Shown here piece after piece: positions 1 to 64,000 of a stretch of 64,000 bases of DNA. The first letter of the stretch is position 1. Every line of letters starts with the position of its first letter. A program made the position numbers and the translations under genes. The notes under the pieces are model-generated. The model searched no databases, was not told where the DNA came from, and was given only the letters and a program-made list of their open reading frames with translations. The DNA comes from Chromobacterium haemolyticum (GTDB lineage Bacteria > Pseudomonadota > Gammaproteobacteria > Burkholderiales > Chromobacteriaceae), in contig NZ_MUKU01000016.1 in the NCBI RefSeq assembly GCF_002081825.1, positions 1 to 64,000 of the forward strand, read 5' to 3'.

Positions 1-237
1 GAGGCTCAGAGCCAATTGCTGCACGACCTGCCATAGCGGCAAGTTGCGAAAGAGGGCCAAGCCAATGACCAACCAGACGGCATGCTCAGCAGGAAGTTTG
101 CGGCGCCGAATGGAGGCTTTGCCGGTAACGGCGAGTGCTTGCTCGATCCAGGCAGGGTCAATCAATGCGGCCAATGTCTCTAGCCGAGAAGGGGCGTGTG
201 GCAGCGTGTCATGTAAGGCGCGTTGTAGTAGGCTCAT
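1..237 (-). CDS. IS4-family transposase, N-terminal part (truncated by window edge)
   Basis: The first 79 residues of a transposase reading off the left edge, starting at an ATG at 237. The visible part carries the helical segment typical of the IS4 transposase N-terminal domain, with the stretch HAVWLVIGLALFRNLPLW near residues 52-69. The catalytic DDE residues would lie in the part outside the window. No frameshift is seen in the visible part, so it may be an intact gene. A plus-strand frame of 90 codons across the same DNA (44-316) is only its shadow. Confidence 0.8.
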   Translation of the reverse strand, partial: MSLLQRALHDTLPHAPSRLETLAALIDPAWIEQALAVTGKASIRRRKLPAEHAVWLVIGLALFRNLPLWQVVQQLALSL

Positions 238-315
238 GCAGCGAAAAAGGGAACATGATGAACATGTCCCCTTTTTACTGGATTTACATCCGCAAGTCTT
301 AACTGACTGGCATTA
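1..315 (-). mobile_element. IS4-family insertion sequence, end fragment cut by window edge
   Basis: One end of an insertion sequence that continues past position 1. On the minus strand the outer end begins TAATGCCAGTCAGTTAAG, which resembles the terminal inverted repeat of IS4 as I remember it. It is followed about 80 bp inside by a transposase gene with an IS4-type N-terminus. The element ends about 38 bp downstream of the stop codon of the DUF2059 gene. The other end and the target duplication are outside the window, so completeness cannot be judged. Confidence 0.75.
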
Positions 316-353
316 GCCCAGCGGGCGGCTTTGACGGCGAAGCTCGGATGCGC

Positions 354-896
354 TTACTTTTTGGCGACGCTCTTGCCGAAGCTTTCCGCGGCGGCGCGCA
401 TCTTGGGCAGCAGCACCGGCTCGGCGGCCTTCAAGGTGTCGCCGGCGATGGTGTTGATGATCTGCGGCTGCTGCTTCAGCAGTTTCTGACCCGCGGCGGT
501 TTTGTAGAAAGCGTTGATCTGCTTGAGCTCGTCGGCGCTGAACTGGGCGCTGTAAGCCTTGGCCACAGTCTGCTCGAACTGCTGCTTGGCCGTGCTGGAG
601 CCAAAGTAATCGCTGGCCAGCTTGTGCACGTTCTCGCCGTAGGTCTTGAAGCCTTCCTGCGCCTTCTTCTGCTGGGCTTCGCTCAGCTTGATCTTGTTCT
701 TGACGAAGTATTCCTGCAGCAGCGGCATCGCGCTGGCGGTGGTGCGCTGCGCCAGTTCCGGCAGCATATTGTTCAGGCTCAGCGTGGCGGACAACTCTTT
801 GACGGCGGCGTCCTGGGCGGCGTCGGCGTGCGCCAGCAGCGGCAAAGTCAGCGCCAGGGCGGCCAGGCCGGCTTTGAGCGGGCGTGATGCGAACAT
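354..896 (-). CDS. DUF2059 domain periplasmic protein
   Basis: A 180-residue exported protein of the DUF2059 family, whose function is unknown. Residues 1-23 form a signal peptide ending LLAHADA. The mature part is an all-helical domain with the family's spacing of helices and an aromatic-rich segment (INAFYKTAAGQKLL) near residue 130. I chose the ATG at 896 because AAAGGA lies just upstream and the signal peptide follows at once; a longer frame to 971 has neither. A second DUF2059 gene lies at 47245-47778, so the genome carries at least two paralogues. The IS4 element ends close downstream and may have removed its terminator. Confidence 0.88.
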   Translation of the reverse strand: MFASRPLKAGLAALALTLPLLAHADAAQDAAVKELSATLSLNNMLPELAQRTTASAMPLLQEYFVKNKIKLSEAQQKKAQEGFKTYGENVHKLASDYFGSSTAKQQFEQTVAKAYSAQFSADELKQINAFYKTAAGQKLLKQQPQIINTIAGDTLKAAEPVLLPKMRAAAESFGKSVAKK

Positions 897-1010
897 GTGG
901 AATCCTTTGGCTTTGAGTTGAAAACGGCTGGCGTCGGCCAGGCCGACGCGAAAACACCGGCAGTGTGACACCGCCGCCGCCGCAGGTCAAAAAAGACGGG
1001 GAGCCTCCGC

Positions 1011-1961
1011 CTAGCGCGCCGCGGCGGGCGCCGGGGGCAACTGGCTTTGCCAGCCCTGGTAGGCGCCGATATTGGCGCGTGTGATCAGCTGCACCGGCAC
1101 CGTCACCAAGCGCGGCTTGGCATTGGGCGTATCCAGCAATTGGCGGCCTAGCTTCACCGCCTCCACGCCGATGGCGTATGGAGCTTGGCTGACGGAGGCC
1201 ACAATCTGATTCTGCCCTCGCAACGCCTTCTCTATATCCGGCGAGCCGTCCACCCCGGCCACCATCACCTCCTTGCGGCCGGCTTCCCGCGCGGCCTGCT
1301 CCGCCCCCAGCGCCTGGCGGTCGTTGCTGGAGAACACGCCGTTGATCATAGGGTAGCGCCGCAGATGTCGTTCCATCAGCCGCTTGCCGCCCCAACTGGA
1401 CGCCATGCCGCTCTCTTGATGGCTGAGCAAGCGGATTTTGGGAAATGCCGCCAAGCTGCGGCGACAGCCGGCCACCCGGTCCCAGACAGAAGACACCGGC
1501 GGACCGTTCTGAATCACCATCGTCCCGCTGCCATGCATCTGCTCCGCCAGATAACGACAGGCCAGCGCGCCGGCCTGGACATTGTCCGATTTAACCGTGC
1601 CGTCGACGCCGGGCGCGTCCACGTCCACCGCTACCACTCGCACCCCGGCCTGGTGCGCCAGACGCACCAGCGGCGCCACCGCCTTGCTGTCAGCGGCCAC
1701 CAGCAGAATCAGCTCCACCTGCTGACGCAGCAGTTGCCGCACTTGTTCTTCCTGCCGCTCCAAGCTGAAATTGGCGGAAAGGGTGATGACTTGCGCATTG
1801 GGATTGGCCACGCGCGCCTCGTTCAGCGCGCCTCGCGCCACGATCTGATAGAAGGGGTTGTCCAGCGCTCCCACGGATACGCCGATGCGGCTCAAGGGGG
1901 CGGCGTAAACGGTGCCGGCCAAGGACAAGCAACAACAGGCAAGAAATCGGCTCGGCATCAT
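1011..1961 (-). CDS. Periplasmic sugar-binding protein, RbsB/LacI type
   Basis: A periplasmic binding protein of the type 1 (ribose/galactose-binding, Peripla_BP_4) fold, about 316 residues. A signal peptide (MMPSRFLACCCLSLAGTVYA) is followed by the family start RIGVSVGALDNPFYQ and later NGPPVSSVWDRVAG and VAGVDGSPD, which match ligand-contact loops of sugar-binding proteins. No permease or ATPase gene lies beside it, so it is an orphan here and may work with a distant transporter or a chemoreceptor. Two ATG codons (1961, 1958) follow an in-frame GTG at 1967; the exact start is uncertain. The ligand cannot be read from the sequence. Confidence 0.85.
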   Translation of the reverse strand: MMPSRFLACCCLSLAGTVYAAPLSRIGVSVGALDNPFYQIVARGALNEARVANPNAQVITLSANFSLERQEEQVRQLLRQQVELILLVAADSKAVAPLVRLAHQAGVRVVAVDVDAPGVDGTVKSDNVQAGALACRYLAEQMHGSGTMVIQNGPPVSSVWDRVAGCRRSLAAFPKIRLLSHQESGMASSWGGKRLMERHLRRYPMINGVFSSNDRQALGAEQAAREAGRKEVMVAGVDGSPDIEKALRGQNQIVASVSQAPYAIGVEAVKLGRQLLDTPNAKPRLVTVPVQLITRANIGAYQGWQSQLPPAPAAAR

Positions 1962-2081
1962 GGCCACTCATGAGATGGTTGCAATACGTGCCATCCCAGT
2001 TTAGACCACCAGGCTTGGACCGAAACCACGCCGAGCAACGGTTTGGAAGCCGCAACGCTCCCAGCGCCGCCAGCGGCGAGC

Positions 2082-2226
2082 GGACCTGTTCAAAACCCGG
2101 CGCGCTAGAGCAAAACTAAGGTGAAAACCGATGAGAAAGCGGAATGCGCACGTGGCGCATGAGCATTTCGAATGCGGTACTCACCGTGCCGCGTGCCACC
2201 ACGCGCAGCAGACCTTAAACAGGCTT
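2082..2226. repeat. Stop-codon-associated MITE, family 1, copy A
   Basis: A diverged copy of the dispersed 140-bp element. The left end reads GGACCTGTTCAAAACC and the right end, on the opposite strand, AAGCCTGTTTAAGGTCTGC. The central hairpin arms are TGCGC and GCGCA around ACGTG, a compensated version of TGTAC/GTACA in other copies. The right end abuts the TGA stop of the minus-strand hydrolase gene at 2227-2229. Confidence 0.8.
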
Positions 2227-2799
2227 TCATGCCGCCTGGCTCAGGCTGGCCCGCACCCGCTGCGCCAGTAGCTCCAGTTGCAGCCAACCGTCTTCCCATT
2301 GGCAGTGGCCGGACTCCACATTGATGTGGCCGGCCTGCCGCAGCCAGGCAATGGGCGTGCGCCAGTAGCCGGCCAGCCGCGCCGCGCGCGGCGTCTTGCA
2401 GAACGGATCATTACTGCTCGCCACCATCCTGGCCGGAAACGGCAAGGGTTGCCGCGGCGTTGGCGCGAACCCCATTAGCTCGCGCGGAACAAAGGGCCGC
2501 TCCACATCCGCCGGCGCCACCAATAAAGCGCCAGCAATTCGTCGCGGATGGCGCTGCGCGTAATGCGCCACCGCTACGCAACCCAGGCTGTGAGCAATGA
2601 CGATGACCGGCTTTCGCGTCCGGTCCAGCGCCAGATCCAAACTCTGCAGCCAGTCGTCCAGCCGCGGCGCGTCCCAATCGCCCACCTCCACCCGCTCGGC
2701 GTTCAAGCGGCGTTGCCAGTGGCTTTGCCAGTGCCGCGGGCCGGAGTTGCGCCAGCCGGGCTGAATGATCAAGTCGAAATCCGCCAGCGAAGGTTCCAT
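2227..2799 (-). CDS. RBBP9/YdeN-type serine hydrolase
   Basis: A 190-residue single-domain alpha/beta hydrolase of the RBBP9/YdeN (Ser_hydrolase) family, cytoplasmic, substrate unknown. The nucleophile elbow is AHSLGC with Ser71. Asp131 (SSNDPF) and His158 (AGHINVESGHC) complete a plausible triad, and the N-terminal PGWRNSGPRHWQSHW is the family signature. The length is normal for the family. It begins at the ATG at 2799, just downstream of AAGGAG on the minus strand. Its TGA stop lies in the target-site position of repeat copy A, so the last codons may have been altered by that insertion. Confidence 0.9.
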   Translation of the reverse strand: MEPSLADFDLIIQPGWRNSGPRHWQSHWQRRLNAERVEVGDWDAPRLDDWLQSLDLALDRTRKPVIVIAHSLGCVAVAHYAQRHPRRIAGALLVAPADVERPFVPRELMGFAPTPRQPLPFPARMVASSNDPFCKTPRAARLAGYWRTPIAWLRQAGHINVESGHCQWEDGWLQLELLAQRVRASLSQAA

Positions 2800-2819
2800 C
2801 GCTCAGCTCCTTAAGGGTT

Positions 2820-3010
2820 GATCTCGCACTGTAGAATGACTTTTATATTCTTGGAAATGATATTGAACGAAAAACTTATTCCCTATACCTCTAAGACACC
2901 CCTGCCGCCGCATAGATTTATTTGGAATTTAAAGATAAAAAACAATCACTTCTGGCGCTAAAACATTTCTGATTAGATGCATTCATCGCTTGCACCCTCA
3001 GGACATCGCC
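2820..3010. other. AT-rich divergent intergenic region upstream of the sulfate-binding protein gene
   Basis: About 190 bp, much richer in A and T than the surroundings, between the hydrolase start and the sbp start. Such a region fits a regulated promoter; sulfate-binding protein genes are usually controlled by CysB in proteobacteria. I could not pick out a convincing -35/-10 pair or a CysB site by eye. Confidence 0.4.
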
Positions 3011-4009
3011 ATGCCACGACTCTCCCTCCGCCACGCCCTTCTCTCCCTCGTCTTGTTCAGCGGCGCCGCACCGCTGCTTGCCGCCGAGCTGCTCAACGTC
3101 TCCTACGACCCGACCCGCGAGCTCTACCAAGACATCAACAAGGCCTTCGCCGAGCAATGGAAGAAACAGGGCGGCGACGTCGCCATCAAACAGTCTCACG
3201 GCGGCTCGGGCAAACAATCGCTGGCCATCCAGCACGGCCTTGAGGCCGATGTGGCCACGCTGGCGCTGGCCTACGACATCGACGTGCTGGCAGACCAGGG
3301 CCTGCTGCCCAAGAACTGGCAAAGCCGCTTGCCGGACAATAGCTCGCCCTATACCTCCACCATCGTATTCCTGGTGCGCAAGGGCAACCCCAAGGGCATC
3401 CGCGATTGGGGCGATTTGATCAAGCCCGGCGTTCAGGTGATCACGCCCAACCCCAAAACCTCCGGCGGCGCGCGCTGGAACTATCTGGCGGCCTGGGGTT
3501 ACGCGCTGAAACAGCCCGGCGGCAACGAGGCCAAGGCCCGCGCCTACGTAGGCGAACTGTATAAACACGTGCCGGTGCTGGACACCGGCGCGCGCGGCGC
3601 GACGCTGACCTTCGCCCAACGCGGGCTGGGCGATGTGCTGCTGGCTTGGGAGAACGAAGCGGTGCTGGCGGTCAAAGAGCTGGGACCGGACAAGTTCGAC
3701 ATTGTCACCCCCTCCTTGTCCATCCTGGCGGAACCGCCGGTGGCGGTGGTGGACAAGGTGGCCGACAAGAAAGGCAACCGCAAGCTGGCCGAGGCTTATC
3801 TGAAGTTCCTGTACACCCCGCAGGGCCAGACCATCGCGGCGCAGAACTACTACCGGCCGCGCGACGCCAAGATTGCCGCGCAATACGCCGGCCAGTTCCC
3901 CAAGGTCAAGCTGTTCACGCTGAAAGACACTTTCGGCGACTGGCGCGGCGCCCAGCGTAAACACTTCGCCGACGGCGGCGTGTTCGATCAGTTAATCACC
4001 AAGAAATAA
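3011..4009 (+). CDS. sbp: Periplasmic sulfate-binding protein
   Basis: A 332-residue sulfate/thiosulfate-binding protein (Sbp/CysP family) that would deliver sulfate to a CysUWA ABC transporter. A signal peptide of about 24 residues (ending LLAAE) is followed by [20 protein letters not shown], the strongly conserved start of mature Sbp. The motifs [28 protein letters not shown] and [15 protein letters not shown] contact sulfate in the family. The start is the ATG at 3011, preceded by AGGA; upstream in-frame TTG at 2990 would spoil the signal peptide. No transporter genes adjoin it, which is common for sbp. A hairpin follows the stop codon. Confidence 0.95.
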
Positions 4010-4025
4010 CACGCCCCTCAAGGCG

Positions 4026-4049
4026 AACAGCCCGGCTAGCCGGGCTGTT
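4026..4049. terminator. Bidirectional hairpin between convergent genes
   Basis: A perfect palindrome of AACAGCCCGG and its complement separated by CTAG lies 17 bp after the sbp stop and 20 bp from the stop of the opposing YgjP gene. The T tract is weak on both sides, so termination efficiency is uncertain. Confidence 0.65.
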
Positions 4050-4069
4050 GTTCATACGGGGACAAGAGC

Positions 4070-4567
4070 TCAGGCCGCCTGGCTTTCTCTCCAGGTCAAC
4101 CACACCCGCATGTCGAATTCCAGCTGGTGGTAGTCCGGCTCCATATGGCAACAAAGCTGGTAGAAAGCCTTGTTGTGGTCCTTCTCCTTCAGATGAGCCA
4201 GCTCGTGCACCACGATCATGCGCAGGAACGGCAAGGGCGCGTCGCGAAACAAGGCAGCGATGCGAATCTCGTTCTTGGTCTTCAGCTTGCCGCCCTGCAC
4301 CCGCGACACGAAGGTATTGGTGCCCAGCGTGCCCTTGACTGGGTGTTGTTGGCTGTCGTAACTCACCTTGGCCGGCAAGGCGGCGTTTTTTAGATAACGC
4401 TGCTTGATCTCGGACACGTACTGGTACAACGCCTTGTCCGTCTGCACATCGTGGCTGTCCGGGTACTTGCGCGCCAGCCAGCCGCCCAGTTGGCCGGCGT
4501 CCAGCAGCGCCTGCACCTGACTGAGCAGCGCGGCGGGATAATGCTGCAAATAGTTGAAGGTAGACAT
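4070..4567 (-). CDS. YgjP-like M48/DUF45 metal-dependent hydrolase
   Basis: A 165-residue protein of the YgjP/DUF45 family (SprT-like zinc metallohydrolase fold). The zinc motif is HELAH at residues 121-125, with a third ligand His131 in EKDHNKAFY; the following CCHMEPDYHQLEFDMR is the family C-terminal signature. The E. coli homologue is reported as a UTP pyrophosphatase, but a peptidase-like role has also been assumed for the family. The gene converges with sbp. The first residues MSTFNYLQHYP match the usual start. Confidence 0.88.
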   Translation of the reverse strand: MSTFNYLQHYPAALLSQVQALLDAGQLGGWLARKYPDSHDVQTDKALYQYVSEIKQRYLKNAALPAKVSYDSQQHPVKGTLGTNTFVSRVQGGKLKTKNEIRIAALFRDAPLPFLRMIVVHELAHLKEKDHNKAFYQLCCHMEPDYHQLEFDMRVWLTWRESQAA

Positions 4568-4621
4568 CGCACCATTGTAAAACGACTGCGCGGCCAGGTG
4601 TTGCCGCGGCGCAAACCGACG

Positions 4622-5149
4622 CTACAGCAAGCAGGATGGATCATCCCATTGATAACTTAACGCCAGCGCGCGGTTGCCGGCGGCGGTATCCACCTCGCTG
4701 GACGCCGACGCCGCGCCGCCCAGCGCCCGGTAAAAACCGCAGGCAGCGTGGTTAGCCTGATACACCCATAGATAAAGCGGCCGGCCCGGCGCGACGCGCA
4801 TGGCTTCCGCCGCCGCCGCGGCCATCAGCGCGCGGCCGATGCCGCGTCCCTGCTGCCCGGCCAGCACATGCAGATTATCCAGATACACGCCCCGCTCCGG
4901 CGCCTCGTCCGGCAATAGGCAAACAAAGCCCACCGGCTCTCCCTGCCACAGCGCCAGCCGTACCCAGGGCGGCCGCGCGGCGGCGAAACGATGTCGCCAC
5001 ACAAGCAGGCGCTCGTCCCAAGCGCGCAAGTCCAGATACTCATCCGGCAGGATGCCGCGGTAATGCAGCCGCCAACTGGCGATGTGCAGCGCTGTTATCC
5101 GCTCTACATCCCCAGCATCGGCCTCGCGCAGCAATAGATTCTTCGTCAT
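4622..5149 (-). CDS. GNAT family N-acetyltransferase
   Basis: A 175-residue GCN5-related acetyltransferase that would move an acetyl group from acetyl-CoA to an unidentified amine. The acetyl-CoA loop is QQGRGIGRAL, preceded by the strand VYLDNLHVLAG and followed by LYLWVYQANHAACGFYRALG, the usual motif B with the tyrosine. I set the start at the ATG at 5149 because a perfect AGGAGG precedes it; the frame runs open to 5242 without a further ribosome site. The early ITALHIASWRLHYRGILPDEYL resembles the N-terminus of many single-domain GNATs. Confidence 0.9.
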   Translation of the reverse strand: MTKNLLLREADAGDVERITALHIASWRLHYRGILPDEYLDLRAWDERLLVWRHRFAAARPPWVRLALWQGEPVGFVCLLPDEAPERGVYLDNLHVLAGQQGRGIGRALMAAAAAEAMRVAPGRPLYLWVYQANHAACGFYRALGGAASASSEVDTAAGNRALALSYQWDDPSCLL

Positions 5150-5263
5150 TTTCGCTCCTCCTGGTCGCGATGGTTCCACGCCAGCGGCCAAACTGGCTCT
5201 GGCCAAGACCGCCGACAGTCGAGACAATGCCGATTCCCCCACCTTACTCTAGGAAGGTCCTTC

Positions 5264-5569
5264 ATGCATGTCGTGATTTTCCGTGCGGCCACGCGGCAAC
5301 TGGATGACGAGTACTTCGCCGTGGCGCAGCAAATGCGCCAGCTGGCGCTGGAGCGCTTCGGCTGTCTTGCCTTTGTTTCCGCCTGTGAGAACGACCAAGA
5401 GATCGCACTATCCTACTGGCCTGACGCCGACAGCATCCGCGCGTGGAAGGCCCACGCCGACCATGTGCTGGCGCAGCAGCTGGGACGCGAGCGCTGGTAT
5501 CGCCAGTATCGGGTGGAAGTGGCGCACATCGAACGCAGCTATGAATGGACCATGGACGCGTCAACCTGA
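5264..5569 (+). CDS. Antibiotic biosynthesis monooxygenase (ABM) domain protein
   Basis: A 101-residue protein of the dimeric alpha/beta barrel superfamily. The pattern of an FRA-type first strand, FGCLAFVSACEND, then EIALSYWPDADSIRAWKAHADH matches ABM-domain proteins, which include small monooxygenases and haem-degrading enzymes. No conserved catalytic residue can be assigned. AGGAAGG lies 7 bp before the start codon. It is transcribed divergently from the GNAT gene; function unknown. Confidence 0.85.
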   Translation: MHVVIFRAATRQLDDEYFAVAQQMRQLALERFGCLAFVSACENDQEIALSYWPDADSIRAWKAHADHVLAQQLGRERWYRQYRVEVAHIERSYEWTMDAST

Positions 5570-5587
5570 GGTCCGCCGCATGGCGCT

Positions 5588-5601
5588 GTTTCACGTGGAA
5601 C
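5588..5601. other. parS-like ParB-binding site 1
   Basis: GTTTCACGTGGAAC, one mismatch from the parS core palindrome GTTTCACGTGAAAC. It lies in the gap between the ABM gene and the next small gene, within a 25-codon frame that I do not regard as a gene. Confidence 0.7.
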
Positions 5602-5718
5602 CGGGCCGCTTCGCGGCGCGACTAGCTGCTTTTTATCCACGCCAGCGCTTTCTTTAGCCGCTTTTTACGCGCCGGCGCCTAGCATGCAGCCAAGATCCCA
5701 CCTTCGAGGCCCTTGCTT

Positions 5719-5922
5719 ATGAACGCAAGCAAACCCGTCCGTCACACCTTGCCGGCGCGTGGCATTCCCGACTACCTGCCGGACGAGGACCCGGCGCCGC
5801 TGGCGCTGCGCCGCTACATCCTCGAAGCCCGTTTTCCGGCAACGCCCTGCCGGACCGGGCCGAAACTCGGCTGGCGCGCGTCCTTGCGCGCCTGGTGGCG
5901 TCTGGTGAGCGCGCAACGATGA
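5719..5922 (+). CDS. Small arginine-rich protein, function unknown (first of a coupled pair)
   Basis: A 67-residue reading frame beginning at an ATG with GAGG ten bases upstream. The N-terminal half contains PDYLPDEDPAPLALRRYILEARFP; the C-terminal end is basic and tryptophan-rich (WRASLRAWWRLVSAQR). No family is recognised. Its stop overlaps the start of the next frame as ATGA, which implies translational coupling and supports both as genes. The end of this protein and of the next share the pattern LRAWxRL. No signal peptide or clear membrane segment. Confidence 0.55.
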   Translation: MNASKPVRHTLPARGIPDYLPDEDPAPLALRRYILEARFPATPCRTGPKLGWRASLRAWWRLVSAQR

Positions 5923-6080
5923 AACGCGGCGATCTCGCTCTGCGCCACCGCCGGCTATTGAATGCCTACGCGCAGGCCCGCCATCAACGCCTGCCCTGGC
6001 TCAAACGCAAGACGCGGCTGCCGCGCGCGACCCAAACGGGCTTGCTGCAGCGGCTGCGCGCCTGGCTACGCCTTATTTGA
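5919..6080 (+). CDS. Small arginine-rich protein, function unknown (second of a coupled pair)
   Basis: A 53-residue very basic frame whose ATG overlaps the TGA of the preceding gene. It contains several Arg/Lys clusters (RHRRLLNAYAQARHQR, LKRKTRLPR) and ends LLQRLRAWLRLI, an amphipathic helix similar to the end of its partner. It could bind nucleic acid or membranes, but that is a guess from charge alone. Its stop overlaps the convergent yaeQ stop by a few bases. Confidence 0.5.
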   Translation: MKRGDLALRHRRLLNAYAQARHQRLPWLKRKTRLPRATQTGLLQRLRAWLRLI

Positions 6081-6609
6081 GCCGCAGCGGCTCCACCAGC
6101 ACATTGCTGGATTCGTCGGCCAGCCACATCTGGCCGTCCTGGATCGTGGCGCTCAACTGCATGCTGCGCTGGCAGATGGCGACCAACTCCGCCAGCGTGG
6201 CCGGCTCAACGCGGAATACGCTGAGCTTGTCCAGCCGGGACAGCTTGTTCTCGATCTGCGGCCACCATACCTCGCTGGCGCGGCCGCCGTAGCTGTACAG
6301 CGCCACTTGCTCGGCGCGGCTGCACGCTTTCTTCAGCCGTTTTTCATCCGGTTCGCCCAGTTCCACCCACAGCTCGATATCGTCGGCATAGCTTTTCTGC
6401 CACAACTCCGGCTCGTCGTCTGCGCTCAGGCCGCGGCTGAACTGCAGGGTTTCGCTGGCGTTGAGCGCAAAGGCAGCCAGGCGCAGCATCATGCGCTCAA
6501 GGGTTTCGGATGGGTGCTGGGCCAGCGTCAGCTGATGACTGGCGTAATAGCCGCGATCCATGTCGGACACGGCAAGATTGGCTTTGTAAATGGTGGCGGA
6601 CAGGGCCAT
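6073..6609 (-). CDS. yaeQ: YaeQ family protein
   Basis: A 178-residue cytoplasmic protein, near-identical in length to E. coli YaeQ. The start MALSATIYKANLAVSDMDRG and the motif DEPELWQKSYADDIELWVELGEPDEKR are diagnostic. The family has a PD-(D/E)XK nuclease-like fold; the acidic residues in DDIELWVELG and the lysine-rich segment after it fit that core. E. coli YaeQ was once linked to transcription elongation (RfaH bypass), but the role is unsettled. A single-gene unit converging on the small coupled pair. Confidence 0.93.
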   Translation of the reverse strand: MALSATIYKANLAVSDMDRGYYASHQLTLAQHPSETLERMMLRLAAFALNASETLQFSRGLSADDEPELWQKSYADDIELWVELGEPDEKRLKKACSRAEQVALYSYGGRASEVWWPQIENKLSRLDKLSVFRVEPATLAELVAICQRSMQLSATIQDGQMWLADESSNVLVEPLRLK

Positions 6610-6698
6610 GCGGAAACCGGCTTTGCGAAAAAAGAAGCTATTGTACGGGTCAGCCGGCTTTTGCGCGCAATCATCGCGAACAACGAGGCCGCCCTATC

Positions 6699-7385
6699 TC
6701 AAGGCGAAGGCTGGCTGGAACAATCCAAGGGTTCGCCGCGCCAGGTGATGCTGGCCTCGCGGCCCTTGATCCACAGCTCCAGTCCCGGCGCCGCGTAGCG
6801 CGCGCCGCTGCCGCTCAGGCCCTGGTGCAAGATGGCGGTGGAACCGTTGTACTCCAGCTTCACCGTGGGGGGATGGGTGCGGTAAAAGGTGGCCAGCACG
6901 GTGCGGGTGGCGTTGCCCTTGCAGACATAGCGCAAGGGCGTCAGCGACGGCGCCAACCCCCAAGCCGCCTGCAACTGGGTGATGCGCATGATGTAGACGT
7001 CGCCCAGACACATATGCATGTCCTCGGACTTGACGCAGTCCTTCAGGCTTTTCACCCAGCGGCGCTGCTCGGCGATCAGTTTGGCCTCGGCTCCCGGCCG
7101 CCCTTGCTGCGCCTGCTCCAACGCCTGGGCGTAAACCTTTTCCAAGCGATTGTCCTGCCGGGTCAGGCTGTCGTCCTGACACACCATGGCCTCCACCGGA
7201 TTGCCCGGCTTTTCGCAGTTGAAATCGGTTGCCACCGGCGCGTTGGCTTCCGCCGCTTCCTCAGCGGCCTTGGCGCTCTCCGCCGCGCGGCCGTGGCCGC
7301 CCTCCGAACCGCCCTTGCCGGCGGCCAGCGCCAAGGCCGGACACAAAATGATCAAGCCGACCAGCCTACGGGCGGATCCAGGCAT
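6699..7385 (-). CDS. Periplasmic LprI-MliC fusion, putative lysozyme inhibitor
   Basis: A 228-residue exported protein with two inhibitor-type domains. Residues 1-22 are a signal peptide ending ALALA. After an Ala/Glu-rich linker, residues 55-140 match the LprI/DUF1311 domain, with its cysteine pattern in FNCEKPGNPVEAMVCQDDSL and the helix EQRRWVKSLKDC. Residues 150-225 match the MliC (membrane-bound C-type lysozyme inhibitor) beta-barrel: YVCKGNATRTVLATFY, then ILHQGLSGSGARYAAPGLELWIKG and a last Cys in GEPLDC. Both domains are linked to lysozyme inhibition in other proteins. A ribosome site AGAGGA precedes the ATG at 7385. There is no lipobox, so it is probably soluble in the periplasm. Confidence 0.88.
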   Translation of the reverse strand: MPGSARRLVGLIILCPALALAAGKGGSEGGHGRAAESAKAAEEAAEANAPVATDFNCEKPGNPVEAMVCQDDSLTRQDNRLEKVYAQALEQAQQGRPGAEAKLIAEQRRWVKSLKDCVKSEDMHMCLGDVYIMRITQLQAAWGLAPSLTPLRYVCKGNATRTVLATFYRTHPPTVKLEYNGSTAILHQGLSGSGARYAAPGLELWIKGREASITWRGEPLDCSSQPSP

Positions 7386-7758
7386 ACCGATTTCCTCTGA
7401 ACTGCGTTATTCGCCGCCCATCCCGGGCGGACACATCAAAACAGGGCATCTTGCGGCCGCGGCGCTCCGCGCACCGGCGACGTGACAACATGATACCAGT
7501 TCGCCCATTCGCATTTATTAATAATATCGGCCGTCAAAACGGCCTTGCGCGGGTTTGGATTCCGCTGAAATGGATATGACAATGCGGCGACAAGTTCCCA
7601 AACCGACGATTTGAAGGTAAACTCCGGCCTCCCGCGTGCAATTCCAATCTTTGCGCGCCGCGCGCGCTTCATCCCGAAGCGCCCATCGCATCCCTAACTT
7701 TTTCCCGTCAGCCTGGATTGGTTCGCACATACTGCGATAGGCCGTCGCAGGAGCAAAC
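7386..7758. other. Divergent intergenic region and probable rhlE leader
   Basis: About 370 bp without a convincing gene. It contains an AT-rich block around 7490-7530 and a short hairpin GGCCGT-CAAA-ACGGCC near 7530. DEAD-box helicase mRNAs of this type often have long, cold-responsive leaders, which would fit, but nothing in the sequence proves it. Short minus-strand frames here (7436-7772) lack ribosome sites and recognisable content. Confidence 0.4.
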
Positions 7759-9192
7759 ATGTCCACACTCACCTTTGCCGACCTCGGTCTGGCCGAACCC
7801 CTGTTGCGCGCTGTCAGCGAAACCGGTTACACCACCCCCACCCCGATTCAAGCCCAGGCCATTCCGCAAGTGCTGCAAGGCGGCGATCTGCTGGCCGCTG
7901 CCCAGACCGGCACCGGCAAGACCGCCGGCTTCACCCTGCCGCTGCTGCACATCCTGATGGGCAAGCCGGCCACCCAGCCGGGCCGCCCGCGCGCGCTGGT
8001 GCTGACTCCCACTCGCGAACTGGCCGCCCAGGTGGAAGAATCGGTGCAGACCTACGGCAAGCACCTGCCGCTCACCTCCATGGTGATGTTCGGCGGCGTC
8101 AACATCAATCCGCAAACCCGCGCGCTGCGCAAGCCGCTGGACATCCTGGTGGCCACGCCGGGCCGTCTGCTGGACCACGCCGGTCAACGCAATATCGACC
8201 TGTCCGGCGTTGAAATCCTGGTGCTGGACGAAGCCGACCGCATGCTGGATATGGGCTTTATCCACGACATCCGCAAAGTGCTGGCGCTGCTGCCGGCCAA
8301 GCGTCAGAACCTGCTGTTCTCCGCCACCTTCTCCGACGAGATCAAGAGCCTGGCCGACCGCCTGCTGGATAATCCCAAGCTGGTGGAAGTGGCGCGCCGC
8401 AACACCACCAACGAGCTCGTGGACCAAAAAATCCACCTGGTGGACCGCGACCGCAAGACCGACTTGCTGATCCACCTGATCAAGGAGCACAACTGGTTCC
8501 AGGCGCTGGTGTTCACTCGCACCAAACACGGCGCCAACCGCTTGGCGGAAAAACTGGACAAAACCGGCATCCCCTCCGCCGCGATTCACGGCAACAAGAG
8601 CCAGAACGCACGCACGCGCGCGCTGGCCGACTTCAAGAGCGGCGAATTGCAAGTGCTGGTGGCCACCGACATCGCCGCGCGCGGCCTGGACATCGACCAG
8701 CTGCCGCAAGTGGTCAACTTCGAATTGCCCAATGTGCCGGAAGACTACGTGCACCGCATCGGTCGCACCGGCCGCGCCGGCAGCAAGGGCGAGGCGGTGT
8801 CGCTGGTCTGCGTCGATGAGTTCAACTTCCTGAAGGATATCGAGAAGCTCACCAAGCAATCGATCGAGCGCTTCGCGGTGCCGGGCTTCGAGGCCGATCT
8901 GTCGGTGAAGCCCGAACCCATTCCGATGGGCGGCGGCAACCGCCGCGGCCAGCCGCAACGCCAAGGCGGCGGCGGCAAGCCGCGCCATCAGCCGGACAGC
9001 AAACCCACCGGCCACGGCCACCGCTCGCCGGCGTCCAAGCCGCGCCAGGGCCAAGGACAGAGTCAGGCCAAAAACGCCACAAACGGCCAGCCTGGTCAAC
9101 GCTCGTCGCAAGGCCAGGGTCAGGGCCAGCGCAGCAAGCCCGCCGCCTCGCGTCCGAGCTCGGCGTTGTTCAGCCCGCCGAAGGGCCGCTAA
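7759..9192 (+). CDS. rhlE: ATP-dependent RNA helicase RhlE
   Basis: A 477-residue DEAD-box RNA helicase of the RhlE group. Motifs in order: Q motif [14 protein letters not shown] (24-36), Walker A AQTGTGKT (48-55), [20 protein letters not shown] (157-160), SAT (188-190), then the second RecA domain with [28 protein letters not shown] and [10 protein letters not shown]. From about residue 385 a long tail rich in Gly, Gln, Arg and Pro, typical of RNA-binding tails of RhlE, varies freely among species. RhlE acts in ribosome maturation and RNA turnover. ATG at 7759 follows CAGGAG. It is monocistronic. Confidence 0.96.
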
Positions 9193-9411
9193 GTCCGCGT
9201 GCGCCGCGCCGTGTCCTCGCGGCGCGGCCGCCGCAACGCTGCTTTGCCGACCCCGCGGCAATGGAAGCGCTTTACGCCGGACGCCAAACCTGCCTACGAT
9301 TCAGCAATAGGCCTTTGAGGCCGACAACAATATCGAGCGGAGACGGCGCACGCCGCGCTCCGCACGGGCAGCACGCATGCCGCGCGCACAGATCGAGCAA
9401 GGATCGGGGAA

Positions 9412-10212
9412 ATGATGAGACTTCGCAGCTGGCTGCTGGGCAGCCTGGCTGTAGTCCTGCTGGCGGCAGCTCAGCCGCAGGCCGCGCCACGTCTGAAAAT
9501 CACCCTGTCCAATCAGGAGTGGCCGCCCTATATGGGCAAGGAACTGCCGTATGACGGCATTTTGTCGCGTCTGGTCAAAGAGGCGTTCGCCCGCGCCAAC
9601 GTCGACGTCGCCTTCCGTTACTACCCCAACAACCGCACGCTGCAATCGGCGCGCAACGGCACCGTGGACGGCAGCTTCGGCTGGGCGCCGACGTCGGAAC
9701 GCAAGCAGGATCTACTGTTCACTCAGCCAGTGCTGCATGCGCGCATGGTGTTTTTCCAGCGCCGCAACGCCAACTTCCCCTGGAACGACTTGTCCAATCT
9801 GCGCCATGCGCGGGTGGGCGTCACCGTCGGCAATTTCTATTCAGACGAGTTCAATCAGCAGGTCAAGGCCGGCCACCTGATCCCCGACATGGCGCCGGAC
9901 GACGTCACCAATCTGCGCAAGCTGCTGGCCGGCCGCATCGACTTGTTCCCCATCGACGTGGAAGTGGGCCAATACCTTATCGCCCGCAACTTCCAGCCCC
10001 GGCTGGCTCAGCAATTGGAGCCGCAAAGCAAATCGTTCTGGGTAGCGCCGCTGCACGTGGTGATCTGGCGCAAACACCGCCAGGGACCGGAATTGGTGGA
10101 GCGTTTCAATCGCGGCTTGAAGGCCTTGCAGGACAGCGGGGAGTTCGATCGCATTGTGGCGGAGACCCGAGCCGCCAGCCTGGCCTACCACAAACCGATC
10201 AAGGCCCAGTGA
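9412..10212 (+). CDS. Family-3 periplasmic solute-binding protein
   Basis: A 266-residue exported protein of the SBP_bac_3 fold (amino-acid binding protein family). A signal peptide of about 24 residues ends AAAQPQA; the mature start LKITLSNQEWPPYMGKELPYDGILSRLVKEAF is the characteristic first lobe. It differs from true transporter components in lacking the arginine-aspartate pair in the usual ligand position that I could recognise. No permease lies nearby. Similar orphan proteins are common in this lineage and often unassigned. GGGGAA precedes the first of two ATG codons. Confidence 0.85.
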   Translation: MMRLRSWLLGSLAVVLLAAAQPQAAPRLKITLSNQEWPPYMGKELPYDGILSRLVKEAFARANVDVAFRYYPNNRTLQSARNGTVDGSFGWAPTSERKQDLLFTQPVLHARMVFFQRRNANFPWNDLSNLRHARVGVTVGNFYSDEFNQQVKAGHLIPDMAPDDVTNLRKLLAGRIDLFPIDVEVGQYLIARNFQPRLAQQLEPQSKSFWVAPLHVVIWRKHRQGPELVERFNRGLKALQDSGEFDRIVAETRAASLAYHKPIKAQ

Positions 10213-10238
10213 AAAGGCCCGGTACGGAGGATGCGACG

Positions 10239-10850
10239 CTACGACGCGTCCGTGCTGCTCAACACCACCGGGCGGCCGTGGAAATAGCCCTGGAACCAGT
10301 GGAAACCCAAATCTCGGCAACGTTCGAACTGCTCGCGGCTGTCCACCTTTTCCGCCAGCAAGATGCCGTCGAAATCGCTCAACTGCGCCATCAGCGCCGG
10401 CAGGCTCTCCGTTTCCACCGCAGCCACGTCCACTTTGACAATATCCACCAGCGGCAGCATCGCCGTCTGGTCCGGCCCCAAGTGGATCACGTCGTCCAAG
10501 GCCAGGCGGAAGCCGCGTTGGCGCAACAGCGCCATGCGTTGCAGCAAGGGCTCGGTGACGGTCACCGTTTCCAGTATTTCCAGCACCAGCCGTTCCGCCG
10601 GCAATTGGTCCAGGATGGCGTCTTGCAACAAATCGGCGCTGGCGTTGATGAAACCGGGAAACTGGCCCAACACATCCACGCTGCCCAGTTCTCCGAAGGC
10701 GTTGCGCAACACCTCGGCGCTGGCGAGCAGATCGTCTCGCACCAAGGCGAAATTGGCCGGGCTGGAACGGAACAATAGTTCAAAAGCCACCAGTTGCTGC
10801 TGGCGATCGACAATTGCCTGCCGGCCAAGATAACGTGAAGAATTAGGCAT
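10239..10850 (-). CDS. Stand-alone EAL-domain protein, YuxH type
   Basis: A 203-residue protein consisting of one EAL-like domain, as in the N-terminal half of EAL-HDOD (YuxH) proteins but without the HDOD half. It begins LGRQAIVDRQQQLVAFELLFRS, where the EAL signature has become ELL. Residues corresponding to metal and substrate ligands remain: N in FINAS, E in LEILET, DD in LALDDV, K in VKVD, E in LAEKVD and Q in FQGYFHGRP. It could therefore hydrolyse cyclic di-GMP or only bind it. An in-frame GTG at 10877 is possible, but the ATG at 10850 matches the family start. Confidence 0.85.
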   Translation of the reverse strand: MPNSSRYLGRQAIVDRQQQLVAFELLFRSSPANFALVRDDLLASAEVLRNAFGELGSVDVLGQFPGFINASADLLQDAILDQLPAERLVLEILETVTVTEPLLQRMALLRQRGFRLALDDVIHLGPDQTAMLPLVDIVKVDVAAVETESLPALMAQLSDFDGILLAEKVDSREQFERCRDLGFHWFQGYFHGRPVVLSSTDAS

Positions 10851-10988
10851 GCCGACGATACTACAGGATATTTCCACCGCCGTTGGGCATCTCCTGCTGG
10901 TACCGTCAAAAAATATGACAGCTTATGCCTGACCACCGTCATTAAATGCGGTAAGGTTGCAAATTACCCTCACGTCAGCGAGACCGCC

Positions 10989-11621
10989 ATGTTGCCAACC
11001 CGACAAATTCCTCGCGAGGAGATCAAAGCGTTGCCGCTGTTCGCCGGCCTGACGCCGGAACAGGTGCGGCTGGCCGCCACGCCGGAGTTGGCCGCCGCCG
11101 CGTTGCGGGCGCTGGGCGGTTGCGCGGTGCTGGGCTTCGACACCGAATCCCGTCCCACTTTCCACAAAGGCGAAAAACCGACCGGCCCGCACCTGATCCA
11201 GCTGGCCAGCGACGACGGCGCCTGGCTGTTCCCGGTGCAGGATGGCCAGTGCGCGCCGGAGCTGAAAATCCTGTTGGAAGACCCGCAACGGCTATTGGTG
11301 GGCTTCGAGCTCAGTTCGGATCAGTCGCTGCTCAAGCAGCGCTTGGGCATACGCTGCGGCCGAGTGCTGGACTTGGTGTCCTGCTTCGACAGCGACGATG
11401 CGCGCATCACCGTCGGCGCGGTGCAGGCGGTGGCGCGGCTGTTCGGCCAGTACTTCCGCAAATCCAAAAAACTGTCTACCACCAACTGGTCCAAACTGCC
11501 GCTGACGCCGGCGCAACAGGCTTACGCCGGCAACGACGCCTGGGTGGCGCTGCGGGTGTTCCGCGCGCTGGAAGCGCGCGGACGGCTGCTCCCAACGCCC
11601 AAACTCAAGGCAGACGCGTGA
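10989..11621 (+). CDS. RNase D-like 3'-5' exonuclease domain protein
   Basis: A 210-residue protein with a DnaQ-like 3'-5' exonuclease domain of the RNase D type. The ExoI motif is LGFDTESRPTF (Asp-x-Glu), ExoII lies in LVGFELSSDQSLLKQ, and ExoIII is YAGNDAWVALRVF (Tyr-x3-Asp). It lacks the HRDC domains of full RNase D, so it belongs to the short single-domain group. The stop overlaps by 17 bp the stop region of the convergent nucleotidase gene. It is transcribed divergently from the EAL gene with about 140 bp between. Confidence 0.88.
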   Translation: MLPTRQIPREEIKALPLFAGLTPEQVRLAATPELAAAALRALGGCAVLGFDTESRPTFHKGEKPTGPHLIQLASDDGAWLFPVQDGQCAPELKILLEDPQRLLVGFELSSDQSLLKQRLGIRCGRVLDLVSCFDSDDARITVGAVQAVARLFGQYFRKSKKLSTTNWSKLPLTPAQQAYAGNDAWVALRVFRALEARGRLLPTPKLKADA

Positions 11622-13305
11622 TCCGGTTCAGCGCCGGCACCGCCACCGGCGACGCCACGGCGAAATAACTCTCCAGCACGTCCACGTCCACGCCGCCGCC
11701 AACCCGGTTGCCGCCCTGCGTCAACACCGTGAAGCCGTCGCCACCACCGGCGATGAAGTTATTGACCTGCACCCGGTAGCTAGCCGAAGGATCAATAGCT
11801 ATGCCGTTGATCTTGATGCTGGCGATGTCCACTTTGTTGCCCACCGGCGCCGCCTGGCTCCAGCTATAACTGAAGCCCTTGGATACTTGCAGAATCTTGA
11901 CCTTGGACGGATCGCTCCATTGCTGCTCCAGCAACTGATCAATCTGCGTACCGGTCAGGGTCAACGTGGTCATCACATTGCCAAATGGCTGAGTGGTGAA
12001 CAATTGGTTGTACGTCACATTGCCGCCGGCGCCGGGAATGATGTCGGCGCGCACGCCGCCCGGGTTCATGAAAGCCACTACAGCACCCTGGGCGGCGCCG
12101 GCCGCCAATTGCGCGTCGGCCACCACGTCGCCCAAGGCGGTTTCGCCGGCCGTGGACGGGGTGCGATCCAAAGTGCCTCCGGCCTGGCCCACGACTCGAT
12201 TGGCCACTGGGGCCACCAAATCCTTGTACAGCTTGACCAGATTGCTGACTGAGGCCAACGGCGCGATGTCGCGCGCCACTACCCGGTTCTGAGCTTGAAT
12301 GGAGCCGGGCTTGACGTCGCGGGTGGCCGGATCCAGCACAAAGTCGATCTCGGTGAACAACTGACCGTAATTCTTGGCGCTGGTCACCCGGCGGCCGTCT
12401 ATTACGCAGTTGTAGGCCTGATGGGTGTGGCCGGTGACCACCAGCTTCACAGCCGGATCCAGTTTTTTGACGATGTCGACGATGGGGCCGGACACGCCGT
12501 TGCAATCGTTGAAATTGCCGCTTTGGTAGCCGCCCTCGTGCACCACCACCACCACGGCGGATACGCCCTGCCGCTTCAGTTGCGGAATCAGTTGGTTCAC
12601 CGTGGCCGCCTCGTCCTGAAAGCTCAGGCCCTTGATGCCGTCCGGCGACACGATTTCCGGCGTGCCTTTCAAAGTCATGCCGATGAAAGCCACCGGGATG
12701 CCGCCGAACTTCTTGATTTCATAGGCGGGGAACAAGGTGCCGCCGTCGCTTTTCTTGACGTTGGCCGCCAGGAATTTGAACTTGGCGCCAACGAACTTGC
12801 CGTTCTGGCAGGACGTGGTGGGCGCGTCCGTCTTGCAACCGCCGTTCTGCATGCGCAGCAATTCCTGCTGGCCGTCGTCGAACTCGTGGTTGCCCACCGC
12901 GTTGAGGTCCAGGCCCAGCAAATTCATCGCCTCGATGGTGGGCTCGTCGTGGAACAAGCCGGACACCAGCGGGCTGGCGCCGATCAGATCGCCGGCCGAC
13001 ACCACCACGGTATTGGGCGATTTGGCGCGCAGCGACTGCACCCAGGCCGCCAGATAGTCAACGCCGCCGGCGTTGATCTTGACGGTCTTGCTTGGGTCGG
13101 CCGGATCCGGCACCGTCAGTTGGCCCGGCATTTCCAGATTGCCGTGGAAATCGTTGAAGGCGATCATCTTAACCGCCACCGGCTGGCGCGAAACACCGGT
13201 GTTCTGATCGCCCGGACCCCAGCCGCCAGAGCCGGCGGAACAGCCAAACAGCGCCAGGCTCGCCGCCAGGCACACGCTCATGGTTTTCAGTTTCACGAAA
13301 CGCAT
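11605..13305 (-). CDS. 5'-nucleotidase/metallophosphatase lipoprotein
   Basis: A 566-residue lipoprotein of the UshA/5'-nucleotidase family acting outside the inner membrane. The lipobox LALFGC puts the modified Cys at residue 22. The metallophosphatase domain carries AFNDFHGNLE (51-58), VVSAGDLIGASP, AVGNHEFDDG and VTGHTHQAYNC; the C-terminal nucleotide-recognition domain has FMNPGGVRADI, NQLFTTQPFGN and NFIAGGGDGF. It probably hydrolyses extracellular nucleotides. I chose the ATG at 13305, with CAAGG in front; the frame is open to 13425 without a leader. A related CpdB enzyme lies at 50163-52070. Confidence 0.92.
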   Translation of the reverse strand: MRFVKLKTMSVCLAASLALFGCSAGSGGWGPGDQNTGVSRQPVAVKMIAFNDFHGNLEMPGQLTVPDPADPSKTVKINAGGVDYLAAWVQSLRAKSPNTVVVSAGDLIGASPLVSGLFHDEPTIEAMNLLGLDLNAVGNHEFDDGQQELLRMQNGGCKTDAPTTSCQNGKFVGAKFKFLAANVKKSDGGTLFPAYEIKKFGGIPVAFIGMTLKGTPEIVSPDGIKGLSFQDEAATVNQLIPQLKRQGVSAVVVVVHEGGYQSGNFNDCNGVSGPIVDIVKKLDPAVKLVVTGHTHQAYNCVIDGRRVTSAKNYGQLFTEIDFVLDPATRDVKPGSIQAQNRVVARDIAPLASVSNLVKLYKDLVAPVANRVVGQAGGTLDRTPSTAGETALGDVVADAQLAAGAAQGAVVAFMNPGGVRADIIPGAGGNVTYNQLFTTQPFGNVMTTLTLTGTQIDQLLEQQWSDPSKVKILQVSKGFSYSWSQAAPVGNKVDIASIKINGIAIDPSASYRVQVNNFIAGGGDGFTVLTQGGNRVGGGVDVDVLESYFAVASPVAVPALNRITRLP

Positions 13306-13476
13306 CCTTGTCTTGTTTGTTGTCGCGCGCGCCGGCGCCGCCGGCCACGATCGAAATGAAGAGACGTCCGTCCACTGCCATGGACCGTGATGGACGCTCC
13401 GATCGCGCGCACTATAGCAAAACAAAATGACAAAGAGTTAAAACTTTCGTGATGCGAAACAAATCGCCATGCGGCC

Positions 13477-14061
13477 TCAGTCGGCGCGCGGCTCAGCCTC
13501 AAGCGCCGCCAGCGCGTCCGCGGTGTTGAGATTGGGAAAAAGATGGTCGAACGCGACTTCGACATGGTCCAGCCCGGCCAGCCAGCCGCGGATGGAACGG
13601 CCGCCGCCGGCCAGATAGGCGGCCAGGCCTGCGCGCAGACCGGGCCCCAGGGCCAGCAGGCTGGGATGCCAGCCTTCGCGGTCCCTCGCGCTGGCCGCTT
13701 GGCGGCCAGCCGCCACTTCCGCCAGCAAGCGACGCGAGAAGTCGGTCGGCAGCCGCACCGCATCGCAAGGCATCACCAACCAGACCGCGCCGTCGTCGCG
13801 CTCCAAGGCCGCCAACACCCCGGCCAACGGCCCAGGGTAATCCGGCAGGCTGTCCGGCAGCAGCGGACAGCCGAAACCGGCGTACAGATCCAGATTGCGG
13901 TTGGCCGAGACCCACACCCGTTGGGCCAGCGGCGTCTGCGCGGACAGCGCCGCCAAGGCGTGCGCCAACAACGGCCGCCCGGACAACATCGCCAGGCCCT
14001 TGTCGACGCCGCCCATGCGCGTGGCGCGGCCGCCGGCCAGAATCAGCGCCTGGTGGCTCAT
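13477..14061 (-). CDS. mobA: Molybdenum cofactor guanylyltransferase MobA
   Basis: A 194-residue nucleotidyltransferase that joins GMP to molybdopterin to form the bis-MGD cofactor. The NTP-binding loop is LILAGGRATRMGGVDKGL at residues 6-23, with later PDSLPDYPGPLAGVLAAL and the metal-binding MPCDAVRLP. Length and order match MobA. Its ATG overlaps the TGA of moaE as ATGA, so translation is coupled. It is the last gene of the moaD-moaE-mobA unit. Confidence 0.95.
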   Translation of the reverse strand: MSHQALILAGGRATRMGGVDKGLAMLSGRPLLAHALAALSAQTPLAQRVWVSANRNLDLYAGFGCPLLPDSLPDYPGPLAGVLAALERDDGAVWLVMPCDAVRLPTDFSRRLLAEVAAGRQAASARDREGWHPSLLALGPGLRAGLAAYLAGGGRSIRGWLAGLDHVEVAFDHLFPNLNTADALAALEAEPRAD

Positions 14062-14522
14062 TGCCAGCGTTCCACCGCCTGGGCGTCGCTGTGTTTGGCG
14101 TCCACCCAGCGCGCGCTGCCGTCGGCCAGAATTTCCTTTTTCCAGAACGGCGCGTCCTGTTTCAGATAGTCCATCAGGAATTCCGCAGCAGCGAAAGCGT
14201 CGCGGCGGTGGCTGCTGGCCACCACCACCAACACGATGGGCTCGCCCAGACCCAGCCGCCCAACGCGGTGGATGACGGTGGCCGCCTGCAACGGCCAGCG
14301 CCGGCGCGCCTCCGCCACAATGGCTTCCAAGGCCTTTTCGGTCATGCCCGGATAATGCTCCAGCTCCAACGCCGTCACGTCGCGGCTGTCGCCGTAATCC
14401 CGCACCAGCCCGCTGAAGCAGACCACCGCGCCGCAAGCCGGGTTGCCGGACAGCGCGTCGATTTCCTCGCCGGCGCTGAAACGCTGCGGCTGCACCCGCA
14501 CCGTGAACGCGTCCATGCTCAT
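14058..14522 (-). CDS. moaE: Molybdopterin synthase large subunit MoaE
   Basis: A 154-residue catalytic subunit of molybdopterin synthase. It converts cyclic pyranopterin monophosphate to molybdopterin with sulfur from the MoaD thiocarboxylate. Signature segments are GAVVCFSGLVRDYGDS, LELEHYPGMTEKALEAI, IHRVGRLGLGEPIVLVVVASSHR and the catalytic Lys in FWKKEILADGSARWVDAK. The start ATG overlaps the TGA of moaD (ATGA). The complete synthase is thus encoded by adjacent, coupled genes. Confidence 0.96.
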   Translation of the reverse strand: MSMDAFTVRVQPQRFSAGEEIDALSGNPACGAVVCFSGLVRDYGDSRDVTALELEHYPGMTEKALEAIVAEARRRWPLQAATVIHRVGRLGLGEPIVLVVVASSHRRDAFAAAEFLMDYLKQDAPFWKKEILADGSARWVDAKHSDAQAVERWQ

Positions 14523-14770
14523 CCCCCGGTCACCGGCGGAAACACCGCCACCTCGTCGCCGTCGCTCAAGGTGGAGTCCAGGCGCGCCATCTGCTGGTTC
14601 ACCGCTACGCGGAACACCCGGTCGGCGGCAAGCTCCCGCGCCCAGACCTCGCCCCGCAGCCGCAACTCCACCAGCAGTTCCCCCACCGTGGCCGCGTCGC
14701 TGTCCAAGTGTTCGCTCTCCAGGCCGAACTCGTCCCGCAAGCGGGCAAAATACAAAAGATTCAGTTTCAT
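14519..14770 (-). CDS. moaD: Molybdopterin synthase sulfur carrier subunit MoaD
   Basis: An 83-residue ubiquitin-fold sulfur carrier. It ends in Gly-Gly (FPPVTGG), the residues adenylated and thiocarboxylated for sulfur transfer, and begins MKLNLLYFARLRDEFG as usual for MoaD. AGAGGCAGG precedes the start. First gene of the moaD-moaE-mobA unit; the other molybdopterin genes (moaA, moaC, moeA, moeB) are not in this window. Confidence 0.95.
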   Translation of the reverse strand: MKLNLLYFARLRDEFGLESEHLDSDAATVGELLVELRLRGEVWARELAADRVFRVAVNQQMARLDSTLSDGDEVAVFPPVTGG

Positions 14771-14861
14771 CGCCTGCCTCTGTGCGCATTAAGCGGATAC
14801 CGCAGTGTAAGCAATTCGCGCCGGGCCTCCAATACGTCAAGGTGGCTAGGCGCCCGCCCGC

Positions 14862-14885
14862 AAAAAAGCCCGCTCGCGGCGGGCT
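14862..14885 (-). terminator. Intrinsic terminator after fba
   Basis: On the minus strand AGCCCGC-CGCGA-GCGGGCT is followed directly by TTTTTT. It lies about 25 bp beyond the fba stop and separates the sugar-phosphate genes from moaD. Confidence 0.88.
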
Positions 14886-14908
14886 GGTCGGGACAAGCCG
14901 GCAGATCC

Positions 14909-15973
14909 TTACTTAACGATCTGAGCCAGTTCGCCCTTCAGGTATTTATTGGCCATGGTGTCCAGGTTGATCGCCTTGATCTTGCTGGCCTGGCCGGCGG
15001 AGCCGAAGGCCTCGTAGCGGGCGATACAGATGTCGCGCATCGCGTCGGTGGACACTTTCAGGTATTTGCGCGGATCAAACTCGGCCGGATGCTGGGCCAG
15101 GAAGCGGCGAATAGCGCCGGTGGAGGCCAGACGCAGGTCCGTGTCGATGTTGACCTTGCGCACGCCGTGCTTGATGCCTTCCACGATTTCTTCCACCGGC
15201 ACGCCGTAGGTTTCACCCAGGTCGCCGCCAAACTCGTTGATGATCTGCAGCCATTCCTGCGGCACGCTGGAGGAGCCGTGCATCACCAGATGAGTGTTGG
15301 GGATGCGAGCGTGGATTTCCTTGATGCGGTCAATGCGCAGCACGTCGCCGGTGGGCTTCTTGCTGAATTTGTAAGCGCCGTGGCTGGTGCCGATGGCGAT
15401 GGCCAATGCATCCACGCCGGTGTCCTTGACGAACTGGGCGGCTTCTTCCGGATCGGTCAGCAGCTGGCTGTGGTCCAGCACGCCTTCGGCGCCCACGCCG
15501 TCCTCTTCGCCGGCCATGCCGGTTTCCAGGCTGCCCAGGCAGCCGATCTCGCCCTCCACCGACACGCCGCAGGCGTGGGCGAAGTTGACCACGGTGCGGG
15601 TGACGTCGACGTTGTAGTCATAGTCGGCCGGGGTCTTGCCGTCGCTCTTCAGCGAACCGTCCATCATCACCGAGGAGAAGCCGAGCTGGATCGAGCGTTG
15701 GCACACGTCCGGGCTGGTGCCGTGATCCTGGTGCATCACCACCGGGATGTGAGGGAACTCTTCCACCGCGGCCAGGATCATGTGGCGCAGGAAGGGCGCG
15801 CCGGCGTATTTGCGCGCGCCGGCGGAAGCCTGCACGATCACCGGGGCGTTCACCTTGTCGGCGGCCTCCATAATGGCGCGCATCTGCTCCAGGTTGTTGA
15901 CGTTGAAGGCCGGCAGGCCGTAGCCGAATTCCGCTGCGTGATCCAGCAGCTGACGCATGGAAACGAGAGCCAT
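14909..15973 (-). CDS. fba: Class II fructose-bisphosphate aldolase
   Basis: A 354-residue zinc-dependent aldolase of the CbbA/FbaA type, cleaving fructose 1,6-bisphosphate into two triose phosphates, and in the CBB-type branch also condensing sedoheptulose bisphosphate. Zinc and catalytic segments are [44 protein letters not shown] and [11 protein letters not shown]. The start is the ATG at 15973 (GGAG upstream). It closes the tkt-gap-pgk series on the minus strand, but a LysE gene and a repeat lie between it and pgk, so it probably has its own promoter. Confidence 0.95.
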
Positions 15974-16059
15974 GGTGTTCAATCTCCGCAAACTGCTCCG
16001 CCGGAGCGGAGCATGGTTGGCGCCCGGACCGCGCTACGGCCCAAGGCGAATTCATCAAT

Positions 16060-16689
16060 TCAGTGTCTGGACACGCTGGACAACAATACGCCGGCGCCGA
16101 CGAAAGCGCCGCCGGACACCTTGTTGACCAGCTTGAGACGCCGCGCGCTGTTCAGCCAGCCGGCCAAACGCGCGCCGCCGCCGGCGTAAGCCAGCTGCCA
16201 GGACGCCTCGATCACATAAAATGTCGCCGCCAGGATCGCCAGTTGCGGCCCCTGCGGCTGTTGCGCGTTCATAAACTGCGGGAACAACGCGGTAAAGAAA
16301 ATAAAGGCCTTGGGATTGCTCATCGCCACCAGGAAACCGGTGCGGAACATGCCCCAGGGCGTGTGCTTGCCGCTCGCCGCCTCGCGGACTTCCTCCACCG
16401 GCTGCGGCTGGCTGCGCCAGGTCTTGATTCCCAGATAGATCAAATAGGCGGCGCCCGCGTATTTTACCAAGGAAAACAGCAGTTCGGAGGTGGCCAGCAC
16501 CGCGCCCAGCCCGGCGGCGGAGCCGAACATGATCAAACCCAGCGCCGTCATCAGGCCAAAACACGTCATCAGCGTGCGCCGCACCCCGTAGTGGATGCCG
16601 TGGGTCATCGCCAGCAGCATATTGGGGCCAGGCGTGGCCGAGACGAAAAACACGGTGGTGACGAACAGCAACCAGGTATTGAGCGACAT
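16060..16689 (-). CDS. LysE/RhtB family amino-acid exporter
   Basis: A 209-residue inner-membrane exporter with about six transmembrane helices. The N-terminus NTWLLFVTTVFFVSATPGPNMLLAMTHG carries the family's PGPN motif, and GFLVAMSNPKAFIFFTALFPQF is the second signature. The start is the ATG at 16689 with GGAG upstream; the frame extends to 16779 without support. Located between pgk and fba but functionally unrelated. The substrate (lysine, threonine, homoserine or other) cannot be inferred. Confidence 0.93.
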   Translation of the reverse strand: MSLNTWLLFVTTVFFVSATPGPNMLLAMTHGIHYGVRRTLMTCFGLMTALGLIMFGSAAGLGAVLATSELLFSLVKYAGAAYLIYLGIKTWRSQPQPVEEVREAASGKHTPWGMFRTGFLVAMSNPKAFIFFTALFPQFMNAQQPQGPQLAILAATFYVIEASWQLAYAGGGARLAGWLNSARRLKLVNKVSGGAFVGAGVLLSSVSRH

Positions 16690-16785
16690 GAATATCTCCG
16701 GCGGGTGGGCCATCAGAATGAAACGGCGAGGAATGAAACAGTGTAACGCAAGCCATTCATCCTGATAGCCTTTTCCCAAGCCTTA

Positions 16786-16925
16786 GAATGTATTTACGAT
16801 CTCGCGAGCTAAGGCGAGACAAGGCGAAAACGAGCGAAAAAGCGGAATGTACAGGTGGTACATGAGCATTTTGAGCTCGGTTTCAACGCCGTATCGCCGA
16901 CGCGCAGCAGATCGTAAACAGGTTC
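16786..16925. repeat. Stop-codon-associated MITE, family 1, copy B
   Basis: A 140-bp well-preserved copy. The left end is GAATGTATTTACGATCTCGC, and the right end, on the opposite strand, GAACCTGTTTACGATCTGC. It is flanked by TTA on both sides (16783-16785 and 16926-16928). The right TTA is, on the minus strand, the TAA stop codon of pgk. The centre carries TGTAC-AGGTG-GTACA. Confidence 0.88.
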
Positions 16926-18101
16926 TTAGCCGGCGCGCTCGCCCAGGATGGTCACCGCCGGCAACTCCTTGCCTTCCAGGAACTCCAGGAAAGCGCCGCC
17001 GCCGGTGGAGATGTAGCTGATGCGCTCGGTGATGCCGTACTTGGCGATCGCCGCCAGAGTATCGCCGCCGCCGGCGATGGAGAAGGCCGGCGAGGCGGCG
17101 ATGGCCTGGGCCAGGGTCTTGGTGCCGCCGCCGAACTGCTCGAACTCGAATACGCCCACCGGGCCGTTCCATACCACGGTGCCGGCTTTGGCGATGATGG
17201 CGGCCAACTCCCGCGCCGAATCCGGGCCGATGTCCAGAATCATGTCGTCGGCCTCCACGTCCGCCGCGTTCTTGGTCACAGCGGCGGCGGTTTCGGCGAA
17301 CTCCTTGGCGCAGACTACGTCAGCCGGCAACGGCACATTGCCGCCGCGAGCGCGGATCTTGGCGATCACCTTTTTGGCCTCGTCCACCAGTTCGGCTTCG
17401 GCCAGCGATTTGCCGATGGCCTTGCCCTCGGCCAGCAAGAAGGTGTTGGCGATGCCGCCGCCCACGATCAACTGGTCAACCTTGTCGGCCAGCGATTCCA
17501 GAATGGTCAGCTTGGTGGACACTTTGGAGCCAGCGACGATGGCCACCAGCGGCCGCGCCGGCGCTTGCAGCGCCTTGCCCAGCGCTTCCAGCTCGGCGGA
17601 GAGCAGCACGCCGGCGCAGGCGGCCGGCGCGAACTGGGCCACCGCGTGGGTGGAGGCTTCCGCGCGGTGAGCGGTGCCGAAGGCGTCGTTGACGAACACG
17701 TCGCACAAGGCGGCGTAGGCGCGGCCCAGATCGGCGTTGTTCTTTTTCTCGCCCTTGTTCAGGCGCACGTTCTCCAGCATCGCCACTTCGCCGGGCGCCA
17801 CGCTGAAGCCGGACTGCCAGTCCGCCACCAGGCGCACCGGCCGGCCCAAGAGGCCGGACAAACGCTCCACCACCGGCGCCAGGCTGTCTTCCGGCTTGGG
17901 TTCGCCCTCGGTGGGGCGGCCCAGATGGGTCATCAGGATCACGCCGGCGCCGGCCTTCAGGCACAGCTCGATGGACGGCAGGCTGGCGCGGATGCGGGTA
18001 TCGTCGCCGATGACGCCGTTTTTCACCGGCACGTTCATGTCCACGCGGATCAGCACGCGCTTGCCGGCCAGGGCCTGTTCGGAAAGTTTATTGAATTTCA
18101 T
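16926..18101 (-). CDS. pgk: Phosphoglycerate kinase
   Basis: A 391-residue two-domain kinase that transfers phosphate between 1,3-bisphosphoglycerate and ADP. Conserved segments include [41 protein letters not shown] with [47 protein letters not shown] and the C-terminal phosphate loop [12 protein letters not shown] ... [13 protein letters not shown]. It starts inside the end of the upstream zinc-ribbon gene (14-bp overlap). Its TAA stop coincides with the target duplication of repeat copy B, so no terminator follows directly. Confidence 0.97.
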
Positions 18102-19203
18102 CGTTCGCTCGCTCGGGTTTGGATTCGCTTGTCGATTGATTCATCGGCGCAGATTCCGGCTTGGCGCCGGGACGGCCGCATTTTTTGCAGTACGGAAAAA
18201 AGGCGAAATTGCGCGCACCGCAGTCGCAGCCGCGGAACAGCTGCAGGCCGCAATGCACGCAGTAGTCGGCGTCGTCGCCGGCAATATTGTATTGATGGTC
18301 GCAGGACGGGCAAGTTTTCTTCTGGTAGGCGCCCAAGGCCTGGGCGTAGGCCACGTGACGCGCGCGCTCGCTCTGGCTTTGCTGCAGTTCGGCGCGCTTT
18401 TTCTCCGCGTAGCGCTGGAAGGCCTGGATCATGCGCAGGCCGGCGAACACCGTCAGCGCGATGCCGACGGCCAGCCGCACATAGCCGCCGAAATTGGGCA
18501 GATAGGGCAGCAACTCGACAAAGAAAGCGAACAAGGCGAACAGGCCGAAGCCGTAAACGAAGAACCAGTAACGATGAGTCCGGTAACGGCTGAACAGCCA
18601 TACCGCCAGCAAGAGCAGCGGCAGGATCATCGCCAGCCGCAGCAGGAAGACCTTCAACTCGAAGCGCTGGTAGGCCTGCTGGTAACGATCCTGGGCGACC
18701 GTCTCCACCCGGACGATTTCCTCTTGCAGCGTTTGCCGGCTCCGCTCCAGCCCGCGCAGGCCGTCGCTCGCCCGGTCTTCCTTCTGCTGCCATTGCAGGA
18801 TCTGCGCCTGCAGGGCGTCCAGTTCCCGAGTGCGGCGACTGACTTCGGCGCTTTGCCGCGGATCGGCGCTGGTGGCGCGGCTGGCCAGCCAATTGGCCAA
18901 GCCCTTGCGCTGGGTCTGGTAATTACGCTCCAGTTGCTCACGGGTGGCGCCAAGGTTTTCCAGTTGGGCTCGCTGCGCGTCGTTCTGGCGCTGCAAGGCC
19001 TTCTGCCGCTGCCGCAGCGGCTCGATGCCGGCCTGCTGTTGCAGCGTTTCCAGCTGCGGCGGGCCGCCGTCCGGCACGTAGAACAGATCGCGGATCACCA
19101 GCTCGCCCAGATTGGACAGAAAGCCGGCGAACACCAAAGCCACCAGCCAGGAGGCCAGCCGGACCCATTTTTCAGGGCGGGACAGTGCTTGGTTTTGTCG
19201 CAT
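18088..19203 (-). CDS. Coiled-coil membrane protein with C-terminal zinc ribbons, function unknown
   Basis: A 371-residue protein lying between gap and pgk. One transmembrane helix near residues 13-35 is followed by a long Gln/Glu/Arg-rich coiled coil (about 45-165) that probably lies in the periplasm. Three further membrane helices occur near 180-265. The cytoplasmic tail has a run of zinc-binding pairs: CPSC, CVHC, a CDC and CKKC. AGGAGAG stands before the ATG at 19203, and its end overlaps the pgk start, so it is cotranscribed with pgk. I do not recognise a characterised homologue. The design suggests a membrane scaffold or sensor. Confidence 0.8.
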
Positions 19204-19333
19204 GCTGCTCTCCTGTAACGGCGGGTTCAGCGGGGGCGATTCGGCGATCGCCCGGCAAGTGTATGCCAAAAAAACGGCCCTACCTTAACATCAATCAAAT
19301 GCCTGTGGATGTAGCGCCCGCGCTAGCAGACGT

Positions 19334-19367
19334 AAAAAATCCGGGCCGGCATGGCGCGCCGGCCCGG
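19334..19367 (-). terminator. Intrinsic terminator after gap
   Basis: A 10-bp GC stem CCGGGCCGGC/GCCGGCCCGG with a 7-base loop, followed on the minus strand by ATTTTTT. It lies about 20 bp after the gap stop and implies that the zinc-ribbon gene and pgk have a separate promoter. Confidence 0.9.
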
Positions 19368-19388
19368 ATTTCCTGGATCACTTCGTCG

Positions 19389-20399
19389 TCAGCAAGCGAA
19401 CATCGCGCGCGCGGTGCGCAGCATCTGGCAGCTGAAACCCCATTCATTGTCGTACCAGGCCAGCACCTTCACCATATTGCCGCCGGTCACCTTGGTCAGC
19501 GTGGAATCGAAGGTGGAGGCTTCTTCGGTGTGGTTGAAGTCGCCGGACACCAGCGGCAGGGTGTTGTAACTCAGAATACCCTTCATCGCGCCGTTGGCGG
19601 CTTCCTTCAGGATGTCGTTGACCTCGTCCTTGGTGGTGTCGCGCGCGGCGCTGAAAGTCAGGTCCACCAGCGATACGTTGATGGTGGGCACGCGCACCGA
19701 GAAACCGTCCAGCTTGCCTTTCAGCTCCGGCAACACCAGACCGACGGCCTTGGCCGCGCCGGTCTTGGTCGGAATCATATTGTCGGTGGCGGAACGCGCG
19801 CGGCGCAGGTCCTTATGTTTGACGTCAGTCAGCACCTGGTCGTTGGTGAAGGCGTGGATGGTGGTCATCAGGCCTTTCTTGATGCCGATGGCCTGGTGCA
19901 GCGCCTTGGCCACCGGGGCCAGGCAGTTGGTGGTGCAGCTGGCGTTGGACACCACGGTCATTTCCGGCTTCAACACGTCGTGGTTGACGCCGTAAACAAT
20001 GGTGGCGTCGACATCGTCGCCGCCCGGCGCGGAGATCAGCACCTTCTTGGCGCCGGCGTCCAGGTGGGCCTGGCATTTGTCCTTGCTGGTGAAGGCGCCG
20101 GTGCATTCCAGCACCAGGTCCACGTCCAGTTCCCTCCACGGCAGCTCGGCCGGGTTGCGGGTGCTGAAGAACGGGATCTTGTCGCCGTTCAGGATCAGGT
20201 GCGCGTCGTCCTGCTCGACCTCGCCGGGGAAGCGGCCGTGCACGGTGTCGAACTTGGTCAGGTGGGCATTGATGTTGAGATCGCCGGTGGCGTTGACGGC
20301 CACTACTTTGAAATCGTCGTGCAGCTGGTTTTCGTAGATGGCGCGCAGTACCTGGCGGCCGATGCGGCCGTAACCATTGATGGCGATGCGGATAGTCAT
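19389..20399 (-). CDS. gap: Glyceraldehyde-3-phosphate dehydrogenase, type I
   Basis: A 336-residue GAPDH. The Rossmann motif INGYGRIGR is at the start; the catalytic Cys155 lies in [12 protein letters not shown], and the phosphate/His segment is TIHAFTNDQ. The position that in NAD-specific enzymes is Asp (IND) is here Ala (VNATGD, about residue 37), and the Leu-Pro pair of NAD enzymes is Val-Lys ([12 protein letters not shown]). Both changes point towards acceptance of NADP, as in anabolic GAPDHs. The ATG at 20399 has AGGAG upstream; the frame to 20495 is unsupported. It stands between tkt and pgk. Confidence 0.96.
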
Positions 20400-20493
20400 G
20401 CTTCTAAATCTCCTGGGGACGATCCGGAGCGCCCGGCTTCCCGGCCGGCGCTCCGCGTGTTGTGTAGTGCGTCCACTACATGAAACGGCGAAC

Positions 20494-20520
20494 AAAAGGC
20501 CATTGCTTTCGCAATGGCCT
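20494..20520 (-). terminator. Intrinsic terminator after tkt
   Basis: A stem AGGCCATTGC/GCAATGGCCT with a GAAA loop, followed on the minus strand by TTTTG, about 10 bp beyond the tkt stop. Some read-through to gap is possible because the T run is short. Confidence 0.85.
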
Positions 20521-20529
20521 GTCTTTACA

Positions 20530-22515
20530 TCACAGCAGCGCTTTGGTCTTGGCCACTACATTGTCGACGGTGAAGCCAAAGGCCTGGAACAACTGCGGGG
20601 CCGGGGCGGATTCGCCAAAGTGGTCGATGCCGACCACGTCGCCGTCCAGGCCCACGTATTTGCGCCAGAAGTCCGGATGGCCGGCTTCGATCGCCAGCCG
20701 CGGCAGGCCCGCCGGCAGCACGCTGTCGCGCCAGGCCTTGTCTTGCCGGTCGAACACATTGGTGCACGGCATGGACACCACGCGCACGGCGACGCCTTCC
20801 GCCGCCAGCGCGTCCTGCGCCTTCAGCGCCAGTTCCACTTCGGAACCGGTGGCGATCAGCACCGCGCGGGCGCCGGCGGCGTCGCGCAGCACATAGCCGC
20901 CCTTCTGGATCGCGGCCAGCTGCGCCGCGTCGCGGGCGACGAAGGGCAGGTTCTGGCGGCTCAGCACCATGCTGCTCGGCGTGGTCTTCTGCTCGACGGC
21001 GTGCGCCCAGGCCGCCGCGGTTTCGGCGGTGTCGCACGGACGCCAGGTATGGTGGTTGGGGATGTAACGCAGCGTGGCCACTTGTTCCACCGGCTGGTGG
21101 GTGGGGCCGTCTTCGCCAAGGCCGATGGAATCGTGGGTGAACACGAAGATCGGGTTGATCTTCATCAGCGAAGCCATGCGCAATGCGTTGCGGGCGTATT
21201 CGCTAAACATCAGGAAGGTGCCGCCGTACGGACGCAAGCCGCCGTGCAGGGTCATGCCGTTCATGATGGCGGCCATGCCGAACTCGCGCACGCCGTAGCT
21301 GATGTAGTTGCCCTGGCCGTCGTGGTCTATCCACTTGGAGCCGGACCAGTTGGTCAGGTTGGAGCCGGTCAGGTCGGCGGAGCCGCCGACGAATTCCGGC
21401 AGCGCCGGCGACAGCGCTTCCAGCGCGATCTGGCTGGCCTTGCGGGTGGCCACGGTCTGAGCGGCGTCGGCGATCTTGGCCAAGGCGGCGGCCTTGGTCT
21501 CTTCCCAGCCGGCCGGCAGCTCGCCCTGCATGCGGCGGCTGAATTCGGCTGCCAGTTCAGGATAAGCGGCGCGGTAGGCGTCGAAGCGCTTGTTCCATTC
21601 GATCTCGGCCAGCGCGCCCTTGTCGCGCGCGCTCCACTCGGCGTAAATCTCGGCCGGGATCTCGAACGGCGCGTGCGGCCAGTTCAGGCCTTCGCGCGCG
21701 GCGGCGATTTCGGCCGCGCCCAACGGCGAGCCGTGGCAATCGTGGCTGCCCTGCTTGGTGGGCGCGCCGAAGCCGATGGTGGTCTTGCAGCAGATCAGCG
21801 TCGGACGCGCGCTTTCCTTCTGCGCGGTGGCGATGGCGGTGGCCACTTCCACCGGATCGTGCCCGTTGACGTTCTTGATCACCTGCCAGCCGTAGGCTTC
21901 GAAGCGGGCCGGCGTGTCGTCGGTGAACCAGCCTTCCACGTGGCCGTCGATGGAGATGCCGTTGTCGTCCCAGAAGGCGATCAGCTTGTTGAGCCCCCAG
22001 GTGCCGGCCAGCGAGCAGGCTTCGTGGCTGATGCCTTCCATCAGGCAGCCGTCGCCCAGGAAAGCGTAAGTGTGGTGGTCTACGATCTGATGGCCGTCGC
22101 GATTGAACTGCACCGCCAGCATTTTCTCGGCCAGCGCCATGCCCACCGCGTTGGTGATGCCCTGGCCCAGCGGGCCGGTGGTGGTTTCAATGCCGGGAGC
22201 GTAGCCGTATTCGGGATGGCCGGGCGTTTTGGAGTGGAGCTGACGGAACTGCTTGAGGTCTTCGATGGAGAGGTCGTAACCGGAGAGGTGCAACAGGCTG
22301 TAGATCAACATGGAACCGTGACCGTTGGACAGCACGAAGCGGTCGCGGTCTGGCCAGTTGGGGTTGGCCGGGTTGTGTTTCAGGTGATCGCGCCACAATA
22401 CTTCCGCGATGTCTGCCATCCCCATCGGGGCGCCGGGGTGACCGGATTTGGCTTTTTCAACAGCATCCATGGACAGGAAACGGATGGCGTTGGCAAGCTC
22501 GGTACGGGTGACCAT
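20530..22515 (-). CDS. tkt: Transketolase
   Basis: A 661-residue thiamine-diphosphate enzyme moving two-carbon units between sugar phosphates in the pentose phosphate pathway. It begins with [38 protein letters not shown], the universal start. The TPP motif runs from [18 protein letters not shown] to WDDN (about 155-190), and the pyrimidine domain contains [36 protein letters not shown]. Full length. The start ATG at 22515 is preceded by GAGG. First gene of the tkt-gap-pgk-fba series. A long open frame on the opposite strand (20377-22674) is a codon-bias shadow. Confidence 0.97.
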
Positions 22516-22955
22516 TTCGGGAAAACCTCAAGACTTGTGTGGAAACCGGGACGACGGCCGCGCCATCCGAACATGCCTCCGGCATGGACCAACCGTCGCA
22601 AAATCATGGAATTATCGCTGATTTTCACCATAGGCGGCAACCGCCCCGCCGCGCGGAATACCGTGGCGGCATGAAGGGGTATGAAAAATAGCCGTATGCG
22701 GCCGTTTTGCAAGATAATGCCGATGCAGGCGTAAAATGCATTTTGAATCAAAAGCCTGCGAATGATTCCGCTCCCGATTTCATCGATGACGAATGGGCAT
22801 AATGCGGATAAGAGGCGCAGGCGGGGAAACCCGCGTCGCAAATCGCGGTCAGTCTGGCTCTGCCTTTTTGCCGCGCAAACGACGCAACGACGCGAGCCGG
22901 CCGGCGCCGTCAAGCGCCGCCGGCTTGTTTGGCACAACCTTTTTTGGAGATTTAG
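22516..22955. other. Divergent intergenic region between tkt and a membrane-protein gene
   Basis: About 440 bp that must hold the tkt promoter (minus) and the promoter of the membrane-protein gene (plus). An AT-rich block occupies 22600-22760. A GC hairpin (AGCCGG-C-CGGCGC with its complement, 22895-22925) lies in the leader of the plus-strand gene, about 30 bp before its start; it could be an attenuator or a regulatory stem, but its T tract is poor. No gene is seen. Confidence 0.45.
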
Positions 22956-23711
22956 ATGCAATCATTCGATGCCCTACCCGCTCCGCGCAAAGTCGCTTTA
23001 GGACGCGGCTGGCGCTGGATCGTGGAGGCCTTCTACATTGTTCGTCAGCAGCCGCTGACCTGGATTTTGCTGGCGCTGGCCTATCTGGTGATCAATTTCA
23101 TCGTCAGCATGATTCCCTTGCTGGGCGGCCCGCTGTCCTTCTTCCTGGCGCCGGTGTTCGCCGCCGGCTTCATCCTGGCGGCGAAAAAATGCGAGCAGGG
23201 ATCGGAGCTGGAACTGGGCGATCTGTTCGCCGGCTTCAAGACCGCGCTGCGGCCGCTGATCAATGTGGGCATGCTGTACCTGGCCATCCTGATCGTCATC
23301 GGCGTGGTGCTGGGCCTGTTGATGGGCGCGATGGGCGTGAGCGTGGCCAAGAGCGACCCCAACGCGATCCCGGTGATCGCCGGCCCCATCGCGCTGTTCG
23401 CCTTCATCGGCGGCGTGGCCATCTTCCTGGTCAGCCTGGCTTACTGGTTCGCGCCGGCGCTGGTGACGCTGAACCAGGCCGGCCCGTGGCAGGCGATCCG
23501 CGCCAGCCTGCAAGCCGGCCTCGCCAACTGGGGCGCGGTATTGGTAAGCGGTCTGATGCTTGCGGTGCTGGCCTTCATCGCGATGATTCCGCTGGGCCTT
23601 GGCCTCTTGCTGTGGTTCCCGGTGCTGTACGTGACCGCCTACACCGGCTGGAAAGATATTTTCGGCCAGTCGGCGACGCCGGCGCGGCCGGACGAGCCGG
23701 TGGTGTTTTAA
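22956..23711 (+). CDS. BPSS1780/YciC-like integral membrane protein
   Basis: A 251-residue membrane protein with about six hydrophobic helices, of the group annotated as BPSS1780 family (related to YciC/DUF975-type proteins). Function unknown. The sequence GWRWIVEAFYIVRQQPLTWILLALAYLVINFIVS at the start and FAPALVTLNQAGPWQAIRASLQAGLANWGA in the middle show the family's paired amphipathic and membrane segments. TTGGAG precedes the ATG by 7 bp. The TAA stop is directly followed by repeat copy C, beyond which the terminator is found. Confidence 0.85.
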   Translation: MQSFDALPAPRKVALGRGWRWIVEAFYIVRQQPLTWILLALAYLVINFIVSMIPLLGGPLSFFLAPVFAAGFILAAKKCEQGSELELGDLFAGFKTALRPLINVGMLYLAILIVIGVVLGLLMGAMGVSVAKSDPNAIPVIAGPIALFAFIGGVAIFLVSLAYWFAPALVTLNQAGPWQAIRASLQAGLANWGAVLVSGLMLAVLAFIAMIPLGLGLLLWFPVLYVTAYTGWKDIFGQSATPARPDEPVVF

Positions 23712-23841
23712 GAACCTGTTCAAAGTCTGCTGCGCGTCGGCGATGCGGCGTTAAAAACCGCTGCGAAATGCTCATGCACCATCGCTTCCTCAGCCGTTTT
23801 CGCCTTGTCTCGCCTTAGCTCGCTAGATCGTAAACACGCTC
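23712..23841. repeat. Stop-codon-associated MITE, family 1, copy C
   Basis: A 130-bp copy in the reverse orientation to B. It starts GAACCTGTTCAAAGTCTGC and ends GATCGTAAACACGCTC. TAA flanks both sides (23709-23711 and 23842-23844); the left TAA is the stop codon of the membrane-protein gene. It separates that gene from its terminator at 23866-23889. Confidence 0.88.
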
Positions 23842-23865
23842 TAAGCCCGGCTCGCCTCTTCAATC

Positions 23866-23889
23866 AAGCCCCGCCCAGCGGGGCTTTTT
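23866..23889 (+). terminator. Intrinsic terminator displaced by repeat copy C
   Basis: AAGCCCCGC-CCA-GCGGGGCTT continuing into TTT. It is the expected terminator of the membrane-protein gene but now lies about 155 bp behind its stop codon because the repeat is in between. Confidence 0.85.
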
Positions 23890-23896
23890 CATGCCC

Positions 23897-25234
23897 TCAC
23901 AGCAGCATCGCGGCGGCCCAGCCAAAGCCCAGCAAGGGCAGGTTGAAGTGCAGGAAAGTCGGCACCACCGTGCCCCACATATGATCATGCTGGCCATCTG
24001 CGTTCAAACCGGCGGTCGGCCCCAGAGTGGAATCCGACGCCGGCGAGCCGGCGTCGCCCAAGGCCGCGGCCGTGCCGACCAGCGAAACGATGGCCAGTTC
24101 GGAAAACCCGAACCCCAAGGCCAGCGGCACGTAGATGGAGGCGATGATGGGGACGGTGGAGAAGGACGAGCCTATCCCCATGGTGATCAGCAAACCCACC
24201 AACAACATCATGAAAGCAGCCAGCGCGCGGTTGTCGCCAATCAGCGCCACCGAGGAACGCACCAGCGACTGGACGTCGCCGCTGGCGTTCATCACGCTGG
24301 CGAAGCCCGCCGCGGCGATCATGATGAAGCCCACCTGGGCCATCAGGCGCATGCCCTGAGTGAAATGGCTGTCCAGTTCGGTCCAGCGCATCACCCCGGA
24401 GCCGGAGATCAAGGCAAAACCCACCAGGCCGCCAAACACCATGGACCCGGTCCACAGCTGCGCCAGCAAGGACAGCAACAAGGCCGCGCCAATGGACACC
24501 CGCTGCCAAGGACCCAATTTGACGCTGCCGTGTTCACCGCCGGTCACGGCGACATCCTGGTAACTGCGCCGCCGCCGATAGCTGAACAGCAAGGCCAGCG
24601 CCAGACCAAACACCATGCCCGACGCTGGGATCAGCATGGCCAAAGGTGCCGCGCTCAAGCCAACCTGAAAGCCGCTGGCCGCGCCGGCCTTGTTGATGTT
24701 GCCCACCAGGATATCGTTGAGGAAGATGGCGCCGAAGCCGATCGGCATCGTCATATACATCACGGTAATGGAAAAGGTGATGGCGCAGGCCACCGCGCGC
24801 CGGTCCAGTTGCAGCCGGTTCATCACCAGTAGCAAAGGCGGCACCAGGATGGGGATGAAGGCGATATGCACGGGAATGACGGTGCCCGAGGCGAAACCGG
24901 CCAGCACCAGGCAAGCCAGCAAACTCCACTTGACCACGCGCAGCATGCGCTCCGAATGCCCTCCGTGCTGGATGTAGCCGACCATCCGGCCCGACAGCCC
25001 CTGCACAATGCCGGTGCGCGACAGCGCAATGGCGAAAGCGCCCAAGGTCGCATAGGCCAGCGCCACCGGAGCGCCGGCACCCAAGCCCCCGTTGAACGCT
25101 TGCACCACCGCCTCTGGCGACATGCCCGCGTAAATGCCGCCAATGGCGGCGGAAAGAATCAGGGCCAACACCACCGGCACCCGCGACAGGCTCAAGGCCA
25201 TCATGACCAATACGGCTAACACTACGGCATTCAT
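23897..25234 (-). CDS. YuiF-type Na+/H+ antiporter family protein, putative histidine transporter
   Basis: A 445-residue carrier with about 11-12 membrane helices of the Na+/H+ antiporter/YuiF (NhaC-like) family. Conserved parts are GGLGAGAPVALAYATLGAFAIALSRTG near the start, PVHIAFIPILVPPLLLVMNRLQLDRRAVACAITFS, and the C-terminal GTAAALGDAGSPASDSTLGPTAGLNADGQHDH. Members encoded with hut genes are generally predicted to carry histidine. It is the last gene of the hut series, downstream of hutH. I chose the ATG at 25234, preceded by GAGGAG; the frame is open to 25294. Confidence 0.87.
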   Translation of the reverse strand: MNAVVLAVLVMMALSLSRVPVVLALILSAAIGGIYAGMSPEAVVQAFNGGLGAGAPVALAYATLGAFAIALSRTGIVQGLSGRMVGYIQHGGHSERMLRVVKWSLLACLVLAGFASGTVIPVHIAFIPILVPPLLLVMNRLQLDRRAVACAITFSITVMYMTMPIGFGAIFLNDILVGNINKAGAASGFQVGLSAAPLAMLIPASGMVFGLALALLFSYRRRRSYQDVAVTGGEHGSVKLGPWQRVSIGAALLLSLLAQLWTGSMVFGGLVGFALISGSGVMRWTELDSHFTQGMRLMAQVGFIMIAAAGFASVMNASGDVQSLVRSSVALIGDNRALAAFMMLLVGLLITMGIGSSFSTVPIIASIYVPLALGFGFSELAIVSLVGTAAALGDAGSPASDSTLGPTAGLNADGQHDHMWGTVVPTFLHFNLPLLGFGWAAAMLL

Positions 25235-25454
25235 CGGAGTCTCCTCGTTCACGCCCATCTTGGCGGGCGCGTCGATAGTCTGGCGTCCCGGCACCGCCGG
25301 GCTCCATTCCCCGAACTACGCGCATCATGGTCTGATGGCTCATGATTATCAGCTTCGCCTCCGGCTTGCCGGAGACGAGCGCGCCGGCCCAGGAAACACC
25401 TGGAGCCGGCGTTTTACAACCCGCCGCTTTCCCTTTACGCGGTGGGCTGAGTGC

Positions 25455-26984
25455 TTACAGCGAAGGCAGCAGGCCGGTCTCGACGAAACGGTTGTAGGAA
25501 CCGCTGGCCACCAGCGCGGCGGCTTTCTCGATGTCCGGCGCGAAGTAGCGGTCCTTGTCGTAGAAGCTCACCTGCTCGCGCAACTCCGCCTTGGCCGCTT
25601 CCAGCTTGGCCGAGGTCTTGTGCGGCGCGCGGAAGTCCACGCCCTGGCAGGCGGCCAGCAATTCCACCGCCAGAATGCCGGCGGTGTTGCCGGCCATGTC
25701 GCGCAGACGGCGGCCGGCGAAAGTGGCCATGGACACGTGGTCTTCCTGGTTGGCCGAGGTGGGCAGGCTGTCCACCGAGGCCGGATGCGCCAGCGATTTG
25801 TTTTCCGAAGCCAGGGCCGCGCCGGTGACCTGGGCGATCATGAAGCCGGAGTTGACCCCGCCGTTATTGACCAGGAAGGGCGGCAGCTTGGACAGATTGC
25901 TGTCGATCAGCAGCGCCATCCGGCGTTCGGACAGCGAGCCGATTTCGGCAATCGCCAGCGCCAGATTGTCGGCGGCGAAGGCCACCGGCTCGGCGTGGAA
26001 GTTGCCGCCGGACAGGATGTCGTTGTCGGCGGCGAACACCAGCGGGTTGTCGGACACTGAGTTGGCTTCCACCACCAGCACCGCCGCGGCTTGGCGAATC
26101 TGGGTCAGGCAAGCGCCCATCACTTGCGGCTGGCAGCGCAGCGAGTACGGGTCTTGCACCTTGCCGCAGTTTTCGTGCGAGCCTTCGATCTCGCTATGTT
26201 CCAGCAGGCTGCGGTAAATACGGGCGGCGTCGATCTGGCCGGCGTGGCCGCGCACAGCGTGAATGCGTTCGTCGAACGGCGTGCGGCTGCCCAGCGCGGC
26301 TTCCACCGACAGCGCGCCGGCCACCGAGGCCGAGGCGTACAGGTCTTCCGCGGCGAACAGACCTTCCAGCGCAAAGGCAGTGGACGCCTGGGTGCCATTC
26401 AGCAAGGCCAGGCCTTCCTTGGGCGCCAGAGTAATCGGCTCCAGGCCGGCGGAGCGCATCGCCACCACGCCCGGCACGCGGGTGCCGTTGACGAAGGCTT
26501 CACCCTCGCCGATCAACACCGCGCTCATATGCGACAGCGGCGCCAGATCGCCGGACGCGCCCACCGAGCCTTTCTGCGGAATCACTGGATAGATGCGCTG
26601 GTTGAACAAGGTGACCAGCGCCTCGATCACCAGCCGGCGGATGCCGGAAAAACCGCGCGCCAGCGAGTTGATCTTCAAAGCCATCACCAGGCGCACGGTG
26701 GATTCGTCCATCGGCGCGCCGATGCCGGCGGCGTGGGAGAGCACGATGGAGCGCTGCAGCAATTCCAGCTCTTCCGGCGCGATGCGGGTATTGGCCAGCA
26801 AGCCGAAACCGGTGTTGATGCCGTAAGCGGTGCGGCCTTCGGACAGCACCCGCGCCACGGTGGCGGCGGAGGCGTCGATGGCGGCGTGGCTGGACGGATC
26901 CAGCCGCAGTTGCAAATCGGTTTCACGTGAAACGCGGCGCAGCTCGGCCAGGCTGAGCGTGCCGGGAACAATATTCAATGCCAT
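25455..26984 (-). CDS. hutH: Histidine ammonia-lyase
   Basis: A 509-residue lyase that removes ammonia from L-histidine to give trans-urocanate, the first step of histidine degradation. The Ala-Ser-Gly triad that cyclises into the MIO prosthetic group is at residues 143-145 ([15 protein letters not shown]). YGINTGFG (54-61) carries the catalytic tyrosine, and [15 protein letters not shown] lies near the C-terminus. AAGGAG precedes the start codon. Codons 17-23 contain a parS-like sequence. Downstream follows the YuiF-type transporter; upstream, the amino-acid permease. Confidence 0.97.
26920..26933. other. parS-like ParB-binding site 2
   Basis: GTTTCACGTGAAAC, a perfect 14-bp parS core palindrome, inside the 5' end of hutH, where it encodes Val-Ser-Arg-Glu-Thr. 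Confidence 0.8.
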
Positions 26985-27125
26985 CTTGAGGTTCTCCTTC
27001 TAAAGCGTTTGCAGCGCCGCTCGCCGCGGTGAGCGCTGGTTTTGTGTTATCGCGCCCTGCCGGCAAGCGGCTTGAATGTTCCGGCGAGCCCGCGCCCGCC
27101 GGATAAAAAACCTTGCGCCGCGCCT

Positions 27126-28511
27126 TTACGCGGCGTCGCGCTGGGCCTGAGCCTCCACGCCGGGCGCCAGCACCCGGCTCCACAGGAAATGTCCAGCCAC
27201 CACCAGCGCCACCCACACCATGCCCACCAGCAGCGCAGAGCGGGTATCTTCGAAGTAACCAAGCACGCCGATCACAAACAACATGAAGCCGATCGCCGCC
27301 AGCGGCGCGTACGGCCAGAACGGCACCGGGAATTTCAGCTCCGCCGCCTGCTCCTTGCTCATCTGGCGGCGCATCGCCACCTGAGACAGCAAGATCATCA
27401 GCCACACCCACACCGTGGCGAAGGTGGCGATGGAGGCGATCAGCAAGAACACGTCCTTGGGCATCAGGTAATTGAGCACCACGCCCAACAACAAGGCGGC
27501 GGCCATGACCAACACCGTCATCCACGGCACGCCGTTGGCCGACAGCTTGGCGAAACTCTGCGGCGCCTGGCCCTGACGCGCCATGCCGTACAACATGCGG
27601 CCGGCGCCGAAGATGTCGCTGTTGATCGCCGAAATCGCCGCCGAGATCACCACCGCGTTGAGAATGTGAGCGGCGGCGGGAATGCCCAGGCTTTCGAAAA
27701 TCTGCACGAAGGGGCTGCCCTGGCTGCCGATCTTCGGCCACGGGAAGATCGACATCAGCACGGTCAGCGTCAGCACGTAGAACAACAGGATACGCACCGG
27801 AACCGCGTTGATCGCGCGCGGGATGGTGCGCTGCGGGTCCTGCGCCTCGCCGGCGGAAATACCGATGATCTCGATGCCGCCGAAGGCGAACATCACCACC
27901 GCCAACGAGGCGACCACCCCGCCCCAGCCATTGGGCATGAAACCGCCGTGCGACCACAGATTGTGCAGGCCGCTGGCCTCGGCGCTGCCAAAACCGAACA
28001 GGATGATGGCCACGCCGCCGATGATCATCGCGACGATAGCCCCCACCTTGACGATGGACAGCCAGAACTCCATTTCGCCAAACACCTTGACGCTGCATAG
28101 GTTCAAGGCGCCGATGAAGAAGATGATGCTCAGCACCCAGACCCAGCGGTCCACTTCCGGAAACCACAAACTCATATAGATGCCGAAGGCGGTCACATCG
28201 GCCAGGCAGACGATGATCATCTCAAAGGCGTAGGTCCAGCCGGTGATCACCCCAGCCAAGGGGCCCAGATAGCTGGTGGCGTAATGGCCGAAGGAACCGG
28301 CCACCGGGTTATGCACCGCCATCTCGCCCAGCGCGCGCATCACCATGTAGACGGCGGCGCCGCCAATCAGATAGGCCAGCAATACCGCCGGGCCGGCCAT
28401 TTGTATCGCCGCCGCCGAACCGTAGAACAAGCCGGTGCCGATGGCCGAGCCCAGCGCCATGAAACGGATGTGACGGGCGGACAGACCGCGCGTCAACGTT
28501 TGTTGCTCCAT
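27126..28511 (-). CDS. AAT-family amino-acid permease, probable histidine permease
   Basis: A 461-residue, 12-helix amino-acid/proton symporter of the AAT group (HutT/ProY-like). The opening [28 protein letters not shown], then [27 protein letters not shown] and [28 protein letters not shown] are family signatures. Position between hutU and hutH makes L-histidine the likely substrate. GAGGAG lies upstream of the start codon. It ends in a hydrophilic tail ([10 protein letters not shown]). Confidence 0.92.
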
Positions 28512-28629
28512 TTAGTGTCTCCTCAATTCCGATCTTCAGGTGCAATCCTGAAATTGTCGCTTATTATCCGTGTTTGGCCGGCCCCCGCATTGCCGAGCCT
28601 CCCCGACGGTAGATTCCAGCCTTCCCATC

Positions 28630-29958
28630 TCAGCCCAACCAGCCCTGCCACAGCGCTAGATGACCGATGCCGGCGGCCAGCAATATTCCCAACACCGTGC
28701 GCAGCAGCCAGATCAACACCAGATGCCGTACCGATAGCGGAATTCTGGTCGCCAGGATGCAGGGAATGGAAGCCGAGAAAAACAGCACGGAACTGACCGA
28801 CACCACCGCGGCGACAAACCTCACCAGCAAATCAGCGTCCTTCAGCAGGATCGCCGGCAAGAACATTTCCGCCAGCCCTGCGGCCAGGGCCTTGCCTGTC
28901 AACATCGGCTCGCTCAAACCAGCCAACCATGCCACCGGTGCCAGCAACAGGCCCAGCACATCGAACAAGGGCGTATACCGTGCCAGCAATAAGCCGATCA
29001 GCCCTACCGAAAGGATGGAAGGGACCACGGCGCCCGCCATGGCCAGGCCATCGCGCAGATTCACGATCAAGACCCGCGTCAGACTCGGCGCAGCCTTGGC
29101 CTGCCGCAAACCGGCGGCCAAGGCCGCCTGCCAGCGCGTCATGCCGGCCGGCAGTTCATCGCGCACGCCGCCCTGATTATCCATGCGCGAGATTGGCGGC
29201 AGCCAGGCGGTGATAGCGGTCACGGTAAACGCCACCACCAGAGTGGACCAGAAGTAGAAATTCCAGATCGGCATCAAGCCCAGCGTCTTGGCCACAATCA
29301 CCATGAAGGCCGCCGACACGGTGGAAAACCCGGTGGCGATGATGGCGGCCTCGCGTATGGTGTACTTGCCTTCCAGAAACACTCGGTTCGTAATCAGCAA
29401 ACCCACCGAATAACTGCCGACAAAAGAAGCCACCGCGTCAATGGCGGAATGGCCTGGCGTGCGCCATATCGGCCGCATCACTGGCTGCATCAGTACGCCC
29501 ACCAACTCCAGCAGGCCGAAACCGATCAGAAACGCCAGGGCGGCGGCGCCCAGCGGCACGATCAGGCCCACCGTCAAAGCCAGCTTGTCGAACAAGAAGG
29601 GCAACATATCCTTTTCGAACAACAGCGACGGCCCCAGGCGGGTAAGATACAGAATCGCCAGCGCCAAACCGGCCAACTTTAGCAAGCTGAACACTATGTT
29701 GACGGCGCTAACGCGCCAGCGTCCGGAAACAAACGGCGCGATGCTGCCATAGGCGATCAGCAACATCACCAACGTCACCGCCAGCTCACGCTGCGCATTG
29801 GCCAGATAACTGGCGGCGTGGTCCAAGGGAATCGTGGAGTTGCCTGCAATCTCCAGGGGCAGGAAAAACAGCAGGATTCCAATCAGGCTATAAGTGAGCA
29901 AACGCAGCAAGGCGCTGACGTTATTCGGGGAAAACGGCAGGGAATGCTCGACACTCAT
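28630..29958 (-). CDS. YjiH family membrane protein (Gate domain)
   Basis: A 442-residue integral membrane protein of the YjiH family, with two nucleoside-recognition (Gate) domains and about ten helices. Signature parts are LLFFLPLEIAGNSTIPLDH, GHSAIDAVASFVGSYSVGLLITNRVFLEGKYT and MFLPAILLKDADLLVRFVAAVVSVSSVLFFSASIPC. The transport role of the family is not established; in several bacteria it sits among hut genes, as here between hutU and a permease, so histidine or urocanate transport is a reasonable inference. Gaps of about 140 and 118 bp separate it from its neighbours. Confidence 0.88.
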   Translation of the reverse strand: MSVEHSLPFSPNNVSALLRLLTYSLIGILLFFLPLEIAGNSTIPLDHAASYLANAQRELAVTLVMLLIAYGSIAPFVSGRWRVSAVNIVFSLLKLAGLALAILYLTRLGPSLLFEKDMLPFLFDKLALTVGLIVPLGAAALAFLIGFGLLELVGVLMQPVMRPIWRTPGHSAIDAVASFVGSYSVGLLITNRVFLEGKYTIREAAIIATGFSTVSAAFMVIVAKTLGLMPIWNFYFWSTLVVAFTVTAITAWLPPISRMDNQGGVRDELPAGMTRWQAALAAGLRQAKAAPSLTRVLIVNLRDGLAMAGAVVPSILSVGLIGLLLARYTPLFDVLGLLLAPVAWLAGLSEPMLTGKALAAGLAEMFLPAILLKDADLLVRFVAAVVSVSSVLFFSASIPCILATRIPLSVRHLVLIWLLRTVLGILLAAGIGHLALWQGWLG

Positions 29959-30100
29959 CAGCGATGTCTCCTTTGTAGCGGCATTCGACAGTTCGGCTTG
30001 GAATAGTTATGGCGCCAAATCTGTTGCTTGAGCGTAACGGCCAAACCGCCCGATGACGCCGAAACTCGGCGCCATCGTCCATGACCGCTGTCCGCGATGC

Positions 30101-31774
<1,674 letters not shown>

Positions 31775-31849
31775 CGGTATTCTCCTTTGTAAGCCCGCCG
31801 CCGGTTGTGACCCGGCGGGCGGGGAATGACGCTATCGCTACTATCGGGT

Positions 31850-32785
31850 TCAGGCTTGTTTCAGGTGCCGGCCTATGCTCCATACCAACCGGGCGGCGGT
31901 CTTGGCGCCGTGGCTGTCGATGTCGAAGGCCGGGTTCAATTCCACCAGGTCGGCGGCCGCCAATTTGCCGCTTTCGGCCAGGCGCCGGACCAGGGCCTCG
32001 ACCACGGGCAGCGCCACCCCCATGGCGGCGGGGGCGGAAACCGCCGGCATCACGCTGGCGGGCAATACATCCAGATCTATGGTCAGGTAGACGATGTCCA
32101 CCTGATCGACGAAGGCCATCATCGCGCCGCGCACCGTGGACAAGGTATCCAGCGTCATGTCGCTGTCCAACGTCCATTGCACGCCCAGCGCGCGGGCCCG
32201 GGCGAACAGCGCTTGGGTGTTGGACGGCTCGGCCACGCCCAAGCACAGATAGTGGAAAGGCCGGCCGGCTTGCGCGCAGTCGGCGGCGATTTGGGCGAAC
32301 GGCGTGCCGGAAGTGGCTTCGGCCGCTTCGCGGAGGTCAAAATGGGCATCGAAATTGACAATGCCGATCACCTTGCCCGGATGCGCCGCCGCCAGGCCGC
32401 GCCAAGTGCCGTAGGCGGTTTCGTGACCGCCGCCCAGCACCAGCGGAAAGTGGCCGTCGGCGCGCAGCCGGCGTACCTGTTCGCCCAGCCGCGCCTGCGC
32501 GGCGTCCAGGTCGCCGTCGGCGCAGGCCACGTCGCCGGCGTCGCACAAAGGCAGCGCCTGGTGCCAGGCCAGATTGGCCAGCGCCTTGCGGATCGCCGTC
32601 GGCCCGGCGGCCGCGCCAACGCGGCCCTGGTTGCGCCGCACGCCCTCGTCGCAGGCAAAGCCGACAATACCGACGCCCGGCTCCAGGCCGGCGGCGTAGG
32701 GGCGCGCCAGCTGATGCCAGCGCCGCGCCAGATCGCCCTCGCCGGCGTCGACCCGGCCGCTCCAAACACTCATGTCCACGCTCAT
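31850..32785 (-). CDS. hutG: Formimidoylglutamase
   Basis: A 311-residue manganese enzyme of the arginase/ureohydrolase family that splits N-formimino-L-glutamate into glutamate and formamide. Metal ligands are visible: His121 in LGGGHETAYG, Asp146, His148 and Asp150 in NFDAHFDLR, and the last pair in YLTIDLDVLPASVMP. This marks the one-step branch of the pathway; no hutF deiminase is present here. The first ATG (32785) lies 3 bp from the hutI stop; a second ATG at 32773 is equally possible. Translation is likely coupled to hutI. Confidence 0.95.
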   Translation of the reverse strand: MSVDMSVWSGRVDAGEGDLARRWHQLARPYAAGLEPGVGIVGFACDEGVRRNQGRVGAAAGPTAIRKALANLAWHQALPLCDAGDVACADGDLDAAQARLGEQVRRLRADGHFPLVLGGGHETAYGTWRGLAAAHPGKVIGIVNFDAHFDLREAAEATSGTPFAQIAADCAQAGRPFHYLCLGVAEPSNTQALFARARALGVQWTLDSDMTLDTLSTVRGAMMAFVDQVDIVYLTIDLDVLPASVMPAVSAPAAMGVALPVVEALVRRLAESGKLAAADLVELNPAFDIDSHGAKTAARLVWSIGRHLKQA

Positions 32786-32788
32786 GCT

Positions 32789-34036
32789 TCAACAGCCTTT
32801 CATATGCTGCGCCACGCCGCGGAATACGCGTTGGCGCAAAGGATTGTCGCCCAGGCCGTAGACGATCTCGGCCGGCGAATCGATGTCCCATACCAACAAG
32901 TCGGCGACATGACCGGCGGCCAGCCGGCCGTGGCTGCCGCCGCGGCCCAGCGCTTGCGCCGCATGGCGGGTGACGCCGGCCAGCGCCTCTTCCGGCGTCA
33001 GGCCGAACAAGACGCAGGCCTGGTTCATCGCCAGCCGGATGGAGGCGAACGGGCTGGTACCGGGATTGAGGTCGGTGGACACCGCCATCGGCACGCCGGC
33101 GGCGCGCAGCAGTTCCACCGGCGGTTTCTGGGTCTCGCGCAGGAAATAGAAGGCGCCCGGCAGCAGCACCGCCACGGTGCCGGCGGCCTTCAACGCGGCC
33201 ACGCCGGCGGCGTCCAGGTATTCAACGTGATCGGCGGACCAGCCGCCGAACTCGGCCACCAGTTCGGCGCCGTGCAGATTGGAAAGCTGCTCGACATGAC
33301 CTTTGATCTTGAGGCCGTGGGCGCGCGCCGCCTCGAACACGCGGCGGGTCTGCGCCGGGCTGAATCCCACGCTTTCGCAGAAAGCGTCCACCGCCTCGGC
33401 CAAGCCGGCGCTGGCTGCGGCAGGCAGGATGGCGTCGACGATATGGTCGATGTAGGCGTCGGCGCGGCCGGCGAACTCCGGCGGCAATGCGTGGGCGGCC
33501 AGCAGGGTGGCGGACACCTCCACCGGCAGTTCGTCCCGCAAGCGCCGCGCCGCGCGCAATTGCTTGAGTTCGTCCTCCAGACTCAGGCCGTAGCCGGACT
33601 TGATTTCCACCGTGGTCACGCCCTCGGCCATCAGCGCGCGCATCCGCGGCTTGGCGGCGGCGGCCAGGCCGGCCTCGTCCAGCGCCCGAGTGGCGCGCAC
33701 GGTGGATACGATGCCGCCGCCCTCGGCGGCGATCTGCTGATAAGGCACGCCGTTGAGGCGCTTTTCCCATTCGGCGGCGCGGTTGCCGCCGTAAACCAAG
33801 TGGGTGTGGCAATCGATGAAGCCTGGGGTGATCCAAGCGCCCTTGGCGTCGATCACCGCGCCGTCGAAGCCCTCGGGGTCAATGTCCGCGGCCGGCGGCA
33901 ACGCGAGGATGCGGCCGGCTTCCAGCAAAAGCGCATGGCCTTCCAACGCGCCGTAAGGCGCCGGGAGGCTCGGGTCCATCGTCGCCAGCCTGGCGTTGAT
34001 CCACAGGCTGCGGCGATCCGTTTCGGCTTGACTCAT
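32789..34036 (-). CDS. hutI: Imidazolonepropionase
   Basis: A 415-residue metal-dependent amidohydrolase opening the ring of 4-imidazolone-5-propionate to give N-formimino-L-glutamate. The metal motif is DCHTHLVYGGNRAAEW, with His77 and His79. VEIKSGYGLSLEDELKQL, LKIKGHVEQLSNLHGA and AVSTDLNPGTSPFASI are further signatures. I chose the ATG at 34036; an upstream in-frame start at 34069 would fall inside the HutC operator. It is the first gene of the main hut transcript and lies directly downstream of a promoter with a HutC-type operator. Confidence 0.95.
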   Translation of the reverse strand: MSQAETDRRSLWINARLATMDPSLPAPYGALEGHALLLEAGRILALPPAADIDPEGFDGAVIDAKGAWITPGFIDCHTHLVYGGNRAAEWEKRLNGVPYQQIAAEGGGIVSTVRATRALDEAGLAAAAKPRMRALMAEGVTTVEIKSGYGLSLEDELKQLRAARRLRDELPVEVSATLLAAHALPPEFAGRADAYIDHIVDAILPAAASAGLAEAVDAFCESVGFSPAQTRRVFEAARAHGLKIKGHVEQLSNLHGAELVAEFGGWSADHVEYLDAAGVAALKAAGTVAVLLPGAFYFLRETQKPPVELLRAAGVPMAVSTDLNPGTSPFASIRLAMNQACVLFGLTPEEALAGVTRHAAQALGRGGSHGRLAAGHVADLLVWDIDSPAEIVYGLGDNPLRQRVFRGVAQHMKGC

Positions 34037-34057
34037 GGTGGGCTCGCTGCGGGTTAT

Positions 34058-34069
34058 TTGTATATACAA
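34058..34069. promoter_or_regulatory. HutC-type operator at the hutI promoter
   Basis: A perfect 12-bp palindrome TTGTATATACAA, 21 bp before the hutI start and touching the -10 region. It resembles the TGTATATACA-type sites bound by HutC in other proteobacteria. HutC would block transcription until urocanate releases it. Confidence 0.8.
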
Positions 34070-34095
34070 TTAATCCTATCCAAACTGCCTGTCAA
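34067..34095 (-). promoter_or_regulatory. Predicted sigma-70 promoter of hutI operon
   Basis: On the minus strand a consensus -35 TTGACA (34090-34095) is followed after 17 bp by TAATTG (34067-34072) as the -10. The -10 overlaps the HutC palindrome at 34058-34069, fitting repression by occlusion. The -10 match is moderate. Confidence 0.6.
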
Positions 34096-34174
34096 GTTTG
34101 GAGCCGTGATTTTTGTAAATAGGCCGAATTGGCAGATTTTACTTATAGGACAATCATTTGATGTTGCATGGCAA

Positions 34175-34198
34175 CAAAAAAGCCGCCCGAGGGCGGCT
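34175..34198 (-). terminator. Intrinsic terminator after hutC
   Basis: AGCCGCCC-TC-GGGCGGCT followed on the minus strand by TTTTTT, about 80 bp beyond the hutC stop. It separates the hutC transcript from the hutI promoter. Confidence 0.88.
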
Positions 34199-34226
34199 TG
34201 CACGAGCGCGAAAATTCAACGCCAAT

Positions 34227-34238
34227 TTGTATATACAT
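34227..34238. promoter_or_regulatory. Second HutC-type operator
   Basis: TTGTATATACAT, one base off the perfect palindrome, lies between the hutC stop and its terminator, 158 bp from the first operator (centre to centre about 169 bp). Two sites this far apart could allow looping or could relate to a roadblock at the end of hutC. Confidence 0.65.
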
Positions 34239-34277
34239 TAAAACGCCGCGAACCATCAGGCGCCACGGCGCGGGCGC

Positions 34278-34994
34278 TCAACGCTTGACCCGGGTTTGCG
34301 AACGCAGCTTATAGCGCGAGCCCGGATGGGTCAGCCGCGCAAAGCTGACCAGCTTCTTGTGCGACCAGGTGCGGCGTAAAACCAACAGGCAGGGTTCGCG
34401 CGCCGTCATGTCCAGCATTGCCTGCTCCGCCGCGCAGGGCAGCACCGCTTCCACGCTGTGCTCGATATCGGTCAGCGGACAATTTTTCATCAGGTAGTCG
34501 TTCGGCGTGCGGCTGCTGAAATCCTGTTCCAGGTAATCCGGCGCGAAGGCAGGGTTGACGTAGCGGTCTTCCAACTGGATGGCGACGTCGTCCTCACGGT
34601 GCACGATCAAGGAGCGGAATACCGTGCTGCCTTCCTTCACCCCCAGGCGCAAAGCCACGTCCTCGGTGGCGAGCACGGCCTTGAGTTCGTAAACGTCGGC
34701 GCTGTGGCGGTGGCCGCGCGCCTCGATTTCCTCGGAGATATTGTTGATGTCCAGCAAAGGCGATTCGGCCTTGCGCTCGGCCACATAAGTGCCGTCGCCG
34801 GCGAAGCGCAGCAGAATGCCGGCCTCGGCCAGATCGCGCACCGCCTTGTTGACGGTCATGCGCGACACTTGGAACTGGCGCGCCAACTCCAGCTCGGGCG
34901 GAATCTTGCCGCCGGGCAGAAACTGGCGGGAACGGATGCCTTCAAGGATGTATTCCTTGATGCGCAGATAACGCGGTTGTGCTGTGGATGACAC
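34278..34994 (-). CDS. hutC: Histidine utilisation repressor HutC (GntR family)
   Basis: A 238-residue GntR-family regulator of the HutC subfamily. The N-terminal winged helix is PRYLRIKEYILEGIRSRQFLPGGKIPPELELARQFQVSRMTVNKAV; the C-terminal UTRA domain, which binds urocanate in homologues, runs from about residue 95 to 235. It should repress hutI-hutG-hutU and itself. I chose the GTG at 34994, preceded by AGG at a good distance; the frame continues upstream to 35522 without support. The next gene upstream is divergent. Confidence 0.93.
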   Translation of the reverse strand: MSSTAQPRYLRIKEYILEGIRSRQFLPGGKIPPELELARQFQVSRMTVNKAVRDLAEAGILLRFAGDGTYVAERKAESPLLDINNISEEIEARGHRHSADVYELKAVLATEDVALRLGVKEGSTVFRSLIVHREDDVAIQLEDRYVNPAFAPDYLEQDFSSRTPNDYLMKNCPLTDIEHSVEAVLPCAAEQAMLDMTAREPCLLVLRRTWSHKKLVSFARLTHPGSRYKLRSQTRVKR

Positions 34995-35150
34995 CTTGGG
35001 ACCTAGAAGATTGAACGGTTGGCAAAAGGATTGTAGCCCAAGGCGGCTCGCAAGCCCCTGATCCAGCGCAGACAAAACCGGCCGCGGGCATTGCCGCCGT
35101 CCCGCGTCTGCGCCAAGATGGAAACCCGTCGCCCGTTTGCGAGGCCAGAC

Positions 35151-35567
35151 ATGACGCTTGAGCAATGGTTGCAAGAGTATGATCTCAGTCACCGCCATCC
35201 CGTCAATATCCGCATCCACAAAATCTGCGTGCCCGCCATCGTGTTCGCTCTGTTGGGTTTGCTCTCCAGCGTGCCGGCGCCGCTGAATCCGGCCTGGCTG
35301 GCGGTAGCCGCCGGCCTGGCCTTCTATTGGCGGCTGGGCCGAACCCCGGCGCTGGCCATGGCGACGATGTGCCTGCCCATGCTGCTGGCGCTGGAGGCGG
35401 CGACGCGCGCCGGACTGCCGCTGGCGCTCTTCTCTCTGGGGCTGTTCGTCGTCGCCTGGATCGGCCAGTTCGTCGGCCACGCGATCGAGGGCAAAAAGCC
35501 CTCCTTCTTGCGCGACCTGCAATTCCTGCTGATAGGCCCGTTGTGGACGCTGCGCCGCTGGCTATAG
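35151..35567 (+). CDS. Mpo1-like (DUF962/YGL010w) membrane protein
   Basis: A 138-residue integral membrane protein of the DUF962 family. The start has SHRHPVNIRIHKICVPAIV, with the conserved His-Pro-x-Asn and His that serve as iron ligands in yeast Mpo1, a dioxygenase acting on 2-hydroxy fatty acids. A second His cluster, WIGQFVGHAIEGKKPS, near residue 105 completes the motif. Four hydrophobic helices. A GAGG stands 8 bp before the ATG. Enzymatic activity of bacterial members is inferred only. Confidence 0.88.
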   Translation: MTLEQWLQEYDLSHRHPVNIRIHKICVPAIVFALLGLLSSVPAPLNPAWLAVAAGLAFYWRLGRTPALAMATMCLPMLLALEAATRAGLPLALFSLGLFVVAWIGQFVGHAIEGKKPSFLRDLQFLLIGPLWTLRRWL

Positions 35568-35601
35568 CGCGCTATCATCGGTTTTTTGCCCGGAACCCCG
35601 T

Positions 35602-36471
35602 ATGTCCGTCGCCCTGCCTCCCGCCGCCTCGCTGTCCAACCGCGCGCCCGGCGTCGATATTCTCGTGATTGCCGCGGCGGATTTCCACGCGGAAATCTCC
35701 TTGCTGGGCGGCCAGTTGCTCAGTTTCCGCCCCGCCAGCGAACAACCCTTGCTGTATTTGTCGCCGCAGGCGCGCTACCTGCCGGGCAAGGCCATACGCG
35801 GCGGCGTGCCGCTGTGCTGGCCCTGGTTCGGCCCGCATCCGGACGACCCGACTCAGCCGGCCCACGGCGTGGCGCGCACGCAAGCCTGGCGTCTGGACGA
35901 GGTCAGGGAAGACGCCGGCGCGTTCCACGTGAAACTCTCCGGCCCCCAACACCACGGCCTTACGGCGAAAATGGAATACCGGCTGGGCGCGGCGGTGGAG
36001 GCGGCGCTGACCACCCGCAATCACGGGGATCGTCCCCTGCGACTGGGCGCCGCGCTGCACAGCTATCTAGCCGTGGGCGACGCGCGTCTGGCCACGCTGT
36101 CCGGCCTGGACGGCGCACGCTGTCACGACAAGGTGGCAGGCCGCGAACGCCGCTGGCCGGACGGCGAGTTCCGCTTTCACGGCGAAGTGGACAGCATTGT
36201 TTACAGCGAGCGGCCCGCCTTGCTCCGCGACCCGGTCTGGCAACGTTGCATTCGCGTCACAGCGGAAGGCGCCGGCAGCGTGGTGGTATGGAACCCGGCG
36301 GCAGAAAAGACGGCCTTGCTGGGCGACTTGCCGACAACCGCCTGGCTTGATTTCATCTGCGTGGAAACCGCCAACGCCGGCGACGATGTCCGAGAGCTGG
36401 CTCCCGGCGCCAGCCATCGCATGGCTTGCCGCTTGACGCTGGAGCCCTTCCACGACGAGGCCGGGGTATAA
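35602..36471 (+). CDS. D-hexose-6-phosphate mutarotase (YeaD type)
   Basis: A 289-residue protein of the aldose 1-epimerase superfamily, YeaD group, interconverting anomers of glucose 6-phosphate. Conserved parts are RGGVPLCWPWFGPH (68-81), PAHGVARTQAW with the substrate-binding His, LGAALHSYLAVGD and VVWNPAAEKTALLGDL. The start ATG at 35602 fits the usual family length. It follows the DUF962 gene by 34 bp and may share its transcript. It contains a parS-like site. Confidence 0.9.
   Translation: MSVALPPAASLSNRAPGVDILVIAAADFHAEISLLGGQLLSFRPASEQPLLYLSPQARYLPGKAIRGGVPLCWPWFGPHPDDPTQPAHGVARTQAWRLDEVREDAGAFHVKLSGPQHHGLTAKMEYRLGAAVEAALTTRNHGDRPLRLGAALHSYLAVGDARLATLSGLDGARCHDKVAGRERRWPDGEFRFHGEVDSIVYSERPALLRDPVWQRCIRVTAEGAGSVVVWNPAAEKTALLGDLPTTAWLDFICVETANAGDDVRELAPGASHRMACRLTLEPFHDEAGV
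35922..35935. other. parS-like ParB-binding site 3
   Basis: GTTCCACGTGAAAC, inside the mutarotase gene, read in a different codon frame from the copies in hutH and the oxidoreductase gene, so it is not explained by a shared protein motif. Confidence 0.75.
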
Positions 36472-36538
36472 TGAGGGCCGAAACCGCCGCGGCCCTCAGC
36501 CCGGCGGACCGCGTTTTTCAGTTCCGGAACCCCTAGCG

Positions 36539-37099
36539 ATGGCCAGACCCGACAAGATTTCCCGTTTCCTGCCGATTTCCTTTGCCAACGGCAACAGCGT
36601 GCGCCGCTTCGGCAAACACTGCCCCAGCTGTCGCGCGATGGTGGGCTCGGAGCATATGGAAGGCATCGCCAGCAAGCAGCAGGACAAGATCTTCCTCGCG
36701 GCCCAGGCGCGCTGCCCGTCCTGCGGCGCCGGCTTTCCGGTGCGTTGCGTGATTACCGACGACAAACGCGTTCACCGCGTGCTGCTCCCGCACTGGGCCT
36801 TCCGCATGTGGCTGCACATGGCCACCCGCAACGATCCGCAACCGCCCGGCGACGACAACTGGACGCTGGAGGAAGCCCCGACGGAAACCGCGCAGCAAGG
36901 CTTCGTGCTGCCCGACAACGCCTTCGTCACCCGTTCAGAGGAAGTGCTGGGTCGTTTTCAGGGAGAGCCGATCAACGCCTGGATCGAATATCAGGGCCAG
37001 CGCTTCGTGTTCGAGCGCGCCGCGCCGCCCAGCGGCGACGCCCGGCTGGACGCCAGCGAACTGCTGTTTGAGGGCCGGCTGATTTACCGCCAGGCTTGA
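36539..37099 (+). CDS. Zinc-ribbon-like protein, function unknown
   Basis: A 186-residue soluble protein with two CxxC pairs, HCPSC (28-31) and RCPSC (59-62), which probably bind one zinc ion in the N-terminal third. The remainder (DNAFVTRSEEVLGRFQGEPINAWIEYQGQRFVFERA) looks like a small beta domain. No family is recognised. No good ribosome site is visible ahead of the ATG. It follows the mutarotase gene after a GAGGGCC/GGCCCTC hairpin and ends at a strong terminator. Confidence 0.7.
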   Translation: MARPDKISRFLPISFANGNSVRRFGKHCPSCRAMVGSEHMEGIASKQQDKIFLAAQARCPSCGAGFPVRCVITDDKRVHRVLLPHWAFRMWLHMATRNDPQPPGDDNWTLEEAPTETAQQGFVLPDNAFVTRSEEVLGRFQGEPINAWIEYQGQRFVFERAAPPSGDARLDASELLFEGRLIYRQA

Positions 37100-37117
37100 G
37101 CGGCGACCTTTAAAAAC

Positions 37118-37144
37118 AACGGCAGCCCGCGGGCTGCCGTTTTT
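37118..37144. terminator. Bidirectional intrinsic terminator
   Basis: AACGGCAGCCC-GC-GGGCTGCCGTT flanked by TAAAAAC on the left and TTTTG on the right. It ends the zinc-ribbon gene on the plus strand and can serve the M3 peptidase gene on the minus strand, from which it is separated by the repeats at 37160-37394. Confidence 0.88.
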
Positions 37145-37159
37145 GCGTTCTAAAGCCTA

Positions 37160-37235
37160 GTACGGCTCACGATCGCGCGCGCCACCGAACTCTCCGTGTC
37201 GCGTCCCGCGAAGCGCAGCGGATCGTGAGCAAACC
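37160..37235. repeat. Shortened remnant of family 1 MITE (copy L)
   Basis: GTACGGCTCACGATCGCGCG at the left and GCGCAGCGGATCGTGAGCAA at the right resemble the two ends of the element, with most of the middle deleted. It shares its right-hand TTA flank with copy D. Confidence 0.5.
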
Positions 37236-37238
37236 TTA

Positions 37239-37394
37239 GAACGTGTTTACGATCTCGCGAGCTAAGGCGAGACAAGGCGAAAACGAGCGAAAAAGCGGAA
37301 TGTACAGGTGGTACATGAGCATTTTGAGCTCGGTTTCAACGCCGTATCGCCGCAGCGCAGCAGCGCAGCAGCGCAGCAGATCGTAAACAGGTTC
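37239..37394. repeat. Stop-codon-associated MITE, family 1, copy D
   Basis: The longest copy, 156 bp, because an 8-bp unit CGCAGCAG near its right end is repeated three times. It starts GAACGTGTTTACGATCTCGC and, from the other side, GAACCTGTTTACGATCTGC. TTA flanks both ends (37236-37238, 37395-37397); the right one is the TAA stop of the M3 peptidase gene. It is nearly identical to copy B. Confidence 0.88.
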
Positions 37395-39269
37395 TTAGTG
37401 TGCAACGGCCGGGTAACGCTCCCCCACCCACGCCTCGAAACGGCGGCACATTTCCGTCTCCCCCGCGGCGTTGTCGGCGATCAGCTCGGCGCCGTGCACC
37501 AGACGTATCGTCGCGTCCAGCCGCTCCGGGTAATCCCGCGCATAATCCCGTTCCGCGGCGGCGGCGATCAGCCTCTCCGCTTCTCGCCAGGCCTCGTCCA
37601 CGCTGAGGTCGCAGGCTTCCGCCAGATAACGGGCGTTGAAATGCTCGCCGGTCAGGCTCAGCAAAGTGGCGTCGTGATCTAGGCTGTTGCCCGGAGCCCA
37701 GTAATGCTTGGCCAGCAGCGGGCCGATCGCCGGGTTGTCGGTCAGATAGCCGTATTCGCGCAGGAAATGGGCCCGGGTCTGATACACCGCCATATGCGCC
37801 AGCAGATAGCCGTGATAAGACGCCGCCGACTCCTGATTCAACAGATGCGGAATCGCCAGCAGCGGCCGCGGGCCGCATTCGACGCCCAAGATCTCGCGCT
37901 CGCAGCGGCGCGCCAGCGCCAACACCGTTTCCGGCGTCAGTTCCGCCTCCGGCAGCCGGTACAGCTCGCGCTCGAAGTAAGCGACCACGGCGATGGACCG
38001 CTCGGAGAAGGCGAAGAAGGGCTGGACCGCTTCGATGCGCGCGCGGATCAAGGCGTCCGGCATCGCCTCCCCCGCGGCGTTGCGGGCGTAGCGCTTCAGC
38101 CAGTCGGCGTCGTTCAGCAGGCTGTCGCAGAACATGCTCTGGGTTTCGGCGTAAGCCATCGAGGTGGGCGCGAACTCCTGGGAGAAGCACGGCGCGTTTT
38201 GGATCACATTGGCGAAATGAGCGGCGTGGCCGCCTTCGTGGAACAAAGTGTTGATCGCGCGCGCGCCACTGCCCACCTGATCCGGCGTGGCGTCGGCGGT
38301 GAAATTGATCCTGCCCGGCACCCAACGGCCGCCGTCGTAATAGCTGGGCACCGGCCCGTGGCAGAAGCCGTTCTGATACTTGCCTTTGCGCTCCACGAGG
38401 TCCAGCTGCATGGTGGCCTGCCGGTATTGCACGCCCAAGCGGCGAAAACTCAGCACCCAGCGTTCCACCGCCTTGGAGAACGGCAGATAGGGATCCATCT
38501 GCCGGGTAACGTCGCCGCTCATATGGAAGCGCAGATTGTACGGCAGCAACGCCTCCGCGCCTTTGTCGTCGGCCAAGCGCCGCAGCGCCCGCTGATTGGC
38601 GTCGCGGGTGCGCGCTTCGAAATCATCGAGCACGGCGAACAGCGCCTCCGACGTCATCTGCTCGTTCTTGCGCACCTTGTGCTCAAAATAATCGGCGTTG
38701 CCCAGGCTGCGCGCCAGCGCGTTGCGCTGTTTGACGATGTCGAGAAAGCCGTTGTCCAGCACCCAGCGCTCCAGATCGAGCAAGGCGTCGTGCGAACTTT
38801 TGCGCGCGGCGAGATCCGGGTTGGTGGCCATATTGATGGCCAGCATGGTCAGCGTCGCCTCTTCGCGCTCGCCGCGCTCGTTGATGTGGCTGAGCGCGAG
38901 GTCGCGGCGCTTGGCGAACAACTCGGCCTCCATCTCGATCAGCCGGCGCATCTGCTCCTGTGCCGCCGCGCTGTCGATGATGTTGCTTTCAAACAGGGCC
39001 AACCAACCCTGATAGCCGTGCAGCAAGGCGTCGCGCTCCGCGCCGGCCGGCTGCGCCTGCAAACGCTCCAACGCCGCGCGCACCACCGACAGCCGTTCCG
39101 GGCTGGAGATAAAGGCTTTGTAGTCGGCTTCGGCGCGAGCGAAACCGTCGTGGTCGTCGGACACCGCCATATAGGTGTCCCAGAACAGGTCTTCCTTGGT
39201 TTTGTGCACCGCCAGGTAATCGTGGTTGAGCTGGTCGAACTCCGCGCGCAGTTCGGCAATTGCTGTCAT
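37395..39269 (-). CDS. M3 family metallopeptidase (oligopeptidase)
   Basis: A 624-residue zinc oligopeptidase of peptidase family M3. The HExxH motif appears as TLFHEGGHAAHF near residue 344, with the downstream glutamate in FAPTSMAYAETQSMF. GPVPSYYDGGRWVPGRINF precedes it. The long N-terminal helical domain resembles thimet/PepF-type enzymes. Cytoplasmic; it would degrade short peptides. AAAGGAG stands before the ATG at 39269. The TAA stop codon coincides with the target duplication of repeat copy D. Confidence 0.92.
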   Translation of the reverse strand: MTAIAELRAEFDQLNHDYLAVHKTKEDLFWDTYMAVSDDHDGFARAEADYKAFISSPERLSVVRAALERLQAQPAGAERDALLHGYQGWLALFESNIIDSAAAQEQMRRLIEMEAELFAKRRDLALSHINERGEREEATLTMLAINMATNPDLAARKSSHDALLDLERWVLDNGFLDIVKQRNALARSLGNADYFEHKVRKNEQMTSEALFAVLDDFEARTRDANQRALRRLADDKGAEALLPYNLRFHMSGDVTRQMDPYLPFSKAVERWVLSFRRLGVQYRQATMQLDLVERKGKYQNGFCHGPVPSYYDGGRWVPGRINFTADATPDQVGSGARAINTLFHEGGHAAHFANVIQNAPCFSQEFAPTSMAYAETQSMFCDSLLNDADWLKRYARNAAGEAMPDALIRARIEAVQPFFAFSERSIAVVAYFERELYRLPEAELTPETVLALARRCEREILGVECGPRPLLAIPHLLNQESAASYHGYLLAHMAVYQTRAHFLREYGYLTDNPAIGPLLAKHYWAPGNSLDHDATLLSLTGEHFNARYLAEACDLSVDEAWREAERLIAAAAERDYARDYPERLDATIRLVHGAELIADNAAGETEMCRRFEAWVGERYPAVAH

Positions 39270-39396
39270 CTTGCTACTCTCCTTTGCGCTGCCCATCAGC
39301 CGCTTTTGGCAGGCCTGGACAGTCTGTTTATGAAATTTGCATTGAGTGTGCGCGCGCCTTCCACACGGGTCAAGTGCGAGCCGCTCCCATCGCTAA

Positions 39397-39473
39397 GCAC
39401 CTGTTCAACGCCGTATCGCCGACGCTCAACGGACATTGAACAGGCTCTTAGCGCGCGAGATCGTGAACTGGCT
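39397..39473. repeat. Two adjoining remnants of family 1 MITE (copy E)
   Basis: The first remnant (39397-39447) runs from GCACCTGTTCAACGCC to CATTGAACAGGCTC, between TAA and TTA. The second (39451-39473) is only the right-hand end GAGATCGTGAACTGGCT, followed by CTAA. The acetyltransferase gene on the minus strand ends within one base of this last end (stop at 39474-39476). Confidence 0.6.
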
Positions 39474-40034
39474 CTAACAACTGGCGGCAGCCCATTGCAG
39501 CACTTCGCGCCGAGGGCCGGAGAACGGAAGCGGCACCGCGGACAACAGCAGGTTCAGCCGCGGCTCCGCGCCCAGCGGCTGCACCACGAAGCCCAGCCGT
39601 CGCGCCAATTGCAACATGGCGATGTTGCCCGGCGCGCAATCGGCCCAGATCCGGTGCCAGCCCAGCTGCCGATAGCCGAAGTCCAGCATCATTCGCGCCG
39701 CTTCCAGCGCGTAGCCCTGGCCCCAGGCCGACTCCGCAAGCTCGATGCCGAAGCCGGCTTCGCCGCCGCGCTCCAGTCCGCGCAGACCCACCGAGCCCAG
39801 CAGCGCCTTGTCTTCGACGCGCACGATGGCCAGCTGCCAGGCTCGCCGGGGAGAATCGCGCTGCTGCTCCAGAAAGCGCAGCAACCATTGCCCGCTGCGC
39901 GCCGGCGTCACTTCTTCAGGCGGGTAATGACGAGCGAACTCGCGGCCGCTGCGCGCCATCGCGTAGGCAGAGTGGTCGTCCGGGCGGAAATCGCGCAGCA
40001 TCAGGCGCCGACTGTAGAGCAAGGGGCTCAGCAT
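39474..40034 (-). CDS. RimJ/RimL-type GNAT acetyltransferase
   Basis: A 186-residue acetyltransferase of the RimJ/RimL group. It begins LYSRRLMLRDFRPDDHSAYAMARS, and the acetyl-CoA segment is GFGIELAESAWGQGYALEAARMMLDFGYRQLGWHRIWADCAPGNIAMLQLARRLGF. The substrate is unknown. The ATG at 40034 overlaps the end of the preceding small gene by 7 bp, with GAAGGG upstream, so translation is probably coupled. The stop codon abuts repeat remnants E. Confidence 0.9.
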   Translation of the reverse strand: MLSPLLYSRRLMLRDFRPDDHSAYAMARSGREFARHYPPEEVTPARSGQWLLRFLEQQRDSPRRAWQLAIVRVEDKALLGSVGLRGLERGGEAGFGIELAESAWGQGYALEAARMMLDFGYRQLGWHRIWADCAPGNIAMLQLARRLGFVVQPLGAEPRLNLLLSAVPLPFSGPRREVLQWAAASC

Positions 40035-40219
40035 AAGCCGCCCTTCTCCAGCCTCAGCCGGTGAATGCGCTGTTCCAGCTCCTGACGCTGGTATTGCCCT
40101 TGTTGATCTTGGTGTTGAGCCTGGCTTTCTCGCCATGCTTTATCGGCCAACGCCGCGTGGTCGTCGCCGAGAATGTCGCGCAGCAAGTGCCGCGACAGGG
40201 GAATAAAGAACAATGCCAT
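40028..40219 (-). CDS. Small Gln-rich protein upstream of acetyltransferase, function unknown
   Basis: A 63-residue frame with a hydrophobic start (MALFFIPLSRHLLRDILG) and a charged, Gln-rich helical second half (QHQDQQGQYQRQELEQRIHRLRLEKGG). No family recognised. An AGG lies 10 bp ahead of the ATG. The stop overlaps the start of the acetyltransferase gene, which supports it as a real gene in one operon. Confidence 0.55.
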   Translation of the reverse strand: MALFFIPLSRHLLRDILGDDHAALADKAWRESQAQHQDQQGQYQRQELEQRIHRLRLEKGGLC

Positions 40220-40403
40220 GATGGCGTAACCTGTAAAGAACGATAAAGATCATGGACGGCTGGCCCGCGGGGAGCGGGAAGGCGTCCGGCATGCGTCGTC
40301 TGGCTTGTGGGGCCTGGCGACGCTGCGCAGTCTGCTACCGGGCCGGCATGGCGTCAAGCATAATCTGCGTGAAACATCACCATGGCATGACAAGAAAACG
40401 GCA

Positions 40404-40429
40404 ACGGCCGCGCCCTCCGAAGCGGCCGT
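40404..40429 (-). terminator. Possible terminator of the 91-residue membrane protein gene
   Basis: ACGGCCGC and its complement GCGGCCGT around a 10-base loop; on the minus strand a weak T run (GTTTTC) follows a few bases later. It lies beyond repeat copy F, as expected if the element was inserted between stop codon and terminator. Confidence 0.45.
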
Positions 40430-40445
40430 CCAGCGTCGGCGCTTA

Positions 40446-40586
40446 GAACGTGTTTATGATCTCGCGAGCTAAGGCGAGACAAGGCGAAAACGGCTGAGAA
40501 AGCGGAATGGTCATACGGTACATGAGCATTTCGAATGCTGTTTTCAACGCCGTATCGCCGACGCGCAGCAGATCGTAAACAGGTTC
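40446..40586. repeat. Stop-codon-associated MITE, family 1, copy F
   Basis: A 141-bp copy starting GAACGTGTTTATGATCTCGC and ending GATCGTAAACAGGTTC. TTA flanks both ends (40443-40445, 40587-40589), the second being the TAA stop codon of the gene on the minus strand. The rest of the gap 40220-40445 shows only the hairpin at 40404-40429. Confidence 0.9.
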
Positions 40587-40862
40587 TTAGCGCCACCAAC
40601 CTAGATATCGGGCCAGGCTGGTGGAAATGGCCGCATCGGTCAGCCCCAATTGCAGGCCGACCATCGCCGCGTAAAGCTGCATGCCGTGTTCGTCCGGCAT
40701 ATAGGGCAGCGCCCAATCGCTCAACATCGGATACAGCAAGCAAGCCAGCAACAGGCCGGCCGCCAGCGCCGCCCCCACCCAGGCGCGGGAACGCGCGCGC
40801 AGGGCCAAGCGGATCAAAAGGTCCGAACCGAAGAAAACCACGCTAACCAAATAGAGCGCCAT
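40587..40862 (-). CDS. Small membrane protein, function unknown
   Basis: A 91-residue protein with hydrophobic segments at about 2-18 and 28-47 and a third weaker one near 65-85, ending ARYLGWWR. No family recognised. AAGGAGG lies at ideal distance before the ATG, which makes it a confident gene. Its TAA stop is the target duplication of repeat copy F. Confidence 0.75.
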   Translation of the reverse strand: MALYLVSVVFFGSDLLIRLALRARSRAWVGAALAAGLLLACLLYPMLSDWALPYMPDEHGMQLYAAMVGLQLGLTDAAISTSLARYLGWWR

Positions 40863-41163
40863 GACGCGCCTCCTTGCAAAATATTGACCATGTCACTCCG
40901 CCGCCGGCAGCACGAAGGCGGCGCGGAGCGAATGCTTGTTTTTGGGGCAATCAGGGCGGCAACGGCATCACAACGATGCATAGGCGGCGCGGTGCGGCCG
41001 CGCTCGGTGCTCTGGAACTACAGACACGGGCCGGATTCGGCTCGGCAATGGGCCGGAGCCGAAAGTGTCCGGCGACGGCCCATTGAGTGGTTTATAGCAA
41101 ATTATCCTAATGAAAACAGCCCGCGTTTCTTGCGAAACGCGGGCTGTCCTGACGACGGAAAAC
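40863..41163. other. Intergenic region, no gene seen
   Basis: About 300 bp upstream of the small membrane protein gene and downstream of rarD. Apart from the rarD terminator at 41113-41147 nothing is recognisable. A plus-strand frame at 40874-41086 has no ribosome site and no recognisable content. Confidence 0.4.
41113..41147 (-). terminator. Intrinsic terminator after rarD
   Basis: A 14-bp stem ACAGCCCGCGTTTC/GAAACGCGGGCTGT with a four-base loop, followed by a short T run on the minus strand, 17 bp beyond the rarD stop. Confidence 0.85.
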
Positions 41164-42078
41164 TCAGGCTGCGACGGCTCGTCGCCCCTGCCACATCTGC
41201 AGCAAGCCGGCGACGGAGTACAGCAGCAAAGCCGCCCAGATCAAACCGAAACCGATGGCGCGGCCGCTGTCGAAGGCTTCGCCGAACAACAACACGCCCA
41301 AGGCCAGCTGGATGCTGGGGCCGATGTACTGAATCACCCCCACCGTCGCCAGCTTGAGCCGGCGCGCGCCGGCGGCGAACAGCAACAAGGGCACCGCGGT
41401 CACCACGCCGGCGCCGATCAGCAAGCTGGTCTGCGCGGTGGAACCATGGCCGAAAGCCCCCTGCCCCTGCCATTCGAACCAGACCAGCGCCACCGCCGCC
41501 AGCGGCGTCATCAGGAAGGTTTCCAGCGCCAGCCCCTCCAGCGAAGCCAGCGGCGCTTTCTTGCGCAGCAGTCCGTACAGGCCAAAGGTGACCGCCAGCG
41601 ACAGCGCGATCCACGGCAACGCCCCGGCGCTGTAGGTGATCCAGGCCACGCCGGCCGCCGCCAGCAGCAAGGCGGCGTTCTGCAAACCGCTCAGGCGCTC
41701 GGACAGGAAGAGCCTGCCCAGCAGCACGTTGAACAGCGGATTGATGAAGTAACCCAGGCTGCCCTCCACCACGTGTCCGGCGTTCACCGCCCAGATATAG
41801 ATCAGCCAATTCAAAGACAGCAGCAAGGAAGACAAGGCGAAAATGCCGAGCTTGCGCGGTTCGCGCACCGCCGCCGGCAACCAGCCCCAATGATTGCGCA
41901 CGGTCAGCACCGCAGCGACGAACAGCGCCGACCAAACAATGCGGTGGCACAGAATTTGCAAAGCCGGGACATCGTGCAGCGGCTTCCAGTACAGCGGAAA
42001 CAGACCCCAACAGATGAAGGCGGCAACGGTGAAAGCGACGCCGCGGCCGCTTTCGGAAGTAGAAGCATTTGAACTCAT
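41164..42078 (-). CDS. rarD: RarD family EamA-type permease
   Basis: A 304-residue drug/metabolite transporter of the RarD group with ten membrane helices in two EamA repeats. Characteristic parts are GVAFTVAAFICWGLFPLYWKPLHDVPALQILCHRIVWS at the start and LYIWAVNAGHVVEGSLGYFINPLFNVLLGRLFLSERL. RarD was named for a chloramphenicol-sensitivity phenotype in Pseudomonas; the natural substrate is unknown. Full length. It is alone in its transcription unit. Confidence 0.93.
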   Translation of the reverse strand: MSSNASTSESGRGVAFTVAAFICWGLFPLYWKPLHDVPALQILCHRIVWSALFVAAVLTVRNHWGWLPAAVREPRKLGIFALSSLLLSLNWLIYIWAVNAGHVVEGSLGYFINPLFNVLLGRLFLSERLSGLQNAALLLAAAGVAWITYSAGALPWIALSLAVTFGLYGLLRKKAPLASLEGLALETFLMTPLAAVALVWFEWQGQGAFGHGSTAQTSLLIGAGVVTAVPLLLFAAGARRLKLATVGVIQYIGPSIQLALGVLLFGEAFDSGRAIGFGLIWAALLLYSVAGLLQMWQGRRAVAA

Positions 42079-42253
42079 GGGATTTCACACAGCAAGGGAG
42101 GGGGTCAGGATGACAGCTTAACCAAATTGCCTCAGCGGAAAAACCGCTATTCAATCAACAGATTGTTCAATATTTAAAACAATGACTTTCCAAATGGCAA
42201 GCATGCTGCGCTGGCACAATCGCCGCAGTCGCCGTCCACATCAGTCAATCTCT

Positions 42254-42282
42254 TTGACGTTGACGTAAACGTAACTTATAGT
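42254..42282 (+). promoter_or_regulatory. Predicted promoter and LiuR-like operator of the oxidoreductase gene
   Basis: A -35 of TTGACG (42254-42259), a 17-bp spacer and a -10 of TATAGT (42277-42282). The spacer and -35 contain repeated GACGT/ACGT half-sites (TTGACGTTGACGTAAACGTA), similar to sites described for MerR-type LiuR regulators of branched amino-acid breakdown. The promoter would give a leader of about 380 bp before the gene at 42671. The regulator assignment is a guess from memory. Confidence 0.55.
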
Positions 42283-42440
42283 CCGATCAAATAGAGAAAA
42301 GACTCTAGAACCCAGCCCCGGACCAGGGACCGCGCCGACATGCCAAGCAGGCCGGCGATCAAAAACAACACCGGCTGGAGATGGAGCTCAACCGCTGACA
42401 ACAAAGGAGAAGCCGTCGGCGCCGCATAGACCGCAACCAT
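42276..42440 (-). pseudogene. Possible DUF3096-like short membrane protein or its remnant
   Basis: A minus-strand frame that ends in a convincing membrane segment: LQPVLFLIAGLLGMSARS followed by a second hydrophobic stretch ending FLYLIGL. The spacing resembles DUF3096 proteins of about 45-50 residues (QP-x-LaLIAGilIL-xxPRllNyivaiYLIiiGl). No start codon has a ribosome site (ATG at 42440 or TTG near 42401), and the stop lies in the opposing promoter, so it may be decayed. Confidence 0.35.
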
Positions 42441-42478
42441 GCGGCGGGCGCAGACACACCGGGCCGCCACCCTGGATA

Positions 42479-42506
42479 GAATCTGTTTACCATCGTAAAT
42501 ACGTTC
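42479..42506. repeat. Minimal remnant of family 1 MITE (copy K)
   Basis: Only the two ends remain: GAATCTGTTTACCATC joined to GTAAATACGTTC, then TTA. Within the leader of the oxidoreductase gene. The rest of the 42079-42670 gap holds the promoter at 42254-42282, the DUF3096-like frame and no further recognisable signal. Confidence 0.5.
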
Positions 42507-42670
42507 TTAAGGGGCGGTGGCATCGGGCCAGCGGGTCTAAAACTTAAGGAGAAGGCCGGCCGCACGCGCCCACAAGGCTCAGGCCGGCCCCATCGCCACA
42601 AGCGATGGGACGTCCACAGCGCGGCGCAGGCGCCCGCGGGACGCGCCCGAGAATGACAGGAGGAGAAACC

Positions 42671-45600
42671 ATGTCGATCCGCCACGCAGACCTGGAAGAA
42701 AAATACACGGCCCCCACCGGCCAGGTGCTGATGACCGGGATTCAGGCGCTGGTGCGCCTGCCCATGCTGCAACAACAACTGGACCGCGCCGCCGGGCTCA
42801 ATACCGCCGGCTACGTCACCGGCTATCGCGGCTCGCCGCTGGGCAACGTAGACCAGACCATGCAGAAGGCCGGCAAATACCTGCAGGAGCACAATGTTGT
42901 GTTCCATCCCGGCCTTAACGAGGACCTGGCCGCCACCGCGGTCTGGGGCACTCAGCAGGTGAATATGTTCGACGGCGCCAAATACGACGGCGTCTATTCA
43001 CTGTGGTACGGCAAGGGCCCGGGCGTGGATCGCTCCGGCGACGTGCTCAAGCACGGCAACGCCGCCGGCACCAGCCGTTACGGCGGGGTGCTGCTGGTGG
43101 CCGGCGACGACCACGCGGCCAAGTCGTCCACCTTCCCGCATCAATCCGACCACATCCTCGCCGCCAGCATGATTCCGGTGCTCAGCCCGTCCGGGGTGCA
43201 GGAAATCATCGATTACGGCCTGCATGGCTGGGCGATGAGCCGCTATTCCGGCTGCTGGGTGTCCATCAAGGCGATATCCGACACCATTGAAAGCTCGGCC
43301 ATCGTCGACATCTCGCCGGAACGGCTGCAGTTCAAGATTCCGGCGGACTTCCCACTGCCGGAAGACGGCCTCAACATCCGCTGGCCGGACGCCCCTCTGG
43401 CGCAGGAAAAACGCGTGCTGCACCACCGCTTGTACGCGGCCCTGGCCTATGCCCGCGAAAACAAGCTGAACCACATCACCCTGGATTCGCCCAAGCCGCG
43501 GCTGGGCATCATCACCTGTGGCAAAAGTTATCTGGACGTGATGCAGGCGCTGGACGATCTGGGCATAGACGAAGCCCTGGCCGCCGATATCGGCTTGCGC
43601 ATCTTCAAGGTGGGCATGGTGTGGCCGCTGGAGCCGGAAGGCGTGCGCCAGTTCGCCGAAGGGCTGGAAGAAATCCTGGTGGTGGAGGAAAAACGCCAGA
43701 TCATCGAGTACCAGCTGAAAGAGCAGCTGTACAACTGGCGCGATGACGTGCGACCGCGCGTGGTGGGCAAGTTCGCCGAAAAAGGCGAATGGGCGCTGCC
43801 ACACGGCGACTGGTTGCTACCGGCCGCCGGCGAACTGACCCCCGCGATGATAGCGCGCGCGATCGCCGGCCGGCTGGCGCTGATTTTCGACAGCCCCATC
43901 ATCCACGACCGGCTGAAGTTCTACGACGACAAGGAAGCCCAGCTGGTCCAGCCGCGCGAATCCATCGCCCGCGTGCCGCATTACTGCTCCGGCTGTCCGC
44001 ACAACACCAGCACCAAGGTGCCGGAAGGCAGCCGCGCCGTCGCCGGCATCGGCTGCCACTACATGGCGCACTGGATACAGGCCGACAGCACCAAGACCTT
44101 CACCCAAATGGGCGGCGAAGGCATCACCTGGGTGGGCCAGGCGCCGTTCACTCACACCAAGCACATTTTCACCAATCTGGGCGACGGCACCTACTTCCAC
44201 TCCGGCCTGCTGGCCATCCGCGCCGCCGTGGCCGCCAAGGTCAACATTACTTACAAGATCCTGTACAACGACGCGGTGGCGATGACAGGCGGCCAGCATG
44301 TGGACGGTTATCTGGACGTGCCGATGATCACCCGCCAACTGGCGGCGGAAGGCATTAAGCGCATCGTGATCACCAGCGACGACCCGGACAAATACCAGAA
44401 CGTCCAGGGCTTGGCGGCCGGCGTGGAAGTCTTCCACCGCCGCGAGCTGGACCAGCTGCAAAAAGAACTGCGCGAAGTCGAGGGCACCAGCATCCTGATC
44501 CACGATCAGACCTGCGCCGCCGAGAAGCGCCGCCGCCGCAAACGCGGCGACTTCCCCGACCCCGCCAAGCGCGCCTTCATCAACCAGCAGGTATGCGAGG
44601 GTTGCGGCGATTGCGGCCAGAAATCCGGCTGTCTGTCGGTGCTGCCGGTGGAAACCCCGCTGGGGCGCAAGCGCAAGATCGACCAATCCAGCTGCAATAA
44701 GGACTATTCCTGCGTAGAAGGCTTCTGTCCCAGCTTCGTCACCGTGGAAGGCGGCCAACTGAAGAAATCCGCCGGCAGCAGCGCCAGCCTAAGCACGATG
44801 CCGACACTGCCTGAACCGAAGATCCCGCAGCTTCATGAACCGTTCAGCATCATGGTCACCGGCGTGGGCGGCACCGGCGTGGTCACCATAGGCCAGGTGC
44901 TGGGCATGGCCGCCTATCTGGACCGCAAAGGCGTCACCGTGCTGGACATGGCCGGCCTGGCGCAAAAAGGCGGCTCGGTGTGGTCGCATGTGCGCATCGC
45001 CGACAGCCAGGACAAGCTGCACGCCGTGCGCATCGCCGCCGGCGACGCCAACCTGGTGCTGGGCTGCGACCTGGTGGTGACCGCCGCCGAGGAGGCGCTG
45101 GCCAAAATGCGCGACGGCTTCAGCCACGCCATCGTCAACAACTACGAATCGCCGACCAGCGCCTTCCTGAAGAATCCGGACGTGCGCTTCCCCAGCAAGG
45201 CGATGAAAGACGCCATCATCGAGTCGGTGGGCGCCGGCCGCTACAGCGAGGTCAACGCCACCCGGCTAGCCACCTCCCTGCTGGGCGACGCCATCGCCAG
45301 CAATATGTTCATGCTTGGCTACGCTTGGCAAAAGGGCTTGGTGCCGGTGACTCTGGAAGCCATCATGGAAGCGGTGCGTCTGAACGGCGCCGCGGTCAAG
45401 TTCAACCAGGACGCCTTCAGCTGGGGCCGTCACGCCGCCCACGATCCGGCGCGCATCGAAGCGCTGGTCAGCCCGTCGGCGGTGGTGGCCTTCGTTCCAC
45501 GTGAAACCCCTGACGCCGTGCTGCACCATCGCGCCACCGCGCTGACCGCCTATCAGAACGCGGCGCTGGCCGAACGCTACAAGGCGCTGGTGGCGCGGGT

Positions 45601-46147
45601 GCGTCAGACCGAGGAAGCGTTGAACCCGGCCAGCAGCGCGCTGACGCTGGCGGTGGCCAAAAATTACTACCATGTGCTGGCGTACAAGGACGAGTACGAA
45701 GTGGCCCGGCTCTACACAGACGGCGGCTTCCAGCGCGAGCTGGCGCAGCAGTTTGACGGCGATTACCAGCTACGCTTCCACATCGGCGCCGGCTGGATTA
45801 CCGGCGGGCAGCCGCGCAAAGTGGCCTTCGGCCCCTGGCTGCTGACCGGCATGAAGTGGCTGGCCAAACTGCGCTTCCTGCGCGGCACCCTGCTGGACCC
45901 GTTTGCCCGGCAGGCCGACCGCAAGCTGGAGCGTCGACTGATCGGCGTGTTTGAGCGGCAGGTGGAAGACTTGCTGGGCGGACTGACGCTGGACGCGCTG
46001 CCGCGCGCGGTGGAGCTGGTGAAAACCTGGGAAGGCGTGCGCGGCTTCGGCCACATCAAGGAGCGCAACTACCAGCAGGCCAAGAGCAAACAAGCCCAGT
46101 TGCTGGGCGAACTGAAGCCGGGCGGCAAAAACCGCCAGGTGGCCTAA
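42671..46147 (+). CDS. Indolepyruvate ferredoxin oxidoreductase, fused alpha-beta type
   Basis: A 1158-residue enzyme fusing the IorA- and IorB-type subunits, oxidatively decarboxylating aryl- or branched-chain 2-oxo acids to acyl-CoA with ferredoxin as acceptor. The N-terminal part has GYVTGYRGSPLGNVDQTM and the TPP domain YCSGCPHNTSTKVPEGSRAVAGIGCHYMA with MGGEGITWVGQAPF. Cysteine clusters CEGCGDCGQKSGC and SCNKDYSCVEGFC (about 642-685) fit an iron-sulfur site. The gamma-type domain starts VTGVGGTGVVTIGQVLGMAA, and a DUF6537-like C-terminal region follows. Start ATG at 42671 with AGGAGGAG upstream. TAA is followed at once by a family 2 repeat. Confidence 0.93.
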   Translation: MSIRHADLEEKYTAPTGQVLMTGIQALVRLPMLQQQLDRAAGLNTAGYVTGYRGSPLGNVDQTMQKAGKYLQEHNVVFHPGLNEDLAATAVWGTQQVNMFDGAKYDGVYSLWYGKGPGVDRSGDVLKHGNAAGTSRYGGVLLVAGDDHAAKSSTFPHQSDHILAASMIPVLSPSGVQEIIDYGLHGWAMSRYSGCWVSIKAISDTIESSAIVDISPERLQFKIPADFPLPEDGLNIRWPDAPLAQEKRVLHHRLYAALAYARENKLNHITLDSPKPRLGIITCGKSYLDVMQALDDLGIDEALAADIGLRIFKVGMVWPLEPEGVRQFAEGLEEILVVEEKRQIIEYQLKEQLYNWRDDVRPRVVGKFAEKGEWALPHGDWLLPAAGELTPAMIARAIAGRLALIFDSPIIHDRLKFYDDKEAQLVQPRESIARVPHYCSGCPHNTSTKVPEGSRAVAGIGCHYMAHWIQADSTKTFTQMGGEGITWVGQAPFTHTKHIFTNLGDGTYFHSGLLAIRAAVAAKVNITYKILYNDAVAMTGGQHVDGYLDVPMITRQLAAEGIKRIVITSDDPDKYQNVQGLAAGVEVFHRRELDQLQKELREVEGTSILIHDQTCAAEKRRRRKRGDFPDPAKRAFINQQVCEGCGDCGQKSGCLSVLPVETPLGRKRKIDQSSCNKDYSCVEGFCPSFVTVEGGQLKKSAGSSASLSTMPTLPEPKIPQLHEPFSIMVTGVGGTGVVTIGQVLGMAAYLDRKGVTVLDMAGLAQKGGSVWSHVRIADSQDKLHAVRIAAGDANLVLGCDLVVTAAEEALAKMRDGFSHAIVNNYESPTSAFLKNPDVRFPSKAMKDAIIESVGAGRYSEVNATRLATSLLGDAIASNMFMLGYAWQKGLVPVTLEAIMEAVRLNGAAVKFNQDAFSWGRHAAHDPARIEALVSPSAVVAFVPRETPDAVLHHRATALTAYQNAALAERYKALVARVRQTEEALNPASSALTLAVAKNYYHVLAYKDEYEVARLYTDGGFQRELAQQFDGDYQLRFHIGAGWITGGQPRKVAFGPWLLTGMKWLAKLRFLRGTLLDPFARQADRKLERRLIGVFERQVEDLLGGLTLDALPRAVELVKTWEGVRGFGHIKERNYQQAKSKQAQLLGELKPGGKNRQVA
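45494..45507. other. parS-like ParB-binding site 4
   Basis: GTTCCACGTGAAAC within the oxidoreductase gene, encoding Val-Pro-Arg-Glu-Thr. Confidence 0.75.
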
Positions 46148-46259
46148 GAGCCGCTAACAAAACTCAGTTTTACGGCTGAGGCAAGGCACGCCGACGCAGG
46201 CAGTACAAGTCGTACGACAAGGAGGCGCAACGCAGTATCAGGAGTTTTGTTAGCAGGTC
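46148..46259. repeat. Stop-codon-associated MITE, family 2 (copy J), Correia-like core
   Basis: A 112-bp element with inverted ends GAGCCGCTAACAAAACTC and, on the other strand, GACCTGCTAACAAAACTC. TAA flanks both ends (46145-46147, the stop codon of the oxidoreductase, and 46260-46262). Its core GGCAGTACAAGTCGTACG and GGCAAGGC/GGAGGCGCAACGC blocks resemble the core of the Neisseria Correia element as I remember it, although the ends differ. The native terminator follows at 46318. Confidence 0.8.
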
Positions 46260-46317
46260 TAAGTTGAACGGATTGAAGTTGCTGTAAACGTAGTACCCGA
46301 GTGTTCCTACAGCTTGC

Positions 46318-46349
46318 GGGCGTCGACCATGTCGACGCCCTCTTTTTTT
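46318..46349 (+). terminator. Intrinsic terminator displaced by the family 2 repeat
   Basis: GGGCGTCGAC-CAT-GTCGACGCCC followed by TC and seven T. It is the expected terminator of the oxidoreductase gene but lies 170 bp beyond its stop, behind the repeat. Confidence 0.9.
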
Positions 46350-46474
46350 CCCGCCCGTTCTTTCTGCCGGTCAAACCCCACTTCGAATTGAAAATGCCAA
46401 TCGCATTTTCTAGTATTGAAGATGGCGCGCTGCCGCCAACTCAAAACTCAAACGAACCAATATGGAGACCCGCC

Positions 46475-47026
46475 ATGCCCCTGACCCCTCGCCACTGGCT
46501 GCTCGCTTCCGCCTGCGCGCTCTTGCTCGGCTGCGCGGCCACGCCCGGCAGCGACCGCTGCGCCGGCCAGACCCAGCCGGCCTTGCCCGGCATGGCCGCG
46601 GTGGACAATCCCGATCTGCTGAATAGCGCATTGGGCCAGCCCGGCAAAGGCGGCCTGTGCGCCGGCCAGGTGCGACGCCAGGAGCCGGCGGATCAAACCG
46701 TGACGGTCTACCGCGTCTACGACAACAACAAGGCCAACTCGCGCCTGGGCCGCTGGTGGTCGTTCAGCCAGCCGCAGGGGCCGACAAGCGCCTACCGCGC
46801 CGCCAACGCCATCTGCCCGAGCTGGAGCCAGCTCAACCGCATGGTGCGCTGCCAACTCAAAGTGGGCGCGCAAGTGGCGGTAGGCCCCGGCCAAAGCGCC
46901 GATTGCGCGCCGGACGCCAATTACCCGCCGTCACCGGTCAATCAGGTTTACATCCCCAACTCCGGACCGGACACCTTGTGGGTGGAGCAATGCCAGGATA
47001 TGGGTGATTTCCCGCCGGCGTCCTAA
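46475..47026 (+). CDS. Lipoprotein, function unknown
   Basis: A 183-residue lipoprotein. The lipobox ALLLGC places the modified Cys at residue 20. The mature part is rich in Asn, Gln and Pro with VTVYRVYDNNKANSRLGRWWSFSQPQ, an AICPSWSQLNRMVRCQLKVGAQVAVGPGQSADC segment and QVYIPNSGPDTLWVEQC; five or more Cys may form disulfides. I do not recognise the family. GGAG lies before the ATG at 46475; an open frame continues to 46301 but lacks a leader. The TAA stop abuts repeat copy G. Confidence 0.75.
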   Translation: MPLTPRHWLLASACALLLGCAATPGSDRCAGQTQPALPGMAAVDNPDLLNSALGQPGKGGLCAGQVRRQEPADQTVTVYRVYDNNKANSRLGRWWSFSQPQGPTSAYRAANAICPSWSQLNRMVRCQLKVGAQVAVGPGQSADCAPDANYPPSPVNQVYIPNSGPDTLWVEQCQDMGDFPPAS

Positions 47027-47169
47027 GAACGTGTTTACGATCTCGCGAGCAAAGGCGAGACAAGGCGAAAACGGCTGAAAAAGCGGAATGTACAGGTGGT
47101 ACATAAGCATTCTGAAGCCGCACTCACCGTTTCACCCCTCGCGGCGCGCAGCAGATCGTAAACGGACTC
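47027..47169. repeat. Stop-codon-associated MITE, family 1, copy G
   Basis: A 143-bp copy starting GAACGTGTTTACGATCTCGC directly after the TAA stop (47024-47026) of the lipoprotein gene and ending GATCGTAAACGGACTC before TGA. One flank has thus changed from TAA. The centre has TGTAC-AGGTG-GTACA. Confidence 0.88.
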
Positions 47170-47244
47170 TGAGACGAGCCGCCCGGTTGACGCCGGTCTC
47201 CCAAGCCATCAGCATGGCCGCTTCATCCAAGATGAGGAACGGCC

Positions 47245-47778
47245 ATGCGCCTTCAATCCATGCTCGCCGCCGGCCTGTGCGCCGCCCTATTCCACGCCGG
47301 CCCGGCGTTCGCCGCCGAAGACAGCATCGCCGCCGCCAAAGCGCTGCTGCAGGCGATGCGTTACGACGAGATCATCGCGCAAACGATGCAACAGATGGAA
47401 GCCACCATGCAGCAGCAAATGGAGCAGCAGCTGTGGCAAAACCTGCCAAACTGCGCGGAGACGCCTGACTGCAAAAACAAGGTCGGCACCTTTTTGCAGC
47501 AGATGATGAAAACCCAGCAAGCCTATTTCCACTCTCCCGAAACCCGCAAATTGATGAACGGAGTGCAGGTCCAAGCGCTGAGCAAGAATTTTAGCGTCGC
47601 CGAGATCCGCGAGATGAGCGCTTTCTATCAAACCCCCACCGGCAACAAGATGCTGCGGCTGATGCCCAAGATCACGGCGGAAATCGGTCCGGTGCTGATG
47701 CAGGACATCGGCCAGCGCTTGATGCCCGAGCTCAAGCAGCAGATGGACGAGTTCGCGCGGCGGAACGACGTCCGCTAA
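47245..47778 (+). CDS. DUF2059 domain periplasmic protein
   Basis: A 177-residue exported protein, paralogue of the gene at 354-896. The signal peptide ends AGPAFA (about residue 23). The mature domain is helical, with FHSPETRKLMNGVQVQALSKNFSVAEIREMSAFYQTPTGNKMLRLMPKI, the DUF2059 core. A pair of Cys in LPNCAETPDC distinguishes it from the other copy. GAGG precedes the ATG. A terminator follows. Function of the family unknown. Confidence 0.88.
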   Translation: MRLQSMLAAGLCAALFHAGPAFAAEDSIAAAKALLQAMRYDEIIAQTMQQMEATMQQQMEQQLWQNLPNCAETPDCKNKVGTFLQQMMKTQQAYFHSPETRKLMNGVQVQALSKNFSVAEIREMSAFYQTPTGNKMLRLMPKITAEIGPVLMQDIGQRLMPELKQQMDEFARRNDVR

Positions 47779-47797
47779 ACCGGCCAACACGCAGCAA

Positions 47798-47826
47798 AAC
47801 GGGGCCAGCGGCCCCGTTATTGTTGT
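47798..47826. terminator. Intrinsic terminator between convergent genes
   Basis: AACGGGGCC-AGC-GGCCCCGTT followed by ATTGTTGT, 20 bp after the DUF2059 stop and 17 bp before the stop of the opposing mscS gene. Confidence 0.8.
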
Positions 47827-47842
47827 CCAGCGCCTGCGGCGC

Positions 47843-48646
47843 TCAGCTCTGACGCACCACCATCGCCTGCTCCGGCGCCGGGAAGCCGCCGGCGGCCAGG
47901 GTCTCGCGAATCACGCGGTTGCTGTCAAAATACACCTGCCAATAGTCCTGCGGCTTGCAATACGGCCGCACAGCCAACACCGGTCCCAAGGGCGTGAACT
48001 CCAGCAGGCCAACGTCCGGCGCCGGGCTGGCCAGCACATTGGGCACCTTGGCCACCGTCTCCCGCAGCAAACTCATCGCCGCGGCGTGATCAGCGCTGGC
48101 GGCCAACTGGGCTTTCAGGTCTACTCGGCGCTGCTCGGTGGCGCTGAAGTTCTGGATGGTGTCGGAAAAGATTTTGTTGTTGCCGATCAGGGTCAGCACC
48201 CCGTCCGGCGTATCCACCGCGGTGGCGAACAGACCAATGTGCTTGACCGTGCCGACGACGCCGGCCACGCCCACCAGATCGCCCACTTTGAACGGCCGCA
48301 ACACCACCAGGAAGATGCCGGCGGCGAAGTTGGCCAACAAGCCGCTCCAGGCCATGCCGACCGCCACGCCGGCGGCGGCGATCACTGCGGCGAAGGTCGT
48401 GGTCTGCACTCCGAAGAAACCGAGAATGCCGATCACCAGCACGATAGTCAGCGTCACATCCAGGAAAGATCTCACATACTGACGAATAGTGTGGTCCAGC
48501 GACTTGCTGGCCAGCTTGGCGTCCAGCAGCCGAGTGGCGAAATTGATCAGCCAGCGGCCCACCAGCCACAGCAAGATGGCCGATAAAATGTTGAGGCCGA
48601 TTTTCACCGCCAGATCGGTCCAGTGACTCCAGTTAATGGCATCCAT
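47843..48646 (-). CDS. mscS: Small-conductance mechanosensitive channel (MscS family)
   Basis: A 267-residue channel of normal MscS length that opens on membrane tension during hypo-osmotic shock. Three transmembrane helices occupy about 10-110; the pore helix is AGVAVGMAWSGLLANFAAGIFLVVLRPFKVGDLV, with the Gly/Ala packing pattern of TM3. The beta domain contains GTVKHIGLFATAVDTPDGVLTLIGNNKIFSDTIQNFS. AAGGGGG precedes the start. It is a single-gene unit. Confidence 0.95.
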   Translation of the reverse strand: MDAINWSHWTDLAVKIGLNILSAILLWLVGRWLINFATRLLDAKLASKSLDHTIRQYVRSFLDVTLTIVLVIGILGFFGVQTTTFAAVIAAAGVAVGMAWSGLLANFAAGIFLVVLRPFKVGDLVGVAGVVGTVKHIGLFATAVDTPDGVLTLIGNNKIFSDTIQNFSATEQRRVDLKAQLAASADHAAAMSLLRETVAKVPNVLASPAPDVGLLEFTPLGPVLAVRPYCKPQDYWQVYFDSNRVIRETLAAGGFPAPEQAMVVRQS

Positions 48647-48803
48647 TTGTAAATCCCCCTTTTCAACGGTTTTGCAACATGTTTAAAGATAGGAGATTGA
48701 CACAGAAATACCAAATGAATTTTAAATGCGAAGCCACGCCGCAGTTCTTTAAAGCCTCTTCAAGTTCTCGCGAGCCGACGCGCGGCGGATCCTGCGCCGC
48801 CTC

Positions 48804-49532
48804 TCAGACCTTGGACAAGGCGCGGCAGGTCTCCCCTATGCCACCCAGAATGCGCAGGTCGAAGGCGTGATCCATGCGCGTGGGCGTGTAATTGATCAAG
48901 GCGGTGGCCACGCCGGCCTGCGCCGCTTCCAAAGGAATCAGATTGACCGGCGACACCTCCAGCGACGAGCCCATCACCAGCAGCAGGTCCGCCTGCAAGG
49001 CGGCGTCGAAGGCCAACTCAATCAAGGGCACCGCCTCCCCGTACAACACCACGTCGGGCTTGAGCACGTCGTGGCACAGCCGGCAGACCGGCAATGGGTG
49101 ATGCAGCACGTAATCCAGCGCATGAGTGGTGTCGCAGCTGGGACAGCTGGCGGTCAGCAAGCTGCCGTGCAATTCCAGTACCTGGCTGCTGCCGGCGCGC
49201 GCGTGCAGGCCGTCTATGTTCTGGGTCAGCACCGTCACCCGCTTGCCCTGTTGCTCCAGTTCCGCCAGGAATTGGTGCCCGGCGTTGGGCCGGTAATCGC
49301 CAATCAACTTGATGCGGAAGATCTCTCGAAACGCCAGCCAGAACGCCTCCGGGTCGCTGCGGAAATAATCGATGGACACCACTTCGGCCAAGCTCATGCT
49401 ACGCGACCACAGGCCGTTGGCGGAGCGAAAGTCCGGGATGCCGGACTCGGTGCTCATGCCGGCGCCGGTCAGCGCCACAATGGTTTCCGCCTGCTCCAGC
49501 ATCTGGCGAAGGCGGTGTATTTGCTCGGACAT
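48804..49532 (-). CDS. NAD-dependent protein deacylase (sirtuin)
   Basis: A 242-residue Sir2 protein that removes acyl groups from lysine using NAD+. Motifs are GAGMSTESGIPDFRS (23-37), TQNIDGLHARAG (103-114), the catalytic His122 in LELHGSL, zinc cysteines 130, 133, 150 and 153, and VMGSSLEVSPVN. The zinc pairs are complete. The arginine/tyrosine pair that marks desuccinylases of the CobB class is not evident. It precedes a MazG-like gene on the same strand, 96 bp away. Confidence 0.94.
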   Translation of the reverse strand: MSEQIHRLRQMLEQAETIVALTGAGMSTESGIPDFRSANGLWSRSMSLAEVVSIDYFRSDPEAFWLAFREIFRIKLIGDYRPNAGHQFLAELEQQGKRVTVLTQNIDGLHARAGSSQVLELHGSLLTASCPSCDTTHALDYVLHHPLPVCRLCHDVLKPDVVLYGEAVPLIELAFDAALQADLLLVMGSSLEVSPVNLIPLEAAQAGVATALINYTPTRMDHAFDLRILGGIGETCRALSKV

Positions 49533-49628
49533 CTATGCATTCCAGCTAATGAATGAAGCGAAATCTAAGCCAGGTTCAATCAGCGATAACAACGCCAAAC
49601 CACAGCTTAGCTTTTCCATGCCGTAGGC

Positions 49629-49967
49629 TCAGCCGGCCGTTGGCACAGGGTATTTGACGGCGTTTTTCGCCATCTTGTCGCGTACCGCCGCGTCCAGATC
49701 CACTCCCGTCACCATCGCCAGCCGCGTCAGGTAGAGCAGCACGTCGGCAATTTCCTCCTGCAGATGGGAGAAGCGCGCCGGATCGTGGCGCAGCGCGACA
49801 GCCTCCTCGTCGCTCAGCCATTGGAAGATTTCCGCCAATTCGCCCACCTCTCCCACCAAAGCCAGCATCAGGCCGCGCGGCGTGTGATAACGGTTCCAAT
49901 CGCGTTCATCGGCAAAACGCTGCAATGCGGCGGTGAGTTTTTCAGTAGAGATCAGGGCTTCGGTCAT
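49629..49967 (-). CDS. MazG-like nucleotide pyrophosphohydrolase
   Basis: A 112-residue all-alpha NTP pyrophosphohydrolase of the short MazG/dCTPase group. The metal site is formed by GEVGELAEIFQW (about 36-47) and EEIADVLLYLTRLA (about 71-84); the C-terminal KMAKNAVKYPV is a family hallmark. It would hydrolyse non-canonical or excess nucleotides to monophosphate and pyrophosphate. A parS-like sequence lies 12 bp upstream of its start. Confidence 0.92.
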   Translation of the reverse strand: MTEALISTEKLTAALQRFADERDWNRYHTPRGLMLALVGEVGELAEIFQWLSDEEAVALRHDPARFSHLQEEIADVLLYLTRLAMVTGVDLDAAVRDKMAKNAVKYPVPTAG

Positions 49968-49979
49968 CGTTCTATCCGG

Positions 49980-49993
49980 GTTTCACGTGGAAC
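49980..49993. other. parS-like ParB-binding site 5
   Basis: GTTTCACGTGGAAC in the intergenic region just upstream of the MazG-like gene, followed by A as in the full parS. Confidence 0.75.
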
Positions 49994-50013
49994 ATCAGGC
50001 GCTTGCCGCCTCA

Positions 50014-50149
50014 GAATCGGTGCAAAGTCTCGCGAGCAAGACAAGGCGTTGCGGCAGAGAAAGCGGAGAGTACATACGGTATATGCGCATTTCGAAGTTG
50101 TACTCACCGTGTAACGCGCCACAACGCGCAGCAGGCATTGAGCAGGTTC
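50014..50149. repeat. MITE, family 1, copy H (diverged)
   Basis: A 136-bp copy starting GAATCGGTGCAAAGTCTCGC and ending GGCATTGAGCAGGTTC before TTA (50150-50152). This is the only near-complete copy not touching a stop codon, but it lies just 10 bp beyond the TAA of the cpdB gene. Confidence 0.75.
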
Positions 50150-50162
50150 TTAAACCTTTATC

Positions 50163-52070
50163 TTATTCCACCAGCTCCAAGCTCACCGAACCGTCGCCAT
50201 GCTCCGCCGCCAGGCGGAACTGCGGCTGGCGCGCCAGATAGCGCAACGCGCCGGCGCCGGTGTCGAAGCGCATGGCGACGCCGGACACCGGCAGGATGCG
50301 CCAGGCCGGCTTGGCCGCCGGGTCCACCACCTTGCGCTCGGCCAGATAGGCGGCCACCGCCGCGCGGTTTTCGTCCGGAGAATCCACCACCACGCGGCTG
50401 GCGTCGATGCCGGGGAAGTGGCCGCCGCCGGAGGCGCGGTAGTTGTTGGTGGCCACCAGGAAGCTGGCGTTCTCGTCTATCGGCTTGCCCTGATAGCTCA
50501 GCTTGACGATGCGATGGCTGTCCGGCGCCGCCAGCTTGCCGTCGGCGTCGTAGCGCGCCGGCCGGCTGACGTCGATCTCATAGCTGACGCCGGCGATGCT
50601 GTCGAAGTTGTAGGAACGGAACTCCGGGTTCAGCAACGGCTGGGTCTTGGGGCCTTTGGGATCGATGCGCAGAAACTGCCCAGCCGACATCTCCAGCCAT
50701 TCGCGCACTTCACGGCCGCTGACCTTCACCGCCTTCAGCGTGTTGGGATAGATATAGAGATCGGCCAGATTGCGGATCGCCAGCGGGCCGGCCGGGATGT
50801 CGGTGTAGTAATTCCAGCCCTGACGGCCGCCGGCCTTGAACGGCGCGGCAGCGGACAGCACCGGCAAGCCTTCGTACTCGGTGCCCTTGACCGCGTTCTT
50901 CACATACCAGGCCTGGGCCTCCGCCACAATCTGCACCGAGGGATCGTCCGCCGCCTGAGCGAAGTAGCTGTAGATGGGCGCGCGGGTTTCCGCCACCTTG
51001 CCGCGCACATAGTCCAGCGTCCGGCGGTGTTCGGCGGCGATCAGCTCGGCCACCTTGGGCTCGGCGGCCGCCAGCGATCGCTTGGCCTGCTTATCGTAGA
51101 TGGCGCGCAAGCCGGCCTGTTTGCCGCTGACTTTCCAGCCGCCGTCGCCGCGCTCCAGCACCAGGTCCACCACGCCGATATGGTCGCCCCAGCGTCCCGG
51201 CATCACCGCCGGCACGCCGTTAATGGTGCCGGCGGCCAGGTCCACCTTGGGATAGCCGGCGAAGGCGGAAGACGGGAATTCCGCGTGAGCGTGGCCAAAC
51301 AGGATGGCGTCGATGCCGGCCACCTCGGCCAGGCCGGCCACCGAGTTCTCGGCAAAGCGCGCGCTCTCGCCTTTTTCGAAACCGGAATGCGGCACCGCGA
51401 TCACGATGTCGGCGCCCTTCTGCTTGAGCTCGGGCAGATAGCGGCGCGCGGTGTCGACGATGTCCCTCACCTCCACCTTGCCCTGCAGATTGGCCTTGTC
51501 CCACTGCATGATCTGCGGCGGCACAAAGCCGATCACGCCGATGTTCAGCATCTGCGGTTGGCCGTCCTCATCCTTGAACTCCCGCTTGAGCAACACATAG
51601 GGCTGGAAATAGGGCTGGCCAGTCTTGGCGTCCACCACATTGGCGTTGACATAGGGGAAGGCCGCCGTCTTCAGCGCCTGGCTCAGGAAGGGCAAGCCGT
51701 AATTGAATTCGTGGTTGCCGATATTGCCGGCGTCGTAACCCAGCCAGTTGAGCACTTTGTAGGCGGGATGAACCTCGCCTGCGCGCAGCGGCTGAACCTT
51801 GGCCACCAGATCGCCCAAGGGATTGCCCTGCAACAGGTCACCGTTGTCTATCAGCAGATTGTTGGGCGCCTCTTGCCGCGCCGCGCGGATCAGCGTCGCC
51901 GCGCGCGCCAGGCCGAAGTCCTGCGTCGGCTTGTCCTGGTAGTAGTCGTAATCCAGCAGGTTCATGTGCACGTCGGAGGTTTCCAACACCCGCAGCTTCA
52001 GCGGGGCGGCCCAGCCGTTGGCGGCCAGCGCGGCCAACAGGGAGGAGACGAGGAGAGGCGCAAGTTTCAC
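50163..52070 (-). CDS. cpdB: 2',3'-cyclic-nucleotide 2'-phosphodiesterase/3'-nucleotidase
   Basis: A 635-residue periplasmic enzyme of the CpdB type that hydrolyses 2',3'-cyclic nucleotides and 3'-nucleotides. A signal peptide (ending GWAAP) is followed by LRVLETSDVHMNLLDYDYYQD, NIGNHEFNYGLPFLSQAL, VPHSGFEKG and LFGHAHAEFPSS, the metal-site blocks. In the C-terminal domain, NLADLYIYPNTLKAVKVSGREVREWLE and YRASGGGHFPGID bind the base. The start is GTG at 52070 with AAGGG upstream. Single gene. Confidence 0.95.
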   Translation of the reverse strand: MKLAPLLVSSLLAALAANGWAAPLKLRVLETSDVHMNLLDYDYYQDKPTQDFGLARAATLIRAARQEAPNNLLIDNGDLLQGNPLGDLVAKVQPLRAGEVHPAYKVLNWLGYDAGNIGNHEFNYGLPFLSQALKTAAFPYVNANVVDAKTGQPYFQPYVLLKREFKDEDGQPQMLNIGVIGFVPPQIMQWDKANLQGKVEVRDIVDTARRYLPELKQKGADIVIAVPHSGFEKGESARFAENSVAGLAEVAGIDAILFGHAHAEFPSSAFAGYPKVDLAAGTINGVPAVMPGRWGDHIGVVDLVLERGDGGWKVSGKQAGLRAIYDKQAKRSLAAAEPKVAELIAAEHRRTLDYVRGKVAETRAPIYSYFAQAADDPSVQIVAEAQAWYVKNAVKGTEYEGLPVLSAAAPFKAGGRQGWNYYTDIPAGPLAIRNLADLYIYPNTLKAVKVSGREVREWLEMSAGQFLRIDPKGPKTQPLLNPEFRSYNFDSIAGVSYEIDVSRPARYDADGKLAAPDSHRIVKLSYQGKPIDENASFLVATNNYRASGGGHFPGIDASRVVVDSPDENRAAVAAYLAERKVVDPAAKPAWRILPVSGVAMRFDTGAGALRYLARQPQFRLAAEHGDGSVSLELVE

Positions 52071-52104
52071 GGGACAGCCCTTTTCTGGTTTTATCGCGCC
52101 CGCA

Positions 52105-52428
52105 TTATACGCCCGCCGCCGGCCCCTCCAGATAGAAAGCCCCCCAGGCGCACATCGCGTCTATCACCGGCCGCAGCGTGTCGCCCAGCTCGGTCAAGCG
52201 GTATTCCACCCGCGGCGGCACTTCCGCGTACACCGTGCGCGCGATCAGGCCGTCGCGCTCCAGTTCGCGCAGCTGCTCGGTCAATACCTTCTGCGACACC
52301 CCGCCCAGCAAGCGGCGCAGTTCGCCGGTGCGCCGGCTGTCCTCGGACAAATGGCACAGAATCGCGCACTTCCATTTTCCGCCCACCAGCCGCACGGTGG
52401 CGTCGATGGGAAAATTCAGTTCGCTCAT
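52105..52428 (-). CDS. HxlR-family transcriptional regulator
   Basis: A 107-residue MarR-like winged-helix regulator of the HxlR family. Typical parts are LVGGKWKCAILCHLSEDSRRTGELRRLLGGVSQKVLTEQLRELERDGLIAR and VEYRLTELGDTLRPVIDAMCAWG. Cys19-Ala-Ile-Leu-Cys and a later Cys could make it redox-sensitive, as in several HxlR proteins, but that is inference. It is divergent from the oxidoreductase gene at 52532 and probably controls it. Confidence 0.93.
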   Translation of the reverse strand: MSELNFPIDATVRLVGGKWKCAILCHLSEDSRRTGELRRLLGGVSQKVLTEQLRELERDGLIARTVYAEVPPRVEYRLTELGDTLRPVIDAMCAWGAFYLEGPAAGV

Positions 52429-52465
52429 GCGGGCACAGTTACCTTTTGGTGCTTATGAAACAAAA

Positions 52466-52477
52466 AAGTACATACTT
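52466..52477. promoter_or_regulatory. Inverted repeat in the HxlR/oxidoreductase divergent promoter
   Basis: AAGTA-CA-TACTT, a perfect 5-bp inverted repeat, lies in the 103-bp AT-rich space between the two divergent genes. It is a good candidate operator for the HxlR protein. Confidence 0.55.
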
Positions 52478-52531
52478 ATCAACAGCTTGATCCGTTGTTA
52501 GCATGCCGTCTCCCATTTTACAGGAAGCGCC

Positions 52532-53071
52532 ATGAAAACCCTGATCATCGTTGCCCACCCCAATCTTGAGCAATCCCGAATCAACCGCCGCTGGATGGCC
52601 GCGCTGCACCGGCATCCGGAACGCTACACCGTGCACGCGCTATACCAGGCTTATCCGGACGGGAACATCGACGTGGCGCGCGAACAGGCGCTGCTGAACC
52701 AGCACCAGCGCATCGTGCTGCAATTCCCGCTGTACTGGTTCAGTTCGCCGCCGCTGTTGAAAACCTGGCAGGACCAGGTGCTGGACGAGGGCTTCGCCAT
52801 CGGCGCGCGACCGGAAGACTGGCGCATGCGGGACAAACGCATCAGCGTGGCGGTGTCCACCGGCATACGCGAGCGGGACTTCGCGGCGGACGGCCGTTAT
52901 CTGTACCGGATAGAGGAAGTGTTGCGGCCGTTCGAACTGACCTGCCGCTACCTCCGCGCCGAATGGCTGCCCGGCTTCGCCCTGCACGGCGCCGAGCACG
53001 ATCTGAGCGACGCCGAGATCGAGGCCAGCTCGGACGCGTATCTGCGGCACCTGCAGGCCGAGGCAGTATAA
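52532..53071 (+). CDS. NAD(P)H oxidoreductase, flavodoxin-like fold (MdaB/KefF family)
   Basis: A 179-residue FMN/FAD quinone reductase of the flavodoxin-like NAD(P)H dehydrogenase family (PF02525). The start KTLIIVAHPNLEQSRINRRW is the flavin phosphate loop, and QFPLYWFSSPPLLKTWQDQVLDEGFAIG is the signature of the YwrO/KefF group. It would reduce quinones or electrophiles with two electrons. AGGAAG precedes the ATG. The divergent HxlR gene and shared operator point to induction by quinone or electrophile stress. Confidence 0.92.
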   Translation: MKTLIIVAHPNLEQSRINRRWMAALHRHPERYTVHALYQAYPDGNIDVAREQALLNQHQRIVLQFPLYWFSSPPLLKTWQDQVLDEGFAIGARPEDWRMRDKRISVAVSTGIRERDFAADGRYLYRIEEVLRPFELTCRYLRAEWLPGFALHGAEHDLSDAEIEASSDAYLRHLQAEAV

Positions 53072-53085
53072 ATCCACTCGCCATG

Positions 53086-53110
53086 AAAAATGCCCGGCTG
53101 GAGCCGGGCA
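53086..53110 (-). terminator. Intrinsic terminator after gst
   Basis: TGCCCGGC-TCCA-GCCGGGCA followed on the minus strand by TTTTT, 45 bp beyond the gst stop, between convergent genes. Confidence 0.85.
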
Positions 53111-53154
53111 TGATCTTGTCTGGAACGGCTAACTTATTCCCGTTCCAGTGGGAA

Positions 53155-53766
53155 TTACTCCAGCAAGCCTTCCGCCTTCAGCGCCTGCTGCACGAAGGGC
53201 AGCGCCGCCACGCGTTTCTGGAAATCGATCAGCGCCGGGAAATCGCCCAGCGAACGCTGCACGAACTGCGCCCAGTTCAGGCAGGTGAACAGATAGGCGT
53301 CGGCCACGCTGAAACGCTCGCCCAGCAGATAAGGCGTTTTCGCCAGTTGCTGCTCCGCCAGCGCCAGCCGGCGGGTCAGCTTGTCCCAGGTCTGCTGCTT
53401 GAGTTCGTCGCTATTGGGATAGAACAGCGGCGAGAAGCCCTTGTGCACCTCGGTGGCGATATAGTTCAGCCACTCTTGCAGCCGGTAGCGTTCCAGCGTG
53501 CCGTTGGCCGGCGCCAGCTGTTTGGCCGGCGCCTGATCCGCCAGGTATTGCACAATGGCCACGCCCTCGGTCAGCAGCTCGCCGTTATCCAGCTGCAAGG
53601 CCGGCACATAACCGCGCGGATTGATGGTGGAGAAGTCCACCCCGCCCTCGGTCAGATGCGGCTGGACCTTGAGATTCACCTTCTCGGTGTCGAACGGCAG
53701 GCCGCTGGCGAACAACACGATATGCGGGGACAGCGAGCAGGCGCCGGGGGAAAAATACAGTTTCAT
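53155..53766 (-). CDS. gstA: Glutathione S-transferase (GstA, beta class)
   Basis: A 203-residue cytoplasmic glutathione transferase of the bacterial beta class. MKLYFSPGACSLSPHIVL has the conserved Cys10 and Ser; PRGYVPALQLDNGELLTEGVAIVQYLAD forms the glutathione site with the cis-Pro. The C-terminal domain has LGERFSVADAYLFTCLNWA with the N-capping box. GGAG precedes the ATG at 53766. Terminator downstream. It might belong to electrophile defence with the neighbouring oxidoreductase, although the two genes are convergent. Confidence 0.95.
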   Translation of the reverse strand: MKLYFSPGACSLSPHIVLFASGLPFDTEKVNLKVQPHLTEGGVDFSTINPRGYVPALQLDNGELLTEGVAIVQYLADQAPAKQLAPANGTLERYRLQEWLNYIATEVHKGFSPLFYPNSDELKQQTWDKLTRRLALAEQQLAKTPYLLGERFSVADAYLFTCLNWAQFVQRSLGDFPALIDFQKRVAALPFVQQALKAEGLLE

Positions 53767-53887
53767 CGCTTTTCTCCAGTTCAGAATGTCTCGGGACAAA
53801 ACGCAGGAATGCGGAAAACCCGGACAGCCTGAGCCAAATCGATGACAGTTGCAACCCTGCCGCCGATAGGGCCGCTGCCGCGGCGAT

Positions 53888-54457
53888 TCAGCCCAGCAGG
53901 GAAACGATCCAGCCCGGATGGATATTCCAGCCGGCAAAGCCCGCCAGCCAGAAAAACACGCCCAGCGCGCCAAAAGCCCAGGCGCACAAGAGCGGGATGA
54001 CATTGGCGGCCAGCGCCGCCACCGCGGCGCAGGCCACGGCGATGGACAGGCCGGCGTCGCTGACGTCGAACAGCTCGTGGCGCGCGTTCAACTCCTCAAA
54101 GCCCTGCTCCTTGGCCTTGGCCTTGAGCTGCAAAACCTGCGCCTCCGCGGCGTAGCGAGCGATGTCGCGTTGGATAGCCGCCTGCTCCGGCCTCAAGGCC
54201 GCCGCCGCCGCAGGATTGGCCAACTCCAGCAAGCGCGCCTGGCGCTGACTGCTTTCCGCCAGATGCTGCTTGATCTTCTTGGACTGGTATTCGGACCAGC
54301 TGTCCACCGCGTCCGCCTTCAATAGCTGGCGCGCCTGCACGATATTGTCGTCCTTCAGCTTGCCCAGCCCCATGAACACCGACAGCAGCACCACGGTCAG
54401 CGCCACCAGGCTGTTCAAGTACTTCTTCTCCGCTTCCACGCTGATTTCCAGTTCCAT
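53888..54457 (-). CDS. DUF4337 domain membrane protein
   Basis: A 189-residue protein of the DUF4337 family. A membrane helix lies at about 14-31 (LNSLVALTVVLLSVFMGLGKL), then a long coiled coil begins DDNIVQARQLLKADAVDSWSEYQSKKIKQHLAESS and runs to about residue 125. Two C-terminal membrane segments follow. Function unknown. GGGAG precedes the start. Next to gstA on the same strand, with about 120 bp between. Confidence 0.88.
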   Translation of the reverse strand: MELEISVEAEKKYLNSLVALTVVLLSVFMGLGKLKDDNIVQARQLLKADAVDSWSEYQSKKIKQHLAESSQRQARLLELANPAAAAALRPEQAAIQRDIARYAAEAQVLQLKAKAKEQGFEELNARHELFDVSDAGLSIAVACAAVAALAANVIPLLCAWAFGALGVFFWLAGFAGWNIHPGWIVSLLG

Positions 54458-54539
54458 CTCACGCTCCCGGCTGACGATAGGGGGTTCCCATCGCCATAAC
54501 GCAATACAGCGTCAAACCGTGGACAGGGACAATCGATCG

Positions 54540-54824
54540 TCAGGACGATTTTTTGGAAAACAGCCGCGGGCGGGAGTCCGCTCCGGAACCGGCGGGCGTC
54601 TGCGGCCGGGTCTTCAGCGCCACGAACAAGTCCTCCACCTGCTGACGCGCCCACGGGGTGCGCCGCAAGAAAGCCAGGCTGGATTTGACGCTGGGATCAT
54701 GATTGAAGCAGCGGATCTGGATGCGCCGCCCCAGCTCCGGCCAGCCGTAATGGCCGACCAACTGGTTCAGCATCTGTTCCAGCGTGACGCCGTGGGTGGG
54801 GTTCTTGGGTTGCGGTGCGCTCAT
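54540..54824 (-). CDS. VF530-like (DUF2132) DNA-binding protein
   Basis: A 94-residue protein of the VF530/DUF2132 family. The core [58 protein letters not shown] is highly conserved in the family, whose structure suggests DNA binding; the C-terminal tail is variable and basic. The start ATG at 54824 yields the usual N-terminus; an open frame extends to 54926. No strong ribosome site visible. Confidence 0.9.
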
Positions 54825-54888
54825 GGTCGTGTTTTCTGGCTGGGGCGGGCGCAGTGTACCTTGCCCCCGCCGCGCCGCAAAGCCGTGC

Positions 54889-57159
54889 TCACGCGGCCGG
54901 CTTGGGCTTGCGTTGCCGCGGCGCACGTTTGGGCGCGGGCTTGACCGGCGCCGGAGCCTCCGGAGGCGAACTGTGCCGCTGCGCCAAGCCCATCGCCAGC
55001 GCCAGCCGGCCCAGGCGCTGCTGCTTCTCGCCGCTGATGGGACCCGCCGCCTGCAGCAGCAGAATCGCGAGCTCCAGCGCGAACTGGCGTTGTTGCTCGG
55101 TGGGCAACAAATGTTCCAGCGTCGCCAGCGCGCGCTTCTCGTCGTTGCGCACCAGCCAAGTCTGGCGCCGAACCGCCTGCTTGAACTGCTCCAGCGTCAA
55201 ATCCTCGCCCAAGGCGGTTTCCTGCATCACCCGGCGGATAGCGTTGAACGGCCTCACGTCCACTACCCCGTTGCCGATGGCGACATAGATCAACAAGCGC
55301 AAAAACCCGTCCACCGGCCCGCCTTCGGCGTAATGGGCCTCCAGCTCCTGGCGCTTGAGCCGCAGCATCTCGCTGCGCTCCCAGCTGCCGTCCGCCTTGC
55401 GCACTCCGTATTCGCGCTGCGGTTTCAAACCGGTCAGCGCCGCGCTCCACGGCGATTCGAACAAGGTTCGGAAACTCAACTCCTGCCAGGCGTCGCGACC
55501 ATCGCGCCAACCGTCCAGCGCCGTCTCCATCAACTGCGCGTAGCTTTGCTGCCATCGCCAGAACGGATTGTCCTCCGCCGCGGGCCGCCGTTCGTCGCGC
55601 ACCTTCTCCGCCCATTGCCGCAGCCCGGCCAGCCAGGGGTTGCGGCTGGAAAACCAGCGCCGCTCCAAGCGCGACGGATGCATTTCACGCCACCAGCGCG
55701 CGGTATGCTCGTTGCCGTACAAGCGCAGCCAGGGAGAGATGAAGGTATCGTACAGCTGCTGGTTGACCTCTCCCACCCGGCGCACCACTTCGAAGGCGGC
55801 CTCGCCCTGGCGGCCGTCGCCCAACGCCAGAATGTCGTCGATGTCGCGCGGCTCGAAGCGGATCACGTAGCGGCCTTGCAAGTATTCCAGCCCCACCATT
55901 TCCGGGTGGGTATCGGTGATGATGGCTTCATACAAGCCGGGCGGCAGCACATCGATCAAGTCCAGTGCGCTGGCCAACTCGCTGTGTTCCTTGTTGGCCA
56001 CGCCGGCGGACACGAAAATGCCCAGGTGGCCCACCTGCTCGTGCAGGCAATAGACGATGGTCTGCTCATTAACGCGGATGTCCTCCACGCTGTGGTACAG
56101 GTCCGCGATCCAGAACAAGGCCTGCTGCGGCGGGGTGATGTTGTCGCCCCAGGAGGCGAACACCACGATGGGCGAGCGGATGTTGCGCAAGTCCACCGCC
56201 TGCCGCCCCTCCTCCAGCGTCACCTCGCCATGGCTCAGCCGGTTGCCGACAAACAGGTTTTGGGTAATCCATTCCATCTCGGCCTTGTTGAGCAGATAGT
56301 GGCCGCCCCACCAGCGCTCGAACTCCAGGAAGCGCTCACGCTCGGTGTCCACCTTGGCGTACAGCGAATAAGGCTTTTTCCAGTAGGTGTTGGCCGGGTC
56401 CAGCTGTTCGAAATTGCTGACCAGATGAGCCCCGTCGAACTGGCCGTGGCCCAGATCGCCTACCAGCGAGGCCATCCAGGTGCCGCCGTACAAGCCGCCG
56501 GAATAGCGCATCGGATTCTTGCCGGCCACGCCAGCCCAGTAAGACAACGGCGAACCGGCCAGCAGGATGGGTCCCACCAGCTCCGGCGCGGTGGCCGCCA
56601 GCATCGCCAGCGCCCAGCCGCCCTGGCAATTGCCGATGACGAAGGGTTTGCCAGCACTGTGCGGATGCAGCTGGTTCACCTTTTGCAGGAAGATCTTCTC
56701 GGCGCGCCACACGCATTCAATCGTCTGCTTGGGCTCCGGCACCGGGAAAAACATCACGAAATAACAAGGATGGCCTTGGCGCAGCGCGATGCCGATCTCG
56801 CTGTCCATCTTGAAGCCGCCGATGCCGGGGCCGTGGCCGGCGCGCGGGTCTATCACCACGAAGGGCCGTTTGGCCGGGTCCGGTTTCGGACAGCCGTCCG
56901 GCGGGCGGATCGCCGACAGCGCGTAATTGACCGGCTGCTCCAGTTCGCGACCGTCCACGATGATGTCGTAGTCGAACACCAGCACCGGCGGGTGACCGGA
57001 GGCGGCGTGCTCCAGATAGGTGTCCCCGCGCTGGCGCAGAATGTCGCAATACAGCACCGAACGCTGCCAGGCGTCGATCCAATACTCCACCAAGGCGCCA
57101 TTCAAACCGCCGGCGCCGAGCGCGGAGAACCAAGGAAATGAAGAGTCAGGCAGGCTCAT
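54889..57159 (-). CDS. DUF3141 family protein, PhaC-like alpha/beta hydrolase
   Basis: A 756-residue cytoplasmic protein of the DUF3141 family. The N-terminal 400 residues resemble polyhydroxyalkanoate synthase: [37 protein letters not shown] and the lipase-like box GNCQGGW with Cys178 in place of Ser, as in PhaC. A likely acid/His pair is in [15 protein letters not shown] and [14 protein letters not shown] helical part (about 480-690) and a Lys/Arg/Pro-rich tail ([16 protein letters not shown]) follow. No phaC partner genes (phaA, phaB, phasin) adjoin it. Role unknown; polymerase or thioesterase chemistry is plausible. The ATG at 57159 matches the family start. Confidence 0.85.
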
Positions 57160-57263
57160 GCGAAAACGCTCCGGCGACGATAAGGGAATGCCGCAATTCA
57201 CTCTAGTCCAAATCCCCGCCCTGGTCGGGAAAAAGCCCGTAAGCAAAACGCTTGCCGGCGAGC

Positions 57264-57279
57264 TTTACATTTGGTAACA
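57264..57279 (+). promoter_or_regulatory. RstA/CpxR-like direct repeat upstream of the first Spy-like gene
   Basis: TTTACATTTGGTAACA, two half-sites of an OmpR-family regulator type, close to the enteric RstA box TACATNTNGTTACA. Located 110 bp before the gene. A related sequence precedes the second Spy-like gene. Confidence 0.5.
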
Positions 57280-57388
57280 ATTGATCCCGGCCCACTCACA
57301 CTTAATTGACAGTCGCCATCCAGAATAATGGAGTGATCCTGCCGATGTCGTCCGCCCGCATCGCAGCCATCAATGGAATGGCCCACCT

Positions 57389-57868
57389 ATGAAACCGCAG
57401 ATACCCTTTATATTCGCCTGCCTCGCCGCCGGCGCCGCTCTGGCCGCGCCGCCGGAACCCGCTTGCCCGCCGATGGGCAATTTCGCCGGCCGTCCGTGGA
57501 AAATAGACCCGGCCAAACGCGACGCTTTTATCGCCCAGCACCAGAAAGCGCTGCACGACAAGCTCAAGATCCAGCCGGCCCAGGAGGCCGCGTGGCTGGC
57601 CTTCGCCAGCGCCACCCGCCCCGGTCCGATGCCGTCTTGCGAAAACGCGTCCACCGCGCCGGAACGCATGGAACAGCGCGTGCTGATGGCCCAGCGCCAC
57701 CTGCTGAACCTGCAAAAGCGCTTGGAAGCGCTCAAATCCTTCTACGGCCAGCTCACGCCCGAGCAGCAGAAAATCATGGACCAGGACAGCCCGCCGCTGA
57801 TGGGGGGCCGGGGCCAGGGGCCGATGCGCAAACTGCAGGCCGGCCAAGGCAACGAGCCCCACAACTAA
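57389..57868 (+). CDS. Spy/CpxP family periplasmic protein
   Basis: A 159-residue exported protein of the Spy/CpxP (LTxxQ) family. The signal peptide ends AAGAALA; the mature helices carry HQKALHDKLKIQPAQEAAWLAFASA and LEALKSFYGQLTPEQQKIMDQ, with the LTPEQQ motif. Such proteins are ATP-independent periplasmic chaperones or sensors induced by envelope stress. A paralogue lies at 58206. Its TAA stop codon is directly followed by repeat copy I. No strong ribosome site; ACCT precedes the ATG. Confidence 0.88.
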   Translation: MKPQIPFIFACLAAGAALAAPPEPACPPMGNFAGRPWKIDPAKRDAFIAQHQKALHDKLKIQPAQEAAWLAFASATRPGPMPSCENASTAPERMEQRVLMAQRHLLNLQKRLEALKSFYGQLTPEQQKIMDQDSPPLMGGRGQGPMRKLQAGQGNEPHN

Positions 57869-57990
57869 GAAGCTGTTCAAAGCCTCGTGAGCAAGATCGG
57901 GGCAAGATCTTGCGGCAGAGAAAGCGGAAGGCACCCACGGCAGATGGGCATGTCGCGTCTCACCAAGCGCAGCAGATTTTGAACAGACTC
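57869..57990. repeat. Stop-codon-associated MITE, family 1, copy I
   Basis: A shorter, diverged copy of 122 bp starting GAAGCTGTTCAAAGCCTCG immediately after the TAA stop (57866-57868) and ending GATTTTGAACAGACTC. The right flank no longer matches TAA. The rest of the 57991-58205 gap carries the second OmpR-type box and the promoter of the next gene. Confidence 0.8.
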
Positions 57991-58107
57991 CAGGAATCCC
58001 TTAATCACCTCGCCGGCATGACAGAACGGAGAACAGATGGTTAAGCCGCCGGCCACCGACAGCGCCGTCCCGCGCATTGTTGCAAACTACTAAGCGGGCC
58101 GGCCCGG

Positions 58108-58123
58108 TTAACACTCGGTAACA
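58108..58123 (+). promoter_or_regulatory. RstA/CpxR-like direct repeat upstream of the second Spy-like gene
   Basis: TTAACACTCGGTAACA shares the pattern ACAyTyGGTAACA with the box at 57264. It lies 83 bp before the gene. The shared element supports joint control of the two Spy-like genes. Confidence 0.5.
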
Positions 58124-58205
58124 AGCCCCGTCCTACCCGCAACACTTGCCAGACATCCATGGTCAATACTGCTTGCATGATCAACCTCCGTAGGAGTCTT
58201 CAATC

Positions 58206-58679
58206 ATGACCAAGCTGTTCAAGCCCATGCTGATCGCCACGCTGCTGGCCGCCGGCCTCGCCGGCTCCGCGCTGGCCGCCGGCGACGCTCCGTCGCAAAG
58301 CCCGATGCCGATGATGGAAAAAGGCCGCCACATGGACCCGGCCCAGCACGAAGCCATGGCCGCGCGCCACCTGCAAGGGCTGCACGATCAACTCAAACTG
58401 CAAGCCAGCCAGGAAGGCGCCTGGAAAACCTTTGCCGCCTCGATGAAGCCGGGCGGACGGGCGATGCCGCCCAAGCCGCAGGCCGGCGACACCGCTCCTC
58501 AGCGCATGGAACGCATGTTGGACATGATGAAACAGCACCAGGACGCGATGCAGAAACGCCTGGACGCGCTGAAAACTTTCTACGCTCAGCTCACGCCGGA
58601 GCAACAGAAGGTGATGGACCAATGGCACGGCCAGATGGGCCGCCGCATGGGCCCGATGTCCAAACCGCAGTCCAAATAA
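58206..58679 (+). CDS. Spy/CpxP family periplasmic protein
   Basis: A 157-residue paralogue of the gene at 57389. The signal peptide ends GSALAAG. The mature part has HLQGLHDQLKLQASQEGAWKTFAASMKPG and LDALKTFYAQLTPEQQKVMDQWHGQMG, i.e. the helical hairpin and the LTPEQQ motif. It is Met-rich (MPMMEKGRHM, MDMMKQHQDAMQ), which in Spy relatives may bind copper. GGAG lies before the ATG. It ends at a strong terminator. Confidence 0.92.
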   Translation: MTKLFKPMLIATLLAAGLAGSALAAGDAPSQSPMPMMEKGRHMDPAQHEAMAARHLQGLHDQLKLQASQEGAWKTFAASMKPGGRAMPPKPQAGDTAPQRMERMLDMMKQHQDAMQKRLDALKTFYAQLTPEQQKVMDQWHGQMGRRMGPMSKPQSK

Positions 58680-58698
58680 GCGCCGCGCGTCCGACAGC

Positions 58699-58727
58699 AA
58701 AAACGGCAGCCTCCGGCTGCCGTTTTT
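58699..58727. terminator. Bidirectional intrinsic terminator
   Basis: AAAAACGGCAGCC-TCC-GGCTGCCGTTTTT, a stem with A and T runs on both sides, serving the Spy-like gene and the convergent EamA-like gene. Confidence 0.9.
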
Positions 58728-58752
58728 AGCGTGGCGGTTATGCGCCTATCAC

Positions 58753-59220
58753 TCAAACGCGTCCAAACCACTTATCGCCGAAGTTAACCAACAACACCCC
58801 GCCCACCACCAGCGCCGCGCCCAGCAGCCGAAGCGCGTTCACCTCGCGCAGCGGCATCGCCAACCAGCCGAAACGGTCGAACATCAGGGATACGCACACC
58901 TGGCCGGCGATCACTAGGGACAGCATGGCCGCCACGCCCAGCCGCGGCGCCAGCAAGGTGGTGCCGAACACGAACATCGCCCCCATCGCGCCGCCCAGCA
59001 GCATCCACCACTCCACTCGGCCCAACTGCGCCAGATCCTGCCATTTCTGACCGGTGGCGACGGCCAGGCCGGCCAGACACAGGCTGCCCACGGAAAACGA
59101 CACCAGCGCCGCCAACAGCGTGCTATTGCCCAGCACGCCCTTGAGCTGGTTGTTGATGGCGGCCTGCAGGGGCACCACGACGCCAATGAGGAAAGCGAAT
59201 AAAGGATAAATAGGGTTCAT
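58753..59220 (-). CDS. YdcZ/DUF606 small DMT transporter
   Basis: A 155-residue membrane protein with five helices of the YdcZ/DUF606 branch of the drug/metabolite transporter superfamily, half the size of RarD. Typical segments are FLIGVVVPLQAAINNQLKGVLGNSTLLAALVSFSVG and LLAPRLGVAAMLSLVIAGQVCVSLMFDRFGWL. Such half-size members work as dimers. Substrate unknown. A parS-like site lies just upstream of its start. Confidence 0.9.
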   Translation of the reverse strand: MNPIYPLFAFLIGVVVPLQAAINNQLKGVLGNSTLLAALVSFSVGSLCLAGLAVATGQKWQDLAQLGRVEWWMLLGGAMGAMFVFGTTLLAPRLGVAAMLSLVIAGQVCVSLMFDRFGWLAMPLREVNALRLLGAALVVGGVLLVNFGDKWFGRV

Positions 59221-59244
59221 GACGATCCAGTCGAATCAACGGAG

Positions 59245-59258
59245 GGTTTCACGTGAAA
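59245..59258. other. parS-like ParB-binding site 6
   Basis: GTTTCACGTGAAAC, extended to GGTTTCACGTGAAACA (15 of 16 bases of the full parS consensus), in the short gap between the ykgJ-like stop and the DMT transporter start. The best of the six. Confidence 0.85.
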
Positions 59259-59264
59259 CAGCGT

Positions 59265-59672
59265 TCACGCCGTGGTGTTGCGATGGAAGGCGATCTTCTG
59301 AGGATTGCGGGTATACGCGCAGAAGCCGGGCTTGGGACCCACCTTGGGATGGTTGCGGCAAGTATTGGGGCGCCGCTCGTAAATGCCGCACAAACGGGTC
59401 TTCTGATCCAGGTGCATGCAGTCGCCGTTGGCACGCCTCGCCAGCGTGAACAGTTCCCGCTTGAAATTGAAGTGCTGGATCAGCCGCTGCTTTTCCAGAC
59501 GTTTGGCGATGTTCTTGATCGGCTCTTCCAACTCGAACTCGTCCACCACGCCCATGCGCACCAGATCCGGCAGCCGCACTTCCACCGGCATGGAACAGCA
59601 GCTGCCCATGCAGTCGTCGCACAAACCGTTCTTGTATTTGACCCAGGTGTCCAGGCGCTCAATGTCGGCCAC
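59265..59672 (-). CDS. YkgJ family cysteine cluster protein
   Basis: A 135-residue protein of the YkgJ (CxxCxxxCC) family, thought to bind zinc or an iron-sulfur centre. The clusters are CDDCMGSCC near residue 18, C in GDCMHLDQ, RLCGIYERRPNTC and GFC. Function unknown. The start is a GTG at 59672 with GGGGA upstream. It follows the RlhA-like gene on the same strand. Confidence 0.9.
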   Translation of the reverse strand: MADIERLDTWVKYKNGLCDDCMGSCCSMPVEVRLPDLVRMGVVDEFELEEPIKNIAKRLEKQRLIQHFNFKRELFTLARRANGDCMHLDQKTRLCGIYERRPNTCRNHPKVGPKPGFCAYTRNPQKIAFHRNTTA

Positions 59673-59820
59673 GTTTGATTCCCCGTGATGCCGGCGTGGC
59701 CGGCGATAATGTATTAAAGGATTGTTCCGGATAGGAAAAAAGGAAAGAGGCGCATTTTACGCGCCTCGCCGCCGCCGCCGCAATCGACTCACCGACCGTT
59801 TCAGATCGGCAATCCAGCGC

Positions 59821-61800
59821 TCAAGACTGCGGACGCTGCTTGAAGAAGGTCAAGGGCGCGGAGTACGGCACCTCGCTTGGCGGCGCGGCCTTCAGGATGT
59901 GCTTTTTCATCTTGCCCATCACATGCATCTCGCAAGGCCGGCATTCGAACTTCAATGTGTAGGTCTCGTTGCCGGATTTCAGCGTCATCGGATCGGCGCG
60001 CACCTGGCCCATCACGCCCTTCACGCCCTTGGCTTGCTTCGGACACAGGTTGAAGGAGAAACGCAGGCAGTGCTTGGTGATCATCAGGCTGACCTCGCCC
60101 TCTTCCTGATGCGCCTCGTAAGCAGCGTCGATGACCTCCACCCCGTGCTTGCGGTAGAACTGCCAGGCCAGGTTGTTATAGACATTGGCCAGATAGCTCA
60201 GCGTCTTTTCCGGATACGGCGCCGGCGGCTGCAGCGCCGCCTTGCGCGGCTGGCGCGGCCAGGCCTGCAAGCGCGCGGCCTCCAGCCGGGCGATGCCGTC
60301 TCGGCGCAAGGCGTTGATCGCAGAGGCGGGCACGAACCACGGCTGAGAGAGTTGCAGCGTTACATCGTGGGCGACGAACATGGTGTTGCCCAGCTTGGCC
60401 AGATTGTCTCGCAGGCCGCCCAGCGCCTTCTCCGCATCCTTGGCCGGCTCCAGCGCCAGCGGGCTACAGGCGACGGCGCTGACGCCGTCCTCGTCGGTGA
60501 TGCTCAATTCCAGGCCTTCGGCGTTTTCGGCCAGCGTCATCCACACGCCCACCTTGCGCTCAGCGGACTTTTTCAACAGCGCCAGCTCCCAGGCGTGGTC
60601 GCGGTTGCGGCAGATGTCCACGCCCGGCTTGAGGCCGGCCAGCACCGAGGCGTCGTTGGGAAACACCCTCCACAACAATTCGCCGTCCGCGGTCTTGCCC
60701 ACTTGCTGCACGGTATTGGCCTGCACGCCCACCACTTCGCGCTTCTTCATGAAGTTGATGCCATCGCCGTTGCTCATGGTTTCGCAAGTGGCGATCTCCA
60801 GCCAGTCCGGTCCCACCTTGCTGACCACGCCCAGGCCGACGCCGACGAATTTGGGCGAATCGAAAGCGCCGATGTCGATCTTGCGACCTGTGGCGAAGTA
60901 ATCGGTGCCGCCGCGGTGGAAGGTTTTGTCCGGGTCCGGCGCGAAGAAGATCTCGCTGTCGCCGCTGGAGGCGCGCGCCAGTTCCGGCCGCCGTTCGATG
61001 ATCTCGTCCAGCAGCAGCCGGTAGTGGGCGGTGATGTTCTTCACGTAGGACACGTCCTTGTAGCGGCCCTCAATCTTCAGGGAACGCACGCCGGCGTCCA
61101 GTAGCGCCTCCAGATTAACGCTCTGATTGTTGTCCTTCATCGACAGCAAATGCTTGTCGAAAGCCACCACGCCGCCGTCCTTGTCGGTCAGCGTGTACGG
61201 CAGCCTACAGGCTTGCGAGCAGTCGCCGCGGTTGGCGCTGCGGCCGTTGTCGGCGTGGCTGATATAGCACTGGCCGGAGAAGGCCACGCACAGCGCGCCG
61301 TGAATGAAGTATTCGATGGTGGCGGCGTCGCCCACCGCGTCGGCAGCCTGGCGGATTTGCGGAATCGTCAGCTCGCGCGCCAGCACCACCTGGGAGAAGC
61401 CGGCGTCGGACAGGAAACGCGCTTTTTCCGGCGTGCGGATGTCGCACTGAGTGGATGCATGCAGCTGGATGGGCGGCAGATCCAGTTCCAGGATGCCCAT
61501 ATCCTGGATGATCAGCGCGTCCACGCCGGCGTCGTACAACTGCCAGATCAGCTTGCGCGCCGGCTCCAGTTCGGCGTCGTGCAAGATGGTGTTGAGCGTG
61601 GCGAAGATGCGCGCGTGGTAGCGGTGCGCGAACGCGGTCAGGCCGGCGATGTCCTCCACGCTGTTGCAGGCGTTGTGACGCGCGCCGAAGCTGGGCCCGC
61701 CGATGTACACCGCGTCGGCGCCGTGCAAGATAGCCTCGCGGCCGATTTCGGCGGTCTTGGCGGGCGATAGCAACTCGATTTGGTGCGACAACAGGCTCAT
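59821..61800 (-). CDS. U32-family protein RlhA-like (tRNA/rRNA hydroxylation)
   Basis: A 659-residue protein of the peptidase U32 family with a C-terminal DUF3656-type part, matching E. coli RlhA (YdcP) in length and order. RlhA makes 5-hydroxycytidine in 23S rRNA together with prephenate-dependent steps. N-terminal barrel: IELLSPAKTAEIGREAILHGADAVYIGGPSFGARHNACN; U32 signature: EYFIHGALCVAFSGQCYISHADNGRSANRGDCSQACRLPY. C-terminal cysteines (CPKQAKG, CRPCEMHVMGKM) complete the metal ligands. TrhP-type relatives are shorter. The ATG at 61800 has AGGAAA upstream. Confidence 0.88.
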   Translation of the reverse strand: MSLLSHQIELLSPAKTAEIGREAILHGADAVYIGGPSFGARHNACNSVEDIAGLTAFAHRYHARIFATLNTILHDAELEPARKLIWQLYDAGVDALIIQDMGILELDLPPIQLHASTQCDIRTPEKARFLSDAGFSQVVLARELTIPQIRQAADAVGDAATIEYFIHGALCVAFSGQCYISHADNGRSANRGDCSQACRLPYTLTDKDGGVVAFDKHLLSMKDNNQSVNLEALLDAGVRSLKIEGRYKDVSYVKNITAHYRLLLDEIIERRPELARASSGDSEIFFAPDPDKTFHRGGTDYFATGRKIDIGAFDSPKFVGVGLGVVSKVGPDWLEIATCETMSNGDGINFMKKREVVGVQANTVQQVGKTADGELLWRVFPNDASVLAGLKPGVDICRNRDHAWELALLKKSAERKVGVWMTLAENAEGLELSITDEDGVSAVACSPLALEPAKDAEKALGGLRDNLAKLGNTMFVAHDVTLQLSQPWFVPASAINALRRDGIARLEAARLQAWPRQPRKAALQPPAPYPEKTLSYLANVYNNLAWQFYRKHGVEVIDAAYEAHQEEGEVSLMITKHCLRFSFNLCPKQAKGVKGVMGQVRADPMTLKSGNETYTLKFECRPCEMHVMGKMKKHILKAAPPSEVPYSAPLTFFKQRPQS

Positions 61801-62024
61801 GGCGTTTCCTGACATTTAGTATAGGTGGCCGCGTCGGGCTATGGCGGCCGCAAAGGGGCGGAATTATAACGGAATCATGGAGTTATAGGTAGAAATTTGC
61901 AGCAGCGGCTTTTAAGTTCAGCCTCGGGATCACGGCCTTGCCATGCCACCGTCACATGCCGCGTCTACACCTCCAAATAGTCAAAATCGGTTTTATGCAT
62001 GCAAAAGCTAATTCGGAGAGCGTC

Positions 62025-63722
62025 ATGTTCAACCGCCTGACCATCGCCCAGCGCCTAAGCGCGCTCGTCGCGGCCCTGCTGGCCATCACTATTCTGATCA
62101 GCCTGTTTGGCCAGCACGCGCAAAAAGGCATACTCGACGACTTCGCCACCACCTACAACGACCGGGTGGTCTGCCTGAAGCAGCTGAAAACCGTGGCCGA
62201 CAGCTACGCTGTCGGCATAGTCGATGGGGCGCACAAACTGCATGCCGGCGCCATCGACGCGGCCGGTTTTCTCGGCGGCATAGACGCCGCGCAAGTGGCG
62301 CTGAAAAAACAATGGGGCGACTACCGCGCCACTTATCTGACCGATGAGGAAAAAACCCTGGCCGACCAGGCAGAGGCGGCGATGCGCCACGCCGACGCCA
62401 GCGTGGCCCGACTCAAAAGCCTGGCCCAGTCCGGGGACCGCGCCGCGATGCAACTCTTCCTGGACAAGGAAATGTACCCGGCCATCGATCCCATCGCCAA
62501 CCGCATCGCCGCGCTGATCGACTTGCAGCTGCGAGTGGCGGCGGAAGAGTTTGTCAAGGCGCAGGAGCGCGCCGCCGCCAGCCGCGTCGTCGCCATCGCG
62601 CTCTTGATCTGCGGCGTGGCGCTGGGCGCCGTGCTGTCGCTGATCATCATCCGCTCGCTGATGGCCGAGCTGGGCGGCGAGCCGCGCGATGTGGTGGCGC
62701 TGACCGAGCGCATCGCCAACGGCGACCTCAGCCAAAGGCTGCAGGTCAAGGCAGGCGATCAGCACAGTGTGGTCGCCTCAATGGCCCGCATGCAAAGCGG
62801 GCTGATCCGCATGGTGCGCGCCATGCAACAGATCATCAGCCAGCTAAGCGCCAACGCCACCGAGCTGGCGGCGGCGGCGGAACAGGTGGCCGCCAGCGCC
62901 GAGGAACAGACCCGGGCCGCCTCGTCGATGTCGGCCTCGGTGGAACAATTGTCGGTCAGCATTTGCTCGGTGGACGACAACACCACCGACGTGGCCACCG
63001 AATCCGTCTCCACCGGCGACCTGGCCACCCGCGGCGAATCCATCATCGACCAAACCCTGCACACCATAGAATCGGTGGCCGACATGGCGCGCGCCTCGCA
63101 GGCGCAAGCCGACCTGATGAGCAGCCGCTCGCAGCAGATCTCCAATGTGATCCAGGTAATACGCGACGTGGCCGACCAAACCAATCTGCTGGCGCTGAAC
63201 GCCGCCATTGAAGCCGCGCGCGCCGGCGAACAGGGCCGCGGCTTCGCCGTGGTGGCCGACGAAGTGCGCAAGCTATCCGAGCGCACTGCCCAGTCCACCT
63301 CCGAAATCGGCGCCAGCATCCGCGAAATGCTGGATAGCAGCGCCCATGTGGTGCAGAACATCCACCACACCGTGGACCACATGGAAGTGGGACTGCAGCA
63401 GGCCAGCGACGCGCGCGCAGCCATCACCGGCATCAACGACAAGGTGGCCAGGGTCAAACAGTCGCTGAGCGCGATTTCGGTGTCGCTGCACGAGCAGCAG
63501 GCCACCGGCACCGGCATCGCCGCCAATGTGGAGAAAGTGGCGCAGATGTCCGAGGAAACCAGCGCCGCCGCCAACCAAACCGCGGACTCCGCCAGCCAGA
63601 TGGAACAGATGTCGCACGAGCTGCAATCCAGCATCAACTATTTCACCTTGCCGCAGGCCGGCCAAAGCCAAAGCGAAGAAACACCGCTGCAAACCGGCCA
63701 CTCCTTGGCGGCCGCCGGCTGA
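62025..63722 (+). CDS. Methyl-accepting chemotaxis protein
   Basis: A 565-residue chemoreceptor. TM1 is at about 11-29, and a four-helix-bundle periplasmic sensor domain (about 32-190) has no recognisable ligand pocket. TM2 is near 195-215, a HAMP domain about 216-270, and the signalling domain has the hairpin tip [45 protein letters not shown]. The C-terminus lacks the NWETF pentapeptide that binds CheR. GGAG lies before the ATG at 62025. A strong terminator follows. Stimulus unknown. Confidence 0.94.
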
Positions 63723-63751
63723 AACCCCGTTTACCCCCTCTCCGCACTTGG

Positions 63752-63778
63752 CCTGGCACTTGCCAGGCTTTTTTTTAG
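63752..63778 (+). terminator. Intrinsic terminator after the chemoreceptor gene
   Basis: GCCTGGCA-CT-TGCCAGGC followed by eight T, about 30 bp after the stop codon. From here to position 64000 no gene or other signal is recognisable. Confidence 0.92.
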
Positions 63779-64000
63779 TCTGGCAATGCCCCATGGCCTA
63801 TGGGTCAGCCGGCGCTTACCTTCGCCGCAACGCCATGCTGCATAGCAACAATGTCGATAAGCGAACACTCACCGTTCTCGCACACACTATTGCGACTGAA
63901 AACGCATAGTTTCCACGGCCAATCATTCGTTGGCGCTACAAATTTCGTTCGCAAAAACAAAAAGCAGATGCCTTTCATTTGCATTTGGCGGCGATCTTGC

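What the first reader, a model, noticed from the sequence alone, without database searches (positions are those of the whole stretch)
16786..57990. Dispersed 120-155 bp inverted-repeat element that is nearly always found at a stop codon
Copies at 2082-2226, 16786-16925, 23712-23841, 37239-37394, 40446-40586, 47027-47169 and 57869-57990 begin directly at the stop codon of a gene; copy H (50014-50149) is 10 bp away. The stop TAA (or its complement TTA) is the flanking 3-bp repeat in copies B, C, D and F. Both orientations occur. A TAA/TTA target would be rare inside genes in this GC-rich DNA but common at stops, so target preference plus selection against damage explains it. The stop codon is regenerated by the duplication, so insertion is harmless to the protein. 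I know of no description of a MITE with such complete stop-codon association.
Basis: partly seen in the sequence, partly recalled or inferred. Interest (0 to 1): 0.85.

Follow-up and report, generated by a model that had tools for sequence, protein, structure and literature searches.

The report
Mobile repeat that lands on stops
A short non-coding jumping DNA, present in roughly 300 copies in a Chromobacterium-like bacterium, inserts at a five-letter site that in GC-rich DNA is often a gene's stop codon and rebuilds that stop as it lands, so it can spread without breaking genes.

Summary
All eight window copies are real and form one ~140-bp MITE family, with about 300 full copies estimated for the genome (Chromobacterium, by PGK identity). 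The stop association is real but weaker than in the window: 72 of 129 full copies sampled from three species have an end exactly at a stop codon; 2 of 129 lie inside a called gene. The target is C-TNA-G, duplicating TNA. TAA and TGA are themselves TNA, and a TAG in CTTAG is rebuilt with the element's terminal G, so all three stops regenerate. A co-resident 850-bp IS5-family insertion sequence with matching ends and the same target is the likely mobiliser. Empty sites in relatives carry a single TNA stop (two sites tested). The association rises with host GC and is nearly absent in a 54% GC host (1 of 33), supporting target composition plus purging. The element folds as a full-length covarying hairpin. 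This is a new family of a known kind (compare ERIC, QMITE2) with an unusually clear way of sparing genes. Host function is unproven.

The parts
2082..2226 (+). Copy A; right end abuts TGA stop (2227-2229, minus strand) of a serine-hydrolase gene 2227-2799; no identical flanks
16786..16925 (+). Copy B; flanks TTA/TTA; right end abuts TAA stop of phosphoglycerate kinase gene (16926-18101, -)
   Evidence: empty site in three congeners
23712..23841 (-). Copy C; flanks TAA/TAA; right end abuts TAA stop of gene 22956-23711 (+)
   Evidence: a copy with the same flanks in C. alkanivorans locus L271
37239..37394 (+). Copy D; flanks TTA/TTA; right end abuts TAA stop of Peptidase_M3 gene 37395-39296 (-); extra GCAGC units near the right end
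40446..40586 (+). Copy E; flanks TTA/TTA; right end abuts TAA of a 91-aa ORF (40587-40862, -)
47027..47169 (+). Copy F; left end abuts TAA stop of gene 46301-47026 (+); far flank TGA, so no identical duplication
   Evidence: empty sites
50014..50149 (+). Copy H; 13 bp from TAA stop of gene 50163-52070 (-); flanks TCA/TTA
57869..57990 (+). Copy I (shortest); left end abuts TAA stop of LTXXQ gene 57389-57868 (+)
37186..37235 (+). Remnant of an older element's right end, separated from copy D by TTA: head-to-tail tandem
   Evidence: (profile match 37186-37231, E 3e-4)
39403..39474 (+). Two short right-end remnants in tandem (first ends 39447, then TTA; the second reaches the stop of gene 39474-40136, -)
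   Evidence: first part E 7e-4, second part only E 0.037 on the other strand; reading of the sequence

Best explanation
A non-autonomous IS5-family MITE. Its ends (GAAC[C/G]TGTTTACGATCT or GAACCTGTTCAAAGTCT on the left; GATCGTAAACAGGTTC and variants on the right) are recognised by the transposase of a co-resident ~850-bp IS5-family element and inserted into C-TNA-G with duplication of TNA. Because the element begins with G and ends with C, each insertion leaves C-TNA-G at both ends, so any stop lying in the target (TAA or TGA as TNA; TAG as T-TAG) is rebuilt and new target sites are created, giving head-to-tail tandems. In GC-rich hosts harmless sites are scarce and many are stop codons; insertions inside genes are purged, so survivors pile up exactly at stops. 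The left end may favour a pyrimidine next to the target's C, which would help turn the right end to the stop. Shown here: family, target, regenerated stops, gene avoidance, GC dependence, orientation bias, covarying hairpin. Inferred: the mobilising transposase, the purging step, and insertion rather than retention as the source of the orientation bias.
For: Family and copies: (161 perfect matches to a right-end pattern, 0 for the reversed control). Target: 49 of 87 full copies have identical TNA flanks, 28 of the 49 within C-TNA-G. Stops: 72 of 129 copies; 75 junctions: 36 TAA, 25 TGA, 14 TAG. Gene avoidance: 2 of 129 full copies in called genes against 1021 of 1347 empty sites in 864 kb of this genome and 504 of 699 in G005. 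Empty sites: copy B in G001, G002, G005; copy F in G005, G014 and, at 69% identity, G018; in named species the copy B site is empty (C-TGA-G) in C. aquaticum and filled in C. alkanivorans. GC: from 1 of 33 at 54% to 10 of 10 at 67.5%, Spearman 0.67, p 0.03 over 10 genomes. IS: family NF033580, 17-nt exact end matches by reading, same target. Orientation: 104:36; stop-G-purine 22:4 against stop-G-C 21:18, p 0.015.
Against: Non-coding C-TNA-G sites away from stops are about threefold less occupied than stop sites even where no promoter is expected (convergent: 33:11 occupied against 94:95 empty, p 0.0025), so supply plus purging of gene hits is not the whole account; uncalled short genes may explain part. 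The orientation bias is not fully explained by the next base, and that test was made after seeing the data. G034 shows no such bias (5:7). 38 of 87 copies have no perfect TNA duplication. The MITE profile matches the IS only at its ends and weakly (E 0.04 or worse). Two congeners rich in copies (G005, G014) had no match to the transposase C-terminus, so another transposase may serve there or the copies are relics. The full-length covarying fold is more than end recognition needs.
Confidence: 0.77

Rival explanations
1. Host-useful 3'-end module: copies are kept at stops in one orientation because the transcribed hairpin alters mRNA 3' ends (stability, RNase processing or Rho-dependent termination), as reported for ERIC.
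For: Full-length covarying hairpin: 13 of 37 pairs changed on both sides, 144 such cells against a mean of 47 in shuffles, 97.6% paired against at most 38.7% when slid. Threefold excess at stops. Orientation bias 41:14 in a second set of six genomes, in both co-directional and convergent pairs (p). The minus strand of element positions 25-70 is pyrimidine-rich.
Against: The link between orientation and distance to the next gene (p 0.0015) did not replicate (p 0.36). No intrinsic-terminator-like site in copies D, E, F or H. The C-over-G excess of the minus strand is unremarkable, reached by 23% of sequences downstream of stops. In a 54% GC host copies lie away from stops. Pairs common to both strands' folds show no G-T over A-C excess (10 against 12). 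No expression data were available.
Confidence: 0.14
2. The transposase or its complex actively targets gene 3' ends, for example through termination or transcription, independent of sequence.
For: Threefold occupancy of stop sites over other non-coding C-TNA-G; orientation follows gene direction.
Against: Among 32 non-stop copies chosen for TNA flanks, the C before and the G after are still preferred (65% and 75%), and tandem insertions use the same site at element ends; the association fails in the 54% GC host; orientation is near even when the base after stop-G is C (21:18).
Confidence: 0.06
3. The stop codons are created by the element rather than pre-existing: genes run into it and end in its flank.
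For: In 12 of 75 stop junctions the stop is a TAG that uses the element's terminal base.
Against: Empty sites in relatives already have the stop there: copy B in G001, G002 and G005, copy F in G005, G014 and G018; the copy B site also in C. aquaticum.
Confidence: 0.03

Closest known systems
IS5-family insertion sequence, NCBIfam NF033580 (transpos_IS5_3); TNA-duplicating members belong to the IS1031 subgroup (recalled, not tested)
   Same: Ends read as 17-nt exact matches to MITE end variants, same TNA-G flank, co-resident, inserted beside MITEs and at stops
   Different: 850 bp and carries a transposase frame; the MITE profile matches IS loci only at its ends, at E 0.04 or worse
ERIC (enterobacterial repetitive intergenic consensus)
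   Same: 127-bp repeat classed with MITEs, 30 to 711 copies by genome, reported at 3' ends of genes, with an orientation-dependent effect on mRNA stability (PMC2229807 section 10; PMC10969869 passages)
   Different: Sequence relation not tested. The review passage gives a TA motif at the ends of most such repeats; here TNA is duplicated and the stop is rebuilt
QMITE2 of Coxiella
   Same: MITE found mainly in 3' untranslated regions; all functional annotated genes affected have the insertion at their 3' ends (PMC5896051 passages)
   Different: 7-11 nt duplications of variable sequence; several copies overlap gene ends by 1-10 bp, so C-termini can change
Correia / NEMIS elements of Neisseria
   Same: Short structured MITEs of the neighbouring Neisseriaceae (PMC2229807 and PMC10969869 passages)
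   Different: Different ends and a TA target (recalled); no stop association in the passages I read

Membership tests
MITE (non-autonomous DNA transposon) | Short, terminal inverted repeats, no transposase gene | tested here: met
   ~140 nt, ends complementary; too short for a transposase
MITE (non-autonomous DNA transposon) | Target-site duplication and empty sites in relatives | tested here: met
   49 of 87 identical TNA; empty sites for copies B and F
MITE of an IS5-family element | Ends shared with a full IS that makes the same duplication | tested here: met
   850-bp IS in L144 with TTA flanks and left end GAACCTGTTCAAAGTCT; ten right ends in this genome read TNA-G beyond the end. Profile support alone is weak
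MITE of an IS5-family element | Mobilised by that transposase | not testable with these tools
   needs a transposition assay
IS5 family (the IS, not the MITE) | DDE transposase of the family | tested here: met
   NF033580 150.8 bits over cut-off 110; PF01609 109.6 bits over 23
IS1031 subgroup | Subgroup-specific transposase and TNA duplication | tested here: inconclusive
   TNA seen at IS flanks; no subgroup comparison made; subgroup trait recalled
ERIC | Sequence homology to ERIC | not tested
   no ERIC sequence was compared
Rfam RNA families | Match to a curated family at gathering score | tested here: not met
   0 matches in the window
Intrinsic terminator | GC-rich stem followed by a T run | tested here: not met
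   no hit inside copies D, E, F or H in 37000-51000; four of eight window copies covered

The most novel reading that the evidence does not exclude
A selfish element whose target, end bases and orientation preference together make it a stop-codon specialist in GC-rich hosts, and whose conserved hairpin then serves hosts as a portable mRNA 3' end retained in the favoured orientation at hundreds of genes.
Probability: 0.13. Interest if true: 0.75.

Novelty: new variant of a known kind. Interest (0 to 1): 0.5.

Why it matters
It shows how a mobile element can spread to hundreds of copies in a compact genome with almost no gene damage: the target site can hold a stop codon, and the element's end bases restore whichever stop it lands in. 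The dependence on host GC makes a simple testable rule (target composition sets where a MITE can live). The excess at stops and the orientation bias give a measurable residue for asking whether such elements become mRNA 3' ends.

Tried and rejected
Replication-strand bias as the cause of orientation: no clear relation by contig (plus-oriented full copies 37 of 51 in negative-skew and 23 of 36 in positive-skew stretches, sums; not tested formally). Target central base as the cause: in the 21 non-stop, non-tandem copies with TTA or TAA flanks the split was 11 and 10, and TAG stops show the bias too, 11:3. Flank GC: no left-right difference at 49 non-stop sites. Intrinsic terminator: none in the four copies scanned. 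Rho-type signal: minus strand only moderately C-rich. Orientation tied to distance from the next gene: seen first, not replicated. Stop association as a general trait of such IS: a 40%-identical IS of G006 had no called gene ending at the junction in the 12 full copies examined, though gene calls there were sparse. Plasmid and phage copies: no match at E 1e-5. Alignment A2 mixed strands and was discarded; A3 replaces it, leaving out L012, L019, L020, L022, L024 and five of the eight window copies (A, C, D, H, I).

Limits: genes were called by a home-made hexamer scorer, not a published tool; its coding density was 84-87%, so some 'non-coding' sites may be coding. Element ends were shifted by up to 2 bases, favouring TNA flanks. 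'Full' means both model ends reached and over 45 bits; partial hits (25 of 97 in this genome, 11 of 48 in G005, 4 of 24 in G014) were dropped before the stop counts, and 8 tandem copies not at a stop were left out of the occupancy test. Copies in G034, G022, G031, G019, G049, G057 and G020 were chosen from the best BLAST matches, not at random; a first pass on 40 of them gave 33 at stops and 23:13. The G057 gene calls were trained on few kilobases. Some insertions are shared by congeners; with near-duplicate and remnant-flanked sites removed the bias is 35:13.
Full report
What is there. The eight copies of the finding are real and form one family: a profile built from them recovers all eight with E between 6.6e-42 and 5.9e-25 and no further full copy in the window. 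The genome (5.29 Mb, 88 contigs) holds many more: 377 first-look candidates, of which 40 were scored, gave 43 matches, and a degenerate right-end pattern has 161 perfect matches against 0 for the reversed pattern. In 1,264 kb of this genome (24%) I found 97 hits, 72 of them full length, which scales to about 300 full copies per genome. Phosphoglycerate kinase of the window is 97% identical to that of Chromobacterium aquaticum and C. alkanivorans, so the host is a Chromobacterium by inference. Of 61 genomes searched, this one included, 26 have a match. No plasmid or phage record matched at E 1e-5.

Target. In 87 full copies from 864 kb of this genome and 400 kb of congener G005, 49 have identical TNA flanks (22 TTA, 14 TAA, 9 TCA, 4 TGA in element orientation), 28 of these within C-TNA-G; the other 38 have no perfect TNA duplication. 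The element starts with G and ends with C, so insertion leaves C-TNA-G at both junctions. Tandem copies follow: of 12 adjacent pairs in the three sampled genomes, 11 have the same orientation and 9 are separated by exactly 3 bp.

Stop codons. Of 129 full copies (72 here, 37 in 400 kb of G005, 20 in 400 kb of G014), 72 have an end at a stop: 63 at distance 0 and 9 at -1; no other distance holds more than 3 copies, 13 copies have no stop facing them within 300 bp, and 2 lie in a called gene. The 75 stop junctions are 36 TAA, 25 TGA and 14 TAG; 12 of the TAG sit at -1. TAG works because CTTAG contains it: T and A come from the duplicated TTA and G from the element. Empty sites agree. Copy B is absent from G001, G002 and G005, which carry a single TCA there (a TGA stop); copy F is absent from G005 and G014, with a single TGA, and from G018 (69% identity) with a single TAA. 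For B, 15 other loci aligned on one side only, one of them (G014) because it holds the element; for F, 7 did, one of them (G001) holding it; the rest say nothing. In named species the copy B site reads GGC-TGA-GAAT without the element in C. aquaticum and carries it after TAA in C. alkanivorans; these may be the same genomes as some G handles.

Is it more than supply? Empty C-TNA-G sites in 864 kb of this genome: 1021 in called genes, 216 non-coding, 110 at stops. Gene interiors are strongly avoided. Against other non-coding sites, stops are over-occupied: 33:11 occupied against 94:95 empty between convergent genes (p 0.0025), 39:30 against 159:419 between co-directional genes (p 3e-6); 8 tandem copies not at stops were left out, and 8 copies lay between divergent genes, where there is no stop. 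Uncalled short genes could inflate the empty non-coding count. Across hosts the association follows GC: 1 of 33 copies at 54.0% GC (6 of 33 if any open frame of 80 codons ending there is counted), 6/10 at 61.2, 41/72 at 62.7, 11/20 at 64.5, 9/10 at 64.7, 20/37 at 65.0, 8/10 at 65.3, 23/30 at 65.5, 6/9 at 67.0, 10/10 at 67.5; Spearman 0.67, p 0.03. In the 54% host the empty non-coding sites were 107 away from stops and 2 at stops. This is the best support for composition as the main driver, but it rests on one low-GC host, with gene calls trained on little sequence.

Orientation. The right end faces the stop in 57 of 75 junctions in three Chromobacterium genomes (orientation against side, Fisher p 9e-6), in 35 of 48 after removing near-duplicate and remnant-flanked sites, and in 47 of 66 in seven other genomes; G034 goes the other way (5:7). 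Without G057 the pool is 104:36. The bias appears for co-directional and convergent neighbours alike (29:10 and 25:5; 19:5 and 22:9 in six other genomes). Part has a plain cause: in 71 clean junctions it is 47:24 overall, 22:4 where a purine follows stop-G but 21:18 where C follows (p 0.015), so the left end seems to prefer a pyrimidine beside the target C; a similar lean at non-stop sites is not significant (p 0.07, from rounded percentages). This base was looked at after the bias was seen. Element remnants on the far side (22 of 140 junctions) add to it. A first sign that orientation follows distance to the next gene (p 0.0015) did not replicate (p 0.36).

The mobiliser. Ten contigs of this genome begin or end in a copy of an IS whose C-terminus matches PF01609; in the copies read, the right end is GATCGTGAACAGGCTC followed by TNA-G, the C56 copy having a variant end. 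A full 850-bp copy in G001 (L144) has left end GAACCTGTTCAAAGTCT and TTA flanks, and its frame matches NF033580. One search read 21 right flanks, which are 17 distinct places; 7 of the 17 touch a MITE by profile and 5 have a called gene stopping at the junction, one of these an ORF that overlaps the MITE. The link is by reading of the ends: the MITE profile itself matches IS ends only at E 0.04 or worse. G005 and G014, rich in MITEs, gave no match to the C-terminus, and G011, with 19 matches, has no MITE match, so the pairing is not strict.

Structure. On 67 aligned copies from six genomes (A3) a hairpin spanning the whole element is kept: 37 pairs, 97.6% of cells paired, 13 pairs changed on both sides, 144 such cells against a mean of 47 in shuffles, and at most 38.7% paired when slid. 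The structure was derived from the same alignment, and sequences related by descent inflate such counts. The plus strand folds better than the minus in 92 of 114 copies, but pairs common to both strands' folds show no wobble preference (10 G-T, 12 A-C), so I do not claim which strand matters.

What is known. Nine searches of the open-access library listed no title or abstract describing this element or a stop-regenerating MITE; several lists were cut (for example 20 of 83, 10 of 104), full texts were not read, and subscription journals are mostly absent. Closest in print: ERIC at 3' ends with an orientation-dependent RNase E effect (PMC2229807 section 10; PMC10969869 passages), QMITE2 in 3' untranslated regions (PMC5896051 passages), and intergenic preference of MITEs generally (PMC10969869 section 10). 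So 'a MITE at gene 3' ends' is known; the rebuilding of all three stops by target plus end base, the GC dependence and the orientation rule look like new details within what I could search.

Verdict. A real, well-defined MITE family and a new variant of a known kind. Its stop association is chiefly target sequence plus purging, with a measured threefold excess and an orientation bias left partly open.

Noticed in passing
window 37350-37385 (copy D): Copy D carries extra GCAGC units near its right end, making it the longest window copy (156 nt).
   Followed up: no
window 39403-39474: Two right-end remnants in tandem, the second reaching the stop of the gene 39474-40136.
   Followed up: partly
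L296:11174-11314 (Vogesella margarita): A diverged copy of the element also abuts the PGK stop in another genus, with its left end at the stop (window copy B has its right end there): possibly an independent hit on the same stop.
   Followed up: no
contig ends of G000: C6, C20, C22, C32, C39, C40, C45, C49, C52, C56: The assembly breaks at copies of the IS5-family IS; several break points have a MITE directly beside the IS, sharing the TNA.
   Followed up: partly
G006, 12 full copies in L132-L143: A different transposase-bearing IS (865 bp matched, C-terminus about 40% identical) flanked by TTA or TAA-type bases, with no called gene ending at its junctions.
   Followed up: partly
own genome C1 15498, C23 110834 (sample coordinates), C88 28800; G005 g5a 177238, g5b 6672: Several elements lie directly beside a sequence like GACCCGCTAACAAAACCCCTGATCC, which resembles the end of the G006 IS: probably a second repeat family sharing the same insertion sites.
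   Followed up: no
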